A stretch of DNA of 49,796 bases, from positions 1 through 49,796 of the forward strand of contig JAETRI010000047.1 in the NCBI GenBank assembly GCA_021770245.1, written 5' to 3'. The DNA is from Lachnospiraceae bacterium (lineage in GTDB: Bacteria > Bacillota > Clostridia > Lachnospirales > Lachnospiraceae). Positions 1 through 49,796 of the stretch are shown here, piece by piece. Positions within the stretch are counted from its first letter, which is position 1. The number at the start of each line of letters is the position of its first letter. Both the position numbers and the translations under genes were made by a program. The notes beneath the pieces are model-generated. The model was given only the letters and a program-made list of their open reading frames with translations, ran no database searches and had not been told where the DNA came from.

Positions 1-249
1 TCCCGGACGCCGGGGCGCACAGGGAAGGATCCTGCCGGAAGCCATCTGCCGCTTTGGTGCTGCTTCTTAAGCCGATGGGATCGGCTTCCTTGCGAATGCG
101 GCGTTGTCCGACGAGCGCAGCGAGGAGTTTAGCCGCATTCGCAAGATCCGAAGCCGGGAGCAGCGGCTTTAGAAGCAGCCCAAAGCGGCAGCGGGTTTCC
201 GGCAGGATCCTTCCCTGTGCACCCCGGCGTCCGGGAGCCTGCGAGGTGG
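1..249. repeat. Large palindromic element, copy A1 (left edge cut by the window)
   Basis: The segment is one long imperfect inverted repeat. About 40 bp at the left pair with about 40 bp ending near 240. Inside them are further arms (CTGCCGCTTTGG with CCAAAGCGGCAG, CTTGCGAATGCGGC with GCCGCATTCGCAAG), two small side hairpins and a core loop containing GTCCGACGAGCG. A second copy lies at 44861-45122. The family is not recognised. It contains no credible gene; the short reading frame through it is composed of the repeat arms. Confidence 0.85.
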
Positions 250-425
250 CGGAACTGTTACCAAACGCAGCATTTCGGTATCCTAGAATCGTGTTAGTTT
301 CGAATAGGATTCTGCAAGATATTTCCGGACAGCCATAGTATATTAGAGGTATCTTATGAGGCAGGGCGTATGGGGCTCTGTCTGTCCGTCACGAGGCTTT
401 CAGATACGAAAAGGAGGTAATGAAT
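250..425 (+). other. Leader region of the GH13 gene
   Basis: This stretch between repeat A1 and the glucosidase gene has no gene. It carries an interrupted inverted repeat, ATCCTA near 281 and TAGGAT near 306, and a strong ribosome binding site GGAGG at 413-417. No confident promoter was assigned. Confidence 0.4.
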
Positions 426-1973
426 ATGCCGAAGTGGTTAAAGGATGCCGTATTTTATGAGATCTACCCTCAGTCCTTCTATGACACCAATAAGGACGGA
501 ATCGGTGATTTCAACGGGATCATCGCAAAGCTGGACTACATCAAGGATCTGGGATGCAACGCCCTGTGGATCAATCCCTGTTTCGATTCCCCGTTCAAGG
601 ATGCGGGTTATGACGTGAGGGATTACAAGAAGGTGGCTCCCAGATACGGGACCAACGAGGATCTGGTGAACCTGTTTAAGGAGGCTCACAAGAGGGGCAT
701 TCATGTCCTGTTGGATCTGGTGCCCGGACATACCTCCGAAGAGCATGAATGGTTCAAGATGAGCCAGAAAGCGGAGAAGAACGAATTCAGCAATCGTTAT
801 CCCTGGACCAATTTCTGCTTCCAGCCCGCCGTCGGCTTCCCTTATATCGGAGGCGAGAGCGACAGGAGCGGATGCTATGTCCTGAATTTCTTTAAGTGTC
901 AGCCCGCTCTGAACTATGGCTTCCTGAAGGTAGATCAGGACTGGCAGCTTCCCGTGGATCATCCGGACTGCATCGCCACCAGAGAAGCTCTGAAGGATAT
1001 CATGCGTTTCTGGATGGATCTGGGCTGCGACGGCTACCGCGTGGATATGGCGGCTTCCCTGGTAAAGAACGACGATGAGAAGAAATCCGGCACCTCCGCC
1101 ATCTGGCGCAATATCCGCGAGATGATGGATAAGGATTATCCGGAATGCGCCCTGGTATCCGAGTGGAGCGATCCTCAGCTTGCCCTGAAGGCCGGTTATC
1201 ACATGGATTTCTATCTGAACCATCCCGGCGGAGGCAACGGCTATGCGACGCTGATGCGTGATTATGGCTTCAACGGCGCCGAGAAGGAAGACCGCAGCTT
1301 CTTCAAAAAGGATGCGGGCGGAGACATCAACCGGTTCCTGGAGGACTACCTTCCCCGTTATAAGGATACGAAGGACGACGGCTATTTCTGTCTGATCACC
1401 TGTAATCACGACACCATCCGTCCCAAGTACAACCTGGACGATACGGAATTGAAGCTGGCCTACGCCTTTATCTTTACCATGCCCGGCGCGCCTTATCTGT
1501 ACTACGGCGATGAGATCGGTATGCGCTATTTTGACCTGCCTACCAAGGAGGGCGGTTACTTCCGTACCGGTTCCCGTACTCCCATGCAGTGGACCTCCGG
1601 CAAGAATCTGGGCTTCTCCGAGGCGGAAGCGGATCAGCTCTATCTGCCCGTGGATCCTGCCGCGGACGCTCCCAACGTGGAAGATCAAAAAAAGGATCCC
1701 GCTTCCCTGCTGTCTACCGTAAAGGAGCTGCTCGCCCTGCGTCATAAGGAAGAGGATCTGCAGGCTGACGCGGAGTTTGAACCCGTCGTTACCGATGCGG
1801 GCAAGCCCTTCGTATACAGGAGAGGTTCCCTTCTCCTGGCCGTGAATCCCAACGGAAGCGCGGCGGAATGCACACTCCCTCACGGCGGAGAAGTGATCTA
1901 TTCCATCGGAGAGGGCAAGGTGGAGGGCAATGCCTTAACGCTCGCTCCCCAGTCCTTTGTGGTAATCCGTTAA
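426..1973 (+). CDS. GH13 alpha-glucosidase / alpha-amylase family protein
   Basis: A cytoplasmic glycoside hydrolase of family 13, acting on alpha-glucosidic bonds of small sugars; the exact substrate (oligo-1,6-glucosidase, alpha-glucosidase or trehalose type) cannot be told. All four GH13 regions are visible over 515 residues: DLVPGHTS near 98, DGYRVDM with the nucleophile Asp near 207, SEW with the acid/base Glu near 246, and NHD near 327-329. The end has a beta-domain-like tail without signal peptide. The ATG at 426 is preferred over the one at 420 because GGAGG at 413-417 lies 8 nt upstream of it and only 2 nt from the earlier ATG. It is a single-gene unit closed by a terminator. No sugar transporter lies beside it. 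Confidence 0.9.
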   Translation: MPKWLKDAVFYEIYPQSFYDTNKDGIGDFNGIIAKLDYIKDLGCNALWINPCFDSPFKDAGYDVRDYKKVAPRYGTNEDLVNLFKEAHKRGIHVLLDLVPGHTSEEHEWFKMSQKAEKNEFSNRYPWTNFCFQPAVGFPYIGGESDRSGCYVLNFFKCQPALNYGFLKVDQDWQLPVDHPDCIATREALKDIMRFWMDLGCDGYRVDMAASLVKNDDEKKSGTSAIWRNIREMMDKDYPECALVSEWSDPQLALKAGYHMDFYLNHPGGGNGYATLMRDYGFNGAEKEDRSFFKKDAGGDINRFLEDYLPRYKDTKDDGYFCLITCNHDTIRPKYNLDDTELKLAYAFIFTMPGAPYLYYGDEIGMRYFDLPTKEGGYFRTGSRTPMQWTSGKNLGFSEAEADQLYLPVDPAADAPNVEDQKKDPASLLSTVKELLALRHKEEDLQADAEFEPVVTDAGKPFVYRRGSLLLAVNPNGSAAECTLPHGGEVIYSIGEGKVEGNALTLAPQSFVVIR

Positions 1974-1986
1974 GAGAACGCCACTT

Positions 1987-2022
1987 AAAAGGGACGGCTG
2001 TTCGATACAGCCGTCCCTTTTT
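1987..2022 (+). terminator. Rho-independent terminator after the GH13 gene
   Basis: A GGGACGGCTG / CAGCCGTCCC stem with a short TTCGATA loop is followed by a T-run. It starts 14 nt after the stop codon. The A-run on the left side would let it also act on the minus strand. Confidence 0.9.
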
Positions 2023-2118
2023 ATGTGCAGGCCCGCATGTGCAGATCAGCCGTTCCACAGCATGCGGTCCGCGCGGCGGGCAGGGGGAATCTCCCCTGCC
2101 CGATTTCCGTCAATGATT

Positions 2119-3396
2119 TTACTCTTCTTCGCCGCTCTGTGTTTCCGCGTCGCTCTCCGTCTCTTCCGCCTGAGCCGATCCGTCGGAGGAAACGTCCATC
2201 AGAAGATACTTCAGATCCCCTGTCACGTCCGTTACCTCATACTGGTCCATCTTCTCCCTCAGATATGCGCCGGCCGCTTCGCCGGACAGGGTATTGGAAA
2301 TAGCGGTATCGGTATTTTCCTTATCTTCTTTGCGCGCAAGGAATTCCACCACATAACATCTTCCGGTATTCTCGTCGGAAAGGACCGTCAGATCCCCGTT
2401 CTTACGGCTTTCGTCAAACAGCCAGTCCGTAGCCGCACTGGGCGTCGCATAATTCCTGGCGTCCTCCGCCAGGCTTCCGTCCGTCTCCCCGCCGTAATTT
2501 TCCTTTGCGTCCTCGGCAGCATATTCCTTGCACAGGGCTTCAAAATCTTCTCCGCCCTTTCTTCTTTCTGCCATCTCGTCCGCCCGGGCCTTGAGTCCTT
2601 CCATGGCGGAGGCCTTCTCCTCCTCGGAAGCGCCCTCCTTAGAATCGGATTCGAAGTAGAAGCTTCTATAGTCCACAAGGTCGTAGCTGTCCCTGTTCTC
2701 CTCGTAATAGGAACGGATTTCCTCCTCGGAAGGCGCATTCTGCTCCGTCAGATGTGTATAATAGGCGTTGGACAGGAAGCTTTCTCTCACCATGGATTCC
2801 ACCATAGAAGCCGTGGCATATTCGCCGTACATGGAGGTATAATACTCGGATACGCTCACGGACGCTTCCTTCGCTCCCGCTTCCACGCTCGCCTGGAACT
2901 CTTCTATGTCCTCCGTATCGTCATAATCAAATTTGTTGGCCGCAGCGTCATCCGCCAACGCCTTCACCTGGGTGATCTGCTCCACCGTACTCTGGTCAAA
3001 ATAATCCTTCCAGGTCATCATATCATTTCCCGGATAGGCCTGACTCTCCAGATCTGCATTGGGATCCAGCCCCATCATAGACACATAGGAACCGTACATC
3101 TGCAGATAACTGTTCACTGCGCTGTTGAAATAACAATCGTACTCCGCTTTGGTCAGGTTATGGTTCCCGATCTTCACATAGGTGTTGTGCGTGGCGCTGT
3201 ATTTGCCATAAACGGAGGAGCCAATAGAAAACACCGCAGCTGCTGCAATAATGACAACGACTGCCAGGCTTCCGATCTTAAACCGCATCCAGGATTTCCG
3301 ATCCTTCTCCTCTTCCTCTTTTCTGCGCTCCATCTTCCGGTCATACTTTGTGAGAACCTTTTCCTTCTTTTCCTCTGTCTGTTTCTCCTTAGACAT
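2119..3396 (-). CDS. Membrane-anchored PrsA/SurA-like peptidyl-prolyl isomerase family protein
   Basis: Predicted extracytoplasmic foldase-like protein of 425 residues. A charged, Lys/Glu-rich cytoplasmic stretch (1-40) is followed by one membrane segment near 43-62, so it is anchored rather than a lipoprotein. The central part resembles the SurA N-terminal helical fold. Residues about 270-370 look like a diverged parvulin domain (EDFEALCKEYAAED, then GGETDGSL, then YVVEFLA), and the tail is acidic. PrsA-type proteins help secreted proteins fold outside the membrane. The start is supported by GGAGG 7-8 nt upstream. It is a single gene on the minus strand. Whether the isomerase activity is retained is uncertain because the parvulin motifs are weak. 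Confidence 0.7.
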   Translation of the reverse strand: MSKEKQTEEKKEKVLTKYDRKMERRKEEEEKDRKSWMRFKIGSLAVVVIIAAAAVFSIGSSVYGKYSATHNTYVKIGNHNLTKAEYDCYFNSAVNSYLQMYGSYVSMMGLDPNADLESQAYPGNDMMTWKDYFDQSTVEQITQVKALADDAAANKFDYDDTEDIEEFQASVEAGAKEASVSVSEYYTSMYGEYATASMVESMVRESFLSNAYYTHLTEQNAPSEEEIRSYYEENRDSYDLVDYRSFYFESDSKEGASEEEKASAMEGLKARADEMAERRKGGEDFEALCKEYAAEDAKENYGGETDGSLAEDARNYATPSAATDWLFDESRKNGDLTVLSDENTGRCYVVEFLARKEDKENTDTAISNTLSGEAAGAYLREKMDQYEVTDVTGDLKYLLMDVSSDGSAQAEETESDAETQSGEEE

Positions 3397-3618
3397 GCAA
3401 CTGCCCTCCTTGAATATTTATCCTTAACAGCATGATAGACTTTGATAGTGAAACAAGAGTGAACACAAGTCCGTCTTACAGTATAATACATGGAGGCAAA
3501 TGCTTCAACCGATTTTTTCAGGACAAACACAGGAGGACAAACACAGGAACGTCCCGGCACCCGTTTGCCGCCCTTGGCCGGCCCCTCCGGAGCGTGATGA
3601 TCCGTCGGGGACCTGATT
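3397..3618. other. Gene-free stretch with a fragment of the GGACAAACG repeat
   Basis: There is no gene here. GGACAAACACAGG occurs twice in direct succession at about 3520-3547 and is followed by AACGTCCCGG. It looks like a degenerate copy of the long inverted repeats at 23099-23179 and 34713-34796. Confidence 0.5.
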
Positions 3619-4434
3619 TTATATCAGCCCCACATCCATGCTTCCCGACCGGAAACCCTCCAGATCCATCGTCACATAGACGAAACCCAGTTTTTTGAGG
3701 CGGCGGACGATCTCGCCGGACCGGGAGAGCAGCTTCGGCATGTCCCGCGCATCCACCTCTATGCGCGCTATATCGCCATGAACCCGGATCCTCACGTTAT
3801 ACATCCCCAGGCTGCGCAGGTATCGTTCTCCCTCGTCCACCTTTTCCATCCGGTCGTAGGAAAGGCGGGTTCCATAGGGAAAACGGGTGGCCAGGCAGGG
3901 GGCCGAAGGCCGGTCGGACACGGAGATTCCGTATTCCTTGGCCAGCCGCCTTACTTCCTCCTTGGAGATTCCCAGTTCCGCCAGGGGGCTTCGGATCCCC
4001 AGCTCCCGGACGGCACGGATCCCGGGACGGTACGCGTGCAGGTCGTCCGCATTGGTGCCTTCCACAACGGCCGGGATCTTCCTCCGGCCCGCCTCTTCTT
4101 TAATCCGGCTAAACAGATACCTTTTGCACAGGTAGCAGCGGTCGGCGGGATTTTCCCCGATTCCGGCCCCGTCCAGTTCGTCCACGGGCAATAGGATAAA
4201 CTCCGCCCCCATTTCCGCCGCCACCCGGGCCGCCACCTCCCGGTCTCCTACGGGATGCATCCTGGTATGCACCATGACCGCATAGACCCTGCGGCCAGTC
4301 TCTTCCGCGGCCAGGCAGGCCGTCTTTAAAAGCAGGCTGCTGTCCACACCCCCCGAAAAGGCCACCATCAGATCGGTCTTTGCAAGACCTTTCATATACT
4401 CTTCCAGTCTGTTTCCCGCCTCTTGCCGCTCCAT
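3619..4434 (-). CDS. larE: LarE, sulfur insertase of nickel-pincer nucleotide synthesis
   Basis: LarE activates pyridinium-3,5-dicarboxylate mononucleotide with ATP and converts its two carboxylates to thiocarboxylates, the step before LarC inserts nickel. The PP-loop SGGVDSS is at 27-33 of 271 residues. The motif PSAPCLATRFPY places a Cys at 180, equivalent to the sacrificial Cys of the Lactiplantibacillus enzyme. A further CxxC pair (Cys100, Cys103) gives the three-Cys set known from LarE enzymes that hold a [4Fe-4S] cluster, so this one may be catalytic rather than sacrificial (inference). The ATG at 4434 follows AGAGGA; the upstream in-frame ATG at 4446 overlaps that ribosome site and is rejected. 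It is the last gene of the nickel-transport/larBCE cluster. Confidence 0.92.
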   Translation of the reverse strand: MERQEAGNRLEEYMKGLAKTDLMVAFSGGVDSSLLLKTACLAAEETGRRVYAVMVHTRMHPVGDREVAARVAAEMGAEFILLPVDELDGAGIGENPADRCYLCKRYLFSRIKEEAGRRKIPAVVEGTNADDLHAYRPGIRAVRELGIRSPLAELGISKEEVRRLAKEYGISVSDRPSAPCLATRFPYGTRLSYDRMEKVDEGERYLRSLGMYNVRIRVHGDIARIEVDARDMPKLLSRSGEIVRRLKKLGFVYVTMDLEGFRSGSMDVGLI

Positions 4435-4463
4435 CGTTCCTCTCATTCTGCCGCCTGGCGGCT
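4435..4463 (-). repeat. Hairpin plus Shine-Dalgarno cassette before larE
   Basis: On the minus strand a GCCGCC/GGCGGC hairpin is followed by AGAATGAGAGGAACG and the larE ATG. The same AGAATGAGAGGAA string with a different stem precedes larB. Confidence 0.65.
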
Positions 4464-4465
4464 CC

Positions 4466-6055
4466 TCATTTCCTGCTCTCCCTTTTCACCAGATCATAGA
4501 CCTCGCCGAAAGGAAGCCCGTGTTCCTTAGCCAGCTCCACTACGCTGTCATACTCCGGATAGTAACGATCCTCCCCGGGTGCGGTACATACCTTCACGGA
4601 TGCTTCCCCAAGGGAAGTCGGCACCCGAAGCGTTCTCCTGGACAGAACGGAGCGTTCCATTTCCATTCGGCGGATACCGATGGTTGTCGTTTCCGAAAAG
4701 ATAATTTCCTCCAGTTTTGCCGCATCCTCCCGTGTACAGATCACGTTGAGCTGATATGCAGGTCGATTTTTCTTCATGAAAACAGGAGTATAATGCACGT
4801 CCCTCGCCCCTGCCTCCAGGAGCCTGTCCATCACATATCCCAGCATTTCCCCGCTGCAGTCGTCGATATTGGTTTCCAGCTTACAGATCCGATCCGTTTT
4901 CTGCTCCGTGCCTCCGATCAGCATGGCGCGCAGGATGCTGGGGCGTTCGTAATTACGTTTACCGGCCCCCATACCCACCTTCAGGATCTCAAACTCCTCT
5001 GGCAGCCGTTCCACGTTGCCGATCGCCGCCACAATGGCCGCTCCCGTGGGCGTCACCAGTTCCCCTTCCGTGTCCGTAATCTTCAGCTTCAATCCATGGG
5101 CCCGGGCGATATTTACCACCGCCGGAACCGGGACGGGAATGATGCCGTGCTGACATCTCACGCTCCCCCGCCCTTCGCACAGACCGGGAATCACCGTCCT
5201 GGTAATTCCCAGATTATCCAGGCATACGGCAACGGTAACGATGTCCACGATGGAGTCCACCGCACCCACCTCATGGAAATGCACCTCTTCGACTCCGAGG
5301 CCATGGGCCTGTGCCTCCGCCTGGGCTAAGATACGGAAAATCTGCTCCGCCGTATCCCTGGCCCGCTGCGTCATATCCGCTTTCCGCAGGATCTCCAGGA
5401 TCTCCCCGAGCCCTCTGTGGACATGGGCATGACCGTGGCCCGCCCCCGGATGGCCGTGGTCATGGTCTGATCCGTGGTGGGCATGGGAATGACCGGCAGC
5501 GGAATGGATGGGGCCGGCAGCCTCCTCGTGGGTATGGGGCCCGTGTTCATGGATCCCATGACCGTGATCGTGCACATGCCCGCCGCCATGGCTGTGGAGC
5601 TGTTCCGCCTCATGGGCATAGATATACTCACAGGCATAGTCCTTGTCATGGAGATGTTCATAGGCCGGATCGTTCTCATCCATATTTCCGTGCACCGGGA
5701 CGGAGGGCCGCGGTGTTTCATGCCCGGCGCGTTCGTCCCTGGCATGTTCTTCTATGCCCCAGCCCTCCGTTTCGCTATCCCGGTGCCCCTCCTTCTTTCT
5801 GCCGGAATCCCCGCCGTAGAGATATTCCATATCGTGGTCGTGGTTTTCATGGGCCGCATCCAGCTTCACATGAAAATCGCACACATCGAGCCCGGATTTT
5901 TTCACCCGGCTTATCTCCACGGTAAAGCCGTCCACACAAAGGGAATCCAACGCCTTTCCCAATACCTGCCTGTCCGCTCCCAGGTCCAGAAGGGCTGCCG
6001 CCATCATATCGCCGCTGATGCCGGACTGACACTCCAAATATAAATATTGATCCAT
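4466..6055 (-). CDS. larC: LarC, nickel insertion protein of nickel-pincer nucleotide synthesis
   Basis: LarC is a CTP-dependent cyclometallase that inserts nickel into the dithiolated pincer nucleotide. The start MDQYLYLECQSGISGDM is the hallmark N-terminus of the family, and VHFHEVGAVDSIVDI near 260 is another conserved block. At 529 residues the protein is about 100 longer than usual. The excess is a His-rich insert at about 68-215 with roughly 32 His, probably for nickel binding or storage. The gene is one uninterrupted frame, unlike the larC1/larC2 arrangement of Lactiplantibacillus that needs a programmed frameshift. The start has GGAG 4 nt upstream, supplied by a repeat cassette. It lies between larB and larE. 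Confidence 0.93.
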   Translation of the reverse strand: MDQYLYLECQSGISGDMMAAALLDLGADRQVLGKALDSLCVDGFTVEISRVKKSGLDVCDFHVKLDAAHENHDHDMEYLYGGDSGRKKEGHRDSETEGWGIEEHARDERAGHETPRPSVPVHGNMDENDPAYEHLHDKDYACEYIYAHEAEQLHSHGGGHVHDHGHGIHEHGPHTHEEAAGPIHSAAGHSHAHHGSDHDHGHPGAGHGHAHVHRGLGEILEILRKADMTQRARDTAEQIFRILAQAEAQAHGLGVEEVHFHEVGAVDSIVDIVTVAVCLDNLGITRTVIPGLCEGRGSVRCQHGIIPVPVPAVVNIARAHGLKLKITDTEGELVTPTGAAIVAAIGNVERLPEEFEILKVGMGAGKRNYERPSILRAMLIGGTEQKTDRICKLETNIDDCSGEMLGYVMDRLLEAGARDVHYTPVFMKKNRPAYQLNVICTREDAAKLEEIIFSETTTIGIRRMEMERSVLSRRTLRVPTSLGEASVKVCTAPGEDRYYPEYDSVVELAKEHGLPFGEVYDLVKRESRK

Positions 6056-6151
6056 TTTGCTCCTATCCGCCTGCTTTAGCAGGCACTCGCATCAGGGAAG
6101 TTGAAAGCGTCCTTCTTTCAACTTTGCTCCCGTCTGCCTGCTTTAGCAGGC
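6056..6151 (-). repeat. Composite hairpin cassette between larB and larC
   Basis: Read on the minus strand, two copies of the hairpin GCCTGC-TAAA-GCAGGC flank a hairpin with arms AAGTTGAAAG and CTTTCAACTT (6098-6124). The upstream copy is followed by AGACGGGAGCAAA, the downstream one by GGATAGGAGCAAA and the larC ATG. The same three-part layout recurs at 27498-27596. Confidence 0.8.
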
Positions 6152-6153
6152 AC

Positions 6154-6906
6154 TCACACCCGCGGTTTTAAGGCCAGCCTGTTAATCTGCGTGGCCATAT
6201 ATCCCGCTCCGTAACCGTTATCAATGTTGAGAACCGCAATTCCGTTTGCACAGGAATTGATCATGGTCAAAAGAGCCGACAGCCCGTGCATGCTGGCCCC
6301 GTAGCCCACCGATGTGGGGACCGCCAGCACCGGATTACTCACCAGCCCGCCGATCACGCTGGCCAGCGCGCCTTCCATACCCGCCACCGCCACCACACAG
6401 TTGGCGCTTTGGATCACATCCAGCCTGGAAAGAAGCCGGTGCAGGCCGCTCACTCCCACGTCATAGAGCCGTTCCACCCTGGTGCCGAAGAATTCTGCGG
6501 TCTGAGCCGCCTCTTCCGCCACAGGGATGTCGGCGGTCCCTGCCGTACATACCGCCACTTTTCCGATTCGTTCCTTCCCTTCCTTCTCTATTTTCAGGAT
6601 TCCGGAAATCCCGTCGTAGCACGCCTGCGGGAAACGCTCCCGGACTAATTCATACTGATGAGCCGATGCACGGGTTCCCAGCACTTCCCCCTCCGCCTCA
6701 TACAGCCGTTCGTAAATGGCGAGCAGATGGGCATCCGCCTTCCCGCTGCAGAATACCACCTCCGCGAAACCGGAACGCAGTTTCCTGTGGGAATCCAGCT
6801 TTGCATATTCCAACTCCTCAAAGGGCTCTTTCTTGAAAAAAGCCTCCGCTTCTTCCAACGTCATGTCTCCGTTTTTAAACCGGAGCAATACTTCCTGTGC
6901 GTCCAT
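6154..6906 (-). CDS. larB: LarB, pyridinium-3,5-biscarboxylic acid mononucleotide synthase
   Basis: LarB carboxylates and hydrolyses nicotinic acid adenine dinucleotide, the first committed step to the nickel-pincer nucleotide of lactate racemase and related epimerases. The 250-residue protein has the small helical N-terminal part (VLLRFKNGDMTLEEAE) and a C-terminal PurE-like domain containing VCTAGTADIPVAEEA and GMEGALASVIGGL, both typical of LarB. The reading frame is open further upstream to 7038, but ATG 6906 has AGAGGAAG just before it and begins the conserved protein. It follows the transporter ATPase by about 76 nt and precedes larC, so one transcript is likely. Confidence 0.93.
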   Translation of the reverse strand: MDAQEVLLRFKNGDMTLEEAEAFFKKEPFEELEYAKLDSHRKLRSGFAEVVFCSGKADAHLLAIYERLYEAEGEVLGTRASAHQYELVRERFPQACYDGISGILKIEKEGKERIGKVAVCTAGTADIPVAEEAAQTAEFFGTRVERLYDVGVSGLHRLLSRLDVIQSANCVVAVAGMEGALASVIGGLVSNPVLAVPTSVGYGASMHGLSALLTMINSCANGIAVLNIDNGYGAGYMATQINRLALKPRV

Positions 6907-6934
6907 TCTTCCTCTCATTCTGCCGTCTGCGGCG
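6907..6934 (-). repeat. Hairpin plus Shine-Dalgarno cassette before larB
   Basis: On the minus strand a short GCCG/CGGC hairpin is followed by AGAATGAGAGGAAGA and the larB start codon. The downstream string matches the larE cassette. Confidence 0.6.
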
Positions 6935-6982
6935 GCCCTGCGGCCGGCGGAGGTTCCCCCTGATCCTGCTGCCGCACTCTCC

Positions 6983-7609
6983 TTAGAAAGCCTTGTCATC
7001 CGCCGGATATTCCAGCTGTACCTGCCTGGTACACACATAATCCAAAAGCTCCCTGCTGTGGCTTGCCACCACCATGCCGATCCGCCTTCTGCTCGTCTCT
7101 TCCATCAAAAAACGCCATATCTGTCCCTGGGTGATGAGATCCAGCATGGTGCTGATCTCATCCGCCAGCAAATACCTGGTCCGCTGCCCCAGCGCCCTCG
7201 CAATACAGAACCGCTGCAGCTCGCCTCCGGATAATTCCCCGGGATACCGCCGCTTCCACTCTTCTTCGATTCCCAGCCGTTCCAACAGCTCCTCTTCGAT
7301 CCGGTCCCCTTCCTCCAGAACCTTCCCCAAATGCAGGCGGGGATTCACCGCCCTTTCGGGATGCTGCCAGATCATCTGCACCGGGCAGTATCCACGGGAA
7401 GGCAGAGGCCGTCCGTCCACGGACACCCGTCCGGAATCCGGCCGCAGGAAGCCGCCCAGAATCTTCATCAGAGTCGTCTTTCCCGCTCCGCTTGGCGCCG
7501 CGATCCCCACCCGTTCCCCGGGGGATACCTGCAGGCTCACCCGCTCCAAAACGGGCCTGGCGCCCTTCCGGCTCCCATATGAAAACGTAATCCCTTCCGC
7601 TTCCAGCAT
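6983..7609 (-). CDS. ABC transporter ATPase, NikE/DppF-like
   Basis: Second ATPase of a nickel/peptide-type (Opp/Nik family) importer, working as partner of the ATPase half of the fused gene upstream. Over 208 residues it shows Walker A APSGAGKTT near 38, the signature LSGGELQR near 124 and Walker B RYLLADE. It is shorter than OppF-type proteins and lacks their C-terminal extension, as NikE proteins do. It starts about 16 nt after the stop of the fused gene and is followed by larB. The neighbourhood points to nickel as substrate; no residue in the ATPase itself shows specificity. Confidence 0.88.
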   Translation of the reverse strand: MLEAEGITFSYGSRKGARPVLERVSLQVSPGERVGIAAPSGAGKTTLMKILGGFLRPDSGRVSVDGRPLPSRGYCPVQMIWQHPERAVNPRLHLGKVLEEGDRIEEELLERLGIEEEWKRRYPGELSGGELQRFCIARALGQRTRYLLADEISTMLDLITQGQIWRFLMEETSRRRIGMVVASHSRELLDYVCTRQVQLEYPADDKAF

Positions 7610-7625
7610 ATCCTTTTTTCACTCC

Positions 7626-9515
7626 TTATGCAAGTCCTTCCGTCAGATCGCGCACACAACGCACCCTCCCTCCCCGCACCCCATATAGCGGGATTTCCCC
7701 TTCGCACGCCGGGACGGCATAGGGACATCTGGGACGGAAAACACATCCTGCCGAAATCGTTCCCGCATAGGGCTGGTTTCCTTCTATAGGCCGGAAACCG
7801 TTTTTCGGCATGGCCCGCCAGAGGGCCCTGGTATAAGGATGGCGCAGCCGTCCTTCGGAGGCAAAATCCGCCGCAGGCGCCTCTTCCACCATGGTCCCCG
7901 CATAGAAAACCGCAATTCGATCCGCCACCTCCAGGGCCAATTCGATATCGTGGGTAATCAGCAGGACCCCGTTTCCCCGATCCGCAAAGCTGCGGAAATC
8001 CTCCATGGCCGTCCTGGCCAGAGCAGGATCCAGACCGGGAGTGGGCTCGTCCGCGATGATCAGATCCGGCTCCTCCATCAGGGCCGTCGCCAACAGGATC
8101 CTTCGGCACATGCCGCCGGAGCATTCGAAGGGATATTTTCCTTCCGTCTCCTCCGAAAGCCCGTATTTTCGGAACAGCTCCCTCTGCCTCTCCCTTTTTC
8201 CGCCGCTGCCCTGCACCTGTCTGCCGACCTTCATCAGCGGATCCAGAAAATCCACGCTCTGGGGGACCAGGGCGATTTTCTTTCCCCGCAGTTTCTCCAT
8301 CTCCTTTTCATCCAGCCGCTTCCCCCGAAAGGAGATTTCCCCGTTCCAGGAGGCATTGGACGGCAGAAGGCCCAGCACCGCATGGGCCAGCAGACTCTTT
8401 CCGGAACCGCTGGCCCCCACCACGGCCACGATCTCTCCCTCGCATACGTCCACATCCAGGCCCGAAATCACGGGCAGGTATCCCTGGCCGAAGCCCTTCG
8501 TATATTGAAGGAAGGAAACGGACAGATGCGTAATCTCCAGAATCGGCTTCCCATTTTCACAGCCCATAGAACTCTCCATTCCGGAGCGTTTACGCGACGG
8601 GGCGGTATGAATTCGCGTATGAGAATTCATATCTTCCATCAAAGTTATTTGCGACGCTCCGGCCGGATCCTGCGCGCCGGCCGGATCCAGTACGTTTCTC
8701 AGGGAATTTCCCGCCACATCGAACAGCGCAACTACGGATATGAGCAAAAGGCCGGGGAACAGCGCCAGCCACCACTTCCCGGTGATGAGGTAGCGCATGC
8801 TTTCCGAAAGGATGATGCCGATGGCAGGCTGCTCCGGAGGCAGGCCGAAGCCCAGGAAGGTGATGCCCGCCTCATGGAGCACCGCATGGGGGAACATCAG
8901 GATCAGTCCCGTCAGAAACTGCGGAAGCAGGTGGGGAATCATATGCCGAAGGGCAATCCGCACCTTTCCCACCCCCAGCTTCCCGGCGGTCAGAACATAT
9001 TCGCTTTCCTTTAATTGCAGCACCTCCGCACGGATCAGGCGGGCCAGGGAGGGCCAGTGCGTCAGCGACACGCCCAAGACCACCCCCCGGAAGCCCTTTC
9101 CGCAGGCGTAGGAGATCAGGATCAGAAGCAGCATGTGGGGGATCCCTAAAACGGCATCGATCATAAAGGAGATGCAGGCATCCACCCGTTTTCCCAGCAA
9201 AGCCGCCCCGCTTCCCAAAAGCAGAGCCAGCAGAGCGCCGATGCCTGCGGTGCACAGCCCGATCCGGATACTCACGGAAAGCCCGGCCAGCGACCGGGCC
9301 AACATATCCCGGCCCAGCCAGTCCGTCCCGAACGGATATGGCAGGCAGGGCGCCCTGTCCTTTCTGGAAAAGTCCGTGACCCGCGCCTCCTGTCCGCAAA
9401 GGAGCCCGCCCACAGCCACCGCGAACAGCGCCGCCAGGCACAGGCCGAAAAGAAGCGCCGCCTTTTTTCTCCGGTTCATGCCCGTCTTCGGCAGAGGTTT
9501 GAAACGAAGCTTCAA
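7626..9515 (-). CDS. Fused ABC permease (NikC-like) and ATPase (NikD-like)
   Basis: Residues 1 to about 280 are a DppC/NikC-type permease, with the early motif FGTDWLGRDMLARSL and a C-terminal SLRNVLDP. Residues from 317 on are a NikD/DppD-type ATPase with Walker A GASGSGKS, signature ECSGGMCRR, Walker B LIIADEPT and the CVFRPRCPYA tail of the peptide/nickel family. These halves are normally separate proteins. The join (about residues 285-316) is encoded by the 89-bp repeat at 8574-8662, which has no stop in this frame. The ATPase also has its own ATG at 8567 with GGAG 6 nt upstream, so it may be made alone as well as fused. The start at 9515 is TTG with GGGGG upstream and overlaps the previous stop; ATG 9479 is the alternative. 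Confidence 0.85.
   Translation of the reverse strand: MKLRFKPLPKTGMNRRKKAALLFGLCLAALFAVAVGGLLCGQEARVTDFSRKDRAPCLPYPFGTDWLGRDMLARSLAGLSVSIRIGLCTAGIGALLALLLGSGAALLGKRVDACISFMIDAVLGIPHMLLLILISYACGKGFRGVVLGVSLTHWPSLARLIRAEVLQLKESEYVLTAGKLGVGKVRIALRHMIPHLLPQFLTGLILMFPHAVLHEAGITFLGFGLPPEQPAIGIILSESMRYLITGKWWLALFPGLLLISVVALFDVAGNSLRNVLDPAGAQDPAGASQITLMEDMNSHTRIHTAPSRKRSGMESSMGCENGKPILEITHLSVSFLQYTKGFGQGYLPVISGLDVDVCEGEIVAVVGASGSGKSLLAHAVLGLLPSNASWNGEISFRGKRLDEKEMEKLRGKKIALVPQSVDFLDPLMKVGRQVQGSGGKRERQRELFRKYGLSEETEGKYPFECSGGMCRRILLATALMEEPDLIIADEPTPGLDPALARTAMEDFRSFADRGNGVLLITHDIELALEVADRIAVFYAGTMVEEAPAADFASEGRLRHPYTRALWRAMPKNGFRPIEGNQPYAGTISAGCVFRPRCPYAVPACEGEIPLYGVRGGRVRCVRDLTEGLA
8574..8662 (-). 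repeat. 89-bp start-codon element, copy B1
   Basis: Read on the minus strand it begins CCGGAGCGTCGC, holds an inner hairpin with arms TATGAATTC and GAATTCATA, and ends ACGCTCCGGAATGGAG. The end lies exactly 6 nt before ATG 8567. Copies B2 (17966-18054) and B3 (40352-40440) have the same length and spacing. Just upstream, GATCCGGCCGG occurs twice in 18-bp direct repeats. Confidence 0.85.
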
Positions 9516-10504
9516 ATATTCTCTACCCCCTTTCTCATACGGGGATCCACCACGCGGGAGAGGATATCCGCCAGGAGATTCCCGGCGAAGACGATAGCCG
9601 CCGTGATCACCGTAATCCCCATCAGCAGCGGCACGTCGCTGCCGGTTCCGGCCGTCACGGCCGCCTGCCCCAGGCCCGGATAGGAGAAGACCTGTTCTAC
9701 CAGCACCGATCCGCCGATGATCTCACTGACCGAAGCGAACTGGAGCGTAAGAGCGGGAAGAAGCAGGTTGCGCAGCCCGTGTCTTCTCAGCATGCTCCAT
9801 CTTCCCTCGCCCCGGGCTCTGGCGAACAGCATATAATCGCTCTCCAGAACGTCCACGGTCTTCTCCCGGGTGTGCAGGGCGATGTTGGATACCCCCGTGA
9901 TGCAAAGCGCCAGCGCCGGAAGGAACGCATGGCGCAGACGGTCAAATACCGTCACCGCAGACGCCTCCGTCCCGATGGGAACGCTCAGTCCGATGGGGAA
10001 CCACCCCAGCCACACCGCAAAAATCAGCAAAAGCAGCAGGGCAATCCAGAAAACCGGCGTACTGGCGGTAAGCAGACAATAGCCGCCGATCAGCCGGTCA
10101 GGCCAGCGGCCACGGTACATGCCCGCCAGGATACCGAGTATCAGCCCCAGGACACCGGACAGGATCCAGGCCGATATCATCAGGGACAGGGAATTAAAAA
10201 GGCGCACCCGGATTACCTCCTCCACCGGCTGCCGGTAAAGCAGGGAGATCCCCATATCCCCCCGCAGGAAATCCCGCGCCCATCCCAGATATCTCGGCAG
10301 TGGGGGGGCGTCCGCCCCCCAATAGGCCGCAAGCCTCTCCCTCTGTTCCCGGCTCATGGCGCCCAATGCTGCCTGGCCCACATTGGCCTGCAGCGGGTCG
10401 ATGGGAGAACAATCCACCAGGACAAAGGCCGCCACGCTCACTGCCGCCATGAGAAGCAGGGCCAGGGCCGTTTTTTTGATGAAAAATATTGCAAAATTCC
10501 GCAT
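9512..10504 (-). CDS. ABC transporter permease, NikB/DppB-like
   Basis: Inner-membrane permease of the nickel/peptide import family, 330 residues with about six membrane segments. The N-terminal helix ALALLLMAAVSVAAFVLVD, the YLGWARDFLRGDMGISLLYRQPV-type block (written here in part), the EAA-like loop GLRNLLLPALT and the late motif EQVFSYPGLGQA are typical of DppB/NikB. GGAGGG lies 7 nt before the ATG. It follows the binding-protein gene by about 50 nt and its stop overlaps the TTG start of the fused permease-ATPase gene, so translation is probably coupled. Confidence 0.9.
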   Translation of the reverse strand: MRNFAIFFIKKTALALLLMAAVSVAAFVLVDCSPIDPLQANVGQAALGAMSREQRERLAAYWGADAPPLPRYLGWARDFLRGDMGISLLYRQPVEEVIRVRLFNSLSLMISAWILSGVLGLILGILAGMYRGRWPDRLIGGYCLLTASTPVFWIALLLLLIFAVWLGWFPIGLSVPIGTEASAVTVFDRLRHAFLPALALCITGVSNIALHTREKTVDVLESDYMLFARARGEGRWSMLRRHGLRNLLLPALTLQFASVSEIIGGSVLVEQVFSYPGLGQAAVTAGTGSDVPLLMGITVITAAIVFAGNLLADILSRVVDPRMRKGVENI

Positions 10505-10553
10505 GCTTATTCCCTCCGGCTCCCGGCCGCCCTGCTTTAGCGGGCATTCCGAT
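10505..10553 (-). repeat. Hairpin cassette between binding-protein and permease genes
   Basis: On the minus strand the sequence ATCTTCGATTTCA runs through the last codons of the binding-protein gene, and is followed by a GCCCGC-TAAA-type hairpin at 10529-10545 and then GGGAGCCGGAGGG and the permease ATG. The same ATCTTCGATTTCA plus hairpin pair precedes the response regulator (34516-34605). Confidence 0.6.
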
Positions 10554-12208
10554 CAAGATCCTGAAATCGAAGATTCCGCGTACTCCCATTGATCCACATT
10601 GTTCACGATGGACCAGCCGTGACCGTGGGGATGGATCTTCTGCTCCGCTACCCGGAGGCCGTCTCTTACATAATAGAGATGATCCACGTTGCACAGCCAT
10701 ACCCAGGGGATATCCCCCTCCTGGGTCACCCCCGTGTTTCCGTCCCACTGGGCCTTCTGCCACAGGCCATAGGCTTCCTGCAGATCCCCGGCCCGAAGGG
10801 CCTCCTCCATATACCGGTCCACGCTCTCATTGGCATAGGGAGAATACTCCGCGCTCCCCGTTTCCGGCATCGTATGATAGAGATTGTACAGCTCCATGGG
10901 CGTATGCGCACCCCATCCCCATACCAGAGGCTGGGACAGGGCGTCGGTATAGGCCACGTCCCACCCCGCCCCCCGGGTGGATACTTCCAGACCAAGCTGC
11001 CTGCACTGGGCCGCCAGATCCTCCGCCAGCGCCTGACGCACGGAATCTCCCGGGTTATACAGAACCGTAAATGCGGCGCGCACCCCGTTCTTTTCCCGGA
11101 TCCCGTCCTCCCCGGCCTTCCATCCGGCCTCCTCCAGGATCCGAATCGCCTTCTGCCTGTCGAACTCCACCTCGGAGCGCGGATTATACCAGGGAAGGCT
11201 GTCACATACGCTATAGGCCGGCGTCCCGTAACCGTTCAGCACATTTCGTATCATCTCCTCCCGGTCGATGCCGATATTGACGGCCCGGCGCACTGCCACG
11301 TCACAGGTCACGTCGTTCCCCACCGTCGTCCCGTTTTCTTCCGATGCCGGCGCCGCAGGAAAGTTCACTCCCCTGTTATCCACGCTCTTTACCCGCAGCA
11401 GTCCGTAACCGGGGATTTCCTGCCCCGCATAGGTGGCCGCCGTATGCGCCACATCCACCTGACCGGCCAGGGCCGCGGCATAGGCCGCATCCTCTTCCAT
11501 GAAAAGGACGGTAACCCGTTTGATCTTCGGCTCCTCCCCGTAATAGTCCGGATTCGCCTCCAGGATCACCTGCTGCCCCCGATCCCACTGCTTCAGGATA
11601 TACCGGCCCGAACCGATGGGGGCCGAACCGTAATTTTCGTCATAGGCATGCTCCGGCAGGATCCCCACGACCGCCATGGTATAGGGCCACACGGAAAAAG
11701 GCGTATTCAGACGGAATTCCACAGTGGTATCGTCCACCGCCACCGCTTCCTCCAACATGGTAAAATCGTTCACGCTGCTTTCCTTCGCGCACAGGTTATA
11801 AGTAAAGGCCACATCCTCCGCACGCAGAGGCTCCCCGTCCGTAAAGTAAGCATCCTCCCGGATAGATACCGTCCAGACCAGCCCGTCGTCGCTCACCCCA
11901 TAATCCGTGGCCAGATCCAGGCCGATTCCCAGATCCTCGGTGGTAGCAAGAAGAGTACTCTGAATCAGCGGCTCATGCACGTGCTCCCCGGCCCCCCAGC
12001 CGTATACCGGATTAAAACCCGCCTCCGGCTCCGAAGAAACCGGCATGGTCACCACCACGCTTTCTTTGTCCGTCTCCCTCGGGACGGCGCTTTCCGCCGC
12101 CGTTTTGCCGTCCTGCCCGCCCGAAGCCGCCTTCCCGGCACATCCCGCCAGCACACCTGCCGCAGCGACTATACATAGAAGGAAACGGGTTCTTTTACCC
12201 TTTTCCAT
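10553..12208 (-). CDS. Nickel/peptide-type ABC transporter substrate-binding lipoprotein
   Basis: Extracytoplasmic binding protein of the SBP_bac_5 family, 551 residues, anchored as a lipoprotein: signal peptide with lipobox VLAGC, lipidated Cys23. Family blocks GLVWTVSIREDAYFTDGEP, FTYN and IGIDREEM are present. Near the C-terminus the motif HPHGHGW is His-dense, which suits nickel or a His-nickel complex, although no ligand can be proved. The frame is open upstream to 12364, but ATG 12208 with GGGAGG upstream begins a proper signal peptide. It heads the transporter-larBCE cluster, which with LarBCE gives the case for nickel. The last residues (SSISGS) lie within repeat sequence. Confidence 0.9.
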   Translation of the reverse strand: MEKGKRTRFLLCIVAAAGVLAGCAGKAASGGQDGKTAAESAVPRETDKESVVVTMPVSSEPEAGFNPVYGWGAGEHVHEPLIQSTLLATTEDLGIGLDLATDYGVSDDGLVWTVSIREDAYFTDGEPLRAEDVAFTYNLCAKESSVNDFTMLEEAVAVDDTTVEFRLNTPFSVWPYTMAVVGILPEHAYDENYGSAPIGSGRYILKQWDRGQQVILEANPDYYGEEPKIKRVTVLFMEEDAAYAAALAGQVDVAHTAATYAGQEIPGYGLLRVKSVDNRGVNFPAAPASEENGTTVGNDVTCDVAVRRAVNIGIDREEMIRNVLNGYGTPAYSVCDSLPWYNPRSEVEFDRQKAIRILEEAGWKAGEDGIREKNGVRAAFTVLYNPGDSVRQALAEDLAAQCRQLGLEVSTRGAGWDVAYTDALSQPLVWGWGAHTPMELYNLYHTMPETGSAEYSPYANESVDRYMEEALRAGDLQEAYGLWQKAQWDGNTGVTQEGDIPWVWLCNVDHLYYVRDGLRVAEQKIHPHGHGWSIVNNVDQWEYAESSISGS

Positions 12209-12238
12209 CCCTGCCTCCCTTCCGCGCGCTTTGGCGCA
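12209..12238 (-). repeat. Hairpin plus Shine-Dalgarno cassette before the binding-protein gene
   Basis: On the minus strand GCGCCAAAGCGCG forms a small hairpin followed by GGAAGGGAGGCAGG and the ATG at 12208. It belongs to the same hairpin-then-GGGAG family as the mocR and larC leaders. Confidence 0.6.
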
Positions 12239-12390
12239 CATACCTATCAGGAATCCGCCCCGCCGCCAAACGCATACGCAGGCCGGGGAATGATAATCCT
12301 GAGATTTCATGCAATAAAAATACCACAAAAGCATTCCTTCCCCTGGGGAAGCCAATGCCTTCATGGCATAAATAAATCACACTTTTCTTT

Positions 12391-12459
12391 GTTGGCTAAA
12401 CGCCTTGGGCGCTCTGCGGATATCCTTGGGATATCTGACCGAAAATACAAGCTGCCAAC
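12391..12459 (-). promoter_or_regulatory. Structured 5' leader of the nickel transporter operon (candidate riboregulator)
   Basis: Directly after the predicted start of transcription, GTTGGC (12454-12459) can pair with GCCAAC (12391-12396), closing a three-way junction. Inside are GATATCC-CAA-GGATATC (12419-12435) and CGCC-CAA-GGCG (12401-12411), both with the loop context CCCAAGG. No known riboswitch class was recognised, and the short stems could arise by chance. Confidence 0.35.
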
Positions 12460-12466
12460 GGAGATT

Positions 12467-12507
12467 ATTATATAGGTTTCTTCATGGAACTGTCAACCGT
12501 TTTCTGG
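12467..12507 (-). promoter_or_regulatory. Promoter of the nickel transporter/lar operon with LacI-type operator
   Basis: On the minus strand -35 TTGACA (12491-12496), an 18-bp spacer and -10 TATAAT (12467-12472). The -35 box is part of AAAACGGTTGACA, a LacI-family-like half-palindrome (AANCGNTT core) that recurs at 14218 and 14337 and, diverged, at 13843. The adjacent LacI-type gene is the obvious candidate regulator (inference). Confidence 0.7.
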
Positions 12508-12587
12508 CATGACAACAGGACATAAGCAGATCAGGCGTCCCGGCCATAAACCGGCCGCGTCGGACGCCGGATCTGCCGTTACACCCC

Positions 12588-13571
12588 TTAGGCCGACTCC
12601 CTCACCACCAGATTCACGGGCAGGATCGTCCTGCTGGGAACCATCTCCCCATTGTACGCCCTTACGATGGACTCCACGGCAAGGGCCGCCATCTCCGCTA
12701 TGGGCTGATGGATCGTGGTAATGGCAGGGCTCGTCAGCCCTGCTATAATACTGTCGTCAACCCCCACCAGCCGGATCTGCTCCGGTATCCGGATCCCGCG
12801 TCTGCCGCACACCTGTATCACCTGAGCGGCAATCACGTCGCTGCTGGCAAAAATACCGTCGAGCTGCGGACAGCGATCCAGAATTCCTTCTATATAAGCA
12901 TAATAGTCCAGTCTGTCATAAAACCCTTTATCCTTATCCTCCTCCGGCATCAGTACGCGCATCCCTTTCCGTCGGCAGAATTCCTCAAATCCCAGCGCCC
13001 TGTCGTCCGCCGGCATGGATACGGGATATCCTCCGCTTAAGTAGACCACATTCCTGCAGCCCTTTTCACTCAGATATTTTGCAGCCAGACGGCCTCCCTG
13101 CCTGTTGTCGCATTCGATGGAGGCCGTCCCGTTTTCAAGGAAAGTCTCTATCGTGACCAAGGGCACCCCCAGATCTCCGAAACGCTGCGCATCCACATTC
13201 CCGCTGCAAAGGATGATCCCCGCCGCGCGGGCTCCCTTGCACATATCCATATATTCGTCTTCTTTTTCATCCCTGTCCAGGGAATTGAAAAGCATCAGCT
13301 TATAATCATGATTATACGCCGCTGTTTCCAGACAGTTTAATAACATGGAAAAGAAAGGATGATCGATATGCGGTAGAATGACTCCGATGATATTTGATGT
13401 CTGCTTAGAAAGAGATCGTGCCACTTCGTTCGGCTGATAATTCAGCTTTTTCATCGCCTCGTGAACCTTATCCCTGGATTCCTGGCTGATATACCCCCTG
13501 TTATTCAAAATCCGCGAAACCGTACTGACTGTAAGTCCGGTTTCCTTTGCTACATCTTTCAGTGTTGCCAT
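12588..13571 (-). CDS. LacI-family transcriptional regulator
   Basis: A 327-residue LacI/GalR-type DNA-binding regulator. The helix-turn-helix is at the N-terminus (TLKDVAKETGLTVSTVSRIL), followed by the hinge (QPNEVARSLSKQ) and a periplasmic-binding-protein-like sensor domain with GIILCSGN and GVDDSIIAGL. Such proteins usually bind a sugar or sugar derivative. ATG 13571 with GGAGG upstream starts the conserved protein; the longer open frame runs into repeat sequence. It is transcribed toward the nickel transporter operon. Operator-like sites lie in its own promoter and in that of the transporter, suggesting autoregulation and control of nickel uptake and cofactor synthesis. The effector is unknown. 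Confidence 0.92.
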   Translation of the reverse strand: MATLKDVAKETGLTVSTVSRILNNRGYISQESRDKVHEAMKKLNYQPNEVARSLSKQTSNIIGVILPHIDHPFFSMLLNCLETAAYNHDYKLMLFNSLDRDEKEDEYMDMCKGARAAGIILCSGNVDAQRFGDLGVPLVTIETFLENGTASIECDNRQGGRLAAKYLSEKGCRNVVYLSGGYPVSMPADDRALGFEEFCRRKGMRVLMPEEDKDKGFYDRLDYYAYIEGILDRCPQLDGIFASSDVIAAQVIQVCGRRGIRIPEQIRLVGVDDSIIAGLTSPAITTIHQPIAEMAALAVESIVRAYNGEMVPSRTILPVNLVVRESA

Positions 13572-13677
13572 TTTTCCCTCCAACAGTCTTTTGGTGCTTT
13601 CACTTAAAACCCTCTTTTTTAGCTTAATTTTCCTCCTAATCCTGTGGGCCGTACGGCCGATTGATTCCCCTGTTTCT

Positions 13678-13835
13678 ATTAGGTCATGCATCGGAGATTC
13701 ATGACCGTCACTCGCCGCTCGTCGAACATGCAAGCATGCTCTCCTCGCTGATACTCATTAGGTCATGAATCGGAGATTCATGACCGTCACTCGCCGCTCG
13801 TCGAACATGCAAGCATGCTCTCCTCGCTAACACTC
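13678..13835. repeat. Tandem 79-bp repeat, two units, in the lacI leader
   Basis: Two nearly identical 79-bp units (13678-13756 and 13757-13835) lie between the lacI promoter and coding region. Each holds the hairpin TCATGAATCGGAGATTCATGA (slightly altered in unit 1) and CATGCAAGCATG, plus CGCTCGTCG and CTCCTCGCT. The long N-terminal extension of the lacI frame is an artefact of this repeat. Confidence 0.9.
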
Positions 13836-13865
13836 ATTATATCACAACCGCTTAGCATTTTCCAA
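13836..13865 (-). promoter_or_regulatory. lacI promoter with operator in the spacer
   Basis: On the minus strand -35 TTGGAA (13860-13865), 18-bp spacer, -10 TATAAT (13836-13841). The spacer contains TGCTAAGCGGTTGTG, an AANCGNTT site like those at 12491, 14218 and 14337. Binding there would block lacI transcription, so autoregulation is likely. Confidence 0.6.
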
Positions 13866-13891
13866 TCCTATTATAATCATTTTTTTCCATT

Positions 13892-13931
13892 TAAAAAATG
13901 TCCGCAGGAATCGGGGGAGACTCCTGCGGAC
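13892..13931 (-). terminator. Terminator on the minus strand upstream of lacI
   Basis: A GTCCGCAGGA/TCCTGCGGAC stem is followed on the minus strand by ATTTTTTAA. It would end transcripts coming from the promoter at 14195-14223 or from mocR before they reach lacI. Confidence 0.75.
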
Positions 13932-14194
13932 CAAAAAAGAAGGGGGGAGATGTTTCTGTGACATCACCGGAACTTTAGGGAGGGAACCGGTATGTACACA
14001 TCACATCCCTTATGGTAATGATATCTTTTGGGGAAAAGATATCAGGAGGGGTATTTCCACAGTCAGGCTGCCAACCGGACGACCAAAGCCGCACCGCTTT
14101 CTATAAAAACATGAAAGGGAGGGAGAAAAGAGTTTCTACCAAGCGGAAAAGCTTCGGTATTTCCGTTGTTCTCTCATGCCTTACTGCGATTTAA

Positions 14195-14234
14195 ATGATA
14201 GCACGCCTCGGTTTGTATGTCAACCGCTTATCAT
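14195..14234 (-). promoter_or_regulatory. Promoter overlapping a LacI-type operator, no gene downstream
   Basis: On the minus strand -35 TTGACA (14218-14223), 17-bp spacer, -10 TATCAT (14195-14200). The upstream flank TGATAAGCGGTTGACA is a LacI-family-like site. The transcript would run into a terminator about 270 nt later without crossing an obvious gene. Confidence 0.6.
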
Positions 14235-14336
14235 AGATTTCGTGGTTTTGAACAAAAACCGGGCATTTTATCCCTGATGTATCAAACGATTCCACACAAT
14301 TCCCCCGTTTTCCTGCCGTTGCTGCGGCCATGTATA

Positions 14337-14352
14337 TGTCAACCGTTTGCCA
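14337..14352. promoter_or_regulatory. LacI-type operator-like site
   Basis: TGTCAACCGTTTGCCA shares the AANCGNTT core with the sites at 12491, 13843 and 14218. It is about 119 bp from the 14218 site, a distance compatible with looping. Confidence 0.5.
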
Positions 14353-14446
14353 TATTTCGTTTTCCTTAGGGCCCGGTGGATCACCACGCTCCGCCGTGCA
14401 GGGGGTATCGCAGAGGCAGGGCTTTGCACGCAGATGGGAGCAAAAA

Positions 14447-15913
14447 TCAAAGGATCCCCCGAAGCCGCCGCACCCCTTCCCGTATCGCTTCCCTGTCCAG
14501 GCCTCCGTATCCCAAAAGCAGGGTAGCGGCGCTTTTCCCTTCCTTTTTTCCCGCCGGCGTCAACGCCGCCTCATCCATTCCGTAAATCCGTACCCCTTCC
14601 TGTGCGGCCCGCCGGATGAGTTCCTCCTCCTGTGCCGCGCCGCGGGAAGTCAAGAGCACGTGCAGCCCCGCGTATTCCCCGGAAAGACGGTATTTTGTGA
14701 GCAGAGGCTTCAATTCCTCCAGCAGAAGGTCATGCTTCTCCTTATACAGTTTACGCATTTTATTCAAATGCCTCTCAAAGGCGCCGCTGCGGATGAATTC
14801 GTCCAGAATCGTCTGGTCAATCCTGGAAACGGTGGAGGAAAAAAAAGCGCAGTTTTTCTCGTACCGTTCCAGAAGCCTGGGAGGGAGGACCATAAAACTG
14901 ATCCGGATGGCCGGGGCAATGGACTTGGAGAATGTCCCCACATAAATCACCCGGCCCTCCCTGTCCGAGGCCTGTAGGGAGGGGATCGGTTTCCCCCTGT
15001 AACGGAATTCGCTGTCATAGTCGTCCTCGATCAGATATCTTCCCTCCGCCCCGCCGGCCCACTTTAGAAGCTCCATCCTGCGTCCTATGGGCATGATCGT
15101 TCCCGTGGGATACTGCCTGGACGGCATGCAGTAGGCCACGTTGGCCCCCGATTCCTTCAGGCTGTCCACCCGCATCCCGTTTGCGTCCGAGGCAACGACC
15201 GCCGTTTTGGCGGCAAAGGAGGAAAAAATCCGCCATGCACGCCGGTAGGACGGATTTTCAAAAGCCACGCAGATATTTCTCCCCAGAATATGCTGCAGAA
15301 GCAGGAGCAGATAATCGTTTCCCGCGCCCACGATAATCTGCTCCGGAGAGGCGTTCACCCCCCGGGAGGAATGCAGATAGCGGCAGATGGTGAGCCGCAG
15401 CCCCGCATCCCCCTTGGATTGCCCCAGGGAAAACAGCTCCTTCCTGTCATCGTTCAGCGTTTCCCTGGTGATCCGTCTCCACGTTCCGAAGGGGAACGCG
15501 TTCATGTCGATGGCGTTGGGCGAAAAATCGATTTCACAGCTTCTTCCCGTACCGCTCTCCCGGCCGCATCGTCCCAAAAAAGCAGCCGACGGTTGGGTAC
15601 GGCTCCCCGCGTCATCTTCCTCCTGCCCCGGTTCCTCCGGCTGCACGCATAGCCGATACAGTTCTTCCGCCCGGCAGATATAATACCCCTTATAGGGGAC
15701 GGATTCGATATATCCCTCCGACAGCAGCTGGTCATAGGCCAGCTCCACCGTGCTGCGGGAAACCTGAAGATATCCCGCCAGAGAACGCGTGGAGGGAAGC
15801 TTCTCGCCGTCGAGAAGCTTCCCCCCCTTTATCTCATCCCTGATATATTCATAGATCTGCTCATACAGATGTTTATCCTTCCCGTCCGTAAGATGGACCG
15901 CCAGATCGTTCAT
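14447..15913 (-). CDS. MocR-family transcriptional regulator (GntR helix-turn-helix plus aminotransferase domain)
   Basis: A 488-residue PLP-binding regulator. An N-terminal GntR-type winged helix (LYEQIYEYIRDEIKGGKL, LPSTRSLAGYLQVSRSTVELAYDQL) is joined to a class I aminotransferase-like domain. In the latter GTFSKSIAP carries the predicted PLP Lys, and EDDYDSEFRY is the usual MocR block. MocR proteins control vitamin B6, GABA, taurine or ectoine genes; none of these is adjacent, so the target is unknown. The start has GGGAG 6-7 nt upstream, supplied by a hairpin repeat. The gene lies just after glnS on the same strand. Confidence 0.92.
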   Translation of the reverse strand: MNDLAVHLTDGKDKHLYEQIYEYIRDEIKGGKLLDGEKLPSTRSLAGYLQVSRSTVELAYDQLLSEGYIESVPYKGYYICRAEELYRLCVQPEEPGQEEDDAGSRTQPSAAFLGRCGRESGTGRSCEIDFSPNAIDMNAFPFGTWRRITRETLNDDRKELFSLGQSKGDAGLRLTICRYLHSSRGVNASPEQIIVGAGNDYLLLLLQHILGRNICVAFENPSYRRAWRIFSSFAAKTAVVASDANGMRVDSLKESGANVAYCMPSRQYPTGTIMPIGRRMELLKWAGGAEGRYLIEDDYDSEFRYRGKPIPSLQASDREGRVIYVGTFSKSIAPAIRISFMVLPPRLLERYEKNCAFFSSTVSRIDQTILDEFIRSGAFERHLNKMRKLYKEKHDLLLEELKPLLTKYRLSGEYAGLHVLLTSRGAAQEEELIRRAAQEGVRIYGMDEAALTPAGKKEGKSAATLLLGYGGLDREAIREGVRRLRGIL

Positions 15914-15985
15914 GTTTTTGCTCCCCTCTGCGCGCTTTTGCGCGCATTCTATTCAGGGAAGTTGAAAGCGTCTTTCTTTCAACTT
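15914..15985 (-). repeat. Hairpin plus Shine-Dalgarno cassette before mocR
   Basis: Read on the minus strand: hairpin with arms AAGTTGAAAG and CTTTCAACTT (15959-15985), CCCTGAATAGAAT, hairpin GCGCGC-AAAA-GCGCGC (15930-15945), then AGAGGGGAGCAAAAAC and the mocR ATG. Confidence 0.8.
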
Positions 15986-15995
15986 TGTTCACCTC

Positions 15996-17684
15996 TTATT
16001 TCGGCAGCCGGAAAGAGCTTTTCAGCGATACGATCCGGTTAAATACGGGAACGCCGGGAACGGAATCCTTATAATCCGCGCAGAAGAAGCCCTGCCGCAC
16101 GAACTGGAAGCTCTCTCCGGGCTTTGCCTCCTTCAGGGAAGGTTCCAGATAGCACTTCTTCACCACAAGGGAGTTGGGATTCAGGTTCAGGCTGCCGTCC
16201 TCGTTATACACGCCCTTTTCTTCGTCAATAATATTTTCATACAGACGCACCACGGCCTCAAAGGCTTCCGCCGCTTTCACCCAATGGATGGTGCCTTTCA
16301 CCTTACGGGCCGAAAAGCCGCTCCCCGACTTGGTCTGCGGATCGTAAGTGCAGTGCACCACGGTCACGTTCCCGTCTTCATCCTTCTCAAAACCGGTGCA
16401 GGTCACAAAATAAGCGTTCATCAGGCGTACTTCATTCCCCGGGAACAGGCGGAAGTACTTCTTCGGAGGCTCCTCCATAAAGTCTTCCCTCTCGATATAC
16501 AGTTCCCTCCCGAAGGGAATCCTGCGGCTCCCCAGCGCTTCGTTCTCCAAATTATTGGGGGCCTCCAGCCATTCGGTTTCTCCCTCCGGATAGTTGTCGA
16601 TCACCAGTTTAACGGGATCCAGTACGGCCATCACCCTGGGACGCTTCAGCTTCAGATCTTCCCGGATACAATACTCCAGCATGGCATAATCCACGGAGGA
16701 ATTGCTCTTGGATACGCCGCACAGATCCACGAACATTTGAATGGACTCCGGCGTAAATCCACGCCTCCTCAGAGCCGCCACGGACACCAGCCTGGGATCG
16801 TCCCAGCCGTCCACGATCCCTTCCTCCACCAGCTTCTTGATATACCGCTTCCCCGTGACCACATTGGTTAAATACATCTTCGCGAATTCGATCTGCTTCG
16901 GCGGACGGGGATATTCCAGTTCCCGCACCACCCAATCGTACAGGGGACGGTGATCCTCAAATTCCAGCGTACAGATGGAATGGGTAATCCCCTCTATGGC
17001 ATCCTCAATGGGATGGGCAAAATCGTACATCGGATAGATGCACCAGGTATCCCCCGTATTATGATGGCTCATATGGGCTACGCGGTAGATCACCGGGTCG
17101 CGCATGTTCATGTTGGGAGAGGCCATATCGATCCTGGCCCGGAGCACCTTTTCTCCGTCCCGATAGATACCCTTTTTCATATTTTCAAACAGCTCCAGGT
17201 TTTCTTCCACGCTCCTCTTACTGCCCGGATCTTCCCTGCCCGGTTCGGTAAGCGTCCCGCGGTACTCCCTGATCTGTTCCGCGTCCAGATCGGAGACATA
17301 TGCCTTTCCCTTACGGATCAGCTTCACGGCCGCCTCATACATCTGTCCGAAATAGTCGGAGGCAAAAAACAGCCTGTCCTCCCACTGCGCGCCCAGCCAC
17401 CTCACGTCCTCCTTGATGGATTCCACGAATTCCTGCTTCTCCTTTGTGGGATTGGTATCGTCAAAACGCAGGTTGAATTTCCCTCCGTACTGCTTGGCGA
17501 GCCCCGCATTCAGAAGGATGCTTTTGGCATGTCCGATATGCAGATATCCGTTAGGCTCCGGTGGAAAACGGGTATGGACGGTATCATACACTCCTTCCGC
17601 CAAATCCCTGTCTATGATCTGTTCGATGAAATTCCTGGATACCTTCTCCGTATTTTCTGCCTTTTCCAGTGCTTCTGCGCTCAT
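15996..17684 (-). CDS. glnS: Glutaminyl-tRNA synthetase
   Basis: Class I synthetase that charges tRNA-Gln directly. Over 562 residues it shows [15 protein letters not shown] (HIGH motif), [24 protein letters not shown]-like [18 protein letters not shown] and the C-terminal anticodon-binding beta barrels ([17 protein letters not shown]). The second class I motif reads VVTGKR where the E. coli enzyme has VMSKR. With GlnRS present, the GatCAB in this window is probably needed for Asn-tRNA rather than Gln-tRNA. The ATG is preceded by GGGAGGAAAA. The upstream spacer has a possible promoter (TTGCGC, 17 bp, TAAGAT). The gene precedes mocR on the same strand. Confidence 0.95.
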
Positions 17685-17918
17685 GAATGGATTTTCCTCC
17701 CTTGAACCGATTAATTTGGTGTCTGAACCGTTACTTCATCTTATCATAAGAATCCAAAATGCGCAAACTTTTCGTGGTATTTCCGAAAGCCGAGTGATAT
17801 AATGATAGCAGCCCGGTTAATAACAGCATTTCGGATACCGGACGGACATATGCACCGGGACGGACGGCGGACTGCCTGTCCGGGCCCGAAGCGTCAAATC
17901 ATTTTGATCAGGAGGTCA
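17685..17918. other. Divergent spacer between glnS and the DUF975 gene
   Basis: No gene. The glnS promoter should lie here on the minus strand, and TATAAT near 17798 on the plus strand is a possible -10 box for the DUF975 transcript. The repeat-rich leader of that gene begins at 17919. Confidence 0.35.
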
Positions 17919-17954
17919 GTGTGAAAAATAAGCCTGATGGCTTATTTTTCACAC
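17919..17954 (+). repeat. Perfect 16-bp-arm palindrome (GTGTGAAAAA family)
   Basis: GTGTGAAAAATAAGCC and its exact complement are separated by TGAT. Related hairpins with arms GGTTGAAAAA or GGATGAAAAA occur at 19238, 40453, 40556 and 49426. Here and at 40453 it lies 11-12 bp upstream of an 89-bp element. Confidence 0.85.
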
Positions 17955-17983
17955 GGCTATTTGCGCCGGAGCGTCGCAAATAG
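17921..17983 (+). CDS. Possible 20-residue leader peptide encoded in the repeat leader
   Basis: AGGAGGT at 17910-17916 precedes a GTG codon at 17921 that opens a frame of 20 codons ending TAG at 17981-17983 (peptide begins VKNKPDGLFF). It spans the palindrome and the first 18 bases of element B2. Translation of it would change folding of the element that carries the ribosome site of the DUF975 gene. Chance occurrence within palindromic DNA is quite possible. Confidence 0.3.
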   Translation: MKNKPDGLFFTRLFAPERRK

Positions 17984-18054
17984 CTTTGATGGCAGATGAG
18001 AATTCGCATACGCGAATTCTCATCGCCTCGTCGCGTAAACGCTCCAGAATGGAG
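17966..18054 (+). repeat. 89-bp start-codon element, copy B2
   Basis: Begins CCGGAGCGTCGC, has an inner hairpin with arms GATGAGAATTCG and CGAATTCTCATC and ends ACGCTCCAGAATGGAG. The GGAG is the ribosome binding site of the DUF975 gene, with the ATG exactly 6 nt later. Confidence 0.85.
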
Positions 18055-18060
18055 ATTAAA

Positions 18061-19077
18061 ATGGATCGATTACAACTGAAAACGGATGCGAAGGCTGCCA
18101 TGCAGCAGACAAGTCCCCATCCTGCACTCGTTACCCTCGTCTATGTAGTGGTGATTTTTGCCGTGGAAATGATCGTTTCCCTGATATCCGGTTTTTCCTC
18201 ACTTTTTTCCATGCTGGCCTATGATTCTTCCGCTGCTGCCGCCATGGCCGCCGGAATGGCCGTCCCTACCGCCCTGCTTTCCCTGGCCGTTTCCATGGTG
18301 ATGTCGGTTCTAAAGCTCGGGTATACCGGCTACTGTCTGCGCGTCATTAACCGGCATCCGGCCGGTATCGGCGATCTTTTCGGATACGCCAGATATTTCC
18401 TGAAGGCTTGGGGGCTCACACTCGTCATGGGATTTTTCGTTTTCCTCTGGTCCCTTCTTCTCTATATTCCGGGAATCATCGCCATGTACCGTTATTCCAT
18501 GGCGTATTATATCCTGGCGGAGGATCCCGAGAAGGGGATCATGGACTGCATTCGGGAAAGCAAGGCCATGATGATCGGCCACAAGCTGGATAAATTTGTA
18601 CTGGATCTTTCTTTTATTTTATGGATTCTGCTCGTCTGCGTTACCTGCGGGATTGCCGCCCTGTACGTAAGCCCTTATATGGGGATTACGGAGGCTGCTT
18701 TCTATAACAGCCTAAAATACGGATATGGAAGCTATCAGCCAGGCTACGGAGCGGGAGGTTATCAGCAGGGCTGTCAGCCGAATTTCCAGCAGGGAGGTTA
18801 TCAGCAGGCCTATGATCCCAATGCACCGCAGGGAGGTTATCAACAGGCTTATGATCCCAATTACCGGCAGGGAGGCTATCAGCAGGCTTATGATCCCAAT
18901 TACCAGCAGGCCTACGGCGCCAATGCGTCACAGAATACCTACCAACAGTATGATTCCGGTTCGGCGCAGGATCCCTATCAGCAGTCTGGTCCCGGTACGG
19001 CAGGGAATTCGTATCAGCCAAATTATGATGCCGGTCAGGGGGACAGCTTCCGTCCGAATAACGGCGGCGGTATCTGA
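18061..19077 (+). CDS. DUF975-family membrane protein with Gln/Tyr-rich repeat tail
   Basis: Integral membrane protein, function unknown. The first about 220 of 338 residues hold several membrane segments and the DUF975 pattern (YTGYCLRVINRHPAGIGDLF, then IPGIIAMYRYSMAYYILAEDP, then IRESKAMMIGHK). The last about 115 residues are Gly/Gln/Tyr/Pro-rich, with three to four near-copies of GGYQQAYDPNxxQ, and look disordered and prion-like. ATG 18061 is set by GGAG 6 nt upstream in element B2; the longer open frame from 17986 is repeat-derived. The gene stands alone before the M23/bactofilin pair. Confidence 0.8.
   Translation: MDRLQLKTDAKAAMQQTSPHPALVTLVYVVVIFAVEMIVSLISGFSSLFSMLAYDSSAAAAMAAGMAVPTALLSLAVSMVMSVLKLGYTGYCLRVINRHPAGIGDLFGYARYFLKAWGLTLVMGFFVFLWSLLLYIPGIIAMYRYSMAYYILAEDPEKGIMDCIRESKAMMIGHKLDKFVLDLSFILWILLVCVTCGIAALYVSPYMGITEAAFYNSLKYGYGSYQPGYGAGGYQQGCQPNFQQGGYQQAYDPNAPQGGYQQAYDPNYRQGGYQQAYDPNYQQAYGANASQNTYQQYDSGSAQDPYQQSGPGTAGNSYQPNYDAGQGDSFRPNNGGGI
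18772..18930 (+). repeat. In-gene tandem repeat of about 39 bp
   Basis: Near-identical units encoding GGYQQAYDPNxxQ lie in the 3' part of the DUF975 gene. Three units are close copies and a diverged unit precedes them. Slippage here would change the length of the tail without breaking the frame. Confidence 0.8.
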
Positions 19078-19385
19078 ATATTCGAGGTATTTCGGCAGGT
19101 TCTATCCGGCCCGCCCGTCAGGAAGCTTCTTCCGTTTTTCGGCGCGTATGCGCGTCAGTCGAAAAATATGCCCGAAAATCCAGAAAATATATGTTGGTTT
19201 TGTATTTCTAATATGGTATGATTAAAAAAGAAGCTCAGGATGAAAAATGGCCGGACCGCCATTTTTCATCCGAAAATTTACGCCCGCCGCAGCGCGCAGA
19301 CGGGGAGGCAGAGGTGCAGGATTTTTTCGATTCTTCCTCCTCCCCGATCGATACGCGCGCTAAAGCGTGCAGACGGAGGCCATAG
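19078..19385 (+). other. Leader of the M23/bactofilin operon with promoter and hairpin repeats
   Basis: No gene. It contains a promoter at 19194-19222, a hairpin with arms GGATGAAAAATGGC/CCATTTTTCATCC at 19238-19271 and a GCGCGC-TAAA-GCGTGC hairpin at 19355-19370, followed by AGACGGAGG and the ATG at 19386. This is the plus-strand counterpart of the minus-strand hairpin cassettes. Confidence 0.6.
19194..19222 (+). promoter_or_regulatory. Promoter of the M23/bactofilin operon
   Basis: -35 TTGGTT (19194-19199), 17-bp spacer, -10 TATGAT (19217-19222) in AT-rich context. A hairpin repeat lies right behind it. Confidence 0.55.
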
Positions 19386-20117
19386 ATGAATAATCAAAGG
19401 CATAAGCGGGAAGAGTCCTTCTCCGTGTTCCTGGTTTCCAACCTGGGCCGGAGCAGCCGGCAGTTCCACATCACGCTTTTTTCCATTCGCCTGGCTGCCT
19501 TCGTACTGTTCCTCATCTGCACTGCAGTAGGCTTTCTGATCTATATGTGCATCTATGCACGCGGGACACAAAGCAGGCTGCGCGCACAGCTCGCCGAACA
19601 GGAACAGCTGATCTGCGAAATCGAAGAACAGCGTGATGCCCTAAACAGCGAGAAGATGACTCTCACTGCAGAAAATGAAGCCCTGCGCCAGAATACGGCA
19701 GACACCCCTGCCACAAAGCCGGCCCAGGGAACTCCGGCGGAAACAGCAGCCGCCTTTCCCAGCCGCTATCCTTCCTATGGAGCAGGTGTTCTGCAATCCA
19801 GTTATTCCGAAGAGGAGCCCTATCTTTCCATTAACACCTATACCGGAGGCAACATCATCGCGGCAGGAAGCGGTACGGTTCTGCGCGTCACTTCCGACGA
19901 TACTTACCCGCACATCATAGAACTGGAGCACGGAAACGGATATGTCACCCGTTATCTGTGCCGCCAGGAGGCCGAATTACGGGTGGTGGAAGGCGCACGG
20001 GTTCAGGCAGGGGATATCCTGCTCACCATCACAAAAGACGATACCCGGCTGGATTACCAAATCCTCTATGAAGGGGAGAACGTGGATCCACTTGATATTA
20101 TTGATGCAAAAGGATAA
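19386..20117 (+). CDS. Membrane-anchored M23/LytM-like protein with degenerate active site
   Basis: Cell-envelope protein of 243 residues: a cytoplasmic N-terminus, one membrane helix near 33-57, a coiled-coil stretch (about 60-100), a Pro/Ala/Thr linker and a C-terminal LytM (peptidase M23) domain. The domain keeps HGNGYVTRY and the GARVQAGD turn. The zinc-binding HxH (usually HLHFE) reads RLDYQ and the earlier His/Asp ligands are not evident, so it is probably not a peptidase but a scaffold or regulator of one. GGAGG precedes the ATG. It is followed after 13 nt by a bactofilin gene, a pairing known from other bacteria in which bactofilins position M23 enzymes to shape the wall. Confidence 0.85.
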   Translation: MNNQRHKREESFSVFLVSNLGRSSRQFHITLFSIRLAAFVLFLICTAVGFLIYMCIYARGTQSRLRAQLAEQEQLICEIEEQRDALNSEKMTLTAENEALRQNTADTPATKPAQGTPAETAAAFPSRYPSYGAGVLQSSYSEEEPYLSINTYTGGNIIAAGSGTVLRVTSDDTYPHIIELEHGNGYVTRYLCRQEAELRVVEGARVQAGDILLTITKDDTRLDYQILYEGENVDPLDIIDAKG

Positions 20118-20130
20118 AGGAGGATGTATC

Positions 20131-20565
20131 ATGTTAGGAAAAACAAAGACCTCGGCTCCCGTGGTAGAAGCGCCGGCAAAGGTCGGCACGATCATCGGCC
20201 CCGGGGCCATCATCAACGGTAACCTTACCGCGCCGGAACCCGTACGCCTGGACGGCACCATGAACGGGGATATCTCATGTGAAAAGAATCTGGTGCTCGG
20301 TCCCGAAGGACAACTTAAGGGAAATATCAACGCACAGAACGTGATCATTTCCGGAAAAGTGGACGGGGATATCATGGTCCGCGGCAAACTGGAGCTCCTG
20401 TCCACCGGACGGGTGGTGGGCAACATCACTGCCAGATCTCTCGTGATCGACGAAGATGCCTTCTTCGACGGACGATGCACCATGTCTTCCTCCCAGGCTG
20501 CTTCCTCTTCCTACATAGACGGCCCCACAGGCGACGGAGAAGACGATGCGGACGACGAATTCTGA
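20131..20565 (+). CDS. Bactofilin (polymer-forming cytoskeletal protein)
   Basis: A 144-residue bactofilin (DUF583). The central part, about 22-110, is a right-handed beta-helix with regular hydrophobic repeats (GTIIGPGAIINGNL, GDISCEKNLVLGPEGQLKG, GKVDGDIMVRGKLELL). Flanking tails are polar, and the C-terminus is Ser- and Asp/Glu-rich. Bactofilins self-assemble without nucleotide into filaments that organise wall enzymes. ATG 20131 with GGAGG upstream is the start; the long upstream frame overlaps the previous gene. It shares an operon with the degenerate M23 protein. Confidence 0.92.
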   Translation: MLGKTKTSAPVVEAPAKVGTIIGPGAIINGNLTAPEPVRLDGTMNGDISCEKNLVLGPEGQLKGNINAQNVIISGKVDGDIMVRGKLELLSTGRVVGNITARSLVIDEDAFFDGRCTMSSSQAASSSYIDGPTGDGEDDADDEF

Positions 20566-20590
20566 TTTTTGTTTCCATGCGCAGTGACGA

Positions 20591-20634
20591 ACAGACCCGC
20601 CCTCCGGAAGCTTTCCGGGAAAGGGCGGGTCTGT
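20591..20634 (+). terminator. Terminator after the bactofilin gene
   Basis: ACAGACCCGCCCT pairs with AGGGCGGGTCTGT, with a smaller GGAAG/CTTTCC loop inside, followed by TTTATAT. It lies between convergent genes. Confidence 0.85.
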
Positions 20635-20651
20635 TTATATGGCAAAGACAT

Positions 20652-20716
20652 GGTCCTGCGGCCTGCTGCGCCGGTTCCGGTCAGGATGCCGTCCGGGCGC
20701 AGCAGGCCGCAGGACC
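20652..20716. repeat. Long inverted repeat between convergent genes
   Basis: Arms of about 21 bp (GGTCCTGCGGCCTGCTGCGC and complement) enclose a 23-nt loop. It follows the bactofilin terminator and precedes the 3' end of the AICAR transformylase gene on the other strand. It could serve as that gene's terminator, although it has no T-run. Confidence 0.7.
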
Positions 20717-20745
20717 GTTTATGCATTTTCCGTAATTGGTAGATT

Positions 20746-21924
20746 TTAATGATGGAACAGCCGGATACCGGTGAAAACCATCGCCATGCCGTACCGGTCG
20801 CAGGCCTCTATTACCGCGTCATCCCGCACGGATCCGCCGGGCTGAACGACATATTTCACACCGCTTCTGCGGGCTCGGTCAATGTTGTCGGAAAACGGGA
20901 AAAACGCATCGGAGCCCAGAGTCACGTTTTCCATTTTATCAAGCCACGCCCTCTTCTCTTCCCTGGTAAAGACGGGAGGCTTCACACGAAAGACCCGTTC
21001 CCACGCGCCGTCCGCCAAAACATCCATAGAGTCCTCACTCATGTAAACATCGATGGCGTTATCCCGATCCGCCCTGCCCAGGCCTTCCACAAACTGAAGG
21101 GAAAGCACCTTCGGAGACTGGCGCAGGAACCAGTTGTCCGCCTTGTTACCGGCCAGCCGCGTGCAATGGATCCGTGACTGCTGCCCCGCGCCTATCCCGA
21201 TAGCCTGTCCGTCCTTTACATAACATACGGAATTGGACTGGGTATATTTCAGGGTAATCAGGGCAATTTTCATATCCGTTATCGCCTCCGCCGGAATTTC
21301 CCTGTTTCCGGTCACCACATTGGAAAGCAGTTCCCCGTCGATACACAGCTCGTTTCTTCCCTGTTCAAAAGTAATGCCGTACACTTCCTTGCGTTCCAGC
21401 AAAGCCGGGCGGTAGGAGGGATCGATCTGGATTACGTTATAATTCCCCTTCTTCTTCTGTTTCAGAATCTCCAGCGCCTCCTGTGTATAGCCGGGCGCGA
21501 TTACCCCGTCCGATACCTCCCGTTTGATGAGGCGGGCGGTATCCTCATCGCACACGTCGGACAAAGCAATAAAGTCTCCGAAGGAAGACATCCGGTCCGC
21601 TCCCCTCGCCCTGGCGTAGGCACAGGCCAGCGGAGACAGTTTTCCCAGATCGTCCACCCAGTAAATCTTTGCCAGCGTATCCGAAAGGGGAAGCCCTACT
21701 GCAGCCCCTGCGGGAGAAACGTGTTTAAAAGACGTGGCTGCCGGCAGGCCGGTCGCCTCTTTTAGTTCTTTCACCAGCTGCCATCCGTTCAGGGCATCCA
21801 GAAAATTGATATAACCGGGCTTCCCGTTCAGAACGGTTACGGGCAGCTCCTTTCCGTCCTCCCTGTAGATACGGGACGGCTTCTGATTCGGGTTGCATCC
21901 GTACTTTAATTGAATTTCATTCAT
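20746..21924 (-). CDS. purH: Stand-alone AICAR transformylase (PurH transformylase domain)
   Basis: Transfers a formyl group from 10-formyl-tetrahydrofolate to AICAR, the ninth step of purine synthesis. The 392-residue protein has only the transformylase part: KYGCNPNQKPSRIY at the start, TSFKHVSPAGAA near 65 with the catalytic Lys-His, and QPGGSVRDDAVI and MVFTGIRLFHH at the end. The IMP cyclohydrolase half of normal PurH is absent and is supplied by the archaeal-type enzyme encoded directly upstream. The start follows a hairpin and AGGAGGT. The two genes are 82 nt apart on the same strand and surely form an operon. Confidence 0.93.
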   Translation of the reverse strand: MNEIQLKYGCNPNQKPSRIYREDGKELPVTVLNGKPGYINFLDALNGWQLVKELKEATGLPAATSFKHVSPAGAAVGLPLSDTLAKIYWVDDLGKLSPLACAYARARGADRMSSFGDFIALSDVCDEDTARLIKREVSDGVIAPGYTQEALEILKQKKKGNYNVIQIDPSYRPALLERKEVYGITFEQGRNELCIDGELLSNVVTGNREIPAEAITDMKIALITLKYTQSNSVCYVKDGQAIGIGAGQQSRIHCTRLAGNKADNWFLRQSPKVLSLQFVEGLGRADRDNAIDVYMSEDSMDVLADGAWERVFRVKPPVFTREEKRAWLDKMENVTLGSDAFFPFSDNIDRARRSGVKYVVQPGGSVRDDAVIEACDRYGMAMVFTGIRLFHH

Positions 21925-21965
21925 TTCTTCTCTACCTCCTGCCTATCGCAGGCAGTGCCTGCGAT
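21925..21965 (-). repeat. Hairpin plus Shine-Dalgarno before the transformylase gene
   Basis: On the minus strand GTATCGCAGGC and GCCTGCGATA form a hairpin that runs into GGCAGGAGGTAGAGAAGAA and the ATG. Position relative to the start resembles the other hairpin cassettes, though the sequence differs. Confidence 0.6.
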
Positions 21966-22006
21966 ACTGCCGCCAATAAAGAGCCTGAAGGCCTCAGGCT
22001 CATCCT

Positions 22007-22717
22007 TTACCGATTCTTATTCACAATCCTCGTTTCCCAGGAACCGTCCTCTATGTCGATAAAGCGGACAAACAGGGATACCTTGTTTTCCTCGTTCAGG
22101 CTGTTCCAGACCCTGTCCGTAAACGTATCGATGTCCCCCTCTATTTTCACGGTCTTCGGTTCTCCCTCAAAGCTGGGAAGCGGGTTCCCGTCCTGCATAT
22201 AAGTATGGATGAAATGCCCCTTCCCGGCCGCCGGGTTTTCATAGGCAAAGGTAAACCGGCTGCAGGAATCCGGACACCCGCCGTCGCTCTTCAGGATAGA
22301 CAGCGCGTAATTATAACCCTTTTCAATGTGCATAATCCCGGAAATCCTGGGCGTATAGTTGGGCGCATCCGGCTCAAATTCCCTGCTCCGCAGAGACTGT
22401 TCGAAGGTCATCTGCCGATCCATTCCCTCGTAAATCGTATCGGTCTGGTCACCGTTGGTTACGATGGTTTTGTTCCCCAGCACCCGCACCGGCGCATAGA
22501 TGATCAGGCTGGGATCCTCCATCCTGGATTCGTCAAAGGCCTGTGTACGGATCCCGTTTCCGTCCTCCACGAAGATGCGGTTCCTGCTGTTGGCGCTCCT
22601 TCCCATGATAAAATAAGCCGCTACGGCTTTTTTCCCGTCAGGCGACTTCCCGAGCACGATTCCCCGGCCCGGGTAAGCATTCCCTCTCAGCTCTTCTTCC
22701 AAAGATACCATTTTCAT
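22007..22717 (-). CDS. purO: Archaeal-type IMP cyclohydrolase (PurO family)
   Basis: Closes FAICAR to IMP, the last step of purine synthesis. The 236-residue protein matches the PurO family rather than the PurH cyclohydrolase domain: LRGNAYPGRGIVLG near the start, AYFIMGRSANSRNR, IYAPVRVLGN, and the block PNYTPRISG. It replaces the missing domain of the neighbouring transformylase. ATG 22717 has GGAGGA 4-5 nt upstream; the frame upstream of it is not conserved-looking. Archaeal-type PurO in a bacterium with a split PurH indicates old gene exchange, and it seems characteristic of this clostridial group (from memory). Confidence 0.88.
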   Translation of the reverse strand: MKMVSLEEELRGNAYPGRGIVLGKSPDGKKAVAAYFIMGRSANSRNRIFVEDGNGIRTQAFDESRMEDPSLIIYAPVRVLGNKTIVTNGDQTDTIYEGMDRQMTFEQSLRSREFEPDAPNYTPRISGIMHIEKGYNYALSILKSDGGCPDSCSRFTFAYENPAAGKGHFIHTYMQDGNPLPSFEGEPKTVKIEGDIDTFTDRVWNSLNEENKVSLFVRFIDIEDGSWETRIVNKNR

Positions 22718-23098
22718 CGACTCCTCCGTTCCGCCGACTCCGCATCGTAACCGGTTCTGCCCGTCCGTGCGAAACAATAAATGCCGTCCCGTAAAGCCGG
22801 CGGCATCCGTCAGACGCCCGGCTTCGTAAATCGGCTTTTATTGTAAAAAAACCGTCTGGCTACTCGTTCCCTCAAGTACCCAGGCGGCCGGCTTTCCCCG
22901 TGTATACTCCCTGTGGTGCTCCACCAATCCGCCAGTCGTATACACTTCCTTCAGTTTCCGGGGCCGCCCGCGCTGCGGGAAGCCCTTATGGATTTAAGTA
23001 TATCCTATCGTCCTTTTTCTGGCAAGGTATTTTGCGGAAAAACACGGCAGATTTTGCGGAATTTCTGCAAAAACGCATTGCAGGAAGCGGGAAACAAT

Positions 23099-23179
23099 CC
23101 AGGACAAATGTAGGAACGGCTCCGCGGGCCAGGCAGGGATGCCGCAGAGGCCTCAGAGCCGTTCCTGCGTTTGTCCTGG
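23099..23179. repeat. Long inverted repeat of the GGACAAACG family
   Basis: Arms of 24 bp (CCAGGACAAATGTAGGAACG… and CGTTCCTGCGTTTGTCCTGG…) pair fully if two G-T wobbles are allowed. The arm sequence is shared with the hairpin at 34713-34796 and fragments at 3520, 38870 and 49681. Confidence 0.8.
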
Positions 23180-23215
23180 GAAACGATCGGGAAAATGTTG
23201 ATCGGTTCAACCAAT

Positions 23216-23235
23216 TATGACATAATGTTGTCATA
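23216..23235. promoter_or_regulatory. Operator-like palindrome upstream of the WYL regulator
   Basis: TATGACA and TGTCATA are separated by 6 bp and lie within an AT-rich stretch that continues TATAATC, a possible -10 box. It is about 73 bp before the WYL start, so autoregulation is plausible. Confidence 0.5.
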
Positions 23236-23307
23236 TATAATCTGTTATATTTTAAGAAGGAAGCGGCCGTATTGCGGGCATAGCCTACAATACGGCGGGG
23301 TAAAAGC

Positions 23308-24225
23308 ATGAAAATCGACCGGCTTATGGGCATTACTCTTTATCTGCTCAATCACGGACAAACGTCCGCACGGAAGCTTGCAGAGGAATTTGAAGTCTCC
23401 TCCCGGACCATCGTCAGGGATCTGGAAACTCTGGACCGGGCAGGCATTCCGATTCAATCCCTCCACGGCGCACAGGGCGGCTATCGGATCATGGAGGGCT
23501 ATGTTTTGGAAAAGCAGGCCGCCACGAAACAGGAATACAACTGGATTGTCACCGCATTGAAGGGAATGGTGAGCGCCTATGCGAATAAACAGTTAGAACA
23601 ATCCCTGGCCAAACTGGAAGGATTCAGGGATGCCGAAACTGCCCCCGTTTCCCTGGATCTTAGCGCCGCAAGCGAAGATGCACGCATCAATGCATCCCTG
23701 CGGCTGCTGGAAGATGCCATTTATAAGAAACGGATCGTTCAATTCTCCTACACGAACGGATCCGACGTAAGAAAAGATCTCCGGGTCGAACCGGTCCTCC
23801 TGCAATATAAATGGTACAGTTGGTATCTGATCGGATATTATGAGAAATACCGGGACTACTGCATGTTTAAGCTGGTACGAATGGAGCGGCTGAAAATGAC
23901 GGAGCAAAAGAATACGAAGCTCCACGATCCCTCGCAAATAAAGCTCAGACACGATACCGGCCGCAGTATTGATATTACCCTCTATGGGGAAGCCTCCATA
24001 AAGTCAAAATGCAGGGAATACCTGAACGGCCGGATCATAAAAGAATATGAAAACGGCGATTTTGAGTTCTTCTTTTCCGCGCCCGAGCGGGAAGCTTTCT
24101 GGTACGGGGTCCTCCTGTCCTTCGGAAACAGGGTCAAGGTAATCGAACCGGAAGAAGTAAAAGAACGCATTCTACAAACCTGCCTGGAACTTCAGGAAGC
24201 ATACGGGAAGGAAGCTCCTCTCTAA
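23308..24225 (+). CDS. WYL-domain transcriptional regulator
   Basis: A 305-residue regulator: N-terminal winged helix (KIDRLMGITLYLLNHGQTSARKLAEEFEVSSRTIVRDLETL), a linker rich in basic residues, and a WYL domain from about 135 (IVQFSYTNGS, VLLQYKWYSWYLIGYYEK) with a C-terminal extension. WYL domains bind ligands or nucleic acid and control diverse genes. It is followed after 41 nt by a RidA-family gene on the same strand, so the two are probably co-transcribed. A palindrome lies in front of it. The ligand is unknown. Confidence 0.92.
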   Translation: MKIDRLMGITLYLLNHGQTSARKLAEEFEVSSRTIVRDLETLDRAGIPIQSLHGAQGGYRIMEGYVLEKQAATKQEYNWIVTALKGMVSAYANKQLEQSLAKLEGFRDAETAPVSLDLSAASEDARINASLRLLEDAIYKKRIVQFSYTNGSDVRKDLRVEPVLLQYKWYSWYLIGYYEKYRDYCMFKLVRMERLKMTEQKNTKLHDPSQIKLRHDTGRSIDITLYGEASIKSKCREYLNGRIIKEYENGDFEFFFSAPEREAFWYGVLLSFGNRVKVIEPEEVKERILQTCLELQEAYGKEAPL

Positions 24226-24266
24226 AATTCGGCACTTCCCGGCAGCAGAAAGGATAGAATAGGGAA

Positions 24267-24638
24267 ATGAAAGAAATACAAAGATATCATGTAAACGATA
24301 AGTGGGCACATTCCGGAATGATACAAGCCGGAGACTTCTATTTCTTAAGCTACTGCGTAGGCAACATAGGCGGTACTATAGAGCAGCAGATCAACGGAGC
24401 TTTTGACGAAATGGAAGCCAGGCTGGCATCCGCCGGCCTTACCCTCGAAAATGTCGTACAAATGGACTGCCTGTTCCGCGATGTCTGGAACATCCCGGTT
24501 ATGGAAAATATCATCCGGGAAAGATTCCACGGAAAATACCCCGTACGAAAGTCCATCCAGACCGAATTCGCTCATGTGGGCGGGGAAAACGGCCTCCAAT
24601 TCCAGGCTGACGCCGTCGCCTTTCGCCCCGCCCCGTAA
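24267..24638 (+). CDS. RidA/YjgF-family protein
   Basis: A 123-residue member of the RidA (YjgF/YER057c/UK114) superfamily. RidA enzymes hydrolyse reactive enamines and imines released by PLP enzymes. The protein has the fold pattern FYFLSYCVGN, the helix ENVVQMDCLFRD and the PVRKSIQTEF stretch containing the expected Arg. It differs from true RidA in the segment around GQ.P, so another subfamily role is possible. It lies behind the WYL regulator. Confidence 0.85.
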   Translation: MKEIQRYHVNDKWAHSGMIQAGDFYFLSYCVGNIGGTIEQQINGAFDEMEARLASAGLTLENVVQMDCLFRDVWNIPVMENIIRERFHGKYPVRKSIQTEFAHVGGENGLQFQADAVAFRPAP

Positions 24639-24813
24639 CACGGCCAAATGACCGAGCGGCCCTGAGTCCTCTGCGGCGCCGCAGCCCTGTGAAATTTTTC
24701 GTGGAAAAAAATCCGTTCTTCGCTTATAATACCTATAAGTCCGCAGGAAACATCCGGCGCCCCGGCTTCCCGCCGGCATGCAATGCCGCAGATGCGGCAG
24801 AATGTGAGGAAGA

Positions 24814-26238
24814 ATGGTAAATACGCATCGTCTACGCAAAAAAGAACTCCGGAAAGAACTTCTCTTTTATGGGACTGCCTTTCTATGCATGGCAGTCCTT
24901 GCCTTTATACAGCCCTTTGGCGAAGGTCCTGACGAGATCAACCGTTTCCGGGTGGTACAATACATCTGCGACAATGCCAGCCTCCCCCGAGGGGATGACC
25001 CGGCCGTCCTGATTCCGGGCTACGGCGGTTCCTATGCCTTCCAGCCTATGCTTCCCTATATCATCCAGGGCCACCTCCTGGGGATCCTGCGCATCTTCAC
25101 AGACCGCTTCGACGTGCTCCTGATCGCCGCGCGGATGGTGAACGTATTCTTCGGGCTGGGCGCTGCATACTGTACCCGACGGCTTTCCCGCGTTCTCTTC
25201 CCGGAGAAAACGACGCAATGGATTTTTTCCTTTCTGGTGGTCTTCCTGCCCCAGAGTATCTTCATCCATACCTATGTAAATACGGACTCCTGCGCCGTCT
25301 TTTCCGTCCTCCTGATGTTTTCCGTCGGGATCGAAGGAATGCGGGACGGATACGACCGGAAAAGATGCGGTCTGATCGCCCTGGGTGTGATCCTGTGCAC
25401 CCTTTCCTATTATAATGCCTACGGTGCCATCCTGGTCACCGCAGCCCTTTTCATCAGCACCTATTTAACCCGGATTGCCGCGCATGTCATCGCCTCGGAC
25501 GGTACCGCCTTCCCCATCGACAGGATCCGCGTGGAATGGGGGCCTCTGCTGCGGGGCGGCTTTTTCATCGCATTTCTGGTTTTGGCCGGAACGGGCTGGT
25601 GGTTTGTCCGGAATGCTCTCCTCTATGAGGGGGACTTTTTGGGAATGGCTGCCAGAAACGCCTGCGTGGCTTCCACCTGCACGCCGGAATATCATCCCCT
25701 GCTCAAAACCACTTATCAAAGCCAGGGAATCGGCGTTCTCACCATGGTGTTTGGAACGGATTATTATGCCCTGCTCCGGCGGAGTTTTGTGGCCATGTTC
25801 GGACCCATGAGCCTTCCCACCCACTATTATATCTATGAAACTTATTACAAGATTTTTGCCGTAGGCCTGCTGGCCGCCCTGCTTCCCGCAGGCTATGACC
25901 TGCATTTAATCTGGATGAAGCGCAACCGCCGGTTCTTTCTGGGCCTTTGTATGTTCCTGATGTGTGCAGTCACCATCTTTCTGTGCATCTATTATTCCTA
26001 TACCTGGGACTTCCAGCCCCAGGGGCGCTATCTGATGCCCATGCTTCCTTCCTTTATGTATCTGGTCACCCTGGGCATCCGAAGGGTATTCTACCTCGTT
26101 TCGGAGCTTTTGGACAGGCTGAGATGCCGCGGCCTGGCGCAGGTACTGCCCGACTTCCTTGGCAGGCTGATCCTCGCTTTCATAGCCGCGGCACTCTTCT
26201 ATACCGTATTTGCGGTGGCCGTTCCCCATTACTTATAG
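24814..26238 (+). CDS. Polytopic membrane protein, DUF2142/GT-C-like
   Basis: A 474-residue membrane protein with about ten or more predicted helices. The acidic motif GEGPDEINRFR follows the first helix, as in DUF2142 proteins and GT-C glycosyltransferases, where such a loop binds a lipid-linked sugar donor. Further features are the extracytoplasmic stretch with YGGSYAFQP and the late motif QGRYLMPMLP typical of the family. The substrate is unknown; a role in cell-surface glycan synthesis is likely by family. It is a single gene and is followed directly by a 41-bp-arm inverted repeat. Confidence 0.75.
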   Translation: MVNTHRLRKKELRKELLFYGTAFLCMAVLAFIQPFGEGPDEINRFRVVQYICDNASLPRGDDPAVLIPGYGGSYAFQPMLPYIIQGHLLGILRIFTDRFDVLLIAARMVNVFFGLGAAYCTRRLSRVLFPEKTTQWIFSFLVVFLPQSIFIHTYVNTDSCAVFSVLLMFSVGIEGMRDGYDRKRCGLIALGVILCTLSYYNAYGAILVTAALFISTYLTRIAAHVIASDGTAFPIDRIRVEWGPLLRGGFFIAFLVLAGTGWWFVRNALLYEGDFLGMAARNACVASTCTPEYHPLLKTTYQSQGIGVLTMVFGTDYYALLRRSFVAMFGPMSLPTHYYIYETYYKIFAVGLLAALLPAGYDLHLIWMKRNRRFFLGLCMFLMCAVTIFLCIYYSYTWDFQPQGRYLMPMLPSFMYLVTLGIRRVFYLVSELLDRLRCRGLAQVLPDFLGRLILAFIAAALFYTVFAVAVPHYL

Positions 26239-26335
26239 ACTGCATCGGAGCCAAGCCAAACGCATGAGCGGCCCCGCGGCCAGGGGGCATCTGACCGCGG
26301 GGCCGCTCATGCGTTTGGCTTGGCTCCGATGCAGT
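26239..26335. repeat. Very long perfect inverted repeat
   Basis: Two 41-bp arms, perfectly complementary, enclose a 15-nt loop; the left arm begins ACTGCATCGGAGCC. It starts right after the stop codon of the membrane protein gene and lies between convergent genes. The arm contains CCAAACGCATGAGCGG, close to the GGACAAACGCATGAACGG word of other hairpins in the window. Confidence 0.95.
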
Positions 26336-26385
26336 TCGATGGAAGGCATGGGGAAAGGCGGTCCGTTTATGCCGCTGCCGGGCGT

Positions 26386-27497
26386 CTACAGCCCATACAC
26401 CTGCGCCGCAAGCAGGCAAAACATGGAATCGGCCCATGCAAACCAGGAGCGCGTAAACTCCTCCGGCCTGTCCGGATGGAAACCTTCATGCATGTGCCAG
26501 GTTCCCGCCGTGGTTTTCCTCAAAGTCTCCAGAAGCTCTTTCTTTTCCTCCGGTGTCTCCGCGGTCAGGCCCTGTACCGCCAGGGCGATGTGCCACACAT
26601 AGCCGTCCGGCGTATGGGGACTCCCGATTCCACTGGCCAGCCTGCCCGAGAAGTAGAACGGGTTGGATCTGCTTAACAGGAATTTCCGTGTGTTGCGGTA
26701 GATGGAGTTTTCCTTTTCACAGAAACCGAACCAGGGCGCTCCCAGGAGGCTGGGCAGATTGGCGTCGTCCATCAGATTATAATGTCCCAGGCCATCCACC
26801 TCATAGGCAAAGATTTCCCCGTACTCCGGATGCTTCACCACGCCCCATTTATAGATCCCCTGCTCGATCTCCTCTGCCAGCGCCGCAGCTTCTTCCACCA
26901 GATCCTCTTCCAAGGGCAGCTCCCGCAGCCCCTTCAGCACGCTCACCGCAAGCATGTTAGAGGGGATCAGATAATGGTATGTGCAGGAATCATCGCTGGG
27001 CCTGAATCCCGACCAGGTCATGCCGGTATACCCCACGGGGGATCCCTTTCCCTCCTCGCTCAGGGTTTCCGTGGGAAGTTCGCTGTCGCGCTGGAACCGG
27101 TACGTTGAGTTTTCATGGCGCTGTTCCCTCTTCCACACATCGAGAATCAGCCGGATGGCCTTTTTCACCTGATCCGTGACCACTTCCCCGCCCTTTCTCC
27201 TGCAGTATTCCTCCAGCAGAAAGCAGGGGAAAGCAAGGGAATCCACTTCATACTTTCTTTCCCAGATATGGGGGCCCATCTCCGTTTCATCCCTGCTGTA
27301 ACAGGCATAGTCCCCGTTTTTGTTAAAGGCATTGGCATAGGGGTCGATCAGAATCAGCTCCCGTCCTCCTGCCTGCTCAGCGTGGTTTCCCAGGTACATC
27401 CAAAGCAGTTTTTATACAGCCGTTCCATCTCCTCATCTCTGATCCGGCTGCAGTCTTTTTCCAACAGCACCAACATTCCTTTGGTCATACTTTCCAT
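26386..27497 (-). pseudogene. GH125 exo-alpha-1,6-mannosidase, broken by an internal deletion
   Basis: The main frame (26386-27399, 337 codons) carries GH125 blocks: LILIDPYANAFN, RKYEVDSLAFPCFLLEEYC, GYTGMTWSGFRPSDDSCTYHYLIPSNM, and RFW-like ends. The N-terminus lies in another frame at 27354-27497: an ATG with GGGAG upstream opens 47 codons (MERLYKNCFGCTWETTL) that stop inside the downstream frame. Comparing with the family from memory, about 60-70 residues between these blocks, including the usual ITGD...WLRDS segment, are missing, and the join is out of frame. Hence this is most likely a dead gene. GH125 enzymes trim mannose from N-glycans. It follows the transglycosylase gene. Confidence 0.75.
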
Positions 27498-27596
27498 ATT
27501 TTGCTCCCCTCTGCCCGCTTTAGCGGGCCTTCCAATCAGGGAGGTTGAAAGCGTCCTTCTTTCAACCTTGCTCCCCTCTGCCCGCTTTAGCGGGCC
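27498..27596 (-). repeat. Composite hairpin cassette before the GH125 pseudogene
   Basis: Read on the minus strand: hairpin GCCCGC-TAAA-GCGGGC (27580-27595), AGAGGGGAGCAA, hairpin AGGTTGAAAG/CTTTCAACCT (27542-27568), CCCTGATTGGAAG, second hairpin GCCCGC-TAAA-GCGGGC (27513-27528), AGAGGGGAGCAAAAT, ATG. The layout equals that before larC with different stems. Confidence 0.85.
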
Positions 27597-27630
27597 TCCT
27601 AACCAGGAGAAATCATCTCCCGTTCCCGGA

Positions 27631-28368
27631 TTACTCGTTTTCGTCCCCGGCTGCCGCCTGTTCTACCTCCGCCAGGATCGCCCCCGCCTGTTGTTCGGTC
27701 AGATAATCCTGTTTTACCATGCAGGCGATCACCTGCCTCTGCCTCTGCGCCGCCAGCTCCGGCCGGTTGGTTAACGCATAGACCGACGGCGCATTGGGGA
27801 TTCCCGCCAGGAGTGTGCTCTCGTAATCCGTCATTTCCTCCGGCAGTTTGCCGAAATACCCTTCCGCCGCATCGTAAACGCAGTAGTAACCGCTGCCGAA
27901 ATAGATGGTGTTCACATACAGCTCCAGGATTTCTTCCTTCGTATAAGCCCGTTCCAAGTCAAAGGCCACGAACAGTTCCGCAACCTTGCGCAGGATCTTC
28001 TTTTCCTGTGAAAAATACATGTTCTTTGCCAGCTGCTGGGTGATGGAACTTCCGCCCTCCGCCAGCTCCTTCTCCCGCAGGTTGATAAAAAGCGCCCGTC
28101 CCGTTGCAATCAGGTCAATTCCCCCATGGGTGTAAAACCGCTTATCCTCCACTGCCACCACCGCGTTGACATAGGTTTCCGGGAGCGAAGAAAACGGCGT
28201 ATAATTCTGATTTTCTCGTATCTGCGCCACCTTTTCGCTAAGCGGCATCTCCGAAACCGCCTCCCGGTATATCTGGTAGCCCTCCCACGTCAATGCTCCC
28301 CCTCCCACGATCAGGGCAAGGAGAAGGAAAAAAAGTGTCAGTGTGATCAATTTCTTCAAAAAGCGCAT
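27631..28368 (-). CDS. Monofunctional GT51 peptidoglycan transglycosylase
   Basis: Polymerises lipid II into glycan strands at the outer face of the membrane. The 245-residue protein has one N-terminal membrane anchor (about 5-28) and a GT51 domain only: EDKRFYTHGGID with the catalytic Glu near 74, then GGSSITQQLAKN, KVAELFVAFDLER and ELYVNTIYFG. No transpeptidase domain follows, so it is of the MtgA/MGT type. It starts after a hairpin cassette with GGGAG. The broken GH125 gene lies downstream. Confidence 0.93.
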   Translation of the reverse strand: MRFLKKLITLTLFFLLLALIVGGGALTWEGYQIYREAVSEMPLSEKVAQIRENQNYTPFSSLPETYVNAVVAVEDKRFYTHGGIDLIATGRALFINLREKELAEGGSSITQQLAKNMYFSQEKKILRKVAELFVAFDLERAYTKEEILELYVNTIYFGSGYYCVYDAAEGYFGKLPEEMTDYESTLLAGIPNAPSVYALTNRPELAAQRQRQVIACMVKQDYLTEQQAGAILAEVEQAAAGDENE

Positions 28369-28410
28369 CTGGATTCTCCCTTAACTCCCATCTGCCCGCC
28401 TTGGCGGGCA
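28369..28410 (-). repeat. Hairpin plus purine-rich leader before the transglycosylase gene
   Basis: On the minus strand GCCCGC-CAAG-GCGGGC (28394-28409) is followed by AGATGGGAG and then TTAAGGGAGAATCCAG and the ATG. Upstream lie two more small hairpins (GGAAACGAAAGTTTCC and GTGAAATCTCCGATTTCAC). Confidence 0.75.
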
Positions 28411-28765
28411 TTCAAATCAGGCTAAGGAAACTTTCGTTTCCTGTGAAATCGGAGATTTCACACAATCATCCCGCATATTCCGTTCCCATCCGGGTCTTGT
28501 GGCACGCTGCCCTCCCCGCATGCAGCAAAAGCCCTCTCCCCCGTGGCATACCGCAGGCCGGACGGCTGCAGACGCCAAATACATGGGGTATTATTAAGGA
28601 TATGACATCTTTCCTCTTTTTACAAGCTATTTCTGGGAAAAGTTTTTCCAAAGAAAATGGGAAGAATTTATTAAAATTCTTCCCATAGGATCCTTCCTTT
28701 GCGGCCCGGCGTCCGGGAACCCGTGGGGGCCGCACGGTTATGGGCCTTGCAGCGGCCCTTGGGCA
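28411..28765. other. Spacer between the FtsX permease and transglycosylase genes
   Basis: No gene. It contains small hairpins next to the transglycosylase leader, an AT-rich palindrome TGGGAAGAATTT/AAATTCTTCCCA (28658-28685) and a fragment matching the right end of the large A element (28687-28728). It should also hold the transglycosylase promoter, not identified. Confidence 0.4.
28687..28728. repeat. Truncated right end of the large palindromic A element
   Basis: About 42 bases (AGGATCCTTCC, then CCCGGCGTCCGGGAACC) match the right end of copy A2 at roughly nine of ten positions. The rest of the element is absent. Confidence 0.6.
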
Positions 28766-31144
28766 TTATAATTCGTTGATGGTTTCCGTCACCGGCATAT
28801 TTCGGATCCGCTTGGAAGGGGCATAGACCGCGGCGAGCGTTGCCGCAAGCACGAACAGCAGGATGATCAGGAGAGAGGATACCGGCAGGGTCCAGGTAAA
28901 GTAGGGGAAGTGGGAGGTCACCAGTTTGTCATACAGAAGCTTACTTGACGGCAGGCCCGCCGCACAGCCGATCAGGCAGCCTGCGGCTGCATAAGTGGCG
29001 GCTTCGGCTGCGATCATCCTGGTAAGCTGTCCTCCGTCCATTCCCACGGCCCGCATGGCGCCATACTGTTTTGTCCTGGCGGATACGCTCATGGATATAC
29101 TGTTCATGATGTTCAGCATGGTAATCAGGGCAATGATGGCCAGGAACCCATAGAGAAACAGGCTGACCGCAAAGAAAGTACTCGGATCGCCTTCCTCCCG
29201 GCGGTCAGCGAAGTCGTACTGCCCCCGTACCAAATCATGAATCGCCTCCGCATCTTCTTCAGTCGCTCCCGGAGCCATCTGGACACTGACAATGCTGTAC
29301 TCATCTTCGCCGGTCAGCCGAAGAAAGGTTTCATCGGAGCAGATCAGGATCACATCGCCGTCGGTACGCCCGTTATTGGAAAAGGGATTGGATGTCATCA
29401 TTCCGGCAATCTCCACGGTACTTCCGCACAATGTCACCTTATCCCCCACGGTCAGCGGGACGTCTTTATCCCAGATACACCATACATAGCCCTGATCCCC
29501 ATAAACCTTTTTCAAGTCGCCGCCCTTACGCAGATCCCCGTCGCCCGGAATCCAATCCAGCTGGATATCATCATAAGAAAGTACGTCCACCACATCCCGG
29601 TCCACCTCCACGTTGAATTCCGCAGGGACGGCGGCGGCATACCTTCTCCCGAACGCACACTTCACACCTGACATTCCCTGTAAATTCCGTATCAAATCGG
29701 GGGCAATTTTCTCCCCGCCCTCCGAAATGCCGATGTCGATGTCCGAGGTATAGGATTTCGTGGGCAGCATGATGCCCACCAGTTCCACCAGGACCGAGAA
29801 GCACAGAAACAGGATGATGCTCAGGGCAAAGGATCCCGCCATCAAAAGCAGGCTCTTTTTGGACGAGGCTGCATGGGAAACGCCCAGGGCCGTTTCGATA
29901 TTCATCAGATTCGTATTGGCCCGATGCTCTTTCTGTTTTCCGATGTCCGCGCTGCCGGACACCGCTGCCACGGGAGAGACCTTCGCAGCCTTTTTCGCCG
30001 GGGCTCTGGCCGCGAGAAGCACCGTCAGGATACCTACCACGGCGCCGCTTACAATCCCGATCGGGCTCAATCCGATGACCGTCATGCTCGTGAACTCGCC
30101 TCCTACAAAATAGCGTAAAAAGGCAATCAAAATCCAAGTAAACACCGTCCCCAGGATGACGCCGGCCGGGATTGCGGTTTTACACCACCCTAACGCCTCC
30201 AGTTCGACAAAGTGAATCACCTGACTTTTGCTCATGCCGATGCAGCGCATCATGCCGAAGAACTGCGTCCGCTGGGCAATGGCGCTGTTCAGGCTGCCCG
30301 AGATCATCAGCACGCCTGCCAGCAGAACCAGCAGGCAGACCATAATCATCGGCGGATAGACATTTTTCGCTATCTTATTTTCGCTGGCTCCCACCGCCGC
30401 CAGGAGGATCATGTGTTCGTTCATCCTGGCCTGCGGGAACTGCTCTTTGATTTCGGCCAGCGCCCGTTTTACATTGGCCCTTTCGCCAAACTGCACATAA
30501 TAGGCGGGATTCCCCGCGTCCTGATTGGCGTCAAGGATTGCCCGGAAGGCCGCAATGTTCAGAAACGCTCCCACCTGTTCTCCCTTTACCAGCAGAGCGG
30601 TGGTCTCGCCTGTGCCGCTGTCCGTCGCATAACGGCTGCTGCCGCTGCGGAATCCGGTGACCAGAAGGTCATAACTTCCGGCCGGCGTATCCAGCGTCAC
30701 GCGGTCTCCCTCCCCAACGCCCAGCAGCGTCTTGGCGTTGGGGGTGAGAATGACCTCGCCCTCCGCCAGGCCGGCGCCTTTGGGGAAATAGGTCATGATG
30801 TCCGTCCGGAAGGGCTCCTCCACACCGCACAGCACGGTCTGGATACCGCCAATCCTGTACTCCCGGTCCTTCTCCATATTTACCATGTCGAACCAGGAAG
30901 CCGCAGCCACATCGGGACGCGCGGCGACGGACGCCGCCTCCTCCTGCGTAAGATTTTCCAGGTTGATGTGCCAGTTTCCGCCTTTTTCCCTAGCATTGGA
31001 GGTTTCTGCCCGAATGAACATATCCGCCATGCTGAAAATCCCTGTCACCAGGAAGACGGAGAAGACGATGCACAGGAGGGTCATGTGGTTCTGCCGCCGG
31101 CGCACCCTGGCGGAGATGGGAATCAAACCGAGATAGCTTCTCAT
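28766..31144 (-). CDS. FtsX-type ABC transporter permease
   Basis: Membrane component of an ABC system, 792 residues. It has an N-terminal membrane helix, a large outside domain (about 45-280), three helices with the FtsX pattern (LAGVLMISGSLNSAIAQRTQFFGMMRCIGMS), a second outside domain and a final three-helix FtsX unit (ITMLNIMNSISMSVSARTKQYGAMRAVGMD). This class mostly exports or senses antimicrobial peptides or lipids rather than importing nutrients. The start ATGA overlaps the stop of the ATPase gene. A response regulator and kinase encoded upstream probably control it. Confidence 0.9.
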   Translation of the reverse strand: MRSYLGLIPISARVRRRQNHMTLLCIVFSVFLVTGIFSMADMFIRAETSNAREKGGNWHINLENLTQEEAASVAARPDVAAASWFDMVNMEKDREYRIGGIQTVLCGVEEPFRTDIMTYFPKGAGLAEGEVILTPNAKTLLGVGEGDRVTLDTPAGSYDLLVTGFRSGSSRYATDSGTGETTALLVKGEQVGAFLNIAAFRAILDANQDAGNPAYYVQFGERANVKRALAEIKEQFPQARMNEHMILLAAVGASENKIAKNVYPPMIMVCLLVLLAGVLMISGSLNSAIAQRTQFFGMMRCIGMSKSQVIHFVELEALGWCKTAIPAGVILGTVFTWILIAFLRYFVGGEFTSMTVIGLSPIGIVSGAVVGILTVLLAARAPAKKAAKVSPVAAVSGSADIGKQKEHRANTNLMNIETALGVSHAASSKKSLLLMAGSFALSIILFLCFSVLVELVGIMLPTKSYTSDIDIGISEGGEKIAPDLIRNLQGMSGVKCAFGRRYAAAVPAEFNVEVDRDVVDVLSYDDIQLDWIPGDGDLRKGGDLKKVYGDQGYVWCIWDKDVPLTVGDKVTLCGSTVEIAGMMTSNPFSNNGRTDGDVILICSDETFLRLTGEDEYSIVSVQMAPGATEEDAEAIHDLVRGQYDFADRREEGDPSTFFAVSLFLYGFLAIIALITMLNIMNSISMSVSARTKQYGAMRAVGMDGGQLTRMIAAEAATYAAAGCLIGCAAGLPSSKLLYDKLVTSHFPYFTWTLPVSSLLIILLFVLAATLAAVYAPSKRIRNMPVTETINEL

Positions 31145-31839
31145 TCCTCATCCCCCCTTTCCCTGCATCCGCCCAGGTCCGTCAACACACCGTCGGATAC
31201 CTGAAAAACCCGGTCCGCCGTGTGGGCAATGGCGGGATTATGGGTGATCATGATGACCGTCTGTTCGTACTTCCGCGCGGTATCCTTCAATAAAGCGAGA
31301 ACCTCGCTGCTGTTCTGCGAATCCAGATTTCCGGTGGGCTCGTCGGCCAGAACCAGGGAAGGCCGGGTCATCAGCGCGCGCCCGATGGCCACACGCTGCT
31401 GCTGCCCTCCGGAAAGCTGGCTGGGCAGATGTCCCCGCCGTTTTTCCAGCCCCAGGACGGCCAGCAGCTCGTTCAGATACTTTCTGTTGGGCTGCTGGTG
31501 ATCCAGCAGCAGGGGGAAGATCATATTCTGCTCTACGGTCAGTTCCGGAATCAGGTTAAACGCCTGGAAAATGAAACCGATGTTCCTGCGCCGGAAGATC
31601 GTGAGCGCCTTTTCCTTCATGGCGAAGGTGTTTTTTTCATTGATAAAAACCTTGCCGGAGGTGGGCGTGTCCAGGGCGCCGATCATGTTGAGCAGCGTGC
31701 TTTTGCCGGACCCTGATTCCCCGACGATGGCGACGAATTCGCCCCTGGGGACGGAGAAGCTGACGTTTTTCAAGGCCCGCACGGCCGTTTCCCCGCTTCC
31801 GTAGGTTTTAGACAGATGTCTTACTTGCAGCAAATCCAT
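31141..31839 (-). CDS. ABC transporter ATPase (MacB/LolD/BceA type)
   Basis: ATPase partner of the FtsX-type permease. Over 232 residues: Walker A GESGSGKST, signature LSGGQQQR, Walker B LVLADEPTGNLD and the switch His in MITHN. MDLLQVRHLSKTYG at 31839 is taken as the start; the frame is open to 31890 but those codons are in the duplicated sequence left by the toxin-antitoxin insertion. GGGAG lies 13 nt upstream, rather far. The insertion separates it from the kinase gene, so it may have lost or changed co-transcription with the regulators. Confidence 0.9.
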   Translation of the reverse strand: MDLLQVRHLSKTYGSGETAVRALKNVSFSVPRGEFVAIVGESGSGKSTLLNMIGALDTPTSGKVFINEKNTFAMKEKALTIFRRRNIGFIFQAFNLIPELTVEQNMIFPLLLDHQQPNRKYLNELLAVLGLEKRRGHLPSQLSGGQQQRVAIGRALMTRPSLVLADEPTGNLDSQNSSEVLALLKDTARKYEQTVIMITHNPAIAHTADRVFQVSDGVLTDLGGCRERGDEE

Positions 31840-31882
31840 GATAATTTTGATGCTCCCTTCTTTTGATAAACTGTAGGGATAC

Positions 31883-31939
31883 ATTAACATGCGTTCCTTA
31901 CGGCCATATGAACCAAAGATGACTATTTTGTCATATTGG
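31883..31939. repeat. 57-bp direct repeat, left copy, flanking the toxin-antitoxin module
   Basis: It matches 32755-32811 with one mismatch. The right copy contains the 3' end of the kinase gene and its downstream spacer, so the left copy is a duplication of that sequence. Together they bracket the DinJ/YafQ module. Confidence 0.95.
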
Positions 31940-31991
31940 AAATCTTCCTTCTAAGAAACCATAATTTTCCTTCATCAAATTGCTATTGTGA

Positions 31992-32020
31992 TTGACACTG
32001 TAAACCAAAATGGATATAAT
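31992..32020 (+). promoter_or_regulatory. Promoter of the dinJ-yafQ operon
   Basis: -35 TTGACA (31992-31997), 17-bp spacer, -10 TATAAT (32015-32020), the best sigma-70-type match in the window. AT-rich surroundings differ from the host genes. Confidence 0.85.
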
Positions 32021-32042
32021 ATAATCAAAAGGCGGTGATTAC

Positions 32043-32315
32043 ATGGCTACAGCACCTACTCAAATCAGAATCGATGCAGATATCAAAAAACAGGCCACGG
32101 ATTTATTTAATGACCTTGGCCTTGATATGTCCGGCGCAGTGAATCTGTTCCTCCATCAGTGTGTTCTCAGAGGCGGCCTTCCTTTCAGTGTTGAAATGCC
32201 CCGCTACAGTCAGCGCACACTGGATGCTATGGACGAAGCCAGACGCATTTCCCGTGATCCTGACGTCAGGGGATATACCAGCATGGACGAACTTCAAAAG
32301 GCGCTTGACGAATAA
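32043..32315 (+). CDS. dinJ: DinJ/RelB-family antitoxin
   Basis: Antitoxin of a type II toxin-antitoxin pair, 90 residues. The N-terminal ribbon-helix-helix (TQIRIDADIKKQATDLFNDLGLDMSGAVNLFL) binds DNA for autoregulation, and the C-terminal half binds the toxin. Length and pattern fit DinJ. A GGCGGTGAT ribosome site and a strong promoter precede it. The stop codon abuts the toxin's GTG start. The gene runs opposite to the kinase/ABC operon that it interrupts. Confidence 0.93.
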   Translation: MATAPTQIRIDADIKKQATDLFNDLGLDMSGAVNLFLHQCVLRGGLPFSVEMPRYSQRTLDAMDEARRISRDPDVRGYTSMDELQKALDE

Positions 32316-32594
32316 GTGTATACAGTAAAATTCACCACCGCTTATAAAAAGAGCTACAAGCTCATGAAAAAACGCGGCCTGAATCTTTCGCTTTTGGATG
32401 ATGTTGTTGATACGCTTCGTCAGGGCAGGCAGCTCGATGCGAAATACCGGGATCACGAATTAAGCGGCAAATTGAAAGGCTTCCGGGAATGTCATATCAA
32501 ACCGGATTGGCTTTTGGTCTATCTGATTGAAAATGACATCCTGACCCTTACTCTTGTGGATACCGGAACACATGCTGATATTTTTAAGCTTTAA
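32316..32594 (+). CDS. yafQ: YafQ/RelE-family mRNA interferase toxin
   Basis: Ribosome-dependent endoribonuclease toxin, 92 residues. The YafQ pattern is clear: YKKSYKLMKKRG, ELSGKLKGFRECHIKPDWLLVY and the C-terminal TGTHADIF with a conserved His. It starts with GTG at 32316 directly after the dinJ stop, so its translation is coupled. Together with DinJ it forms a complete and apparently intact module. Confidence 0.93.
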   Translation: MYTVKFTTAYKKSYKLMKKRGLNLSLLDDVVDTLRQGRQLDAKYRDHELSGKLKGFRECHIKPDWLLVYLIENDILTLTLVDTGTHADIFKL

Positions 32595-32754
32595 CAATAA
32601 GGCGGAATATCCCACATTACGGATGTTCCGTCTTATTTGTATGCCGCCTGCCGCCACTATCGTGTCCCGCAGGTCCATGAGCCGTAGCAGCTTCTGCGTT
32701 GCAGGTATCTTATTTGTCTTCTCTCCAATGAACTGCCATGCCAGGCATATCCCA

Positions 32755-32811
32755 ATTAACATGCGTTCCTTACGGCCATATGAACCGAAGATGACTATTT
32801 TGTCATATTGG
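32755..32811. repeat. 57-bp direct repeat, right copy, flanking the toxin-antitoxin module
   Basis: Contains the final codons of the kinase gene (ending at 32795) and the spacer beyond. It repeats at 31883-31939 with one mismatch; the repeat period is 872 bp. Confidence 0.95.
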
Positions 32812-33823
32812 GGAAATTGACGGTAAAGACCGATCCGTGCCCCAGGCGGCTGTGAACCTCGATACTGCCCTGGTGGGCCTCTATGATCGACTTTGCCAGC
32901 GGCAGACCCAGGCCGACGCCCTGAGTGTCCTTGGAAAAACGGCTTCGGTAAAAGCGCTTAAAGATATGGTACAGATCCTCCGGATGGATTCCGCTTCCCG
33001 TATCCTCCACAATGATCTGCGTCAGACAGGGAGAGCGCTGCCACCGGATCCGAATACGATCTCCCTGTTTCGTATGATCCAAAGCGTTTTTGACGAGATT
33101 CCCGACGGCCTCCGTCATCCATACCCGGTCGCAGAAGAGAACGGCTTGTTCGTCCCCCTCTAAGACGATCTCTTTTCCCTCCTGCCCGGCCCGGAAGGAA
33201 TACTCCTGTCCGATATGCCTAAACAGATCGTAAAGATTCTCCTCCTGCGGCTCCAGCACGATTACGCCCGCGTCCAGCCGGGCCATTTTCAAAAGGCTCT
33301 GTACCAGAGATTCTATTCTGTCAAGCTCCTGTTCTGAAAGGTCTGTAAACTCCCTGACCGTGGCCGCATCCGCCGCCTCCTGCCGGATGATATCGTTGTA
33401 AATGTTCAGCGCGGCGATGGGCGTCCTAATCTGATGGGAGATGTCCGAAATCACATTCCGCAGAAATTCCTTGGTCTGTCGTTCGCTGTCGGCATGGGCA
33501 TCCGCTATCGTAACCAGGGAATTGACCTCATGGAACAGATGATACATGGCGCCCTCTTCGTCACACTCAATGCCGCCCTTCCGGCTGTCCAGGATATAAT
33601 CCGCGATCCGGGACGCGGCATCCTCCAGCCTTTGATCCCGTCTTTGAAGATACCGAAAGCTAATCGTCAAAATACCCGCTGCCGTACCGAGAAAGGACAG
33701 AAAGAAAAAGGCCAGAGGATTAGCGGGGTAAAAACACCACAGCAGCGCCGCCGCCGCAGGGAAGGCCGCCGCGCACAACAGGATCCTGATGAAAAATGCA
33801 TTGTTTCCGGCCAGAGTCCTCAT
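32795..33823 (-). CDS. Sensor histidine kinase
   Basis: Two-helix membrane kinase of 342 residues. N-terminal hydrophobic segments span about 8-55, with hardly any extracytoplasmic loop, as in kinases that sense through a partner transporter. Then come a dimerisation domain with ISDISHQIRTPIAAL (phospho-His near 138) and the ATPase domain with NLVKNALDHT, DTGSGI and GVGLGL. The ATG overlaps the stop of the response-regulator gene (ATGA) and has GGGAGGT upstream. It once lay directly before the ABC ATPase gene; the toxin-antitoxin insertion now separates them. Confidence 0.93.
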   Translation of the reverse strand: MRTLAGNNAFFIRILLCAAAFPAAAALLWCFYPANPLAFFFLSFLGTAAGILTISFRYLQRRDQRLEDAASRIADYILDSRKGGIECDEEGAMYHLFHEVNSLVTIADAHADSERQTKEFLRNVISDISHQIRTPIAALNIYNDIIRQEAADAATVREFTDLSEQELDRIESLVQSLLKMARLDAGVIVLEPQEENLYDLFRHIGQEYSFRAGQEGKEIVLEGDEQAVLFCDRVWMTEAVGNLVKNALDHTKQGDRIRIRWQRSPCLTQIIVEDTGSGIHPEDLYHIFKRFYRSRFSKDTQGVGLGLPLAKSIIEAHQGSIEVHSRLGHGSVFTVNFPNMTK

Positions 33824-34515
33824 TCCTGTCCACCTCCCGCATTCCATTTATATCCCATGCGGCGGACCGTGACGATGCGCGTCGGCGCGGCCGGATCATC
33901 CTCTATTTTTGCCCGCAGACGGCGGATATAAACCGCCAGCGTGTTCCCGTCCACAAAATTTCCGTCACAGTCCCACAGCTTACCCAGGATCTGTTCCGCG
34001 GAAAGGATCGCATTGGGATTTTCTATAAAAAGCCGCAAAAGCCGATATTCTCCCGCCGTCAGTTCAATGGGTACATTGTTCTTATAGGCCCGGCCCTCCA
34101 GCAGTTGAAGGATGATCCCGTTGGAACACAGCTTGCCGGGAACCTGCCGGAAATGCCGGCTTCTGCGCAGCAGAGCGTTAATCCTGGACATCAGGACCGC
34201 CAGCTTAAAGGGCTTTGTGATGTAGTCGTCTCCGCCGATGTCCAGACCCATGATGATGCTGGTTTCCTCATCCGAGGCGGTTAAGAAAATGATGGGGACC
34301 TGGGATGTCTGCCGGACCTTTTCGCAGAACGCGAACCCGGAACCGTCCGGAAGGGACACATCTAAAATAAGAAGATCGTATCTGCCATCCTGCCAGAGTA
34401 CCCCCGCCTCTTCCAGCGTACGGGCAATCTCTAATTCATATCCCGCCTTGTGCAGGGCAAAGGACAGCCCGTTGATAAGGCTCCGGTCATCTTCCAACAG
34501 TAATATTTTACTCAT
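33820..34515 (-). CDS. OmpR-family response regulator
   Basis: A 231-residue DNA-binding response regulator. Receiver domain with acidic pair EDD at 8-10, phospho-acceptor Asp52 (LLILDVSLPDG), Thr in FLTAS and Lys in TKPF; C-terminal winged helix from about 130 (VPIELTAGEYRLLRLF, NFVDGNTLAVYIRRLRAKIE). The start is ATG 34515 with GGA upstream; the open frame to 34566 runs into the hairpin repeat. It heads the regulator-kinase-ABC operon and probably controls the transporter genes. Confidence 0.94.
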   Translation of the reverse strand: MSKILLLEDDRSLINGLSFALHKAGYELEIARTLEEAGVLWQDGRYDLLILDVSLPDGSGFAFCEKVRQTSQVPIIFLTASDEETSIIMGLDIGGDDYITKPFKLAVLMSRINALLRRSRHFRQVPGKLCSNGIILQLLEGRAYKNNVPIELTAGEYRLLRLFIENPNAILSAEQILGKLWDCDGNFVDGNTLAVYIRRLRAKIEDDPAAPTRIVTVRRMGYKWNAGGGQE

Positions 34516-34605
34516 TGTCCTTCCTTTCTTCCGCTCTGACTCCCATCTGCCCGCCTTGGCGGGCATTCAAATCAAGATCGTGAAATCGAAGATTTCTCGC
34601 TAACT
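34516..34605 (-). repeat. Hairpin cassette before the response regulator
   Basis: Read on the minus strand: GAAATCTTCGATTTC hairpin, ACGATCTTGATTTGAAT, hairpin GCCCGC-CAAG-GCGGGC (34549-34564), AGATGGGAG, then a purine-rich run to the ATG 33 nt later. Nearly the same as the cassettes before the transglycosylase and nickel permease genes. Confidence 0.75.
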
Positions 34606-34671
34606 ACCCATACTGTTCCTGCCTTTGGAATCCGTCAGCACAACTTTCCATAGCCATACCGCCAGAAATAT

Positions 34672-34699
34672 ATTATAATGGGGTACATCGGATATGCAA
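34672..34699 (-). promoter_or_regulatory. Promoter of the response regulator operon
   Basis: On the minus strand -35 TTGCAT (34694-34699), 16-bp spacer, -10 TATAAT (34672-34677). The same bases hold a TATAAT on the plus strand, so a divergent start toward the phosphatase gene is possible. Confidence 0.55.
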
Positions 34700-34712
34700 G
34701 TGGAATCGATAT

Positions 34713-34796
34713 GCATACAGGACAAACGCATGAACGGCCCTGCGGGCGAGGATGGCACAGCGGCCGCAGAGCCGTTCATGCGTTTGTCCTGTATGC
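34713..34796. repeat. Long perfect inverted repeat of the GGACAAACG family
   Basis: Two 26-bp arms without a mismatch (left arm begins GCATACAGGACAAACG) enclose a 32-nt loop. It ends 18 nt before the phosphatase ATG, so as RNA it would place a very stable hairpin just in front of the ribosome site. Confidence 0.92.
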
Positions 34797-34814
34797 GCGG
34801 AAAGCGAGGTATCT

Positions 34815-35423
34815 ATGGATCTGAGATTGGCCAGGCATGGGGAAACGGAATGGAATGTCCGGAAATGGATTCAGGGCGGCACGGACACGCCGCTGAACGA
34901 AAACGGGATCCTGCAGGCCCGGCAGCTGGCGGACAGGCTCCTGGCGGAGGGCTTCCGGCCCGCACGGATCTACACGAGCCCCATGCGCCGGGCGCTGGAT
35001 ACGGCCCTGATCGTCTCCGATATTCTGAAGGCGGAGTGTGTTCCCAGGCCCGGACTGGAAGAAATCAATTTCGGCCTGTGGGAGGGGCTGACCTGGGATC
35101 AGGTGCAGGAACGTTATCCCGACGAGTTCCGACTCTGGTATGAAAACAGGCGGTACCAACGCACCCCCCAGGGAGAATCCTATCAGGATCTTCTGGATCG
35201 GATGCTTCCCGTCCTTTCGGATATCGTCCAAAGGGAGGGAGGGCCGGATGCGTCCTGCCAGGTCCTGGTGGTGGCCCACAGCGCCAGCGTGATGTCTCTG
35301 CTCTCCTGGGTATACGATACGCCTTTTTCCGAGATGGTATCCCGTTACCGGACGCAGAACGCGCATGCGGTGATCCTGGATGCGGCAAGGTTCGTTTCTC
35401 CGTCTCTTCCAATCAAAACATAA
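34815..35423 (+). CDS. Histidine phosphatase family protein (phosphoglycerate-mutase-like)
   Basis: A 202-residue member of the branch of histidine phosphatases that includes CobC and PhoE. RHGE at 7-10 carries the phospho-His; SPMRRALDTA, EINFGLWEGL and VVAHSASV (second His) complete the active site. The substrate cannot be inferred; no cobalamin gene is near. The ATG at 34815 has GAGGT 4-5 nt upstream. A single-gene unit with a strong terminator. Confidence 0.9.
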   Translation: MDLRLARHGETEWNVRKWIQGGTDTPLNENGILQARQLADRLLAEGFRPARIYTSPMRRALDTALIVSDILKAECVPRPGLEEINFGLWEGLTWDQVQERYPDEFRLWYENRRYQRTPQGESYQDLLDRMLPVLSDIVQREGGPDASCQVLVVAHSASVMSLLSWVYDTPFSEMVSRYRTQNAHAVILDAARFVSPSLPIKT

Positions 35424-35477
35424 ATCTCATTTTCCGGATATCCTGTCTTTCGTCGGACGTCCGCCAGGTACATTAAA

Positions 35478-35508
35478 AAGGAGGGAAACCGGACCGTTTT
35501 CCCTCCTT
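35478..35508 (+). terminator. Terminator after the histidine phosphatase gene
   Basis: AAGGAGGGAAAC pairs with GTTTTCCCTCCTT and is followed by CCTATTTTT. The A-run before it allows function on the minus strand after guaB as well. Confidence 0.85.
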
Positions 35509-35521
35509 CCTATTTTTCATG

Positions 35522-37179
<1,658 letters not shown>

Positions 37180-37183
<4 letters not shown>

Positions 37184-37671
37184 TCGGTAAATACTTTTCT
37201 CGGCGCAATGGATTTGATCGCCGCCACCATGGCTTCGTTTGGCTGAAAAATAATCTTCTTCTCTCCGTTATAAATCAGGCAGTACCGCCGATCCGGCTTC
37301 TCCTCCACGCCGGCGCTGTAGTCCGCCGTCTTGAACTGCCTGTTCTTGTACTCGTCCAGATGCCAAGACTTAACCGGCGCCAGGATCTCCATCTGGTTTA
37401 AATCCAGGGTATCCACCTTTTTCCGTCTGGTCTTCGCCAGGATCTTATCCACCGTGAGCTGCTTGTCCACATAGAGATATTCATATTCCAGGCTGGCATT
37501 TAAATGGACGAAGTAAGCGAGCGCCCCTGCGGCCAAGGTGATGACAATGGCGATCAGGGAGCCCATTCCCAGCACAAATGACACAACCGCAACCGCGCCC
37601 AGCACATATTTCAGCACCGTTAACAGGCTGTTCGGTTTTCTTTTCACCATACATTCCACATATGTTTCCAT
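37180..37671 (-). CDS. Small two-helix membrane protein, DUF6106-like
   Basis: Conserved-looking protein of 163 residues, function unknown. It starts METYVECMVKRKPN, has two closely spaced membrane helices at about 17-53, then a beta-rich cytoplasmic domain with EYEYLYVDKQLTVDKIL, RKKVDTLDLNQMEILAP and YCLIYNGEKKIIFQP. The pattern fits a lineage-specific DUF (DUF6106 from memory, not certain), resembling a PH-like domain on a membrane anchor. The start at 37671 has GGGAG 6-7 nt upstream within a hairpin cassette; the open frame to 37902 covers repeats only. Confidence 0.75.
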
Positions 37672-37772
37672 TTCTGGCTCCCATCTGCGCTCTTTAGCGC
37701 GTACAAATCGGGAGAGTGAAAGAGATAAAGACTCTTTCCCTCTTCCTATCATTCTGCCCGTTTCAGCGGGCA
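37672..37772 (-). repeat. Composite hairpin cassette before the DUF6106-like gene
   Basis: Read on the minus strand: hairpin GCCCGC-TGAA-ACGGGC (37756-37771), AGAATGATAGGAAGAGGG, hairpin GGGAAAGAGTC/GACTCTTTCCC-like, then GCGCT-AAAG-AGCGC (37687-37700), AGATGGGAGCCAGAA and the ATG. Same architecture as before larC. Confidence 0.75.
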
Positions 37773-37987
37773 CCTCAATTAATAAGGCCGGGAAACCCTG
37801 TTCCTGTCCGTGCACAGAATAGATACGCCCTTTGGGAGACTGCAGGGTCCCTCCCTTTTCCATGTTGCTTTCTATGATATTACAAAATCCGGCCGCTTGC
37901 AACCCCGCCCCATCTTCTATACGGAAAATTCTTTAAAAATTCACAGGTATTTTACAAAAATTTAAGAGGACCGCCGCCCCCCTTTCA

Positions 37988-38016
37988 TTGACATCGCCGT
38001 CGCAACCGTCTATGAT
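37988..38016 (+). promoter_or_regulatory. Promoter of the membrane protein gene at 38095
   Basis: -35 TTGACA (37988-37993), 17-bp spacer, -10 TATGAT (38011-38016). A GACAGG/CCTGTC hairpin followed by TTTTT sits at 38032-38055, inside the leader, and looks like an attenuator. Confidence 0.75.
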
Positions 38017-38094
38017 AGAAAAAGAAAAACGGACAGGCCGTTTCCTGTCTTTTTGAAAAGAAATACCGCCTGTACGGCAGAAATGAGGCATATT

Positions 38095-38799
38095 ATGGCA
38101 GAAGGCAACTCCGTAATGGACGAAATACGCGCCCAGCATCAGAAAATGAAGGGAAAGACCCCAAAGGAAAAATTCCTGTATTTCTGGGATTATTACCGGA
38201 TTCCCACCATCGTGGCGATTGTAATCGCCGCCCTTGTGGGCAACCTGATCTATACGATCGTCACCGCAAAGGATACCGCTTTTGCCGTGGTTTTGATCAA
38301 CGGCTATACGGATACGGATACCGAAGCATATATGAGCGGTTTTGAAACGTTCGCCCAAATAGACACCAAGGAATACTCCACCAACATGGAGGCCAATTTT
38401 ACCATTGACCCCCAGTCTTCGGATCAATATGCCATGGCAAATCTGCAGAAGCTCATGGCGCTTGTCGCCGCCAAGGAGCTGGATGTGATCATCGCCGACG
38501 AGGACACCCTCCTTAATTATGCGCAGGCGGGTTATTTTTATGATCTAAACGACGTGCTTTCCCAGGAAACTCTGGCCAAATATGAGGGCAGTTTCCTGTA
38601 TTATGATCTGCCGGAGGATACAAAGGGGGAAGTTCCCGTCGCCGTCCGCGTAACCGAGGTCCCTCTTCTCGCCCAAACCCAGGCTTATGCGCATTATGAG
38701 GACGCCTGGCTGGGAGTCGTTGTCAATTCCGAAAATCTGGAATATCTGGAAGACTTTCTCCGATACCTGGAGAATACTCCGGCCATACCAAGCACATGA
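38095..38799 (+). CDS. Membrane-anchored protein of unknown function
   Basis: A 234-residue protein not recognised with certainty. The N-terminus is cytoplasmic and basic (RAQHQKMKGKTPKEKFLYFWDYYRIP), one membrane helix spans about 38-58, and the rest is an acidic outside domain with hints of a periplasmic-binding-like fold (AVVLINGYTDTDTEAYMSGF, DVIIADEDTLLNYAQAGYFYDLNDVL). The KEKFLYFWDYYR..I pattern is common ahead of the helix in clostridial anchored proteins. ATG 38095 with GAGG upstream is preferred to 38053. Single gene with its own promoter. Confidence 0.7.
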   Translation: MAEGNSVMDEIRAQHQKMKGKTPKEKFLYFWDYYRIPTIVAIVIAALVGNLIYTIVTAKDTAFAVVLINGYTDTDTEAYMSGFETFAQIDTKEYSTNMEANFTIDPQSSDQYAMANLQKLMALVAAKELDVIIADEDTLLNYAQAGYFYDLNDVLSQETLAKYEGSFLYYDLPEDTKGEVPVAVRVTEVPLLAQTQAYAHYEDAWLGVVVNSENLEYLEDFLRYLENTPAIPST

Positions 38800-38914
38800 A
38801 TTCCCTGCGGGCTGCCGCACCCGGGCGACAGTCCCGCGTTTGACGTGGGACTCACGGGAAAGATGACAGGGCAAACGCATGAACGTCCCTGCGCCTTTGC
38901 TGCGGCCCTGCCCG
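38800..38914. other. Spacer between convergent genes with a GGGCAAACG repeat fragment
   Basis: GGGCAAACGCATGAACGTCC at about 38870-38889 matches one arm of the GGACAAACG hairpin family; the complementary arm is missing. A CCCGCGTTTGACGTGGG hairpin lies near 38832. No gene. Confidence 0.45.
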
Positions 38915-40345
38915 TCACAACAGTTCTCTCAATACTCTGTTCACCGCAGCCGGATCCGCCTTCCCCTTCATGGCCTTCATGGTCTGCCCCACCAGGAAAC
39001 CCAGTGCCTTTTCCTTTCCGCTATGGTAATCCTCCACGGACCGGGGGTTTTCGGTTATGATCCGTTCGACGGTATCTCTCAGGAGCCCTTCGTCATTGAC
39101 GGTCTGCAGCCCCTTTTCCTGCGCATACTGCCCGGGAGACACATCGAAATCGAACATGGCCTCAAAAATCTCCTTTGCCGCGCTCCCGTTAATTTCCCTG
39201 CGTTCCGCCATCATGACCAGCTCCGCCAGATGTTCCGGCGAGAAACGGATATCCTCCGGCTCTTCCTCCCTTTCCCTTAAGAGACGCAGCGTCTCTCCCA
39301 TGAGCCAGTTGCTCACCTTTTTGGGCCGTCCGCAGATCTTGGAGGCCGCTTCAAACAGGTCGGCCAAACGCTTGGAACCCGTCAGAATATCAATATCATA
39401 ATCGGGAATTCCGTATTCCGCCTTATATCGGGCCATCTTCTCCGTCCTGAATTCCGGCTGCCTGCTGCGTATCTCCTCCAGCCATTCTTCGCTGATATAC
39501 ACCGGAGGGAGATCGGGGTCAGGGAAATACCGGTAGTCCTGCGCATCCTCCTTGGAACGCATGGCGTAGGAATATTCCTTGTTGTCATCCCACCGTCTGG
39601 TTTCCTGTATGACGCTCGCTCCTGCCTCCAGAAGTTCGATCTGCCTCTCCCGCTCTCCGTCGATGGCACGGGCGATGGCTTTAAAGGAGTTCAGGTTTTT
39701 CATTTCCGTCCGGGTGCCAAAGGCGGGCTCTCCTGCCCTGCGCACGGAAAGGTTCACGTCCGCCCGCATGCTTCCTTCCTGCAGTTTACAGTCGGACGCG
39801 CCGAGGTACTGGATGAACAGGCGGAGCTTTTCCAGATAGGCGATGACCTCCTGTGCGCTGCGCATATCCGGTTCGGACACGATTTCGATCAGGGGGACGC
39901 CGGAGCGGTTATAATCCACCAGGGAAATGTCCTCCCACTCGTCATGAATCAGCTTTCCCGCGTCCTCCTCCATATGGATCTCGTGGATGCCAACGGATTT
40001 CTTTCCCGTATCGGTTTCGATCTCCACGCGGCCGTTTTGGCAGACGGGAAGATAGAGCTGGGAAATCTGATAGTTCTGGGGATTGTCCGGATAAAAATAG
40101 TTTTTACGGTCGAATTTGCACAGCCGTGTGATCTCGCAGCCGGTGGCAAGCCCTACACCGATGGCATATTCCACCACCCGTCTGTTGAGCACAGGCAGGG
40201 AACCGGGCATTCCGGTACACACGGGACAAATATGGGTATTGGGCGCCCCGCCGAAGGCGGTGGAGCATCCGCAGAAAATTTTGGTTCTGGTGGCCAGCTC
40301 CACATGCACCTCCAGGCCGATTACCGTTTCGTATTGTTTTGCCAT
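38915..40345 (-). CDS. gatB: Asp-tRNA(Asn)/Glu-tRNA(Gln) amidotransferase subunit B
   Basis: tRNA-binding and kinase subunit of GatCAB, which converts mischarged Asp-tRNA-Asn (or Glu-tRNA-Gln) to the amide form. Of 476 residues the N-terminal part has ETVIGLEVHVELAT and FCGCSTAF, then NICPVC-like HICPVCTGMPGSLPVLN, and the C-terminal helical YqeY-like domain ends LRELL. The true start is ATG 40345, set by repeat B3 (6 nt upstream); the annotatable TTG start at 40483 would add 46 repeat-encoded residues. Last gene of the aspS-gatCAB group, 366 nt after gatA. Confidence 0.96.
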   Translation of the reverse strand: MAKQYETVIGLEVHVELATRTKIFCGCSTAFGGAPNTHICPVCTGMPGSLPVLNRRVVEYAIGVGLATGCEITRLCKFDRKNYFYPDNPQNYQISQLYLPVCQNGRVEIETDTGKKSVGIHEIHMEEDAGKLIHDEWEDISLVDYNRSGVPLIEIVSEPDMRSAQEVIAYLEKLRLFIQYLGASDCKLQEGSMRADVNLSVRRAGEPAFGTRTEMKNLNSFKAIARAIDGERERQIELLEAGASVIQETRRWDDNKEYSYAMRSKEDAQDYRYFPDPDLPPVYISEEWLEEIRSRQPEFRTEKMARYKAEYGIPDYDIDILTGSKRLADLFEAASKICGRPKKVSNWLMGETLRLLREREEEPEDIRFSPEHLAELVMMAERREINGSAAKEIFEAMFDFDVSPGQYAQEKGLQTVNDEGLLRDTVERIITENPRSVEDYHSGKEKALGFLVGQTMKAMKGKADPAAVNRVLRELL

Positions 40346-40351
40346 AGGAAC

Positions 40352-40440
40352 CTCGCATTCCGGAGCGTTTTCGCAACGGGCGACGAGACTTCGCGGAGAC
40401 GGATTCTCGTCTGCCATCATGGCAATTTGTGACGCTCCGG
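40352..40440 (-). repeat. 89-bp start-codon element, copy B3
   Basis: Read on the minus strand it begins CCGGAGCGTCAC, has inner arms GACGAGA/TCTCGTC and ends ACGCTCCGGAATGCGAG, 6 nt before the gatB ATG. Compared with B2 (GATGAGA/TCTCATC) both arms changed together, which keeps the pairing. Confidence 0.85.
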
Positions 40441-40711
40441 CACAAACTGCCGGGTTGAAAAAGGCCGTCGGGACTTTTTTCAACCTAACCGCTATTCTGC
40501 CGCCGCAAGGCGGCTCTCAATTTAAAGGGAACTTTGTGCGGCAGCACAAATTCCCGGTTGAAAAATGACCGCAGGTCATTTTTCAACCTATCCCTCCCTG
40601 CCGCGTCCTTCGCGGCTGCGCGATGGGAAACCGTGAATGCGGTTTCTCATCCGTGATTCAATTTGAGCCTCCCGCGGCACGGTCATCCACAGCGGGCGAA
40701 CCGGAGTCCGG
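40441..40711 (-). repeat. Hairpin-rich spacer between gatA and gatB
   Basis: This stretch is built almost wholly of hairpins. GGTTGAAAAA-arm hairpins lie at 40453-40485 and 40556-40588, a GCCGCC hairpin at about 40499-40515, TTTGTGC/GCACAAA at about 40533-40550, and a block GCCGCG...GCGGCTGCGCGATG...GTGATTCAATTT at about 40608-40672 that recurs before gatC (42526-42592). No gene. Confidence 0.75.
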
Positions 40712-42175
40712 CTATCCCGGACATCGGGTAAACTGTCCCCGGGCGCACTCATAGGCATAAGCCGCCCTAAGCAGTTTTTTCTCCTGAAAGCAATCCCCGA
40801 TCAGCTGGAGGCCGATGGGAAGGCCCGCCCCGTCCATACCGCAGGGCAGGCTGACTGCCGGAAGGCCCGCCAGGTTCACGGAAATGGTATAGATGTCCCC
40901 CAGATACATCTGGATGGGATCTGCCAAGCTCTCCCCCAGACGCGGGGCCGTCGTAGGCGCCACCGGCCCCAGAAGGCAGTCATATCCGGCAAAGGCCGCA
41001 TCAAAGGCCCGTTTTATCAAAGCCTTGACGCGCAGCGCCTTCAGATAATAGGCATCATAATAGCCGGAGCTGAGCACAAAGGAGCCCAGCATGATCCGGC
41101 GCTTCACCTCCGGACCGAAGCCCCTGGAACGGGTTTTCTTATACATATCGTGCAGGCCTTCATATCCTTCCGCCCGAAAGCCGTATTTCACCCCGTCAAA
41201 CCGTTCCAGGTTCGAGCTGGCTTCCGCACAGGCAATGGTATAATAGGCGGGAATCGCATATTCCACCAGGCTCAGATCGAATTCCTCCACCACGGCTCCC
41301 CTGTCCTCCAGCGCCCCCGCGGCCTTAAGCACCGCAGCCCGTACCTCGGGATCCAGCCCCTGTCCCAGATAGTCCCGGGGAATCCCGATCCGCAGTCCCG
41401 ACGCGTCCCCCGTCAGCGCCGAGATATAGTCCCCTTTTTCCCTCTTTAAATCCACCGATGTGGAATCCTTCCCGTCATGGGCCGTAATCGTATCCAGGAT
41501 TGCGGCGCAGTCCGTCACATCCCGGCACAGGGGGCCGATCTGATCCAGCGAAGAACCGTAGGCGATCAGGCCGTAACGGGATACCGTCCCATAGGTGGGC
41601 TTCATGCCCACCACGCCGCAATATCCTGCCGGCTGGCGGATGGAGCCGCCGGTATCGCTCCCCAGCGCGTAGAAGCATTCCCCCGATGCCACGGCCGCGG
41701 CGGAACCCCCGGAGGAGCCTCCGGGCACATGTGCCGGATTCCAGGGATTCCTGGTCACCCCATAGGCGGAGGTTTCCGTGGTGGAACCCATGGCAAATTC
41801 ATCCATATTGGTCTTTCCCAGGAGCACCGCCCCCGCTTCCTCCAGCCGGAGCACGGCATCCGCGCTGAAAGAGGGAAGGAAGCCGGAAAGAATCCGGGAA
41901 GCGCAGGTGGTTTCCGTCCCCTCCACGCAGATATTATCCTTCACCGCCATCGGCACGCCGGCCAGCGGCCCGGACAGAACACCCGCATCTATTTTTCTCT
42001 GCACCTCATCGGCTTTTTCCAAAGCCGCTTCCCCGTTCAGGCTGATATAACAGTGATACCGTTCCTCCTTTTGCGCGACCTGCGCCAATACCGCTTCCAC
42101 CGCCTCCCGGCAGGAGATCTCCCCTTTGCGTATCCTTTCGGACAGCTGCGCGGCCGTCAAACTTAAAATATCCAT
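40712..42175 (-). CDS. gatA: Asp-tRNA(Asn)/Glu-tRNA(Gln) amidotransferase subunit A
   Basis: Glutaminase/amidase subunit of GatCAB that releases ammonia from glutamine or asparagine. 487 residues. The amidase-signature triad is seen in GVPMAVKDNI (Lys), GGSSGGSAAAVASGE (two Ser), with the PTYGTVSRYGLIAYGSSLDQIGP block following. ATG 42175 has AAAGGGG upstream; five extra codons upstream are possible but would put the ribosome site inside the gene. It is 39 nt after gatC on the same strand. Confidence 0.96.
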   Translation of the reverse strand: MDILSLTAAQLSERIRKGEISCREAVEAVLAQVAQKEERYHCYISLNGEAALEKADEVQRKIDAGVLSGPLAGVPMAVKDNICVEGTETTCASRILSGFLPSFSADAVLRLEEAGAVLLGKTNMDEFAMGSTTETSAYGVTRNPWNPAHVPGGSSGGSAAAVASGECFYALGSDTGGSIRQPAGYCGVVGMKPTYGTVSRYGLIAYGSSLDQIGPLCRDVTDCAAILDTITAHDGKDSTSVDLKREKGDYISALTGDASGLRIGIPRDYLGQGLDPEVRAAVLKAAGALEDRGAVVEEFDLSLVEYAIPAYYTIACAEASSNLERFDGVKYGFRAEGYEGLHDMYKKTRSRGFGPEVKRRIMLGSFVLSSGYYDAYYLKALRVKALIKRAFDAAFAGYDCLLGPVAPTTAPRLGESLADPIQMYLGDIYTISVNLAGLPAVSLPCGMDGAGLPIGLQLIGDCFQEKKLLRAAYAYECARGQFTRCPG

Positions 42176-42206
42176 ATTAACCCCTTTCATGCCCGCCTTC
42201 GGCGGC
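42176..42206 (-). repeat. Hairpin plus Shine-Dalgarno cassette before gatA
   Basis: On the minus strand CCGCC-GAA-GGCGG (42193-42205) is followed by GCATGAAAGGGGTTAAT and ATG. The last part is identical in front of glnA (49302-49318), although the genes are unrelated and 7 kb apart. Confidence 0.75.
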
Positions 42207-42214
42207 TCTTCGCG

Positions 42215-42508
42215 TCATTCCACGGTCTTCGGTACCCGGAACATCCCGTCCTTTACACCCGGGGCATTGGACAGGATCGCATCCCTCTCGTCCCCGTTGG
42301 TAACCACATCCTCCCGGAATACGTTCGTGTAGGGAAAAATATGGGACATGGGTTCCACCCCGTCGGTATCCAGTTCGTTTAGTTTATCGATATAATCCAG
42401 CATACGGCCCATGTCGGTTTTGGCCTGCTCCTTCTCCTCTTCGGACAATTCCAGTTTGGCCAGGATACTCACGTATTCGATCGTCTCGTCTGTGATGATG
42501 TTCGCCAT
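42215..42508 (-). CDS. gatC: Asp-tRNA(Asn)/Glu-tRNA(Gln) amidotransferase subunit C
   Basis: Small subunit that wraps around GatA and stabilises the GatAB complex. 97 residues, typical length. Pattern: [23 protein letters not shown] at the start, then [23 protein letters not shown] and the end [22 protein letters not shown]. It precedes gatA by 39 nt. The leader has a repeat block and GAAAGGATTGAT before the ATG. Confidence 0.95.
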
Positions 42509-42592
42509 ATCAATCCTTTCATGCCGCGTCCATTGCGGCTGCGCGATGTGAAATCGCGAATGTGATTTCTCATCTGTGATTCAATTTAAGCC
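42509..42592 (-). repeat. Repeat block before gatC
   Basis: Minus-strand hairpin GCCGC...GCGGC then GCATGAAAGGATTGAT and the ATG. The block, with GTGATTCAATTT at its other end, recurs at about 40608-40672 and, more diverged, before glnA (about 49318-49400). Confidence 0.7.
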
Positions 42593-42767
42593 GCTCCTTA
42601 GCTTTCTCAGCCTCAAGGTTCCAAACGGCTCGTAATCTCCCCGCGATTTGAGCCGTATCTTGGCTTTCTCAGCCTCAAGGTTCCAAACGGCTCGTAATCT
42701 CACCGCGATTTGAGCCGCGCCTCGGCTTTCGCAGCCTCAAGGTTCCAAACGGCTCAAATCGCGGGGG
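42582..42767. repeat. Three tandem 62-bp units including the 3' end of aspS
   Basis: Units at 42582-42643, 42644-42705 and 42706-42767 each contain CCTCAAGGTTCCAAACGGCT. The third holds the last codons and stop (42737) of aspS; the other two are copies downstream of the gene. Confidence 0.92.
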
Positions 42768-44068
42768 AACAGGGTGGTTTCGCGGACATTGTCGTCACCT
42801 GTAAGCTGCATGGTGAGGCGTTCCAGTCCGATTCCCAGGCCGCCGTGGGGCGGCATGCCGTGTTTGAAGGCCATCAGGTAGGCTTCCATCCCCTCCGTCG
42901 TCATGCCGCGTTTTGCAATCTTTTCAAGCAGCATGGGATAGTCGTGGATGCGTTGTCCCCCCGTGGTGATCTCCATCCCTTTAAAGAGGCAGTCAAAGCT
43001 TAAGGTGCAGGCAGGATCCTCCGGGTCATCCATGGCGTAGAAAGGGCGTTTCCTGCTGGGATAATGGGTGACGAATACGAAATCGGCTCCGTATTCCTCC
43101 TGAAAATATCTGCCGATCAGGCTTTCTTCCTCCGGCTCCAGGTCATAGGGATTTCTGATGGGGCGGTCATATTTCTCCGAAACCAGCCGTTTGGCTTCCT
43201 CGAATCTGACGGCCGGGATCCTGTCCGCGTCCGGCAGGGTGATGCCCATAAGATCCAGTTCCCTTCCGTACTCGGCCCGGAGCGTTGCCATCATACACTG
43301 CAATACCCCTGTCTCCATGGCCATCACCTCTTCAAACCCGTCGATATACCCCATCTCAAAATCCAGAGAAGTATATTCGTTCAGGTGCCGCCTGGTGTTA
43401 TGCTTCTCCGCACGGAATACAGGCGCGGTTTCAAATACCCGGTCGAAGACGCCCACCATCATCTGCTTGTAGAACTGCGGGCTCTGGGCCAATACGGCCG
43501 GCCGATGAAAATAATCCATTTTGAAAATATTCGCGCCGCCCTCCGCTCCCTTGGAACCGATCTTCGGCGTATGGATTTCCGTGAAACCCTGTTGTGTCAA
43601 AAACTGCCTAAAGCCCCTCACGATACCCTCCTGGATCCGGAACCTGGCCCGTTCCCTCACGTTCCTTAAGGAAATGGGGCGCAGATCCAGCCGGGTTTCC
43701 AGGCTGACGTTCATTTTCGACTTGGCAATCGGAATCGGCATGGGTTCCGCAGGCTCGGACAGGATCCTCACGCTCCTTAGTCTGATCTCGATCCCGCCCG
43801 GGGCCCGTTCGGAGAGGGCGACCACGCCTTCCGCCTCTATGGTGTCGGCTTCCTTCAAATCCTTCAGGGAAAAATCCGCTTCCTTCTCCTCATATACGCA
43901 TTGGAGCAGGCCGTCCCGTTTCCTCAGTACGAGAAAAGCAATGGTACCCATATCCCGGATGGTATGGACCGCCCCATTGACCACGACCGTCCTTCCCTCC
44001 ATCCCTGTCTGCATCAGCTCGGTGATTTCCAATGTTTTCTTTTGAAGTACTCCTGTTAAAAATTCCAT
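42737..44068 (-). CDS. aspS: Aspartyl-tRNA synthetase, archaeal type (probably non-discriminating)
   Basis: Class II synthetase of 443 residues. It has the OB-fold anticodon domain (about 20-110) and the catalytic core with FTEIHTPKI (motif 1), VFRAEKHNTRRHLNEYTSLDFEMG (motif 2, in part) and GLGIGLERL (motif 3). It lacks the large insertion of the usual bacterial AspRS of about 590 residues, so it is the AspS2 type. Such enzymes often charge tRNA-Asn with Asp as well, which GatCAB then amidates; the gatCAB genes directly downstream support that. ATG 44068 has AAGGAG upstream. A T-box precedes the gene. Confidence 0.93.
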   Translation of the reverse strand: MEFLTGVLQKKTLEITELMQTGMEGRTVVVNGAVHTIRDMGTIAFLVLRKRDGLLQCVYEEKEADFSLKDLKEADTIEAEGVVALSERAPGGIEIRLRSVRILSEPAEPMPIPIAKSKMNVSLETRLDLRPISLRNVRERARFRIQEGIVRGFRQFLTQQGFTEIHTPKIGSKGAEGGANIFKMDYFHRPAVLAQSPQFYKQMMVGVFDRVFETAPVFRAEKHNTRRHLNEYTSLDFEMGYIDGFEEVMAMETGVLQCMMATLRAEYGRELDLMGITLPDADRIPAVRFEEAKRLVSEKYDRPIRNPYDLEPEEESLIGRYFQEEYGADFVFVTHYPSRKRPFYAMDDPEDPACTLSFDCLFKGMEITTGGQRIHDYPMLLEKIAKRGMTTEGMEAYLMAFKHGMPPHGGLGIGLERLTMQLTGDDNVRETTLFPRDLSRLEP

Positions 44069-44424
44069 GGCTTTGGTCTCCTTTTTTTGAATGGCTGCAG
44101 CGGCCCGGCCGGGCCATTGCAAATGCTTTCCATTTCCCCTGCGGGGCGAATCTTTGATTGTTCCAAACCGGGGCAGGAGGGATTCTTCCCCGGCCTGCCC
44201 TGCGGGTTCGCGCTGCGTCCCTGCCGAAATCTCTTCTGCATTTTGGCAGAGGATAAACGCGCCTCACGCCCGAACTGTCCTGAAAATCGGGCAGGGGAGA
44301 CTTTTCCCTTGCTCGCCGCACGACCCGTGTGCCACTTCAGTGGCATACTTCCTCAGCACGGGCCTATGCAATCGAGTAGGGCGCGTGCTACCTTGGCAGC
44401 AAACTTCCTCACGCGCCCTTGCGC
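44069..44424 (-). other. Long leader between the T-box terminator and aspS, with paired hairpins
   Basis: About 356 nt without a gene. On the minus strand two similar hairpins at about 44379-44419 and 44327-44368 have an outer GC-rich stem, a 5' bulge GAGGAAGT followed by A or T, and an inner stem. Further on are GGGCAGG/CCTGCCC-type inverted repeats (about 44170-44225) and GGCCCGGCCGGGCC near 44104. Confidence 0.5.
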
Positions 44425-44765
44425 ATTAAAAAATCCCGGAGTGCTTTCGCACTCCGGGACGGATCAATCATAAATCCGCGGTACCACCCGCATTGACAAG
44501 ACGGCACTTCCACCAAAATGCTTCTTCGCCTTATCCACTCACGGGAACCGTCCTCATACCGCCTGCCCTTTGCAAGGCGGTCTCCGGCCGTTCCCTCCAC
44601 TTAACGCGTGTTCACGTACTGCCCTACGCTCCGGCCTCCGGCCGGACTTTCAGGCAATCGGCTCCCGGGTGTTCCCATAACCAGCTTTCACAAGCAGCGC
44701 TCTCAGTCGGTGACGCCGCATTCCTGTCGTTTCCCCTGATCAGAGTCCCGTTCCATGCCTTTTTC
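44425..44765 (-). promoter_or_regulatory. T-box leader controlling aspS-gatCAB
   Basis: The antiterminator consensus GGGTGGTACCGCGGA is present on the minus strand (44475-44494). It is followed by a terminator with stem TCCCGGAGTGC/GCACTCCGGGA (44434-44459) and a T-run. Stem I shows AGAG and TGTGAAAGC. Its specifier region contains GGGAACACCCGGG, in which GAAC (44671-44674) offers AAC (Asn) and overlapping GAA (Glu). Uncharged tRNA would stabilise the antiterminator and turn on the operon. A dual-codon T-box of this kind is known for the C. acetobutylicum transamidation operon. Confidence 0.88.
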
Positions 44766-44860
44766 AAATTTGTTTCACATCTTAGCACAGAAACTTTTGA
44801 AAAGCAAGTATTTTTTTCCTTTGCAAATGGGGTTGCAAATGGGGTTAAGTATCAGTTCAA

Positions 44861-45122
44861 CCACCCCGCAGGCTCCCGGACGCCGGGATGCACAGGGAAG
44901 GATCCTGCCGGAAGCCATCTGCCGCTTTGATGCTGATTCTTAAGCCGATGGGAGCGGCTTCCTTGCGAATGCGGCGTTGTCCGACGAGCATAGCGAGGAG
45001 TTTAGCCGCATTCGCAAGGTCCGAAGCCGGGAGCAGCGGCTTTAGAAGCAGCCCAAAGCGGCAGCGGGGTTCCGGCAGGATCCTTCCCTGTGCGTCCCGG
45101 CGTCCGGGAACCTGCGGGGTGG
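44861..45122. repeat. Large palindromic element, copy A2 (complete)
   Basis: 262 bp between dapL and the T-box. Ends CCACCCCGCAGG and CCTGCGGGGTGG pair, and the pairing continues through about 50 bp with few mismatches. Inner arms are CTTGCGAATGCGGC/GCCGCATTCGCAAG around a 29-base core loop, with side hairpins. Against A1 the arm position GGGG/CCCC has become GGGA/TCCC, a compensatory change. Confidence 0.9.
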
Positions 45123-45148
45123 CTGTTACGGGGTTAACCCGGATACGG

Positions 45149-46363
45149 TCAGATACCCTTGATCCGATCCACCGCCTCCACCGTGTTTTCATAGGTTCCA
45201 AACGCGGTCAGGCGGAAATAGCCTTCCCCGCTGGGGCCGAAACCGGAGCCGGGCGTTCCGACCACATTAGCCCGCTCCAACAGGAAGTCAAAAAAATCCC
45301 AGCTCGTCATCCCGCCCGGGACCTTCATCCAGATATAGGGAGAGTTGATTCCCCCCGATGCCTCATATCCGGCATCCTTCAGGCCGTTTCGGATCACATC
45401 TGCATTTTTCATATAATGCTCCACCATCCCGCGGACCTGCTCCTGTCCGCATGAGGTGTATACCGCTTCGCCGGCCCGCTGAACGATATAGGGCGCGCCG
45501 TTATATTTCGTCCCATGGCGTCTGGCCCAGAGCGCATGGAGGGATATTCCGCCGGCCTTCAACTCCTTGGGCACCACCGTATAGCCGAGTCGCAGCCCGG
45601 TAAAGCCCGCGTTTTTGGAAAAGGAGCGCAGTTCAATGGCGCATGTCCGGGCTCCCTCGCATTCGTAGACGCTGTGGGGGATATCCTTTTCGGAAATGTA
45701 AGCCTCATAGGCTGCGTCAAAGAGGATCACAGCCCCTTCCGTATTGGCATAATCCACCCATCGCTGCAGCTGCTCCTTTGTCACCGCACAGCCGGTGGGA
45801 TTGTTGGGAAAGCACAGATAGATCAGATCGGGCCTCCCTTTTGGCAGTTCCGGCACGAAGCCGTTTTCCGCCGTACAGGGCATATAGATGACGTTACTCC
45901 ACTTCTGCAGCTTTTCGTCATAATCCCCGCACCGTCCGGCCATCACATTGGAATCTATATACACCGGGTATACGGGATCGCAGACCGCGATCCGGTTATC
46001 CGGGCCGAAAATTTCCTGGATATTGGCGGAATCCGACTTTGCCCCGTCCGATATGAAAATCTCGTCCGCAGCGATCCCGCATCCTCTCGCGGCGAAATCC
46101 TTCTCGGCGATGGCATTCCGCAGAAAATCATAACCCAGATCCGGCGCATAGCCCCGGAAGGATACGGCATCCCCCATTTCGTCCACGGCCTTATGCAACG
46201 CTTCCACCACTACGGGAGGGAGGGGCAAAGTGACGTCCCCGATCCCCAGGCGGATGATTTTCCGGCCGGGATTGGCGGCCGCATAGGCGTTCACCTTTTT
46301 CCCTATGGTTGAAAAAAGATAGCTCCCGGGCAGTTTCAGATAGTTATCATTTATTTTAAACAT
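45149..46363 (-). CDS. dapL: LL-diaminopimelate aminotransferase
   Basis: PLP enzyme that makes LL-diaminopimelate from tetrahydrodipicolinate in one step, for lysine and peptidoglycan. 404 residues, usual length. Signature stretches: [11 protein letters not shown] at the start, [31 protein letters not shown], and the PLP Lys in [16 protein letters not shown]. It follows dapF by about 60 nt on the same strand, which then makes meso-diaminopimelate. The start has CAGGAG upstream in a hairpin cassette. Confidence 0.97.
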
Positions 46364-46393
46364 GTCCCGCTCCTGTCTGTGCGCTTTAGCACG
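46364..46393 (-). repeat. Hairpin plus Shine-Dalgarno cassette before dapL
   Basis: On the minus strand GTGC-TAAA-GCGCAC is followed by AGACAGGAGCGGGAC and the dapL ATG. It is the same arrangement as before larC and mocR with another stem sequence. Confidence 0.7.
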
Positions 46394-46422
46394 CGTAGTA
46401 TAAAGAAATTTCCGAACCGCTT

Positions 46423-47289
46423 TTATGCGGGCAGCCGGGGATATTCCACCGTGCCTTCAAACACGGTTTCCGCCGGGCCGGTCATAAAAATTTCGCCGGT
46501 TTCTTCCTTCCATTCGATTTCCAGTTCCCCTCCCAGCACCTGCACCACGGCCCTCCGCTCCGTCAGGCCGTTGCGCACACAGGCGGCGAGAGTGGCACAG
46601 CACCCGGTCCCGCAGGCCAGAGTCTCCCCGCTTCCCCGCTCCCAAACGCGCATTTCTATTCTGTGACGGTCGATCACCCGGGCGAATTCCGTGTTCACAC
46701 GCTCGGGAAACCTTTCGTGGTTTTCAAACAGCGGGCCGATTTTGGCAAGATCCAGCCCCGCCACATCCTCCACAAACACCACCGCATGGGGATTTCCCAT
46801 GGAAACGCAGGTCATCAGCCAGGTCTTTCCCGCCGCCTCAATGGGCTGCGCGACCGCTTCCTTCCCCTCGCACACCACCGGGATCCGGGCCGGATCGAAT
46901 ACGGGCACGCCCATGTTGACGCACACCCGTTCCACCCTTTGGTCCTTTACCGACAGCTCCAGGGTCTTGACCTGCCCGCCGCTGAGGATACGGATCCGGG
47001 CGGAATCCGTCAGGCCGTAATCATAGACGTACTTAGCTACACACCGGATCCCGTTCCCGCACATCTGGGCCCGGCTTCCGTCCGCATTATACATCTCCAT
47101 TTCAAAATCCGCCCGCTCCCGATCCGCCGGATTGATGAAAATGACCCCGTCTCCGCCGATACCGAAATGACGGTCGCTCATCCGACGGACGAATTCCGGC
47201 TTCTCCTCCGACGGGATTTTCTCCGTAAACCCGTTTATATAGACGTAATCGTTTCCGCATCCATGCATTTTCACAAAATGTATCAACAT
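46423..47289 (-). CDS. dapF: Diaminopimelate epimerase
   Basis: Converts LL- to meso-diaminopimelate. 288 residues. The two catalytic Cys lie in MCGNGIRC (about 78) and ACGTGCCA (about 226); the start [12 protein letters not shown] is typical. CAGGAGAA precedes the ATG. It sits between the ANTAR regulator and dapL, all on the minus strand. An operon is likely, joining nitrogen and diaminopimelate metabolism. Confidence 0.97.
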
Positions 47290-47323
47290 GCCGTTCTCCT
47301 GTCCGAAAATTTCACCGGGATTC

Positions 47324-47872
47324 TCAATATCCCATGATCGTTAAAACCATCCTGGCCGTCTCCGCCATATTCGTTCCGCTGTCCATGCTGCACTTCTGTA
47401 TGTATCTGTGCGCTTCCGCCTCGGTCATATGGTTTCTTTCCATCAGAAGCTCTTTTGCTTCCTTAATCAGGCGCTCTTCCTGGGGTCTGCGCTCCCTGGG
47501 CATCTGCCTGCGCCTGCGTCTGCACTGCTCCACCTCCTGGCAGAGCATTCCCACCGTGCTGACCAGTTCGTGAACCTTCATCGGCATGGACAGGCACACG
47601 ACTCCTTCCCTGTCCTTTTCGCCCAGATACTGGGGTGCGGCCAGAAGCAGCATCCGCATCCCCTCCGGCAGGCAGTCGAACAGTTCCCCCCAGAGCATGT
47701 CAGTCAGCCGGTGGCCGCAGACGACGATGCCGTCCGTATAATCCTCGGCCAGCCCGATCACCTGCGCGCCGGTGGTACAGGCGGCCGTCACGGAAAAGCC
47801 GCTGCGTACCAGGATATTTTTTATGTTTCTGGCATTCTCTGTCCCGGGAAAGGCCACAATGATATTTGTCAC
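47324..47872 (-). CDS. ANTAR-domain antitermination regulator
   Basis: A 182-residue RNA-binding regulator. Residues 1-115 form a receiver-like domain without the usual phospho-acceptor set (IIVAFPGTENARNIKNILVRSGF, GIVVCGHRL). A basic helix RRRRRQMPRERR then leads to the C-terminal ANTAR helices (RLIKEAKELLMERNHMTEAEAHRYIQKCSMDSG). ANTAR proteins bind paired RNA hairpins and prevent termination of nitrogen genes. The start is GTG at 47872 with GAGGAGGT upstream, since the adjoining ATG runs straight into a stop. It lies directly after glnA, its probable target. Confidence 0.88.
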   Translation of the reverse strand: MTNIIVAFPGTENARNIKNILVRSGFSVTAACTTGAQVIGLAEDYTDGIVVCGHRLTDMLWGELFDCLPEGMRMLLLAAPQYLGEKDREGVVCLSMPMKVHELVSTVGMLCQEVEQCRRRRRQMPRERRPQEERLIKEAKELLMERNHMTEAEAHRYIQKCSMDSGTNMAETARMVLTIMGY

Positions 47873-47969
47873 ATGCCTACCTCCTCATGCCAACGTGCCG
47901 CCGTTCCTTCACCGGCTCCTCCGACCGTCAAAACGGATGGATAAAGCAGGGCCGCAGCGCAGTCCGGAA

Positions 47970-49301
47970 TTAAAAACGATACAAATATTCGTTGATTTCC
48001 CAATCCGTTATCTGCGCGACGTATCTGTTCCATTCTTCCTTTTTGGCATCGATGTACCGGTTTGCCACATGCTCTCCCAGCGCTTCCCGGATCAGGTCGT
48101 CTTGCTCCAGCTGTACAACCGCCTCCATCAGGCTCCCGGGAAGACGTTGAATGCCCAGAAGATTCCTCTCCTCCTCGTTCATGGCAGAGATATTGCAATC
48201 CACGCTCTTGGGCGGTTCCGTCCGGTTTTCGATGCCGTCCAGCCCTGCCTGCAGGCATACGGCCAGCGCCAGATAGGGGTTGGCCGCGGGATCCGGGCTG
48301 CGCAGCTCGATCCTGGTTTCCTCCCCCCTGGACGAGGGGATCCGGATCAGCGGGCTCCTGCTGGATGCGCTCCAGGCAACGTACGCCGGCGCTTCGTATC
48401 CGGGGATGAGTCTCTTATAGGAGTTGACCAGCGGATTGGTGATCGCCGTAATCGCCTTGATATGCTTCAGAAGCCCTCCGATAAAATAGTAGGCTTCCCT
48501 GCTCAGACCCCGTTCATCCGACGGATCGCAGAAAATATTTTTTCCGTCCCGGCACAGCGACATATTCACATGCATGCCCGAACCGTTCACCCCTGCCCGG
48601 GGCTTCGGCATGAAGGTGGCATGCAGCCCGTGCCGTTTGGCTATGGCCTTCACGGTCATTTTAAAGGTCACGATATCGTCCGCAGCCTTTAACGCTTCCG
48701 CATATTCAAAATCAATCTCGTGCTGGGCCGGAGCCGTCTCATGATGGGAAGATTCCACCACAAATCCCATCTCCTCCAGGGTCAGTACCATGTCGCGGCG
48801 GGCATTTTCCCCCAGATCCAGCGGTGCCACATCCAGATATCCCGCCTGTTCATGGCTGACGGTGGTGGGCATGGCGTTTTCGTCCAGATGAAACAGGAAA
48901 AATTCACATTCCGGCCCCACCTGGAAGGTATAACCCATCTCTTCCGCCTTCCTCAGGATACGTTTCAGGATGTATCTGGAATCTCCCCGGAAGGGCTCCC
49001 CATTCGGCCGGTATACGTCGCAGATCAGCCGGGCCACCTTTCCCTGCTGGGGCCTCCAGGGGAAGATCTCCATGGTATCCAAATCCGGATATAAATAAAG
49101 GTCCGCTTCCTCAATCCCCGCAAACCCTTCTATGGACGAGCCGTCAAAGGAGCATCGATTCTCCAGCGCCTTTTCCAGCTGGCTCGCGGTTATGGCCCTG
49201 TTCTTCAGATTTCCGAACATATCCGTAAACTGCAGACGGATGAATTCCACATCCTCCTCCTTGACCAGTCTCAGAATATCTTCTTTGCTATAAGCTCTCA
49301 T
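47970..49301 (-). CDS. glnA: Glutamine synthetase type I
   Basis: Makes glutamine from glutamate, ammonia and ATP. 443 residues, the GlnA size of Firmicutes, without the GlnN extension. Motifs: FTDMFGNLKN, DGSSIEGF, GPECEFFLF with metal-binding Glu, NGSGMHVNMSL, PGYEAPAYVAWSASSRSPLIRIP and RIELRSPDPAANPY. The adenylylation Tyr region of GSI-beta is not evident. ATG 49301 with AAAGGGG upstream; the open frame to 49358 is repeat. It is followed by an ANTAR regulator gene after 97 nt. Confidence 0.97.
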   Translation of the reverse strand: MRAYSKEDILRLVKEEDVEFIRLQFTDMFGNLKNRAITASQLEKALENRCSFDGSSIEGFAGIEEADLYLYPDLDTMEIFPWRPQQGKVARLICDVYRPNGEPFRGDSRYILKRILRKAEEMGYTFQVGPECEFFLFHLDENAMPTTVSHEQAGYLDVAPLDLGENARRDMVLTLEEMGFVVESSHHETAPAQHEIDFEYAEALKAADDIVTFKMTVKAIAKRHGLHATFMPKPRAGVNGSGMHVNMSLCRDGKNIFCDPSDERGLSREAYYFIGGLLKHIKAITAITNPLVNSYKRLIPGYEAPAYVAWSASSRSPLIRIPSSRGEETRIELRSPDPAANPYLALAVCLQAGLDGIENRTEPPKSVDCNISAMNEEERNLLGIQRLPGSLMEAVVQLEQDDLIREALGEHVANRYIDAKKEEWNRYVAQITDWEINEYLYRF

Positions 49302-49632
49302 ATTAACCCCTTTCATGCCGCGCCCTTTGCGGCACCGCAACATGAATCTTCGATTCATGTCTGAGAAATCGCGTATGCGGTTTCACGTCTGTGATTCCAT
49401 TTGGGCCGCTTGCGGCACAAATGCCGGTTGAAAAAAGGCCATCAGGTCTTTTTTCAACCTACCATTCCTTTCCGAAACGTCTCTGCGCCGCCACGGACGC
49501 ATTCACACGAATGAAAACCGGCCGTACTGCTTTCTCCCACCGGATGTCTTCCCTCCGGCGCAGGCCGTTTAAACGGTATGCAGGAAAAAAGGCGCTCTTA
49601 CCTCCGGTAAGAACACCCTTGTTCCGGTTCCT
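49302..49632 (-). other. glnA leader with hairpin repeats
   Basis: About 330 nt between the glnA promoter and ATG. On the minus strand in order: GTTCTTACC-GGA-GGTAAGAGC (about 49596-49615), GCCGGAGGGAAGACATCCGG, a hairpin with arms GGTTGAAAAAAG/CTTTTTTCAACC-like (49426-49459), a repeat block like that before gatC, and GCATGAAAGGGGTTAAT before the ATG. ANTAR target hairpins could be among these, but the expected loop pattern was not confirmed. Confidence 0.5.
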
Positions 49633-49662
49633 ATACTAACAGGTCTTGGCAGACTTTGTCAA
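49633..49662 (-). promoter_or_regulatory. glnA promoter
   Basis: On the minus strand -35 TTGACA (49657-49662), 18-bp spacer, -10 TAGTAT (49633-49638). Confidence 0.6.
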
Positions 49663-49796
49663 CAGGTTTCCGCATCCGGACCAGGACAAACGCATGAATG
49701 TGTTCCTCAACTAAATTCTTGTATCTGATTAAAAAATTACAACTCCATTATTAGTTTCAGATGCTTTTCCGGATTCGTACCGATTGCATAACGTTT
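49663..49796. other. Right edge of the window, AT-rich, with a GGACAAACGCATGAA fragment
   Basis: CCAGGACAAACGCATGAATG at 49680-49699 is one arm of the GGACAAACG hairpin family without its partner. The last 90 bases are AT-rich and carry no gene that can be judged. Confidence 0.45.

Follow-up and report, generated by a model that had tools for sequence, protein, structure and literature searches.

Hairpin units in the window

What is the small GC-rich hairpin that, followed by a Shine-Dalgarno (SD) sequence, recurs in front of unrelated genes in this Lachnospiraceae genome? In the window (the whole stretch of 49,796 nucleotides that was analyzed), such hairpins had been predicted at ten genes and interpreted as either a selected RNA structure or a mobile cassette providing ribosome sites. 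Searching with a covariance model (R1) built from 15 copies placed a hairpin at all ten genes (E = 4.4e-13 to 1.4e-6), although 10 of the 12 window copies had been used in building R1, leaving those at 37677 and 10519 as the independent ones (Table 1). Gene names proposed with the original prediction were compatible with Pfam for nine of the ten proteins (Ni_insertion, GntR + aminotransferase, Transgly, response regulator, DUF6106, M23, aminotransferase, SBP_bac_5 and BPD_transp_1; the GH125 fragment and the nickel specificity stand outside this count). The absence of a common function among downstream genes agreed with the 20 proteins scanned, which included NrdR, MutL, RecG, response regulators and LarC. 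At the low end of the predicted range (position 4435), the hairpin was not of the same type but belonged to a related, type 2 cassette. A weak hairpin at 7065, before an open reading frame starting at 7038, was rejected as probably due to chance, because the gene caller prefers the start at 6906, which bears a type 2 cassette.

The predicted association of hairpin and SD was borne out, within a unit that proved larger than first described. From 5′ to 3′, a type 1 unit comprises an optional hairpin B, a linker (CCTGATTTGAAT), hairpin A and the SD, spanning ∼35 to 85 nt overall. Hairpin A has a GC-rich stem and an NAAA-type loop and is followed by AGANGGGAGC; in copies linked to gene starts the order is hairpin, AGANGGGAG, 4 to 9 nt and start codon, the purine-rich SD typically lying 5 to 6 nt from the ATG. 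Units can be stacked head to tail with a period of ∼67 nt. The exact pattern GCTAAAGCNNNNAGANRGGAGC matched the genome 23 times, compared to no matches for a reversed control. Upstream of the MocR unit, hairpin B follows directly and is itself preceded by AGAGGTGAACA, which we read as an older SD. At the transglycosylase and response regulator genes, another SD (AAGGGAG and GGAAGG, respectively) lies between hairpin and ATG. At least three further hairpin-SD families (types 2 to 4) behave like type 1. Taken together with the evidence below, these copies likely represent a small dispersed, SD-linked repeat that has expanded in two sister species within one Lachnospiraceae genus and takes over ribosome-binding sites.

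Table 1. Hairpin-SD cassettes located in the window
Cassette	Gene (start)	Position	Strand	Support
Type 2, GCCGCC..GGCGGC AGAATGAGAGGA, includes start codon	(4434)	4432..4468	-	Pattern family
Type 1 (linker, hairpin A, SD); ATG right after SD and spacer	larC (6055)	6059..6092	-	R1, 43.2 bits
Type 1, second, stacked unit	larC	6126..6159	-	67 nt upstream; R1, 47 bits; repeat family D2
Type 2, includes start codon	(6906)	6904..6940	-	Cassette-type survey
Type 1, diverged	Permease (10504)	10519..10553	-	R1, 31.5 bits
Type 1	Solute-binding protein, predicted as nickel type (12208)	12214..12247	-	R1, 41 bits; PF00496
Type 1	MocR-type regulator (15913)	15920..15953	-	R1, 49.4 bits
Type 1	M23 peptidase (19386)	19347..19380	+	R1, 39.8 bits
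Type 3, hairpin TATCGCAGGC..GCCTGCGATA, GGCAGGAGG	(21924)	21925..21966	-	Hairpin scan and cassette-type survey
Type 2, includes start codon	(24814)	24780..24816	+	Cassette-type survey
Type 1	First fragment of split gene, GH125 pseudogene (ATG 27497, 47-codon frame)	27503..27536	-	R1, 52 bits
Type 1, stacked	GH125 pseudogene	27570..27603	-	67 nt upstream; R1, 48.5 bits
82-nt insertion (two upstream hairpins, linker, hairpin A, SD)	Transglycosylase	28384..28465	-	Pairwise alignment; R1 match 28384-28417
Type 1, upstream of gene	Response regulator (ATG 34515)	34539..34572	-	R1, 46.5 bits
Type 1; further hairpin and hairpin B upstream	DUF6106 (37671)	37677..37708	-	R1, 33.6 bits
Type 4, GCCGC..GCGGC ATGAAAGG, includes start codon	(42508)	42506..42539	-	Cassette-type survey
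Type 1 hairpin and SD; linker not recognizable	dapL (46363)	46369..46402	-	R1, 37.2 bits
Type 4	Putative start codon 49301 (caller: 49316, same frame)	49299..49333	-	Gene caller and cassette-type survey

Placement at start codons

To establish placement, R1 matches from the window and 20 further stretches were compared with gene starts from our own simple caller (E ≤ 0.001 was required, retaining 44 of 59 matches and excluding 15 weaker ones; the first stretches lie on contigs already in the hit list, most of them at regular spacing, and later stretches from this genome were picked with that list in view). Thirty of the 44 copies were start-linked, with an SD core at the usual spacing before a start codon (4 to 9 nt from GGGAG; ATG in 29 cases), compared to 12.6% of random intergenic positions and 5 of 44 on the mirror strand. 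The other 14 comprised six stacked copies, six that precede a gene on the same strand by no more than 200 nt and two elsewhere. One of the 30 start-linked copies (L054:18390) is probably stacked, since by inspection its ATG belongs to a following hairpin; the other 29 were used for the count of promoter room below. Among 94 exact copies found in other species, 69 were start-linked (random control, 16.6%), 58 of these with the start 4 or 5 nt after GGGAGC, and 25 had no start-linked open reading frame (8 labeled as array, 17 other). Cultured species with copies include Kineothrix alysoides, Eisenbergiella porci and Clostridium sp. KNHs205.

The 3′ ends of hairpins in this genome (G000) peaked at position −15 (31 of 611 genes; 0.4 when shuffled), and the zone from −18 to −11 was enriched in G000 (84 of 611 versus 14.3) and its sister species G107 (38 of 270 versus 4.7) as well as in G200 (6 of 108 versus 2.0) and G205 (8 of 163 versus 0.7), with lesser enrichment further upstream in G000 (−28 to −21, 34 versus 14.7; −40 to −33, 26 versus 10.3). 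A 10-kb overlap between stretches L047 and L228 doubles a few genes in these counts, in the cassette-type survey and in the following count of promoter room. A promoter role for the units was rejected: 8 of 29 start-linked copies lie within 60 nt behind a codirectional gene, which leaves little room for one. It is also worth noting that the generic hairpin scan returned many hairpins inside genes, probably by chance; these were kept out of the counts.

Stem pairing and predicted folding

Consistent with the prediction that stems differ while pairing is kept, an alignment of 150 hits (138 distinct) contained 86 cells changed on both sides of the stem (35.3 in shuffled alignments, SD = 3.5), with double changes at four of six stem pairs, and 97.9% of cells were paired compared to at most 52.0% in slid controls, in an alignment that was fitted to the model and therefore favors pairing. 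All six pairs were intact in 118 of 136 start-linked copies versus 68 of 99 other copies (Fisher P = 0.001). In contrast, the strand asymmetry expected for pairing in RNA was not significant (G.U 54, A.C 38, P = 0.12; 28 of the 264 anchor-defined sites, each with at most two Watson-Crick pairs, were removed before counting), either in start-linked copies (28 versus 15, P = 0.066) or in others (26 versus 23), and a constraint acting on RNA only was rejected on this basis. A model in which the hairpin insulates the SD and keeps it open found no support: the SD core was predicted to be about half-paired whether the left arm of the hairpin was present or removed (unpaired probability 0.46 in both, P = 0.70). 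The proposal of a selected RNA hairpin is thus partly supported, by covariation and by better pairing at starts, though neither by wobble asymmetry nor by folding, and selection on mRNA may be what keeps the hairpin.

Distribution and gain

Extending the search to the whole genome and its relatives, as the original prediction had proposed, revealed many copies with lineage-specific amplification: at least 150 in G000 and at least 155 in G107, compared to 0 to 16 in 11 other members of the genus (none in five, 0 or 1 in seven, 12 to 16 in four), with 150 candidates scored for each genome. Individual loci followed the same pattern. Type 1 precedes mutL in G000 and in none of 11 other orthologues seen; recG carries type 1 in G000 and type 3 in G107, and none of the 10 others seen has type 1; the DUF6106 gene has type 1 in G000 and G107 and in none of 10 other genus members seen; and the dapL cassette was absent from both orthologues seen. 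In several DUF6106 orthologues without type 1, the SD is preceded by another kind of inverted repeat, whose loop is longer. No exact pattern match was found in a viral contig collection that would point to carriage by phages.

At the transglycosylase locus, pairwise alignment with G107 identified a clean insertion of 82 nt, absent in G107. No other insertion had two clean borders; the remaining differing loci were mostly rearranged, and no target-site duplication could be established (the 82-nt insertion leaves at most 1 nt of ambiguity). Both this locus and the orthologues without a unit represent a discrete insertion missing in a relative, as in MITEs. By our reading of gene pairs between the sister species (excluding printed pairs inside genes or without a type 1 cassette), 10 had a hairpin at the same start in both, most with changed stems, and 12, one of them ambiguous, had it in one species only. 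The shared starts, together with stem covariation and better pairing in start-linked copies, would fit an inherited control element, in which an ancestral SD-hairpin without mobility is selected through a shared RNA-binding protein or ribosome feature. We consider this improbable: it was already weakened by empty sites in same-genus orthologues, and it also has to contend with copy numbers from 0 to at least 155 within one genus, the clean insertion, the tandem stacks and the starts occupied in one species only. A mobile cassette that supplies putative ribosome sites is well supported by that insertion, by lineage-specific amplification, by stacks and older SDs upstream (see below), and by the mutL, recG and DUF6106 orthologues that lack type 1.

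Stacking, older SDs and choice of target

Of 142 units with hairpin B, 68 lay directly behind a unit of their own kind. Among the 74 non-stacked units, about half (35) had an SD core within 8 nt of their 5′ end, compared to 10 for the flank 30 nt further up (P = 1e-5); 11 followed the end of another cassette type, one that normally abuts the ATG. With an older SD or another cassette end directly 5′ of many of them, units appear to land immediately 3′ of an SD, supplying a new one. The mechanism that we favor would begin with a copy settling a few nucleotides 3′ of an SD-like purine core already present, in many cases between the SD of a gene and its start codon, through an insertion reaction that may prefer such targets. 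The purine-rich SD at the 3′ end of the unit, mostly 5 to 6 nt from the ATG, would then displace the old SD and become the ribosome-binding site, provided that it acts as an SD in the cell. An inserted unit would recreate a target behind its own SD, from which tandem stacks would follow.

A mobile palindrome might instead land anywhere, with copies that place an SD before an ATG surviving or being favored; this differs from the favored mechanism in target choice only, and the two are not exclusive. The window copies at 28384 and 34539, upstream of a retained SD, the two copies lying elsewhere and the 39 non-stacked units without an SD core within 8 nt upstream are consistent with random insertion. 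However, random landing predicts many copies at neutral sites (antisense, between convergent genes or far upstream of any start), yet 42 of 44 copies had a start close by on the same strand, lying directly at it, in a stack or no more than 200 nt 5′ of it. The excess of SD cores close to 5′ ends also argues against random insertion; placement by selection alone appears rather unlikely. Many units have GGGAG-like cores on both borders, and arrays, which differ in unit number, show what look like concerted changes (L222/L095 and L118/L236), as might result from template switching or gene conversion at the short GGAG microhomologies common to all SDs, with no dedicated enzyme. This route is compatible with SD-targeted insertion, although alone it does not explain a high copy number confined to two sister species, and we regard it as possible but on the unlikely side. 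More speculative than the repeat itself, and somewhat doubtful, is that types 1 to 4, and perhaps more, form a guild of miniature elements homing to SDs, each ending in an SD and inserting behind any SD present, which would change where translation starts at a considerable fraction of genes (core genes such as mutL and recG included) by a route that recognizes the SD itself, be it a transposase, reverse transcription or template switching.

It is known that repeats can provide genes with promoters or terminators. In this case the repeat, and not the old signal of the gene, now seems from its position to mark where the ribosome begins at many unrelated genes, and if this is true, the takeover of ribosome-binding sites would be a new route to genome-wide change in translation. 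The repeat would also provide a natural library of hairpin and SD parts, differing in stem, loop and spacer from one known locus to another. Target choice becomes testable here, namely the ability of a mobile sequence to locate SDs, as does the influence, favorable or not, of a hairpin end ∼15 nt before the ATG on the 30S subunit. Upstream regions in these bacteria would be palimpsests, in which motif searches will find insertion history besides regulation.

Relation to known repeats and mobilizing enzymes

No precedent for hairpin cassettes that supply SDs was found in the openly accessible literature. BOX, ERIC and Correia-type repeats are, like type 1, modular palindromes in intergenic DNA; they are transcribed and able to affect neighboring genes, and we know of none that keeps a nearly constant distance upstream of start codons or serves as the SD source of many genes. 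Standby sites and structured leaders that tune translation likewise place structure near the SD, but are known as features of single genes, whereas type 1 is a dispersed repeat. Riboswitches and other cis-regulatory RNAs in Rfam share a covarying hairpin before genes, and differ in that type 1 precedes unrelated genes in at least 150 copies, is gained and lost discretely and has no Rfam match over a copy. At gathering score the window matched the ZTP riboswitch alone, away from the copies, and nothing between 27400 and 27700 came near gathering score at E values up to 10; a riboswitch or known structured RNA was rejected accordingly.

The closest resemblance is to REP, BIME and REPIN elements, with which type 1 shares short extragenic palindromes, many copies, head-to-tail arrays and lineage-specific amplification; palindromes with a GGGAG foot in arrays are reminiscent of BIMEs in particular. 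As far as the REPs described for two species are concerned, these adjoin gene 3′ ends (PMC3733652), in contrast to type 1, with 30 of 44 copies at start codons, one orientation and an SD of its own. Movement as REP/REPIN-type elements by a RAYT or IS200-like Y1 transposase is very unlikely: Y1 transposases (PF01797, the only mobilizing enzymes sought) had no match in either of the copy-rich genomes, G000 and G107. Yet PF01797 was matched in 6 of 13 genus members, namely all four with 12 to 16 copies and two among the seven that have at most one copy. The four genomes with 12 to 16 copies are also the largest among the 11 others.

Type 1 hairpins and their position at gene starts

Read in transcript orientation, type 1 consists of a GC-rich stem, in most cases of 6 bp, closed by a loop of four bases; AGANGGGAG(C) comes next, usually followed by a start codon. 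It occurred 12 times in the window. The exact core pattern matched 23 times in G000, the genome carrying the window (reversed control, 0), where R1, a covariance model built from 15 type 1 copies, gave at least 152 matches (best 150 of 3192 first-look candidates scored). In a sample of 449,796 bases (the window plus twenty 20-kb stretches, mostly regularly spaced on contigs from the genome hit list), R1 identified 44 copies at E ≤ 0.001, 32 of them outside the window; extrapolation yields an estimate of ∼340 copies per genome, which may be high because the sampled contigs were the ones with hits. The original prediction of a hairpin (hairpin A) joined to a Shine-Dalgarno sequence (SD) was correct in its core and too short in its extent: a linker, CCTGATTTGAAT, lies 5′ of hairpin A, with a frequent hairpin B further 5′ (41/74 strict copies versus 3/74 shuffled; example arms GGTTGAAAG, GAGTGAAAG and CGTGAAATC). 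Units arranged head to tail repeat with a period of ∼67 nt.

The prediction that the hairpins concentrate at gene starts held: 30 of the 44 copies were start-linked, with the start codon (29 ATG, 1 TTG) of an open reading frame of ≥50 codons 4 to 9 nt after GGGAG, compared with 12.6% of random intergenic positions and 5/44 on the mirror strand. The remaining copies lay before another copy (6/44), ≤200 nt 5′ of a same-strand gene (6/44) or elsewhere (2/44). Start-linked copies made up 24/32 outside the window (one, L054:18390, is probably stacked by inspection) and 6/12 inside it. A motif-free scan recovered perfect stems of ≥5 bp ending 15 nt before the called start in 31 of 611 genes, versus 0.4 for shuffled upstream regions. 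Stem ends at −18 to −11 exceeded dinucleotide shuffles in G000 (84/611 versus 14.3 expected, a count that may be somewhat high because some G000 stretches were selected in knowledge of the hit list), in its copy-rich sister species G107 (38/270 versus 4.7) and in two other members of the genus (G200: 6/108 versus 2.0; G205: 8/163 versus 0.7). Further 5′, at −40 to −33, the counts were 26 versus 10.3 (G000) and 6 versus 5.7 (G107).

Stem pairing and predicted folding

When 150 type 1 hits, giving 138 distinct rows, were aligned, 97.9% of the stem cells paired and 86 cells were changed on both sides, versus 35.3 in shuffles, in agreement with the expectation that stems vary while pairing persists. 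Double changes occurred in four of the six stem pairs, and slid partners paired at ≤52.0%. All six pairs were intact in 118/136 start-linked copies versus 68/99 other copies (P = 0.001). A test of selection at the RNA level, wobble pairs versus mirror mismatches, was not significant (54 versus 38). When 117 leaders were folded, hairpin A had a median predicted probability of 0.96 (>0.8 in 78/117), its left arm had no effect on predicted SD access, and predicted pairing between SD core and linker took up roughly one fifth of the ensemble.

Related families and distribution

At least three further hairpin-SD families, each with its own SD word, occur at gene starts in the copy-rich genomes: type 2 (GCCGC..GCGGC AGAATGNGAGGA), type 3 (GCAAGC..GCTTGCGATATGCAGGGG) and type 4 (GCCGC..GCGGC ATGRARG). 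A fifth probably exists, and a palindrome, GCGTAAACGCTCC..GGAGATTAAAATG, located at one start of the window, with a similar sequence upstream of mutL in G202, is a possible sixth kind. Strict patterns with ATG numbered 29, 15, 7 and 15 for types 1 to 4 in G000 (845 kb) and 17, 7, 1 and 2 in G107 (390 kb); in the stretches examined, G200 had none and G205 one, of type 1. Exact type 2 matches numbered 55 in G000, 58 in G107 and 34 in G173, from another Lachnospiraceae genus (control, 0), and the pattern was present in 16 of 200 family genomes.

The type 1 pattern matched 81 stretches in a species-level genome collection. The 80 listed are titled as Lachnospiraceae or as genera placed there (Kineothrix, Anaerocolumna, Eisenbergiella, Parablautia, Lachnoclostridium, Roseburia and Clostridium sp. 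KNHs205, all of which we take to be Lachnospiraceae), except one "Clostridium sp." bin (L077) without placement. Among exact copies in the 81 stretches, 69/94 were start-linked (random positions, 16.6%), 58 of these 69 with the start codon exactly 4 or 5 nt after GGGAGC. Copies arranged in this way also occur in several cultured isolates and therefore do not stem from an assembly artefact of one bin. Under stricter filters, R1 matched 12 of 200 family genomes, G000 and G107 among them. Within the genus it found at least 150 copies in G000, 155 in G107, 16 in G203, 12 each in G201, G205 and G210, and 1 each in G200 and G208, with none among the matches scored in five genomes; the low counts are lower bounds because only the best 150 of ∼2000 to 3300 candidates were scored per genome.

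Probable insertion sites, gain and loss

Among 142 distinct units with hairpin B, defined by hairpin, linker and SD and not by the 5′ flank, 68 stood directly behind a unit of their own kind. An SD core (GGAG, GAGG, AGGA, GGGG or GGGA) lay ≤8 nt from the 5′ end in 35 of the 74 non-stacked units, versus 10/74 for flank 30 nt further 5′ (P = 1 × 10−5), and 11/74 directly followed a cassette of another type, one whose 3′ end elsewhere abuts ATG. The simplest reading is that units insert 3′ of an SD, in many cases separating it from the ATG, and that each insertion would bring a new SD with it. The transglycosylase copy lies 3′ of GGGATGA and 5′ of the gene's own AAGGGAG, so at this locus the site is marked by a core resembling an SD and not by the start codon. 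TTAG often flanks both sides of units with a CGTGAAATC-class hairpin B (L040, L236), which could be a target duplication or just the usual 3′ end of cassettes.

Upstream of the transglycosylase gene, G000 and G107 align with one clean 82-nt gap (window 28384 to 28465) between homologous flanks, and no type 1 unit was seen in this region of G206. The DUF6106 gene carries type 1 in G000 and G107 and in 0/10 other genus members seen; in several of these orthologues the SD is preceded by another inverted repeat, whose loop is longer. At mutL, type 1 was present in G000 and in 0/11 others seen. At recG, G000 has type 1 and G107 type 3 (type 1 in 0/10 others seen); the recG start adjoins a stop codon in G205 and G210, and ∼164 nt separate that stop and start in G000. 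By our own reading of sister-species gene pairs, type 1 was in both members of 10 pairs, most with changed stems, and in one only of 12, one ambiguous. At two genes (L222/L095 and L118/L236) arrays differ in copy number between sister species, and in L222/L095 the units of one array have the stem and hairpin B of their species in common, a pattern resembling homogenisation.

Downstream genes and candidate machinery

Twenty scanned proteins behind type 1 were unrelated (among them NrdR, ABC ATPase, amidohydrolase, response regulators, IspD-like, glycosyltransferase, MutL, RecG, MecA-like, LarC, MocR, M23 and the aminotransferase DapL), as anticipated from the window. A promoter was rejected as the common purpose because 8 of 29 start-linked copies lie ≤60 nt behind a codirectional gene, which leaves little space for one. 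Repeats for comparison are BOX, ERIC and Correia. No exact copy was found in a viral contig collection. Among the matches listed in the open literature, PMC3733652 and PMC2864571 included and subscription journals mostly outside, no description of hairpin-SD cassettes was found. No Y1 transposase was found in G000 or G107, both copy-rich; six other genus members have one (4/4 with 12 to 16 copies and 2/7 with 0 or 1 copy).

The window also holds a ∼270-bp repeat with many genome-wide copies, matching in both orientations, and repeats resembling CAGGACAAACGCATGAACG, which are partly long palindromes.

Cassettes, RNA and repeats located in the window
Feature	Position	Strand	Detail
Type 2 cassettes	4432-4468, 6904-6940, 24780-24816		at start codons
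Type 3 cassette	21925-21966		at start codon
Type 4 cassettes	42506-42539, 49299-49333		at start codons
Palindrome	18036-18061		possible sixth kind
ZMP/ZTP riboswitch	22871-22949	−	55.1 bits
Tandem repeat	42584-42769		62 nt × 3
Tandem repeat	13678-13835		79 nt × 2
Tandem repeat	18753-18908		39 nt, within coding frame
∼270-bp repeat	44849-45125, 1-250
CAGGACAAACGCATGAACG-like repeats	3532, 23099, 26251, 34717, 38866, 49682
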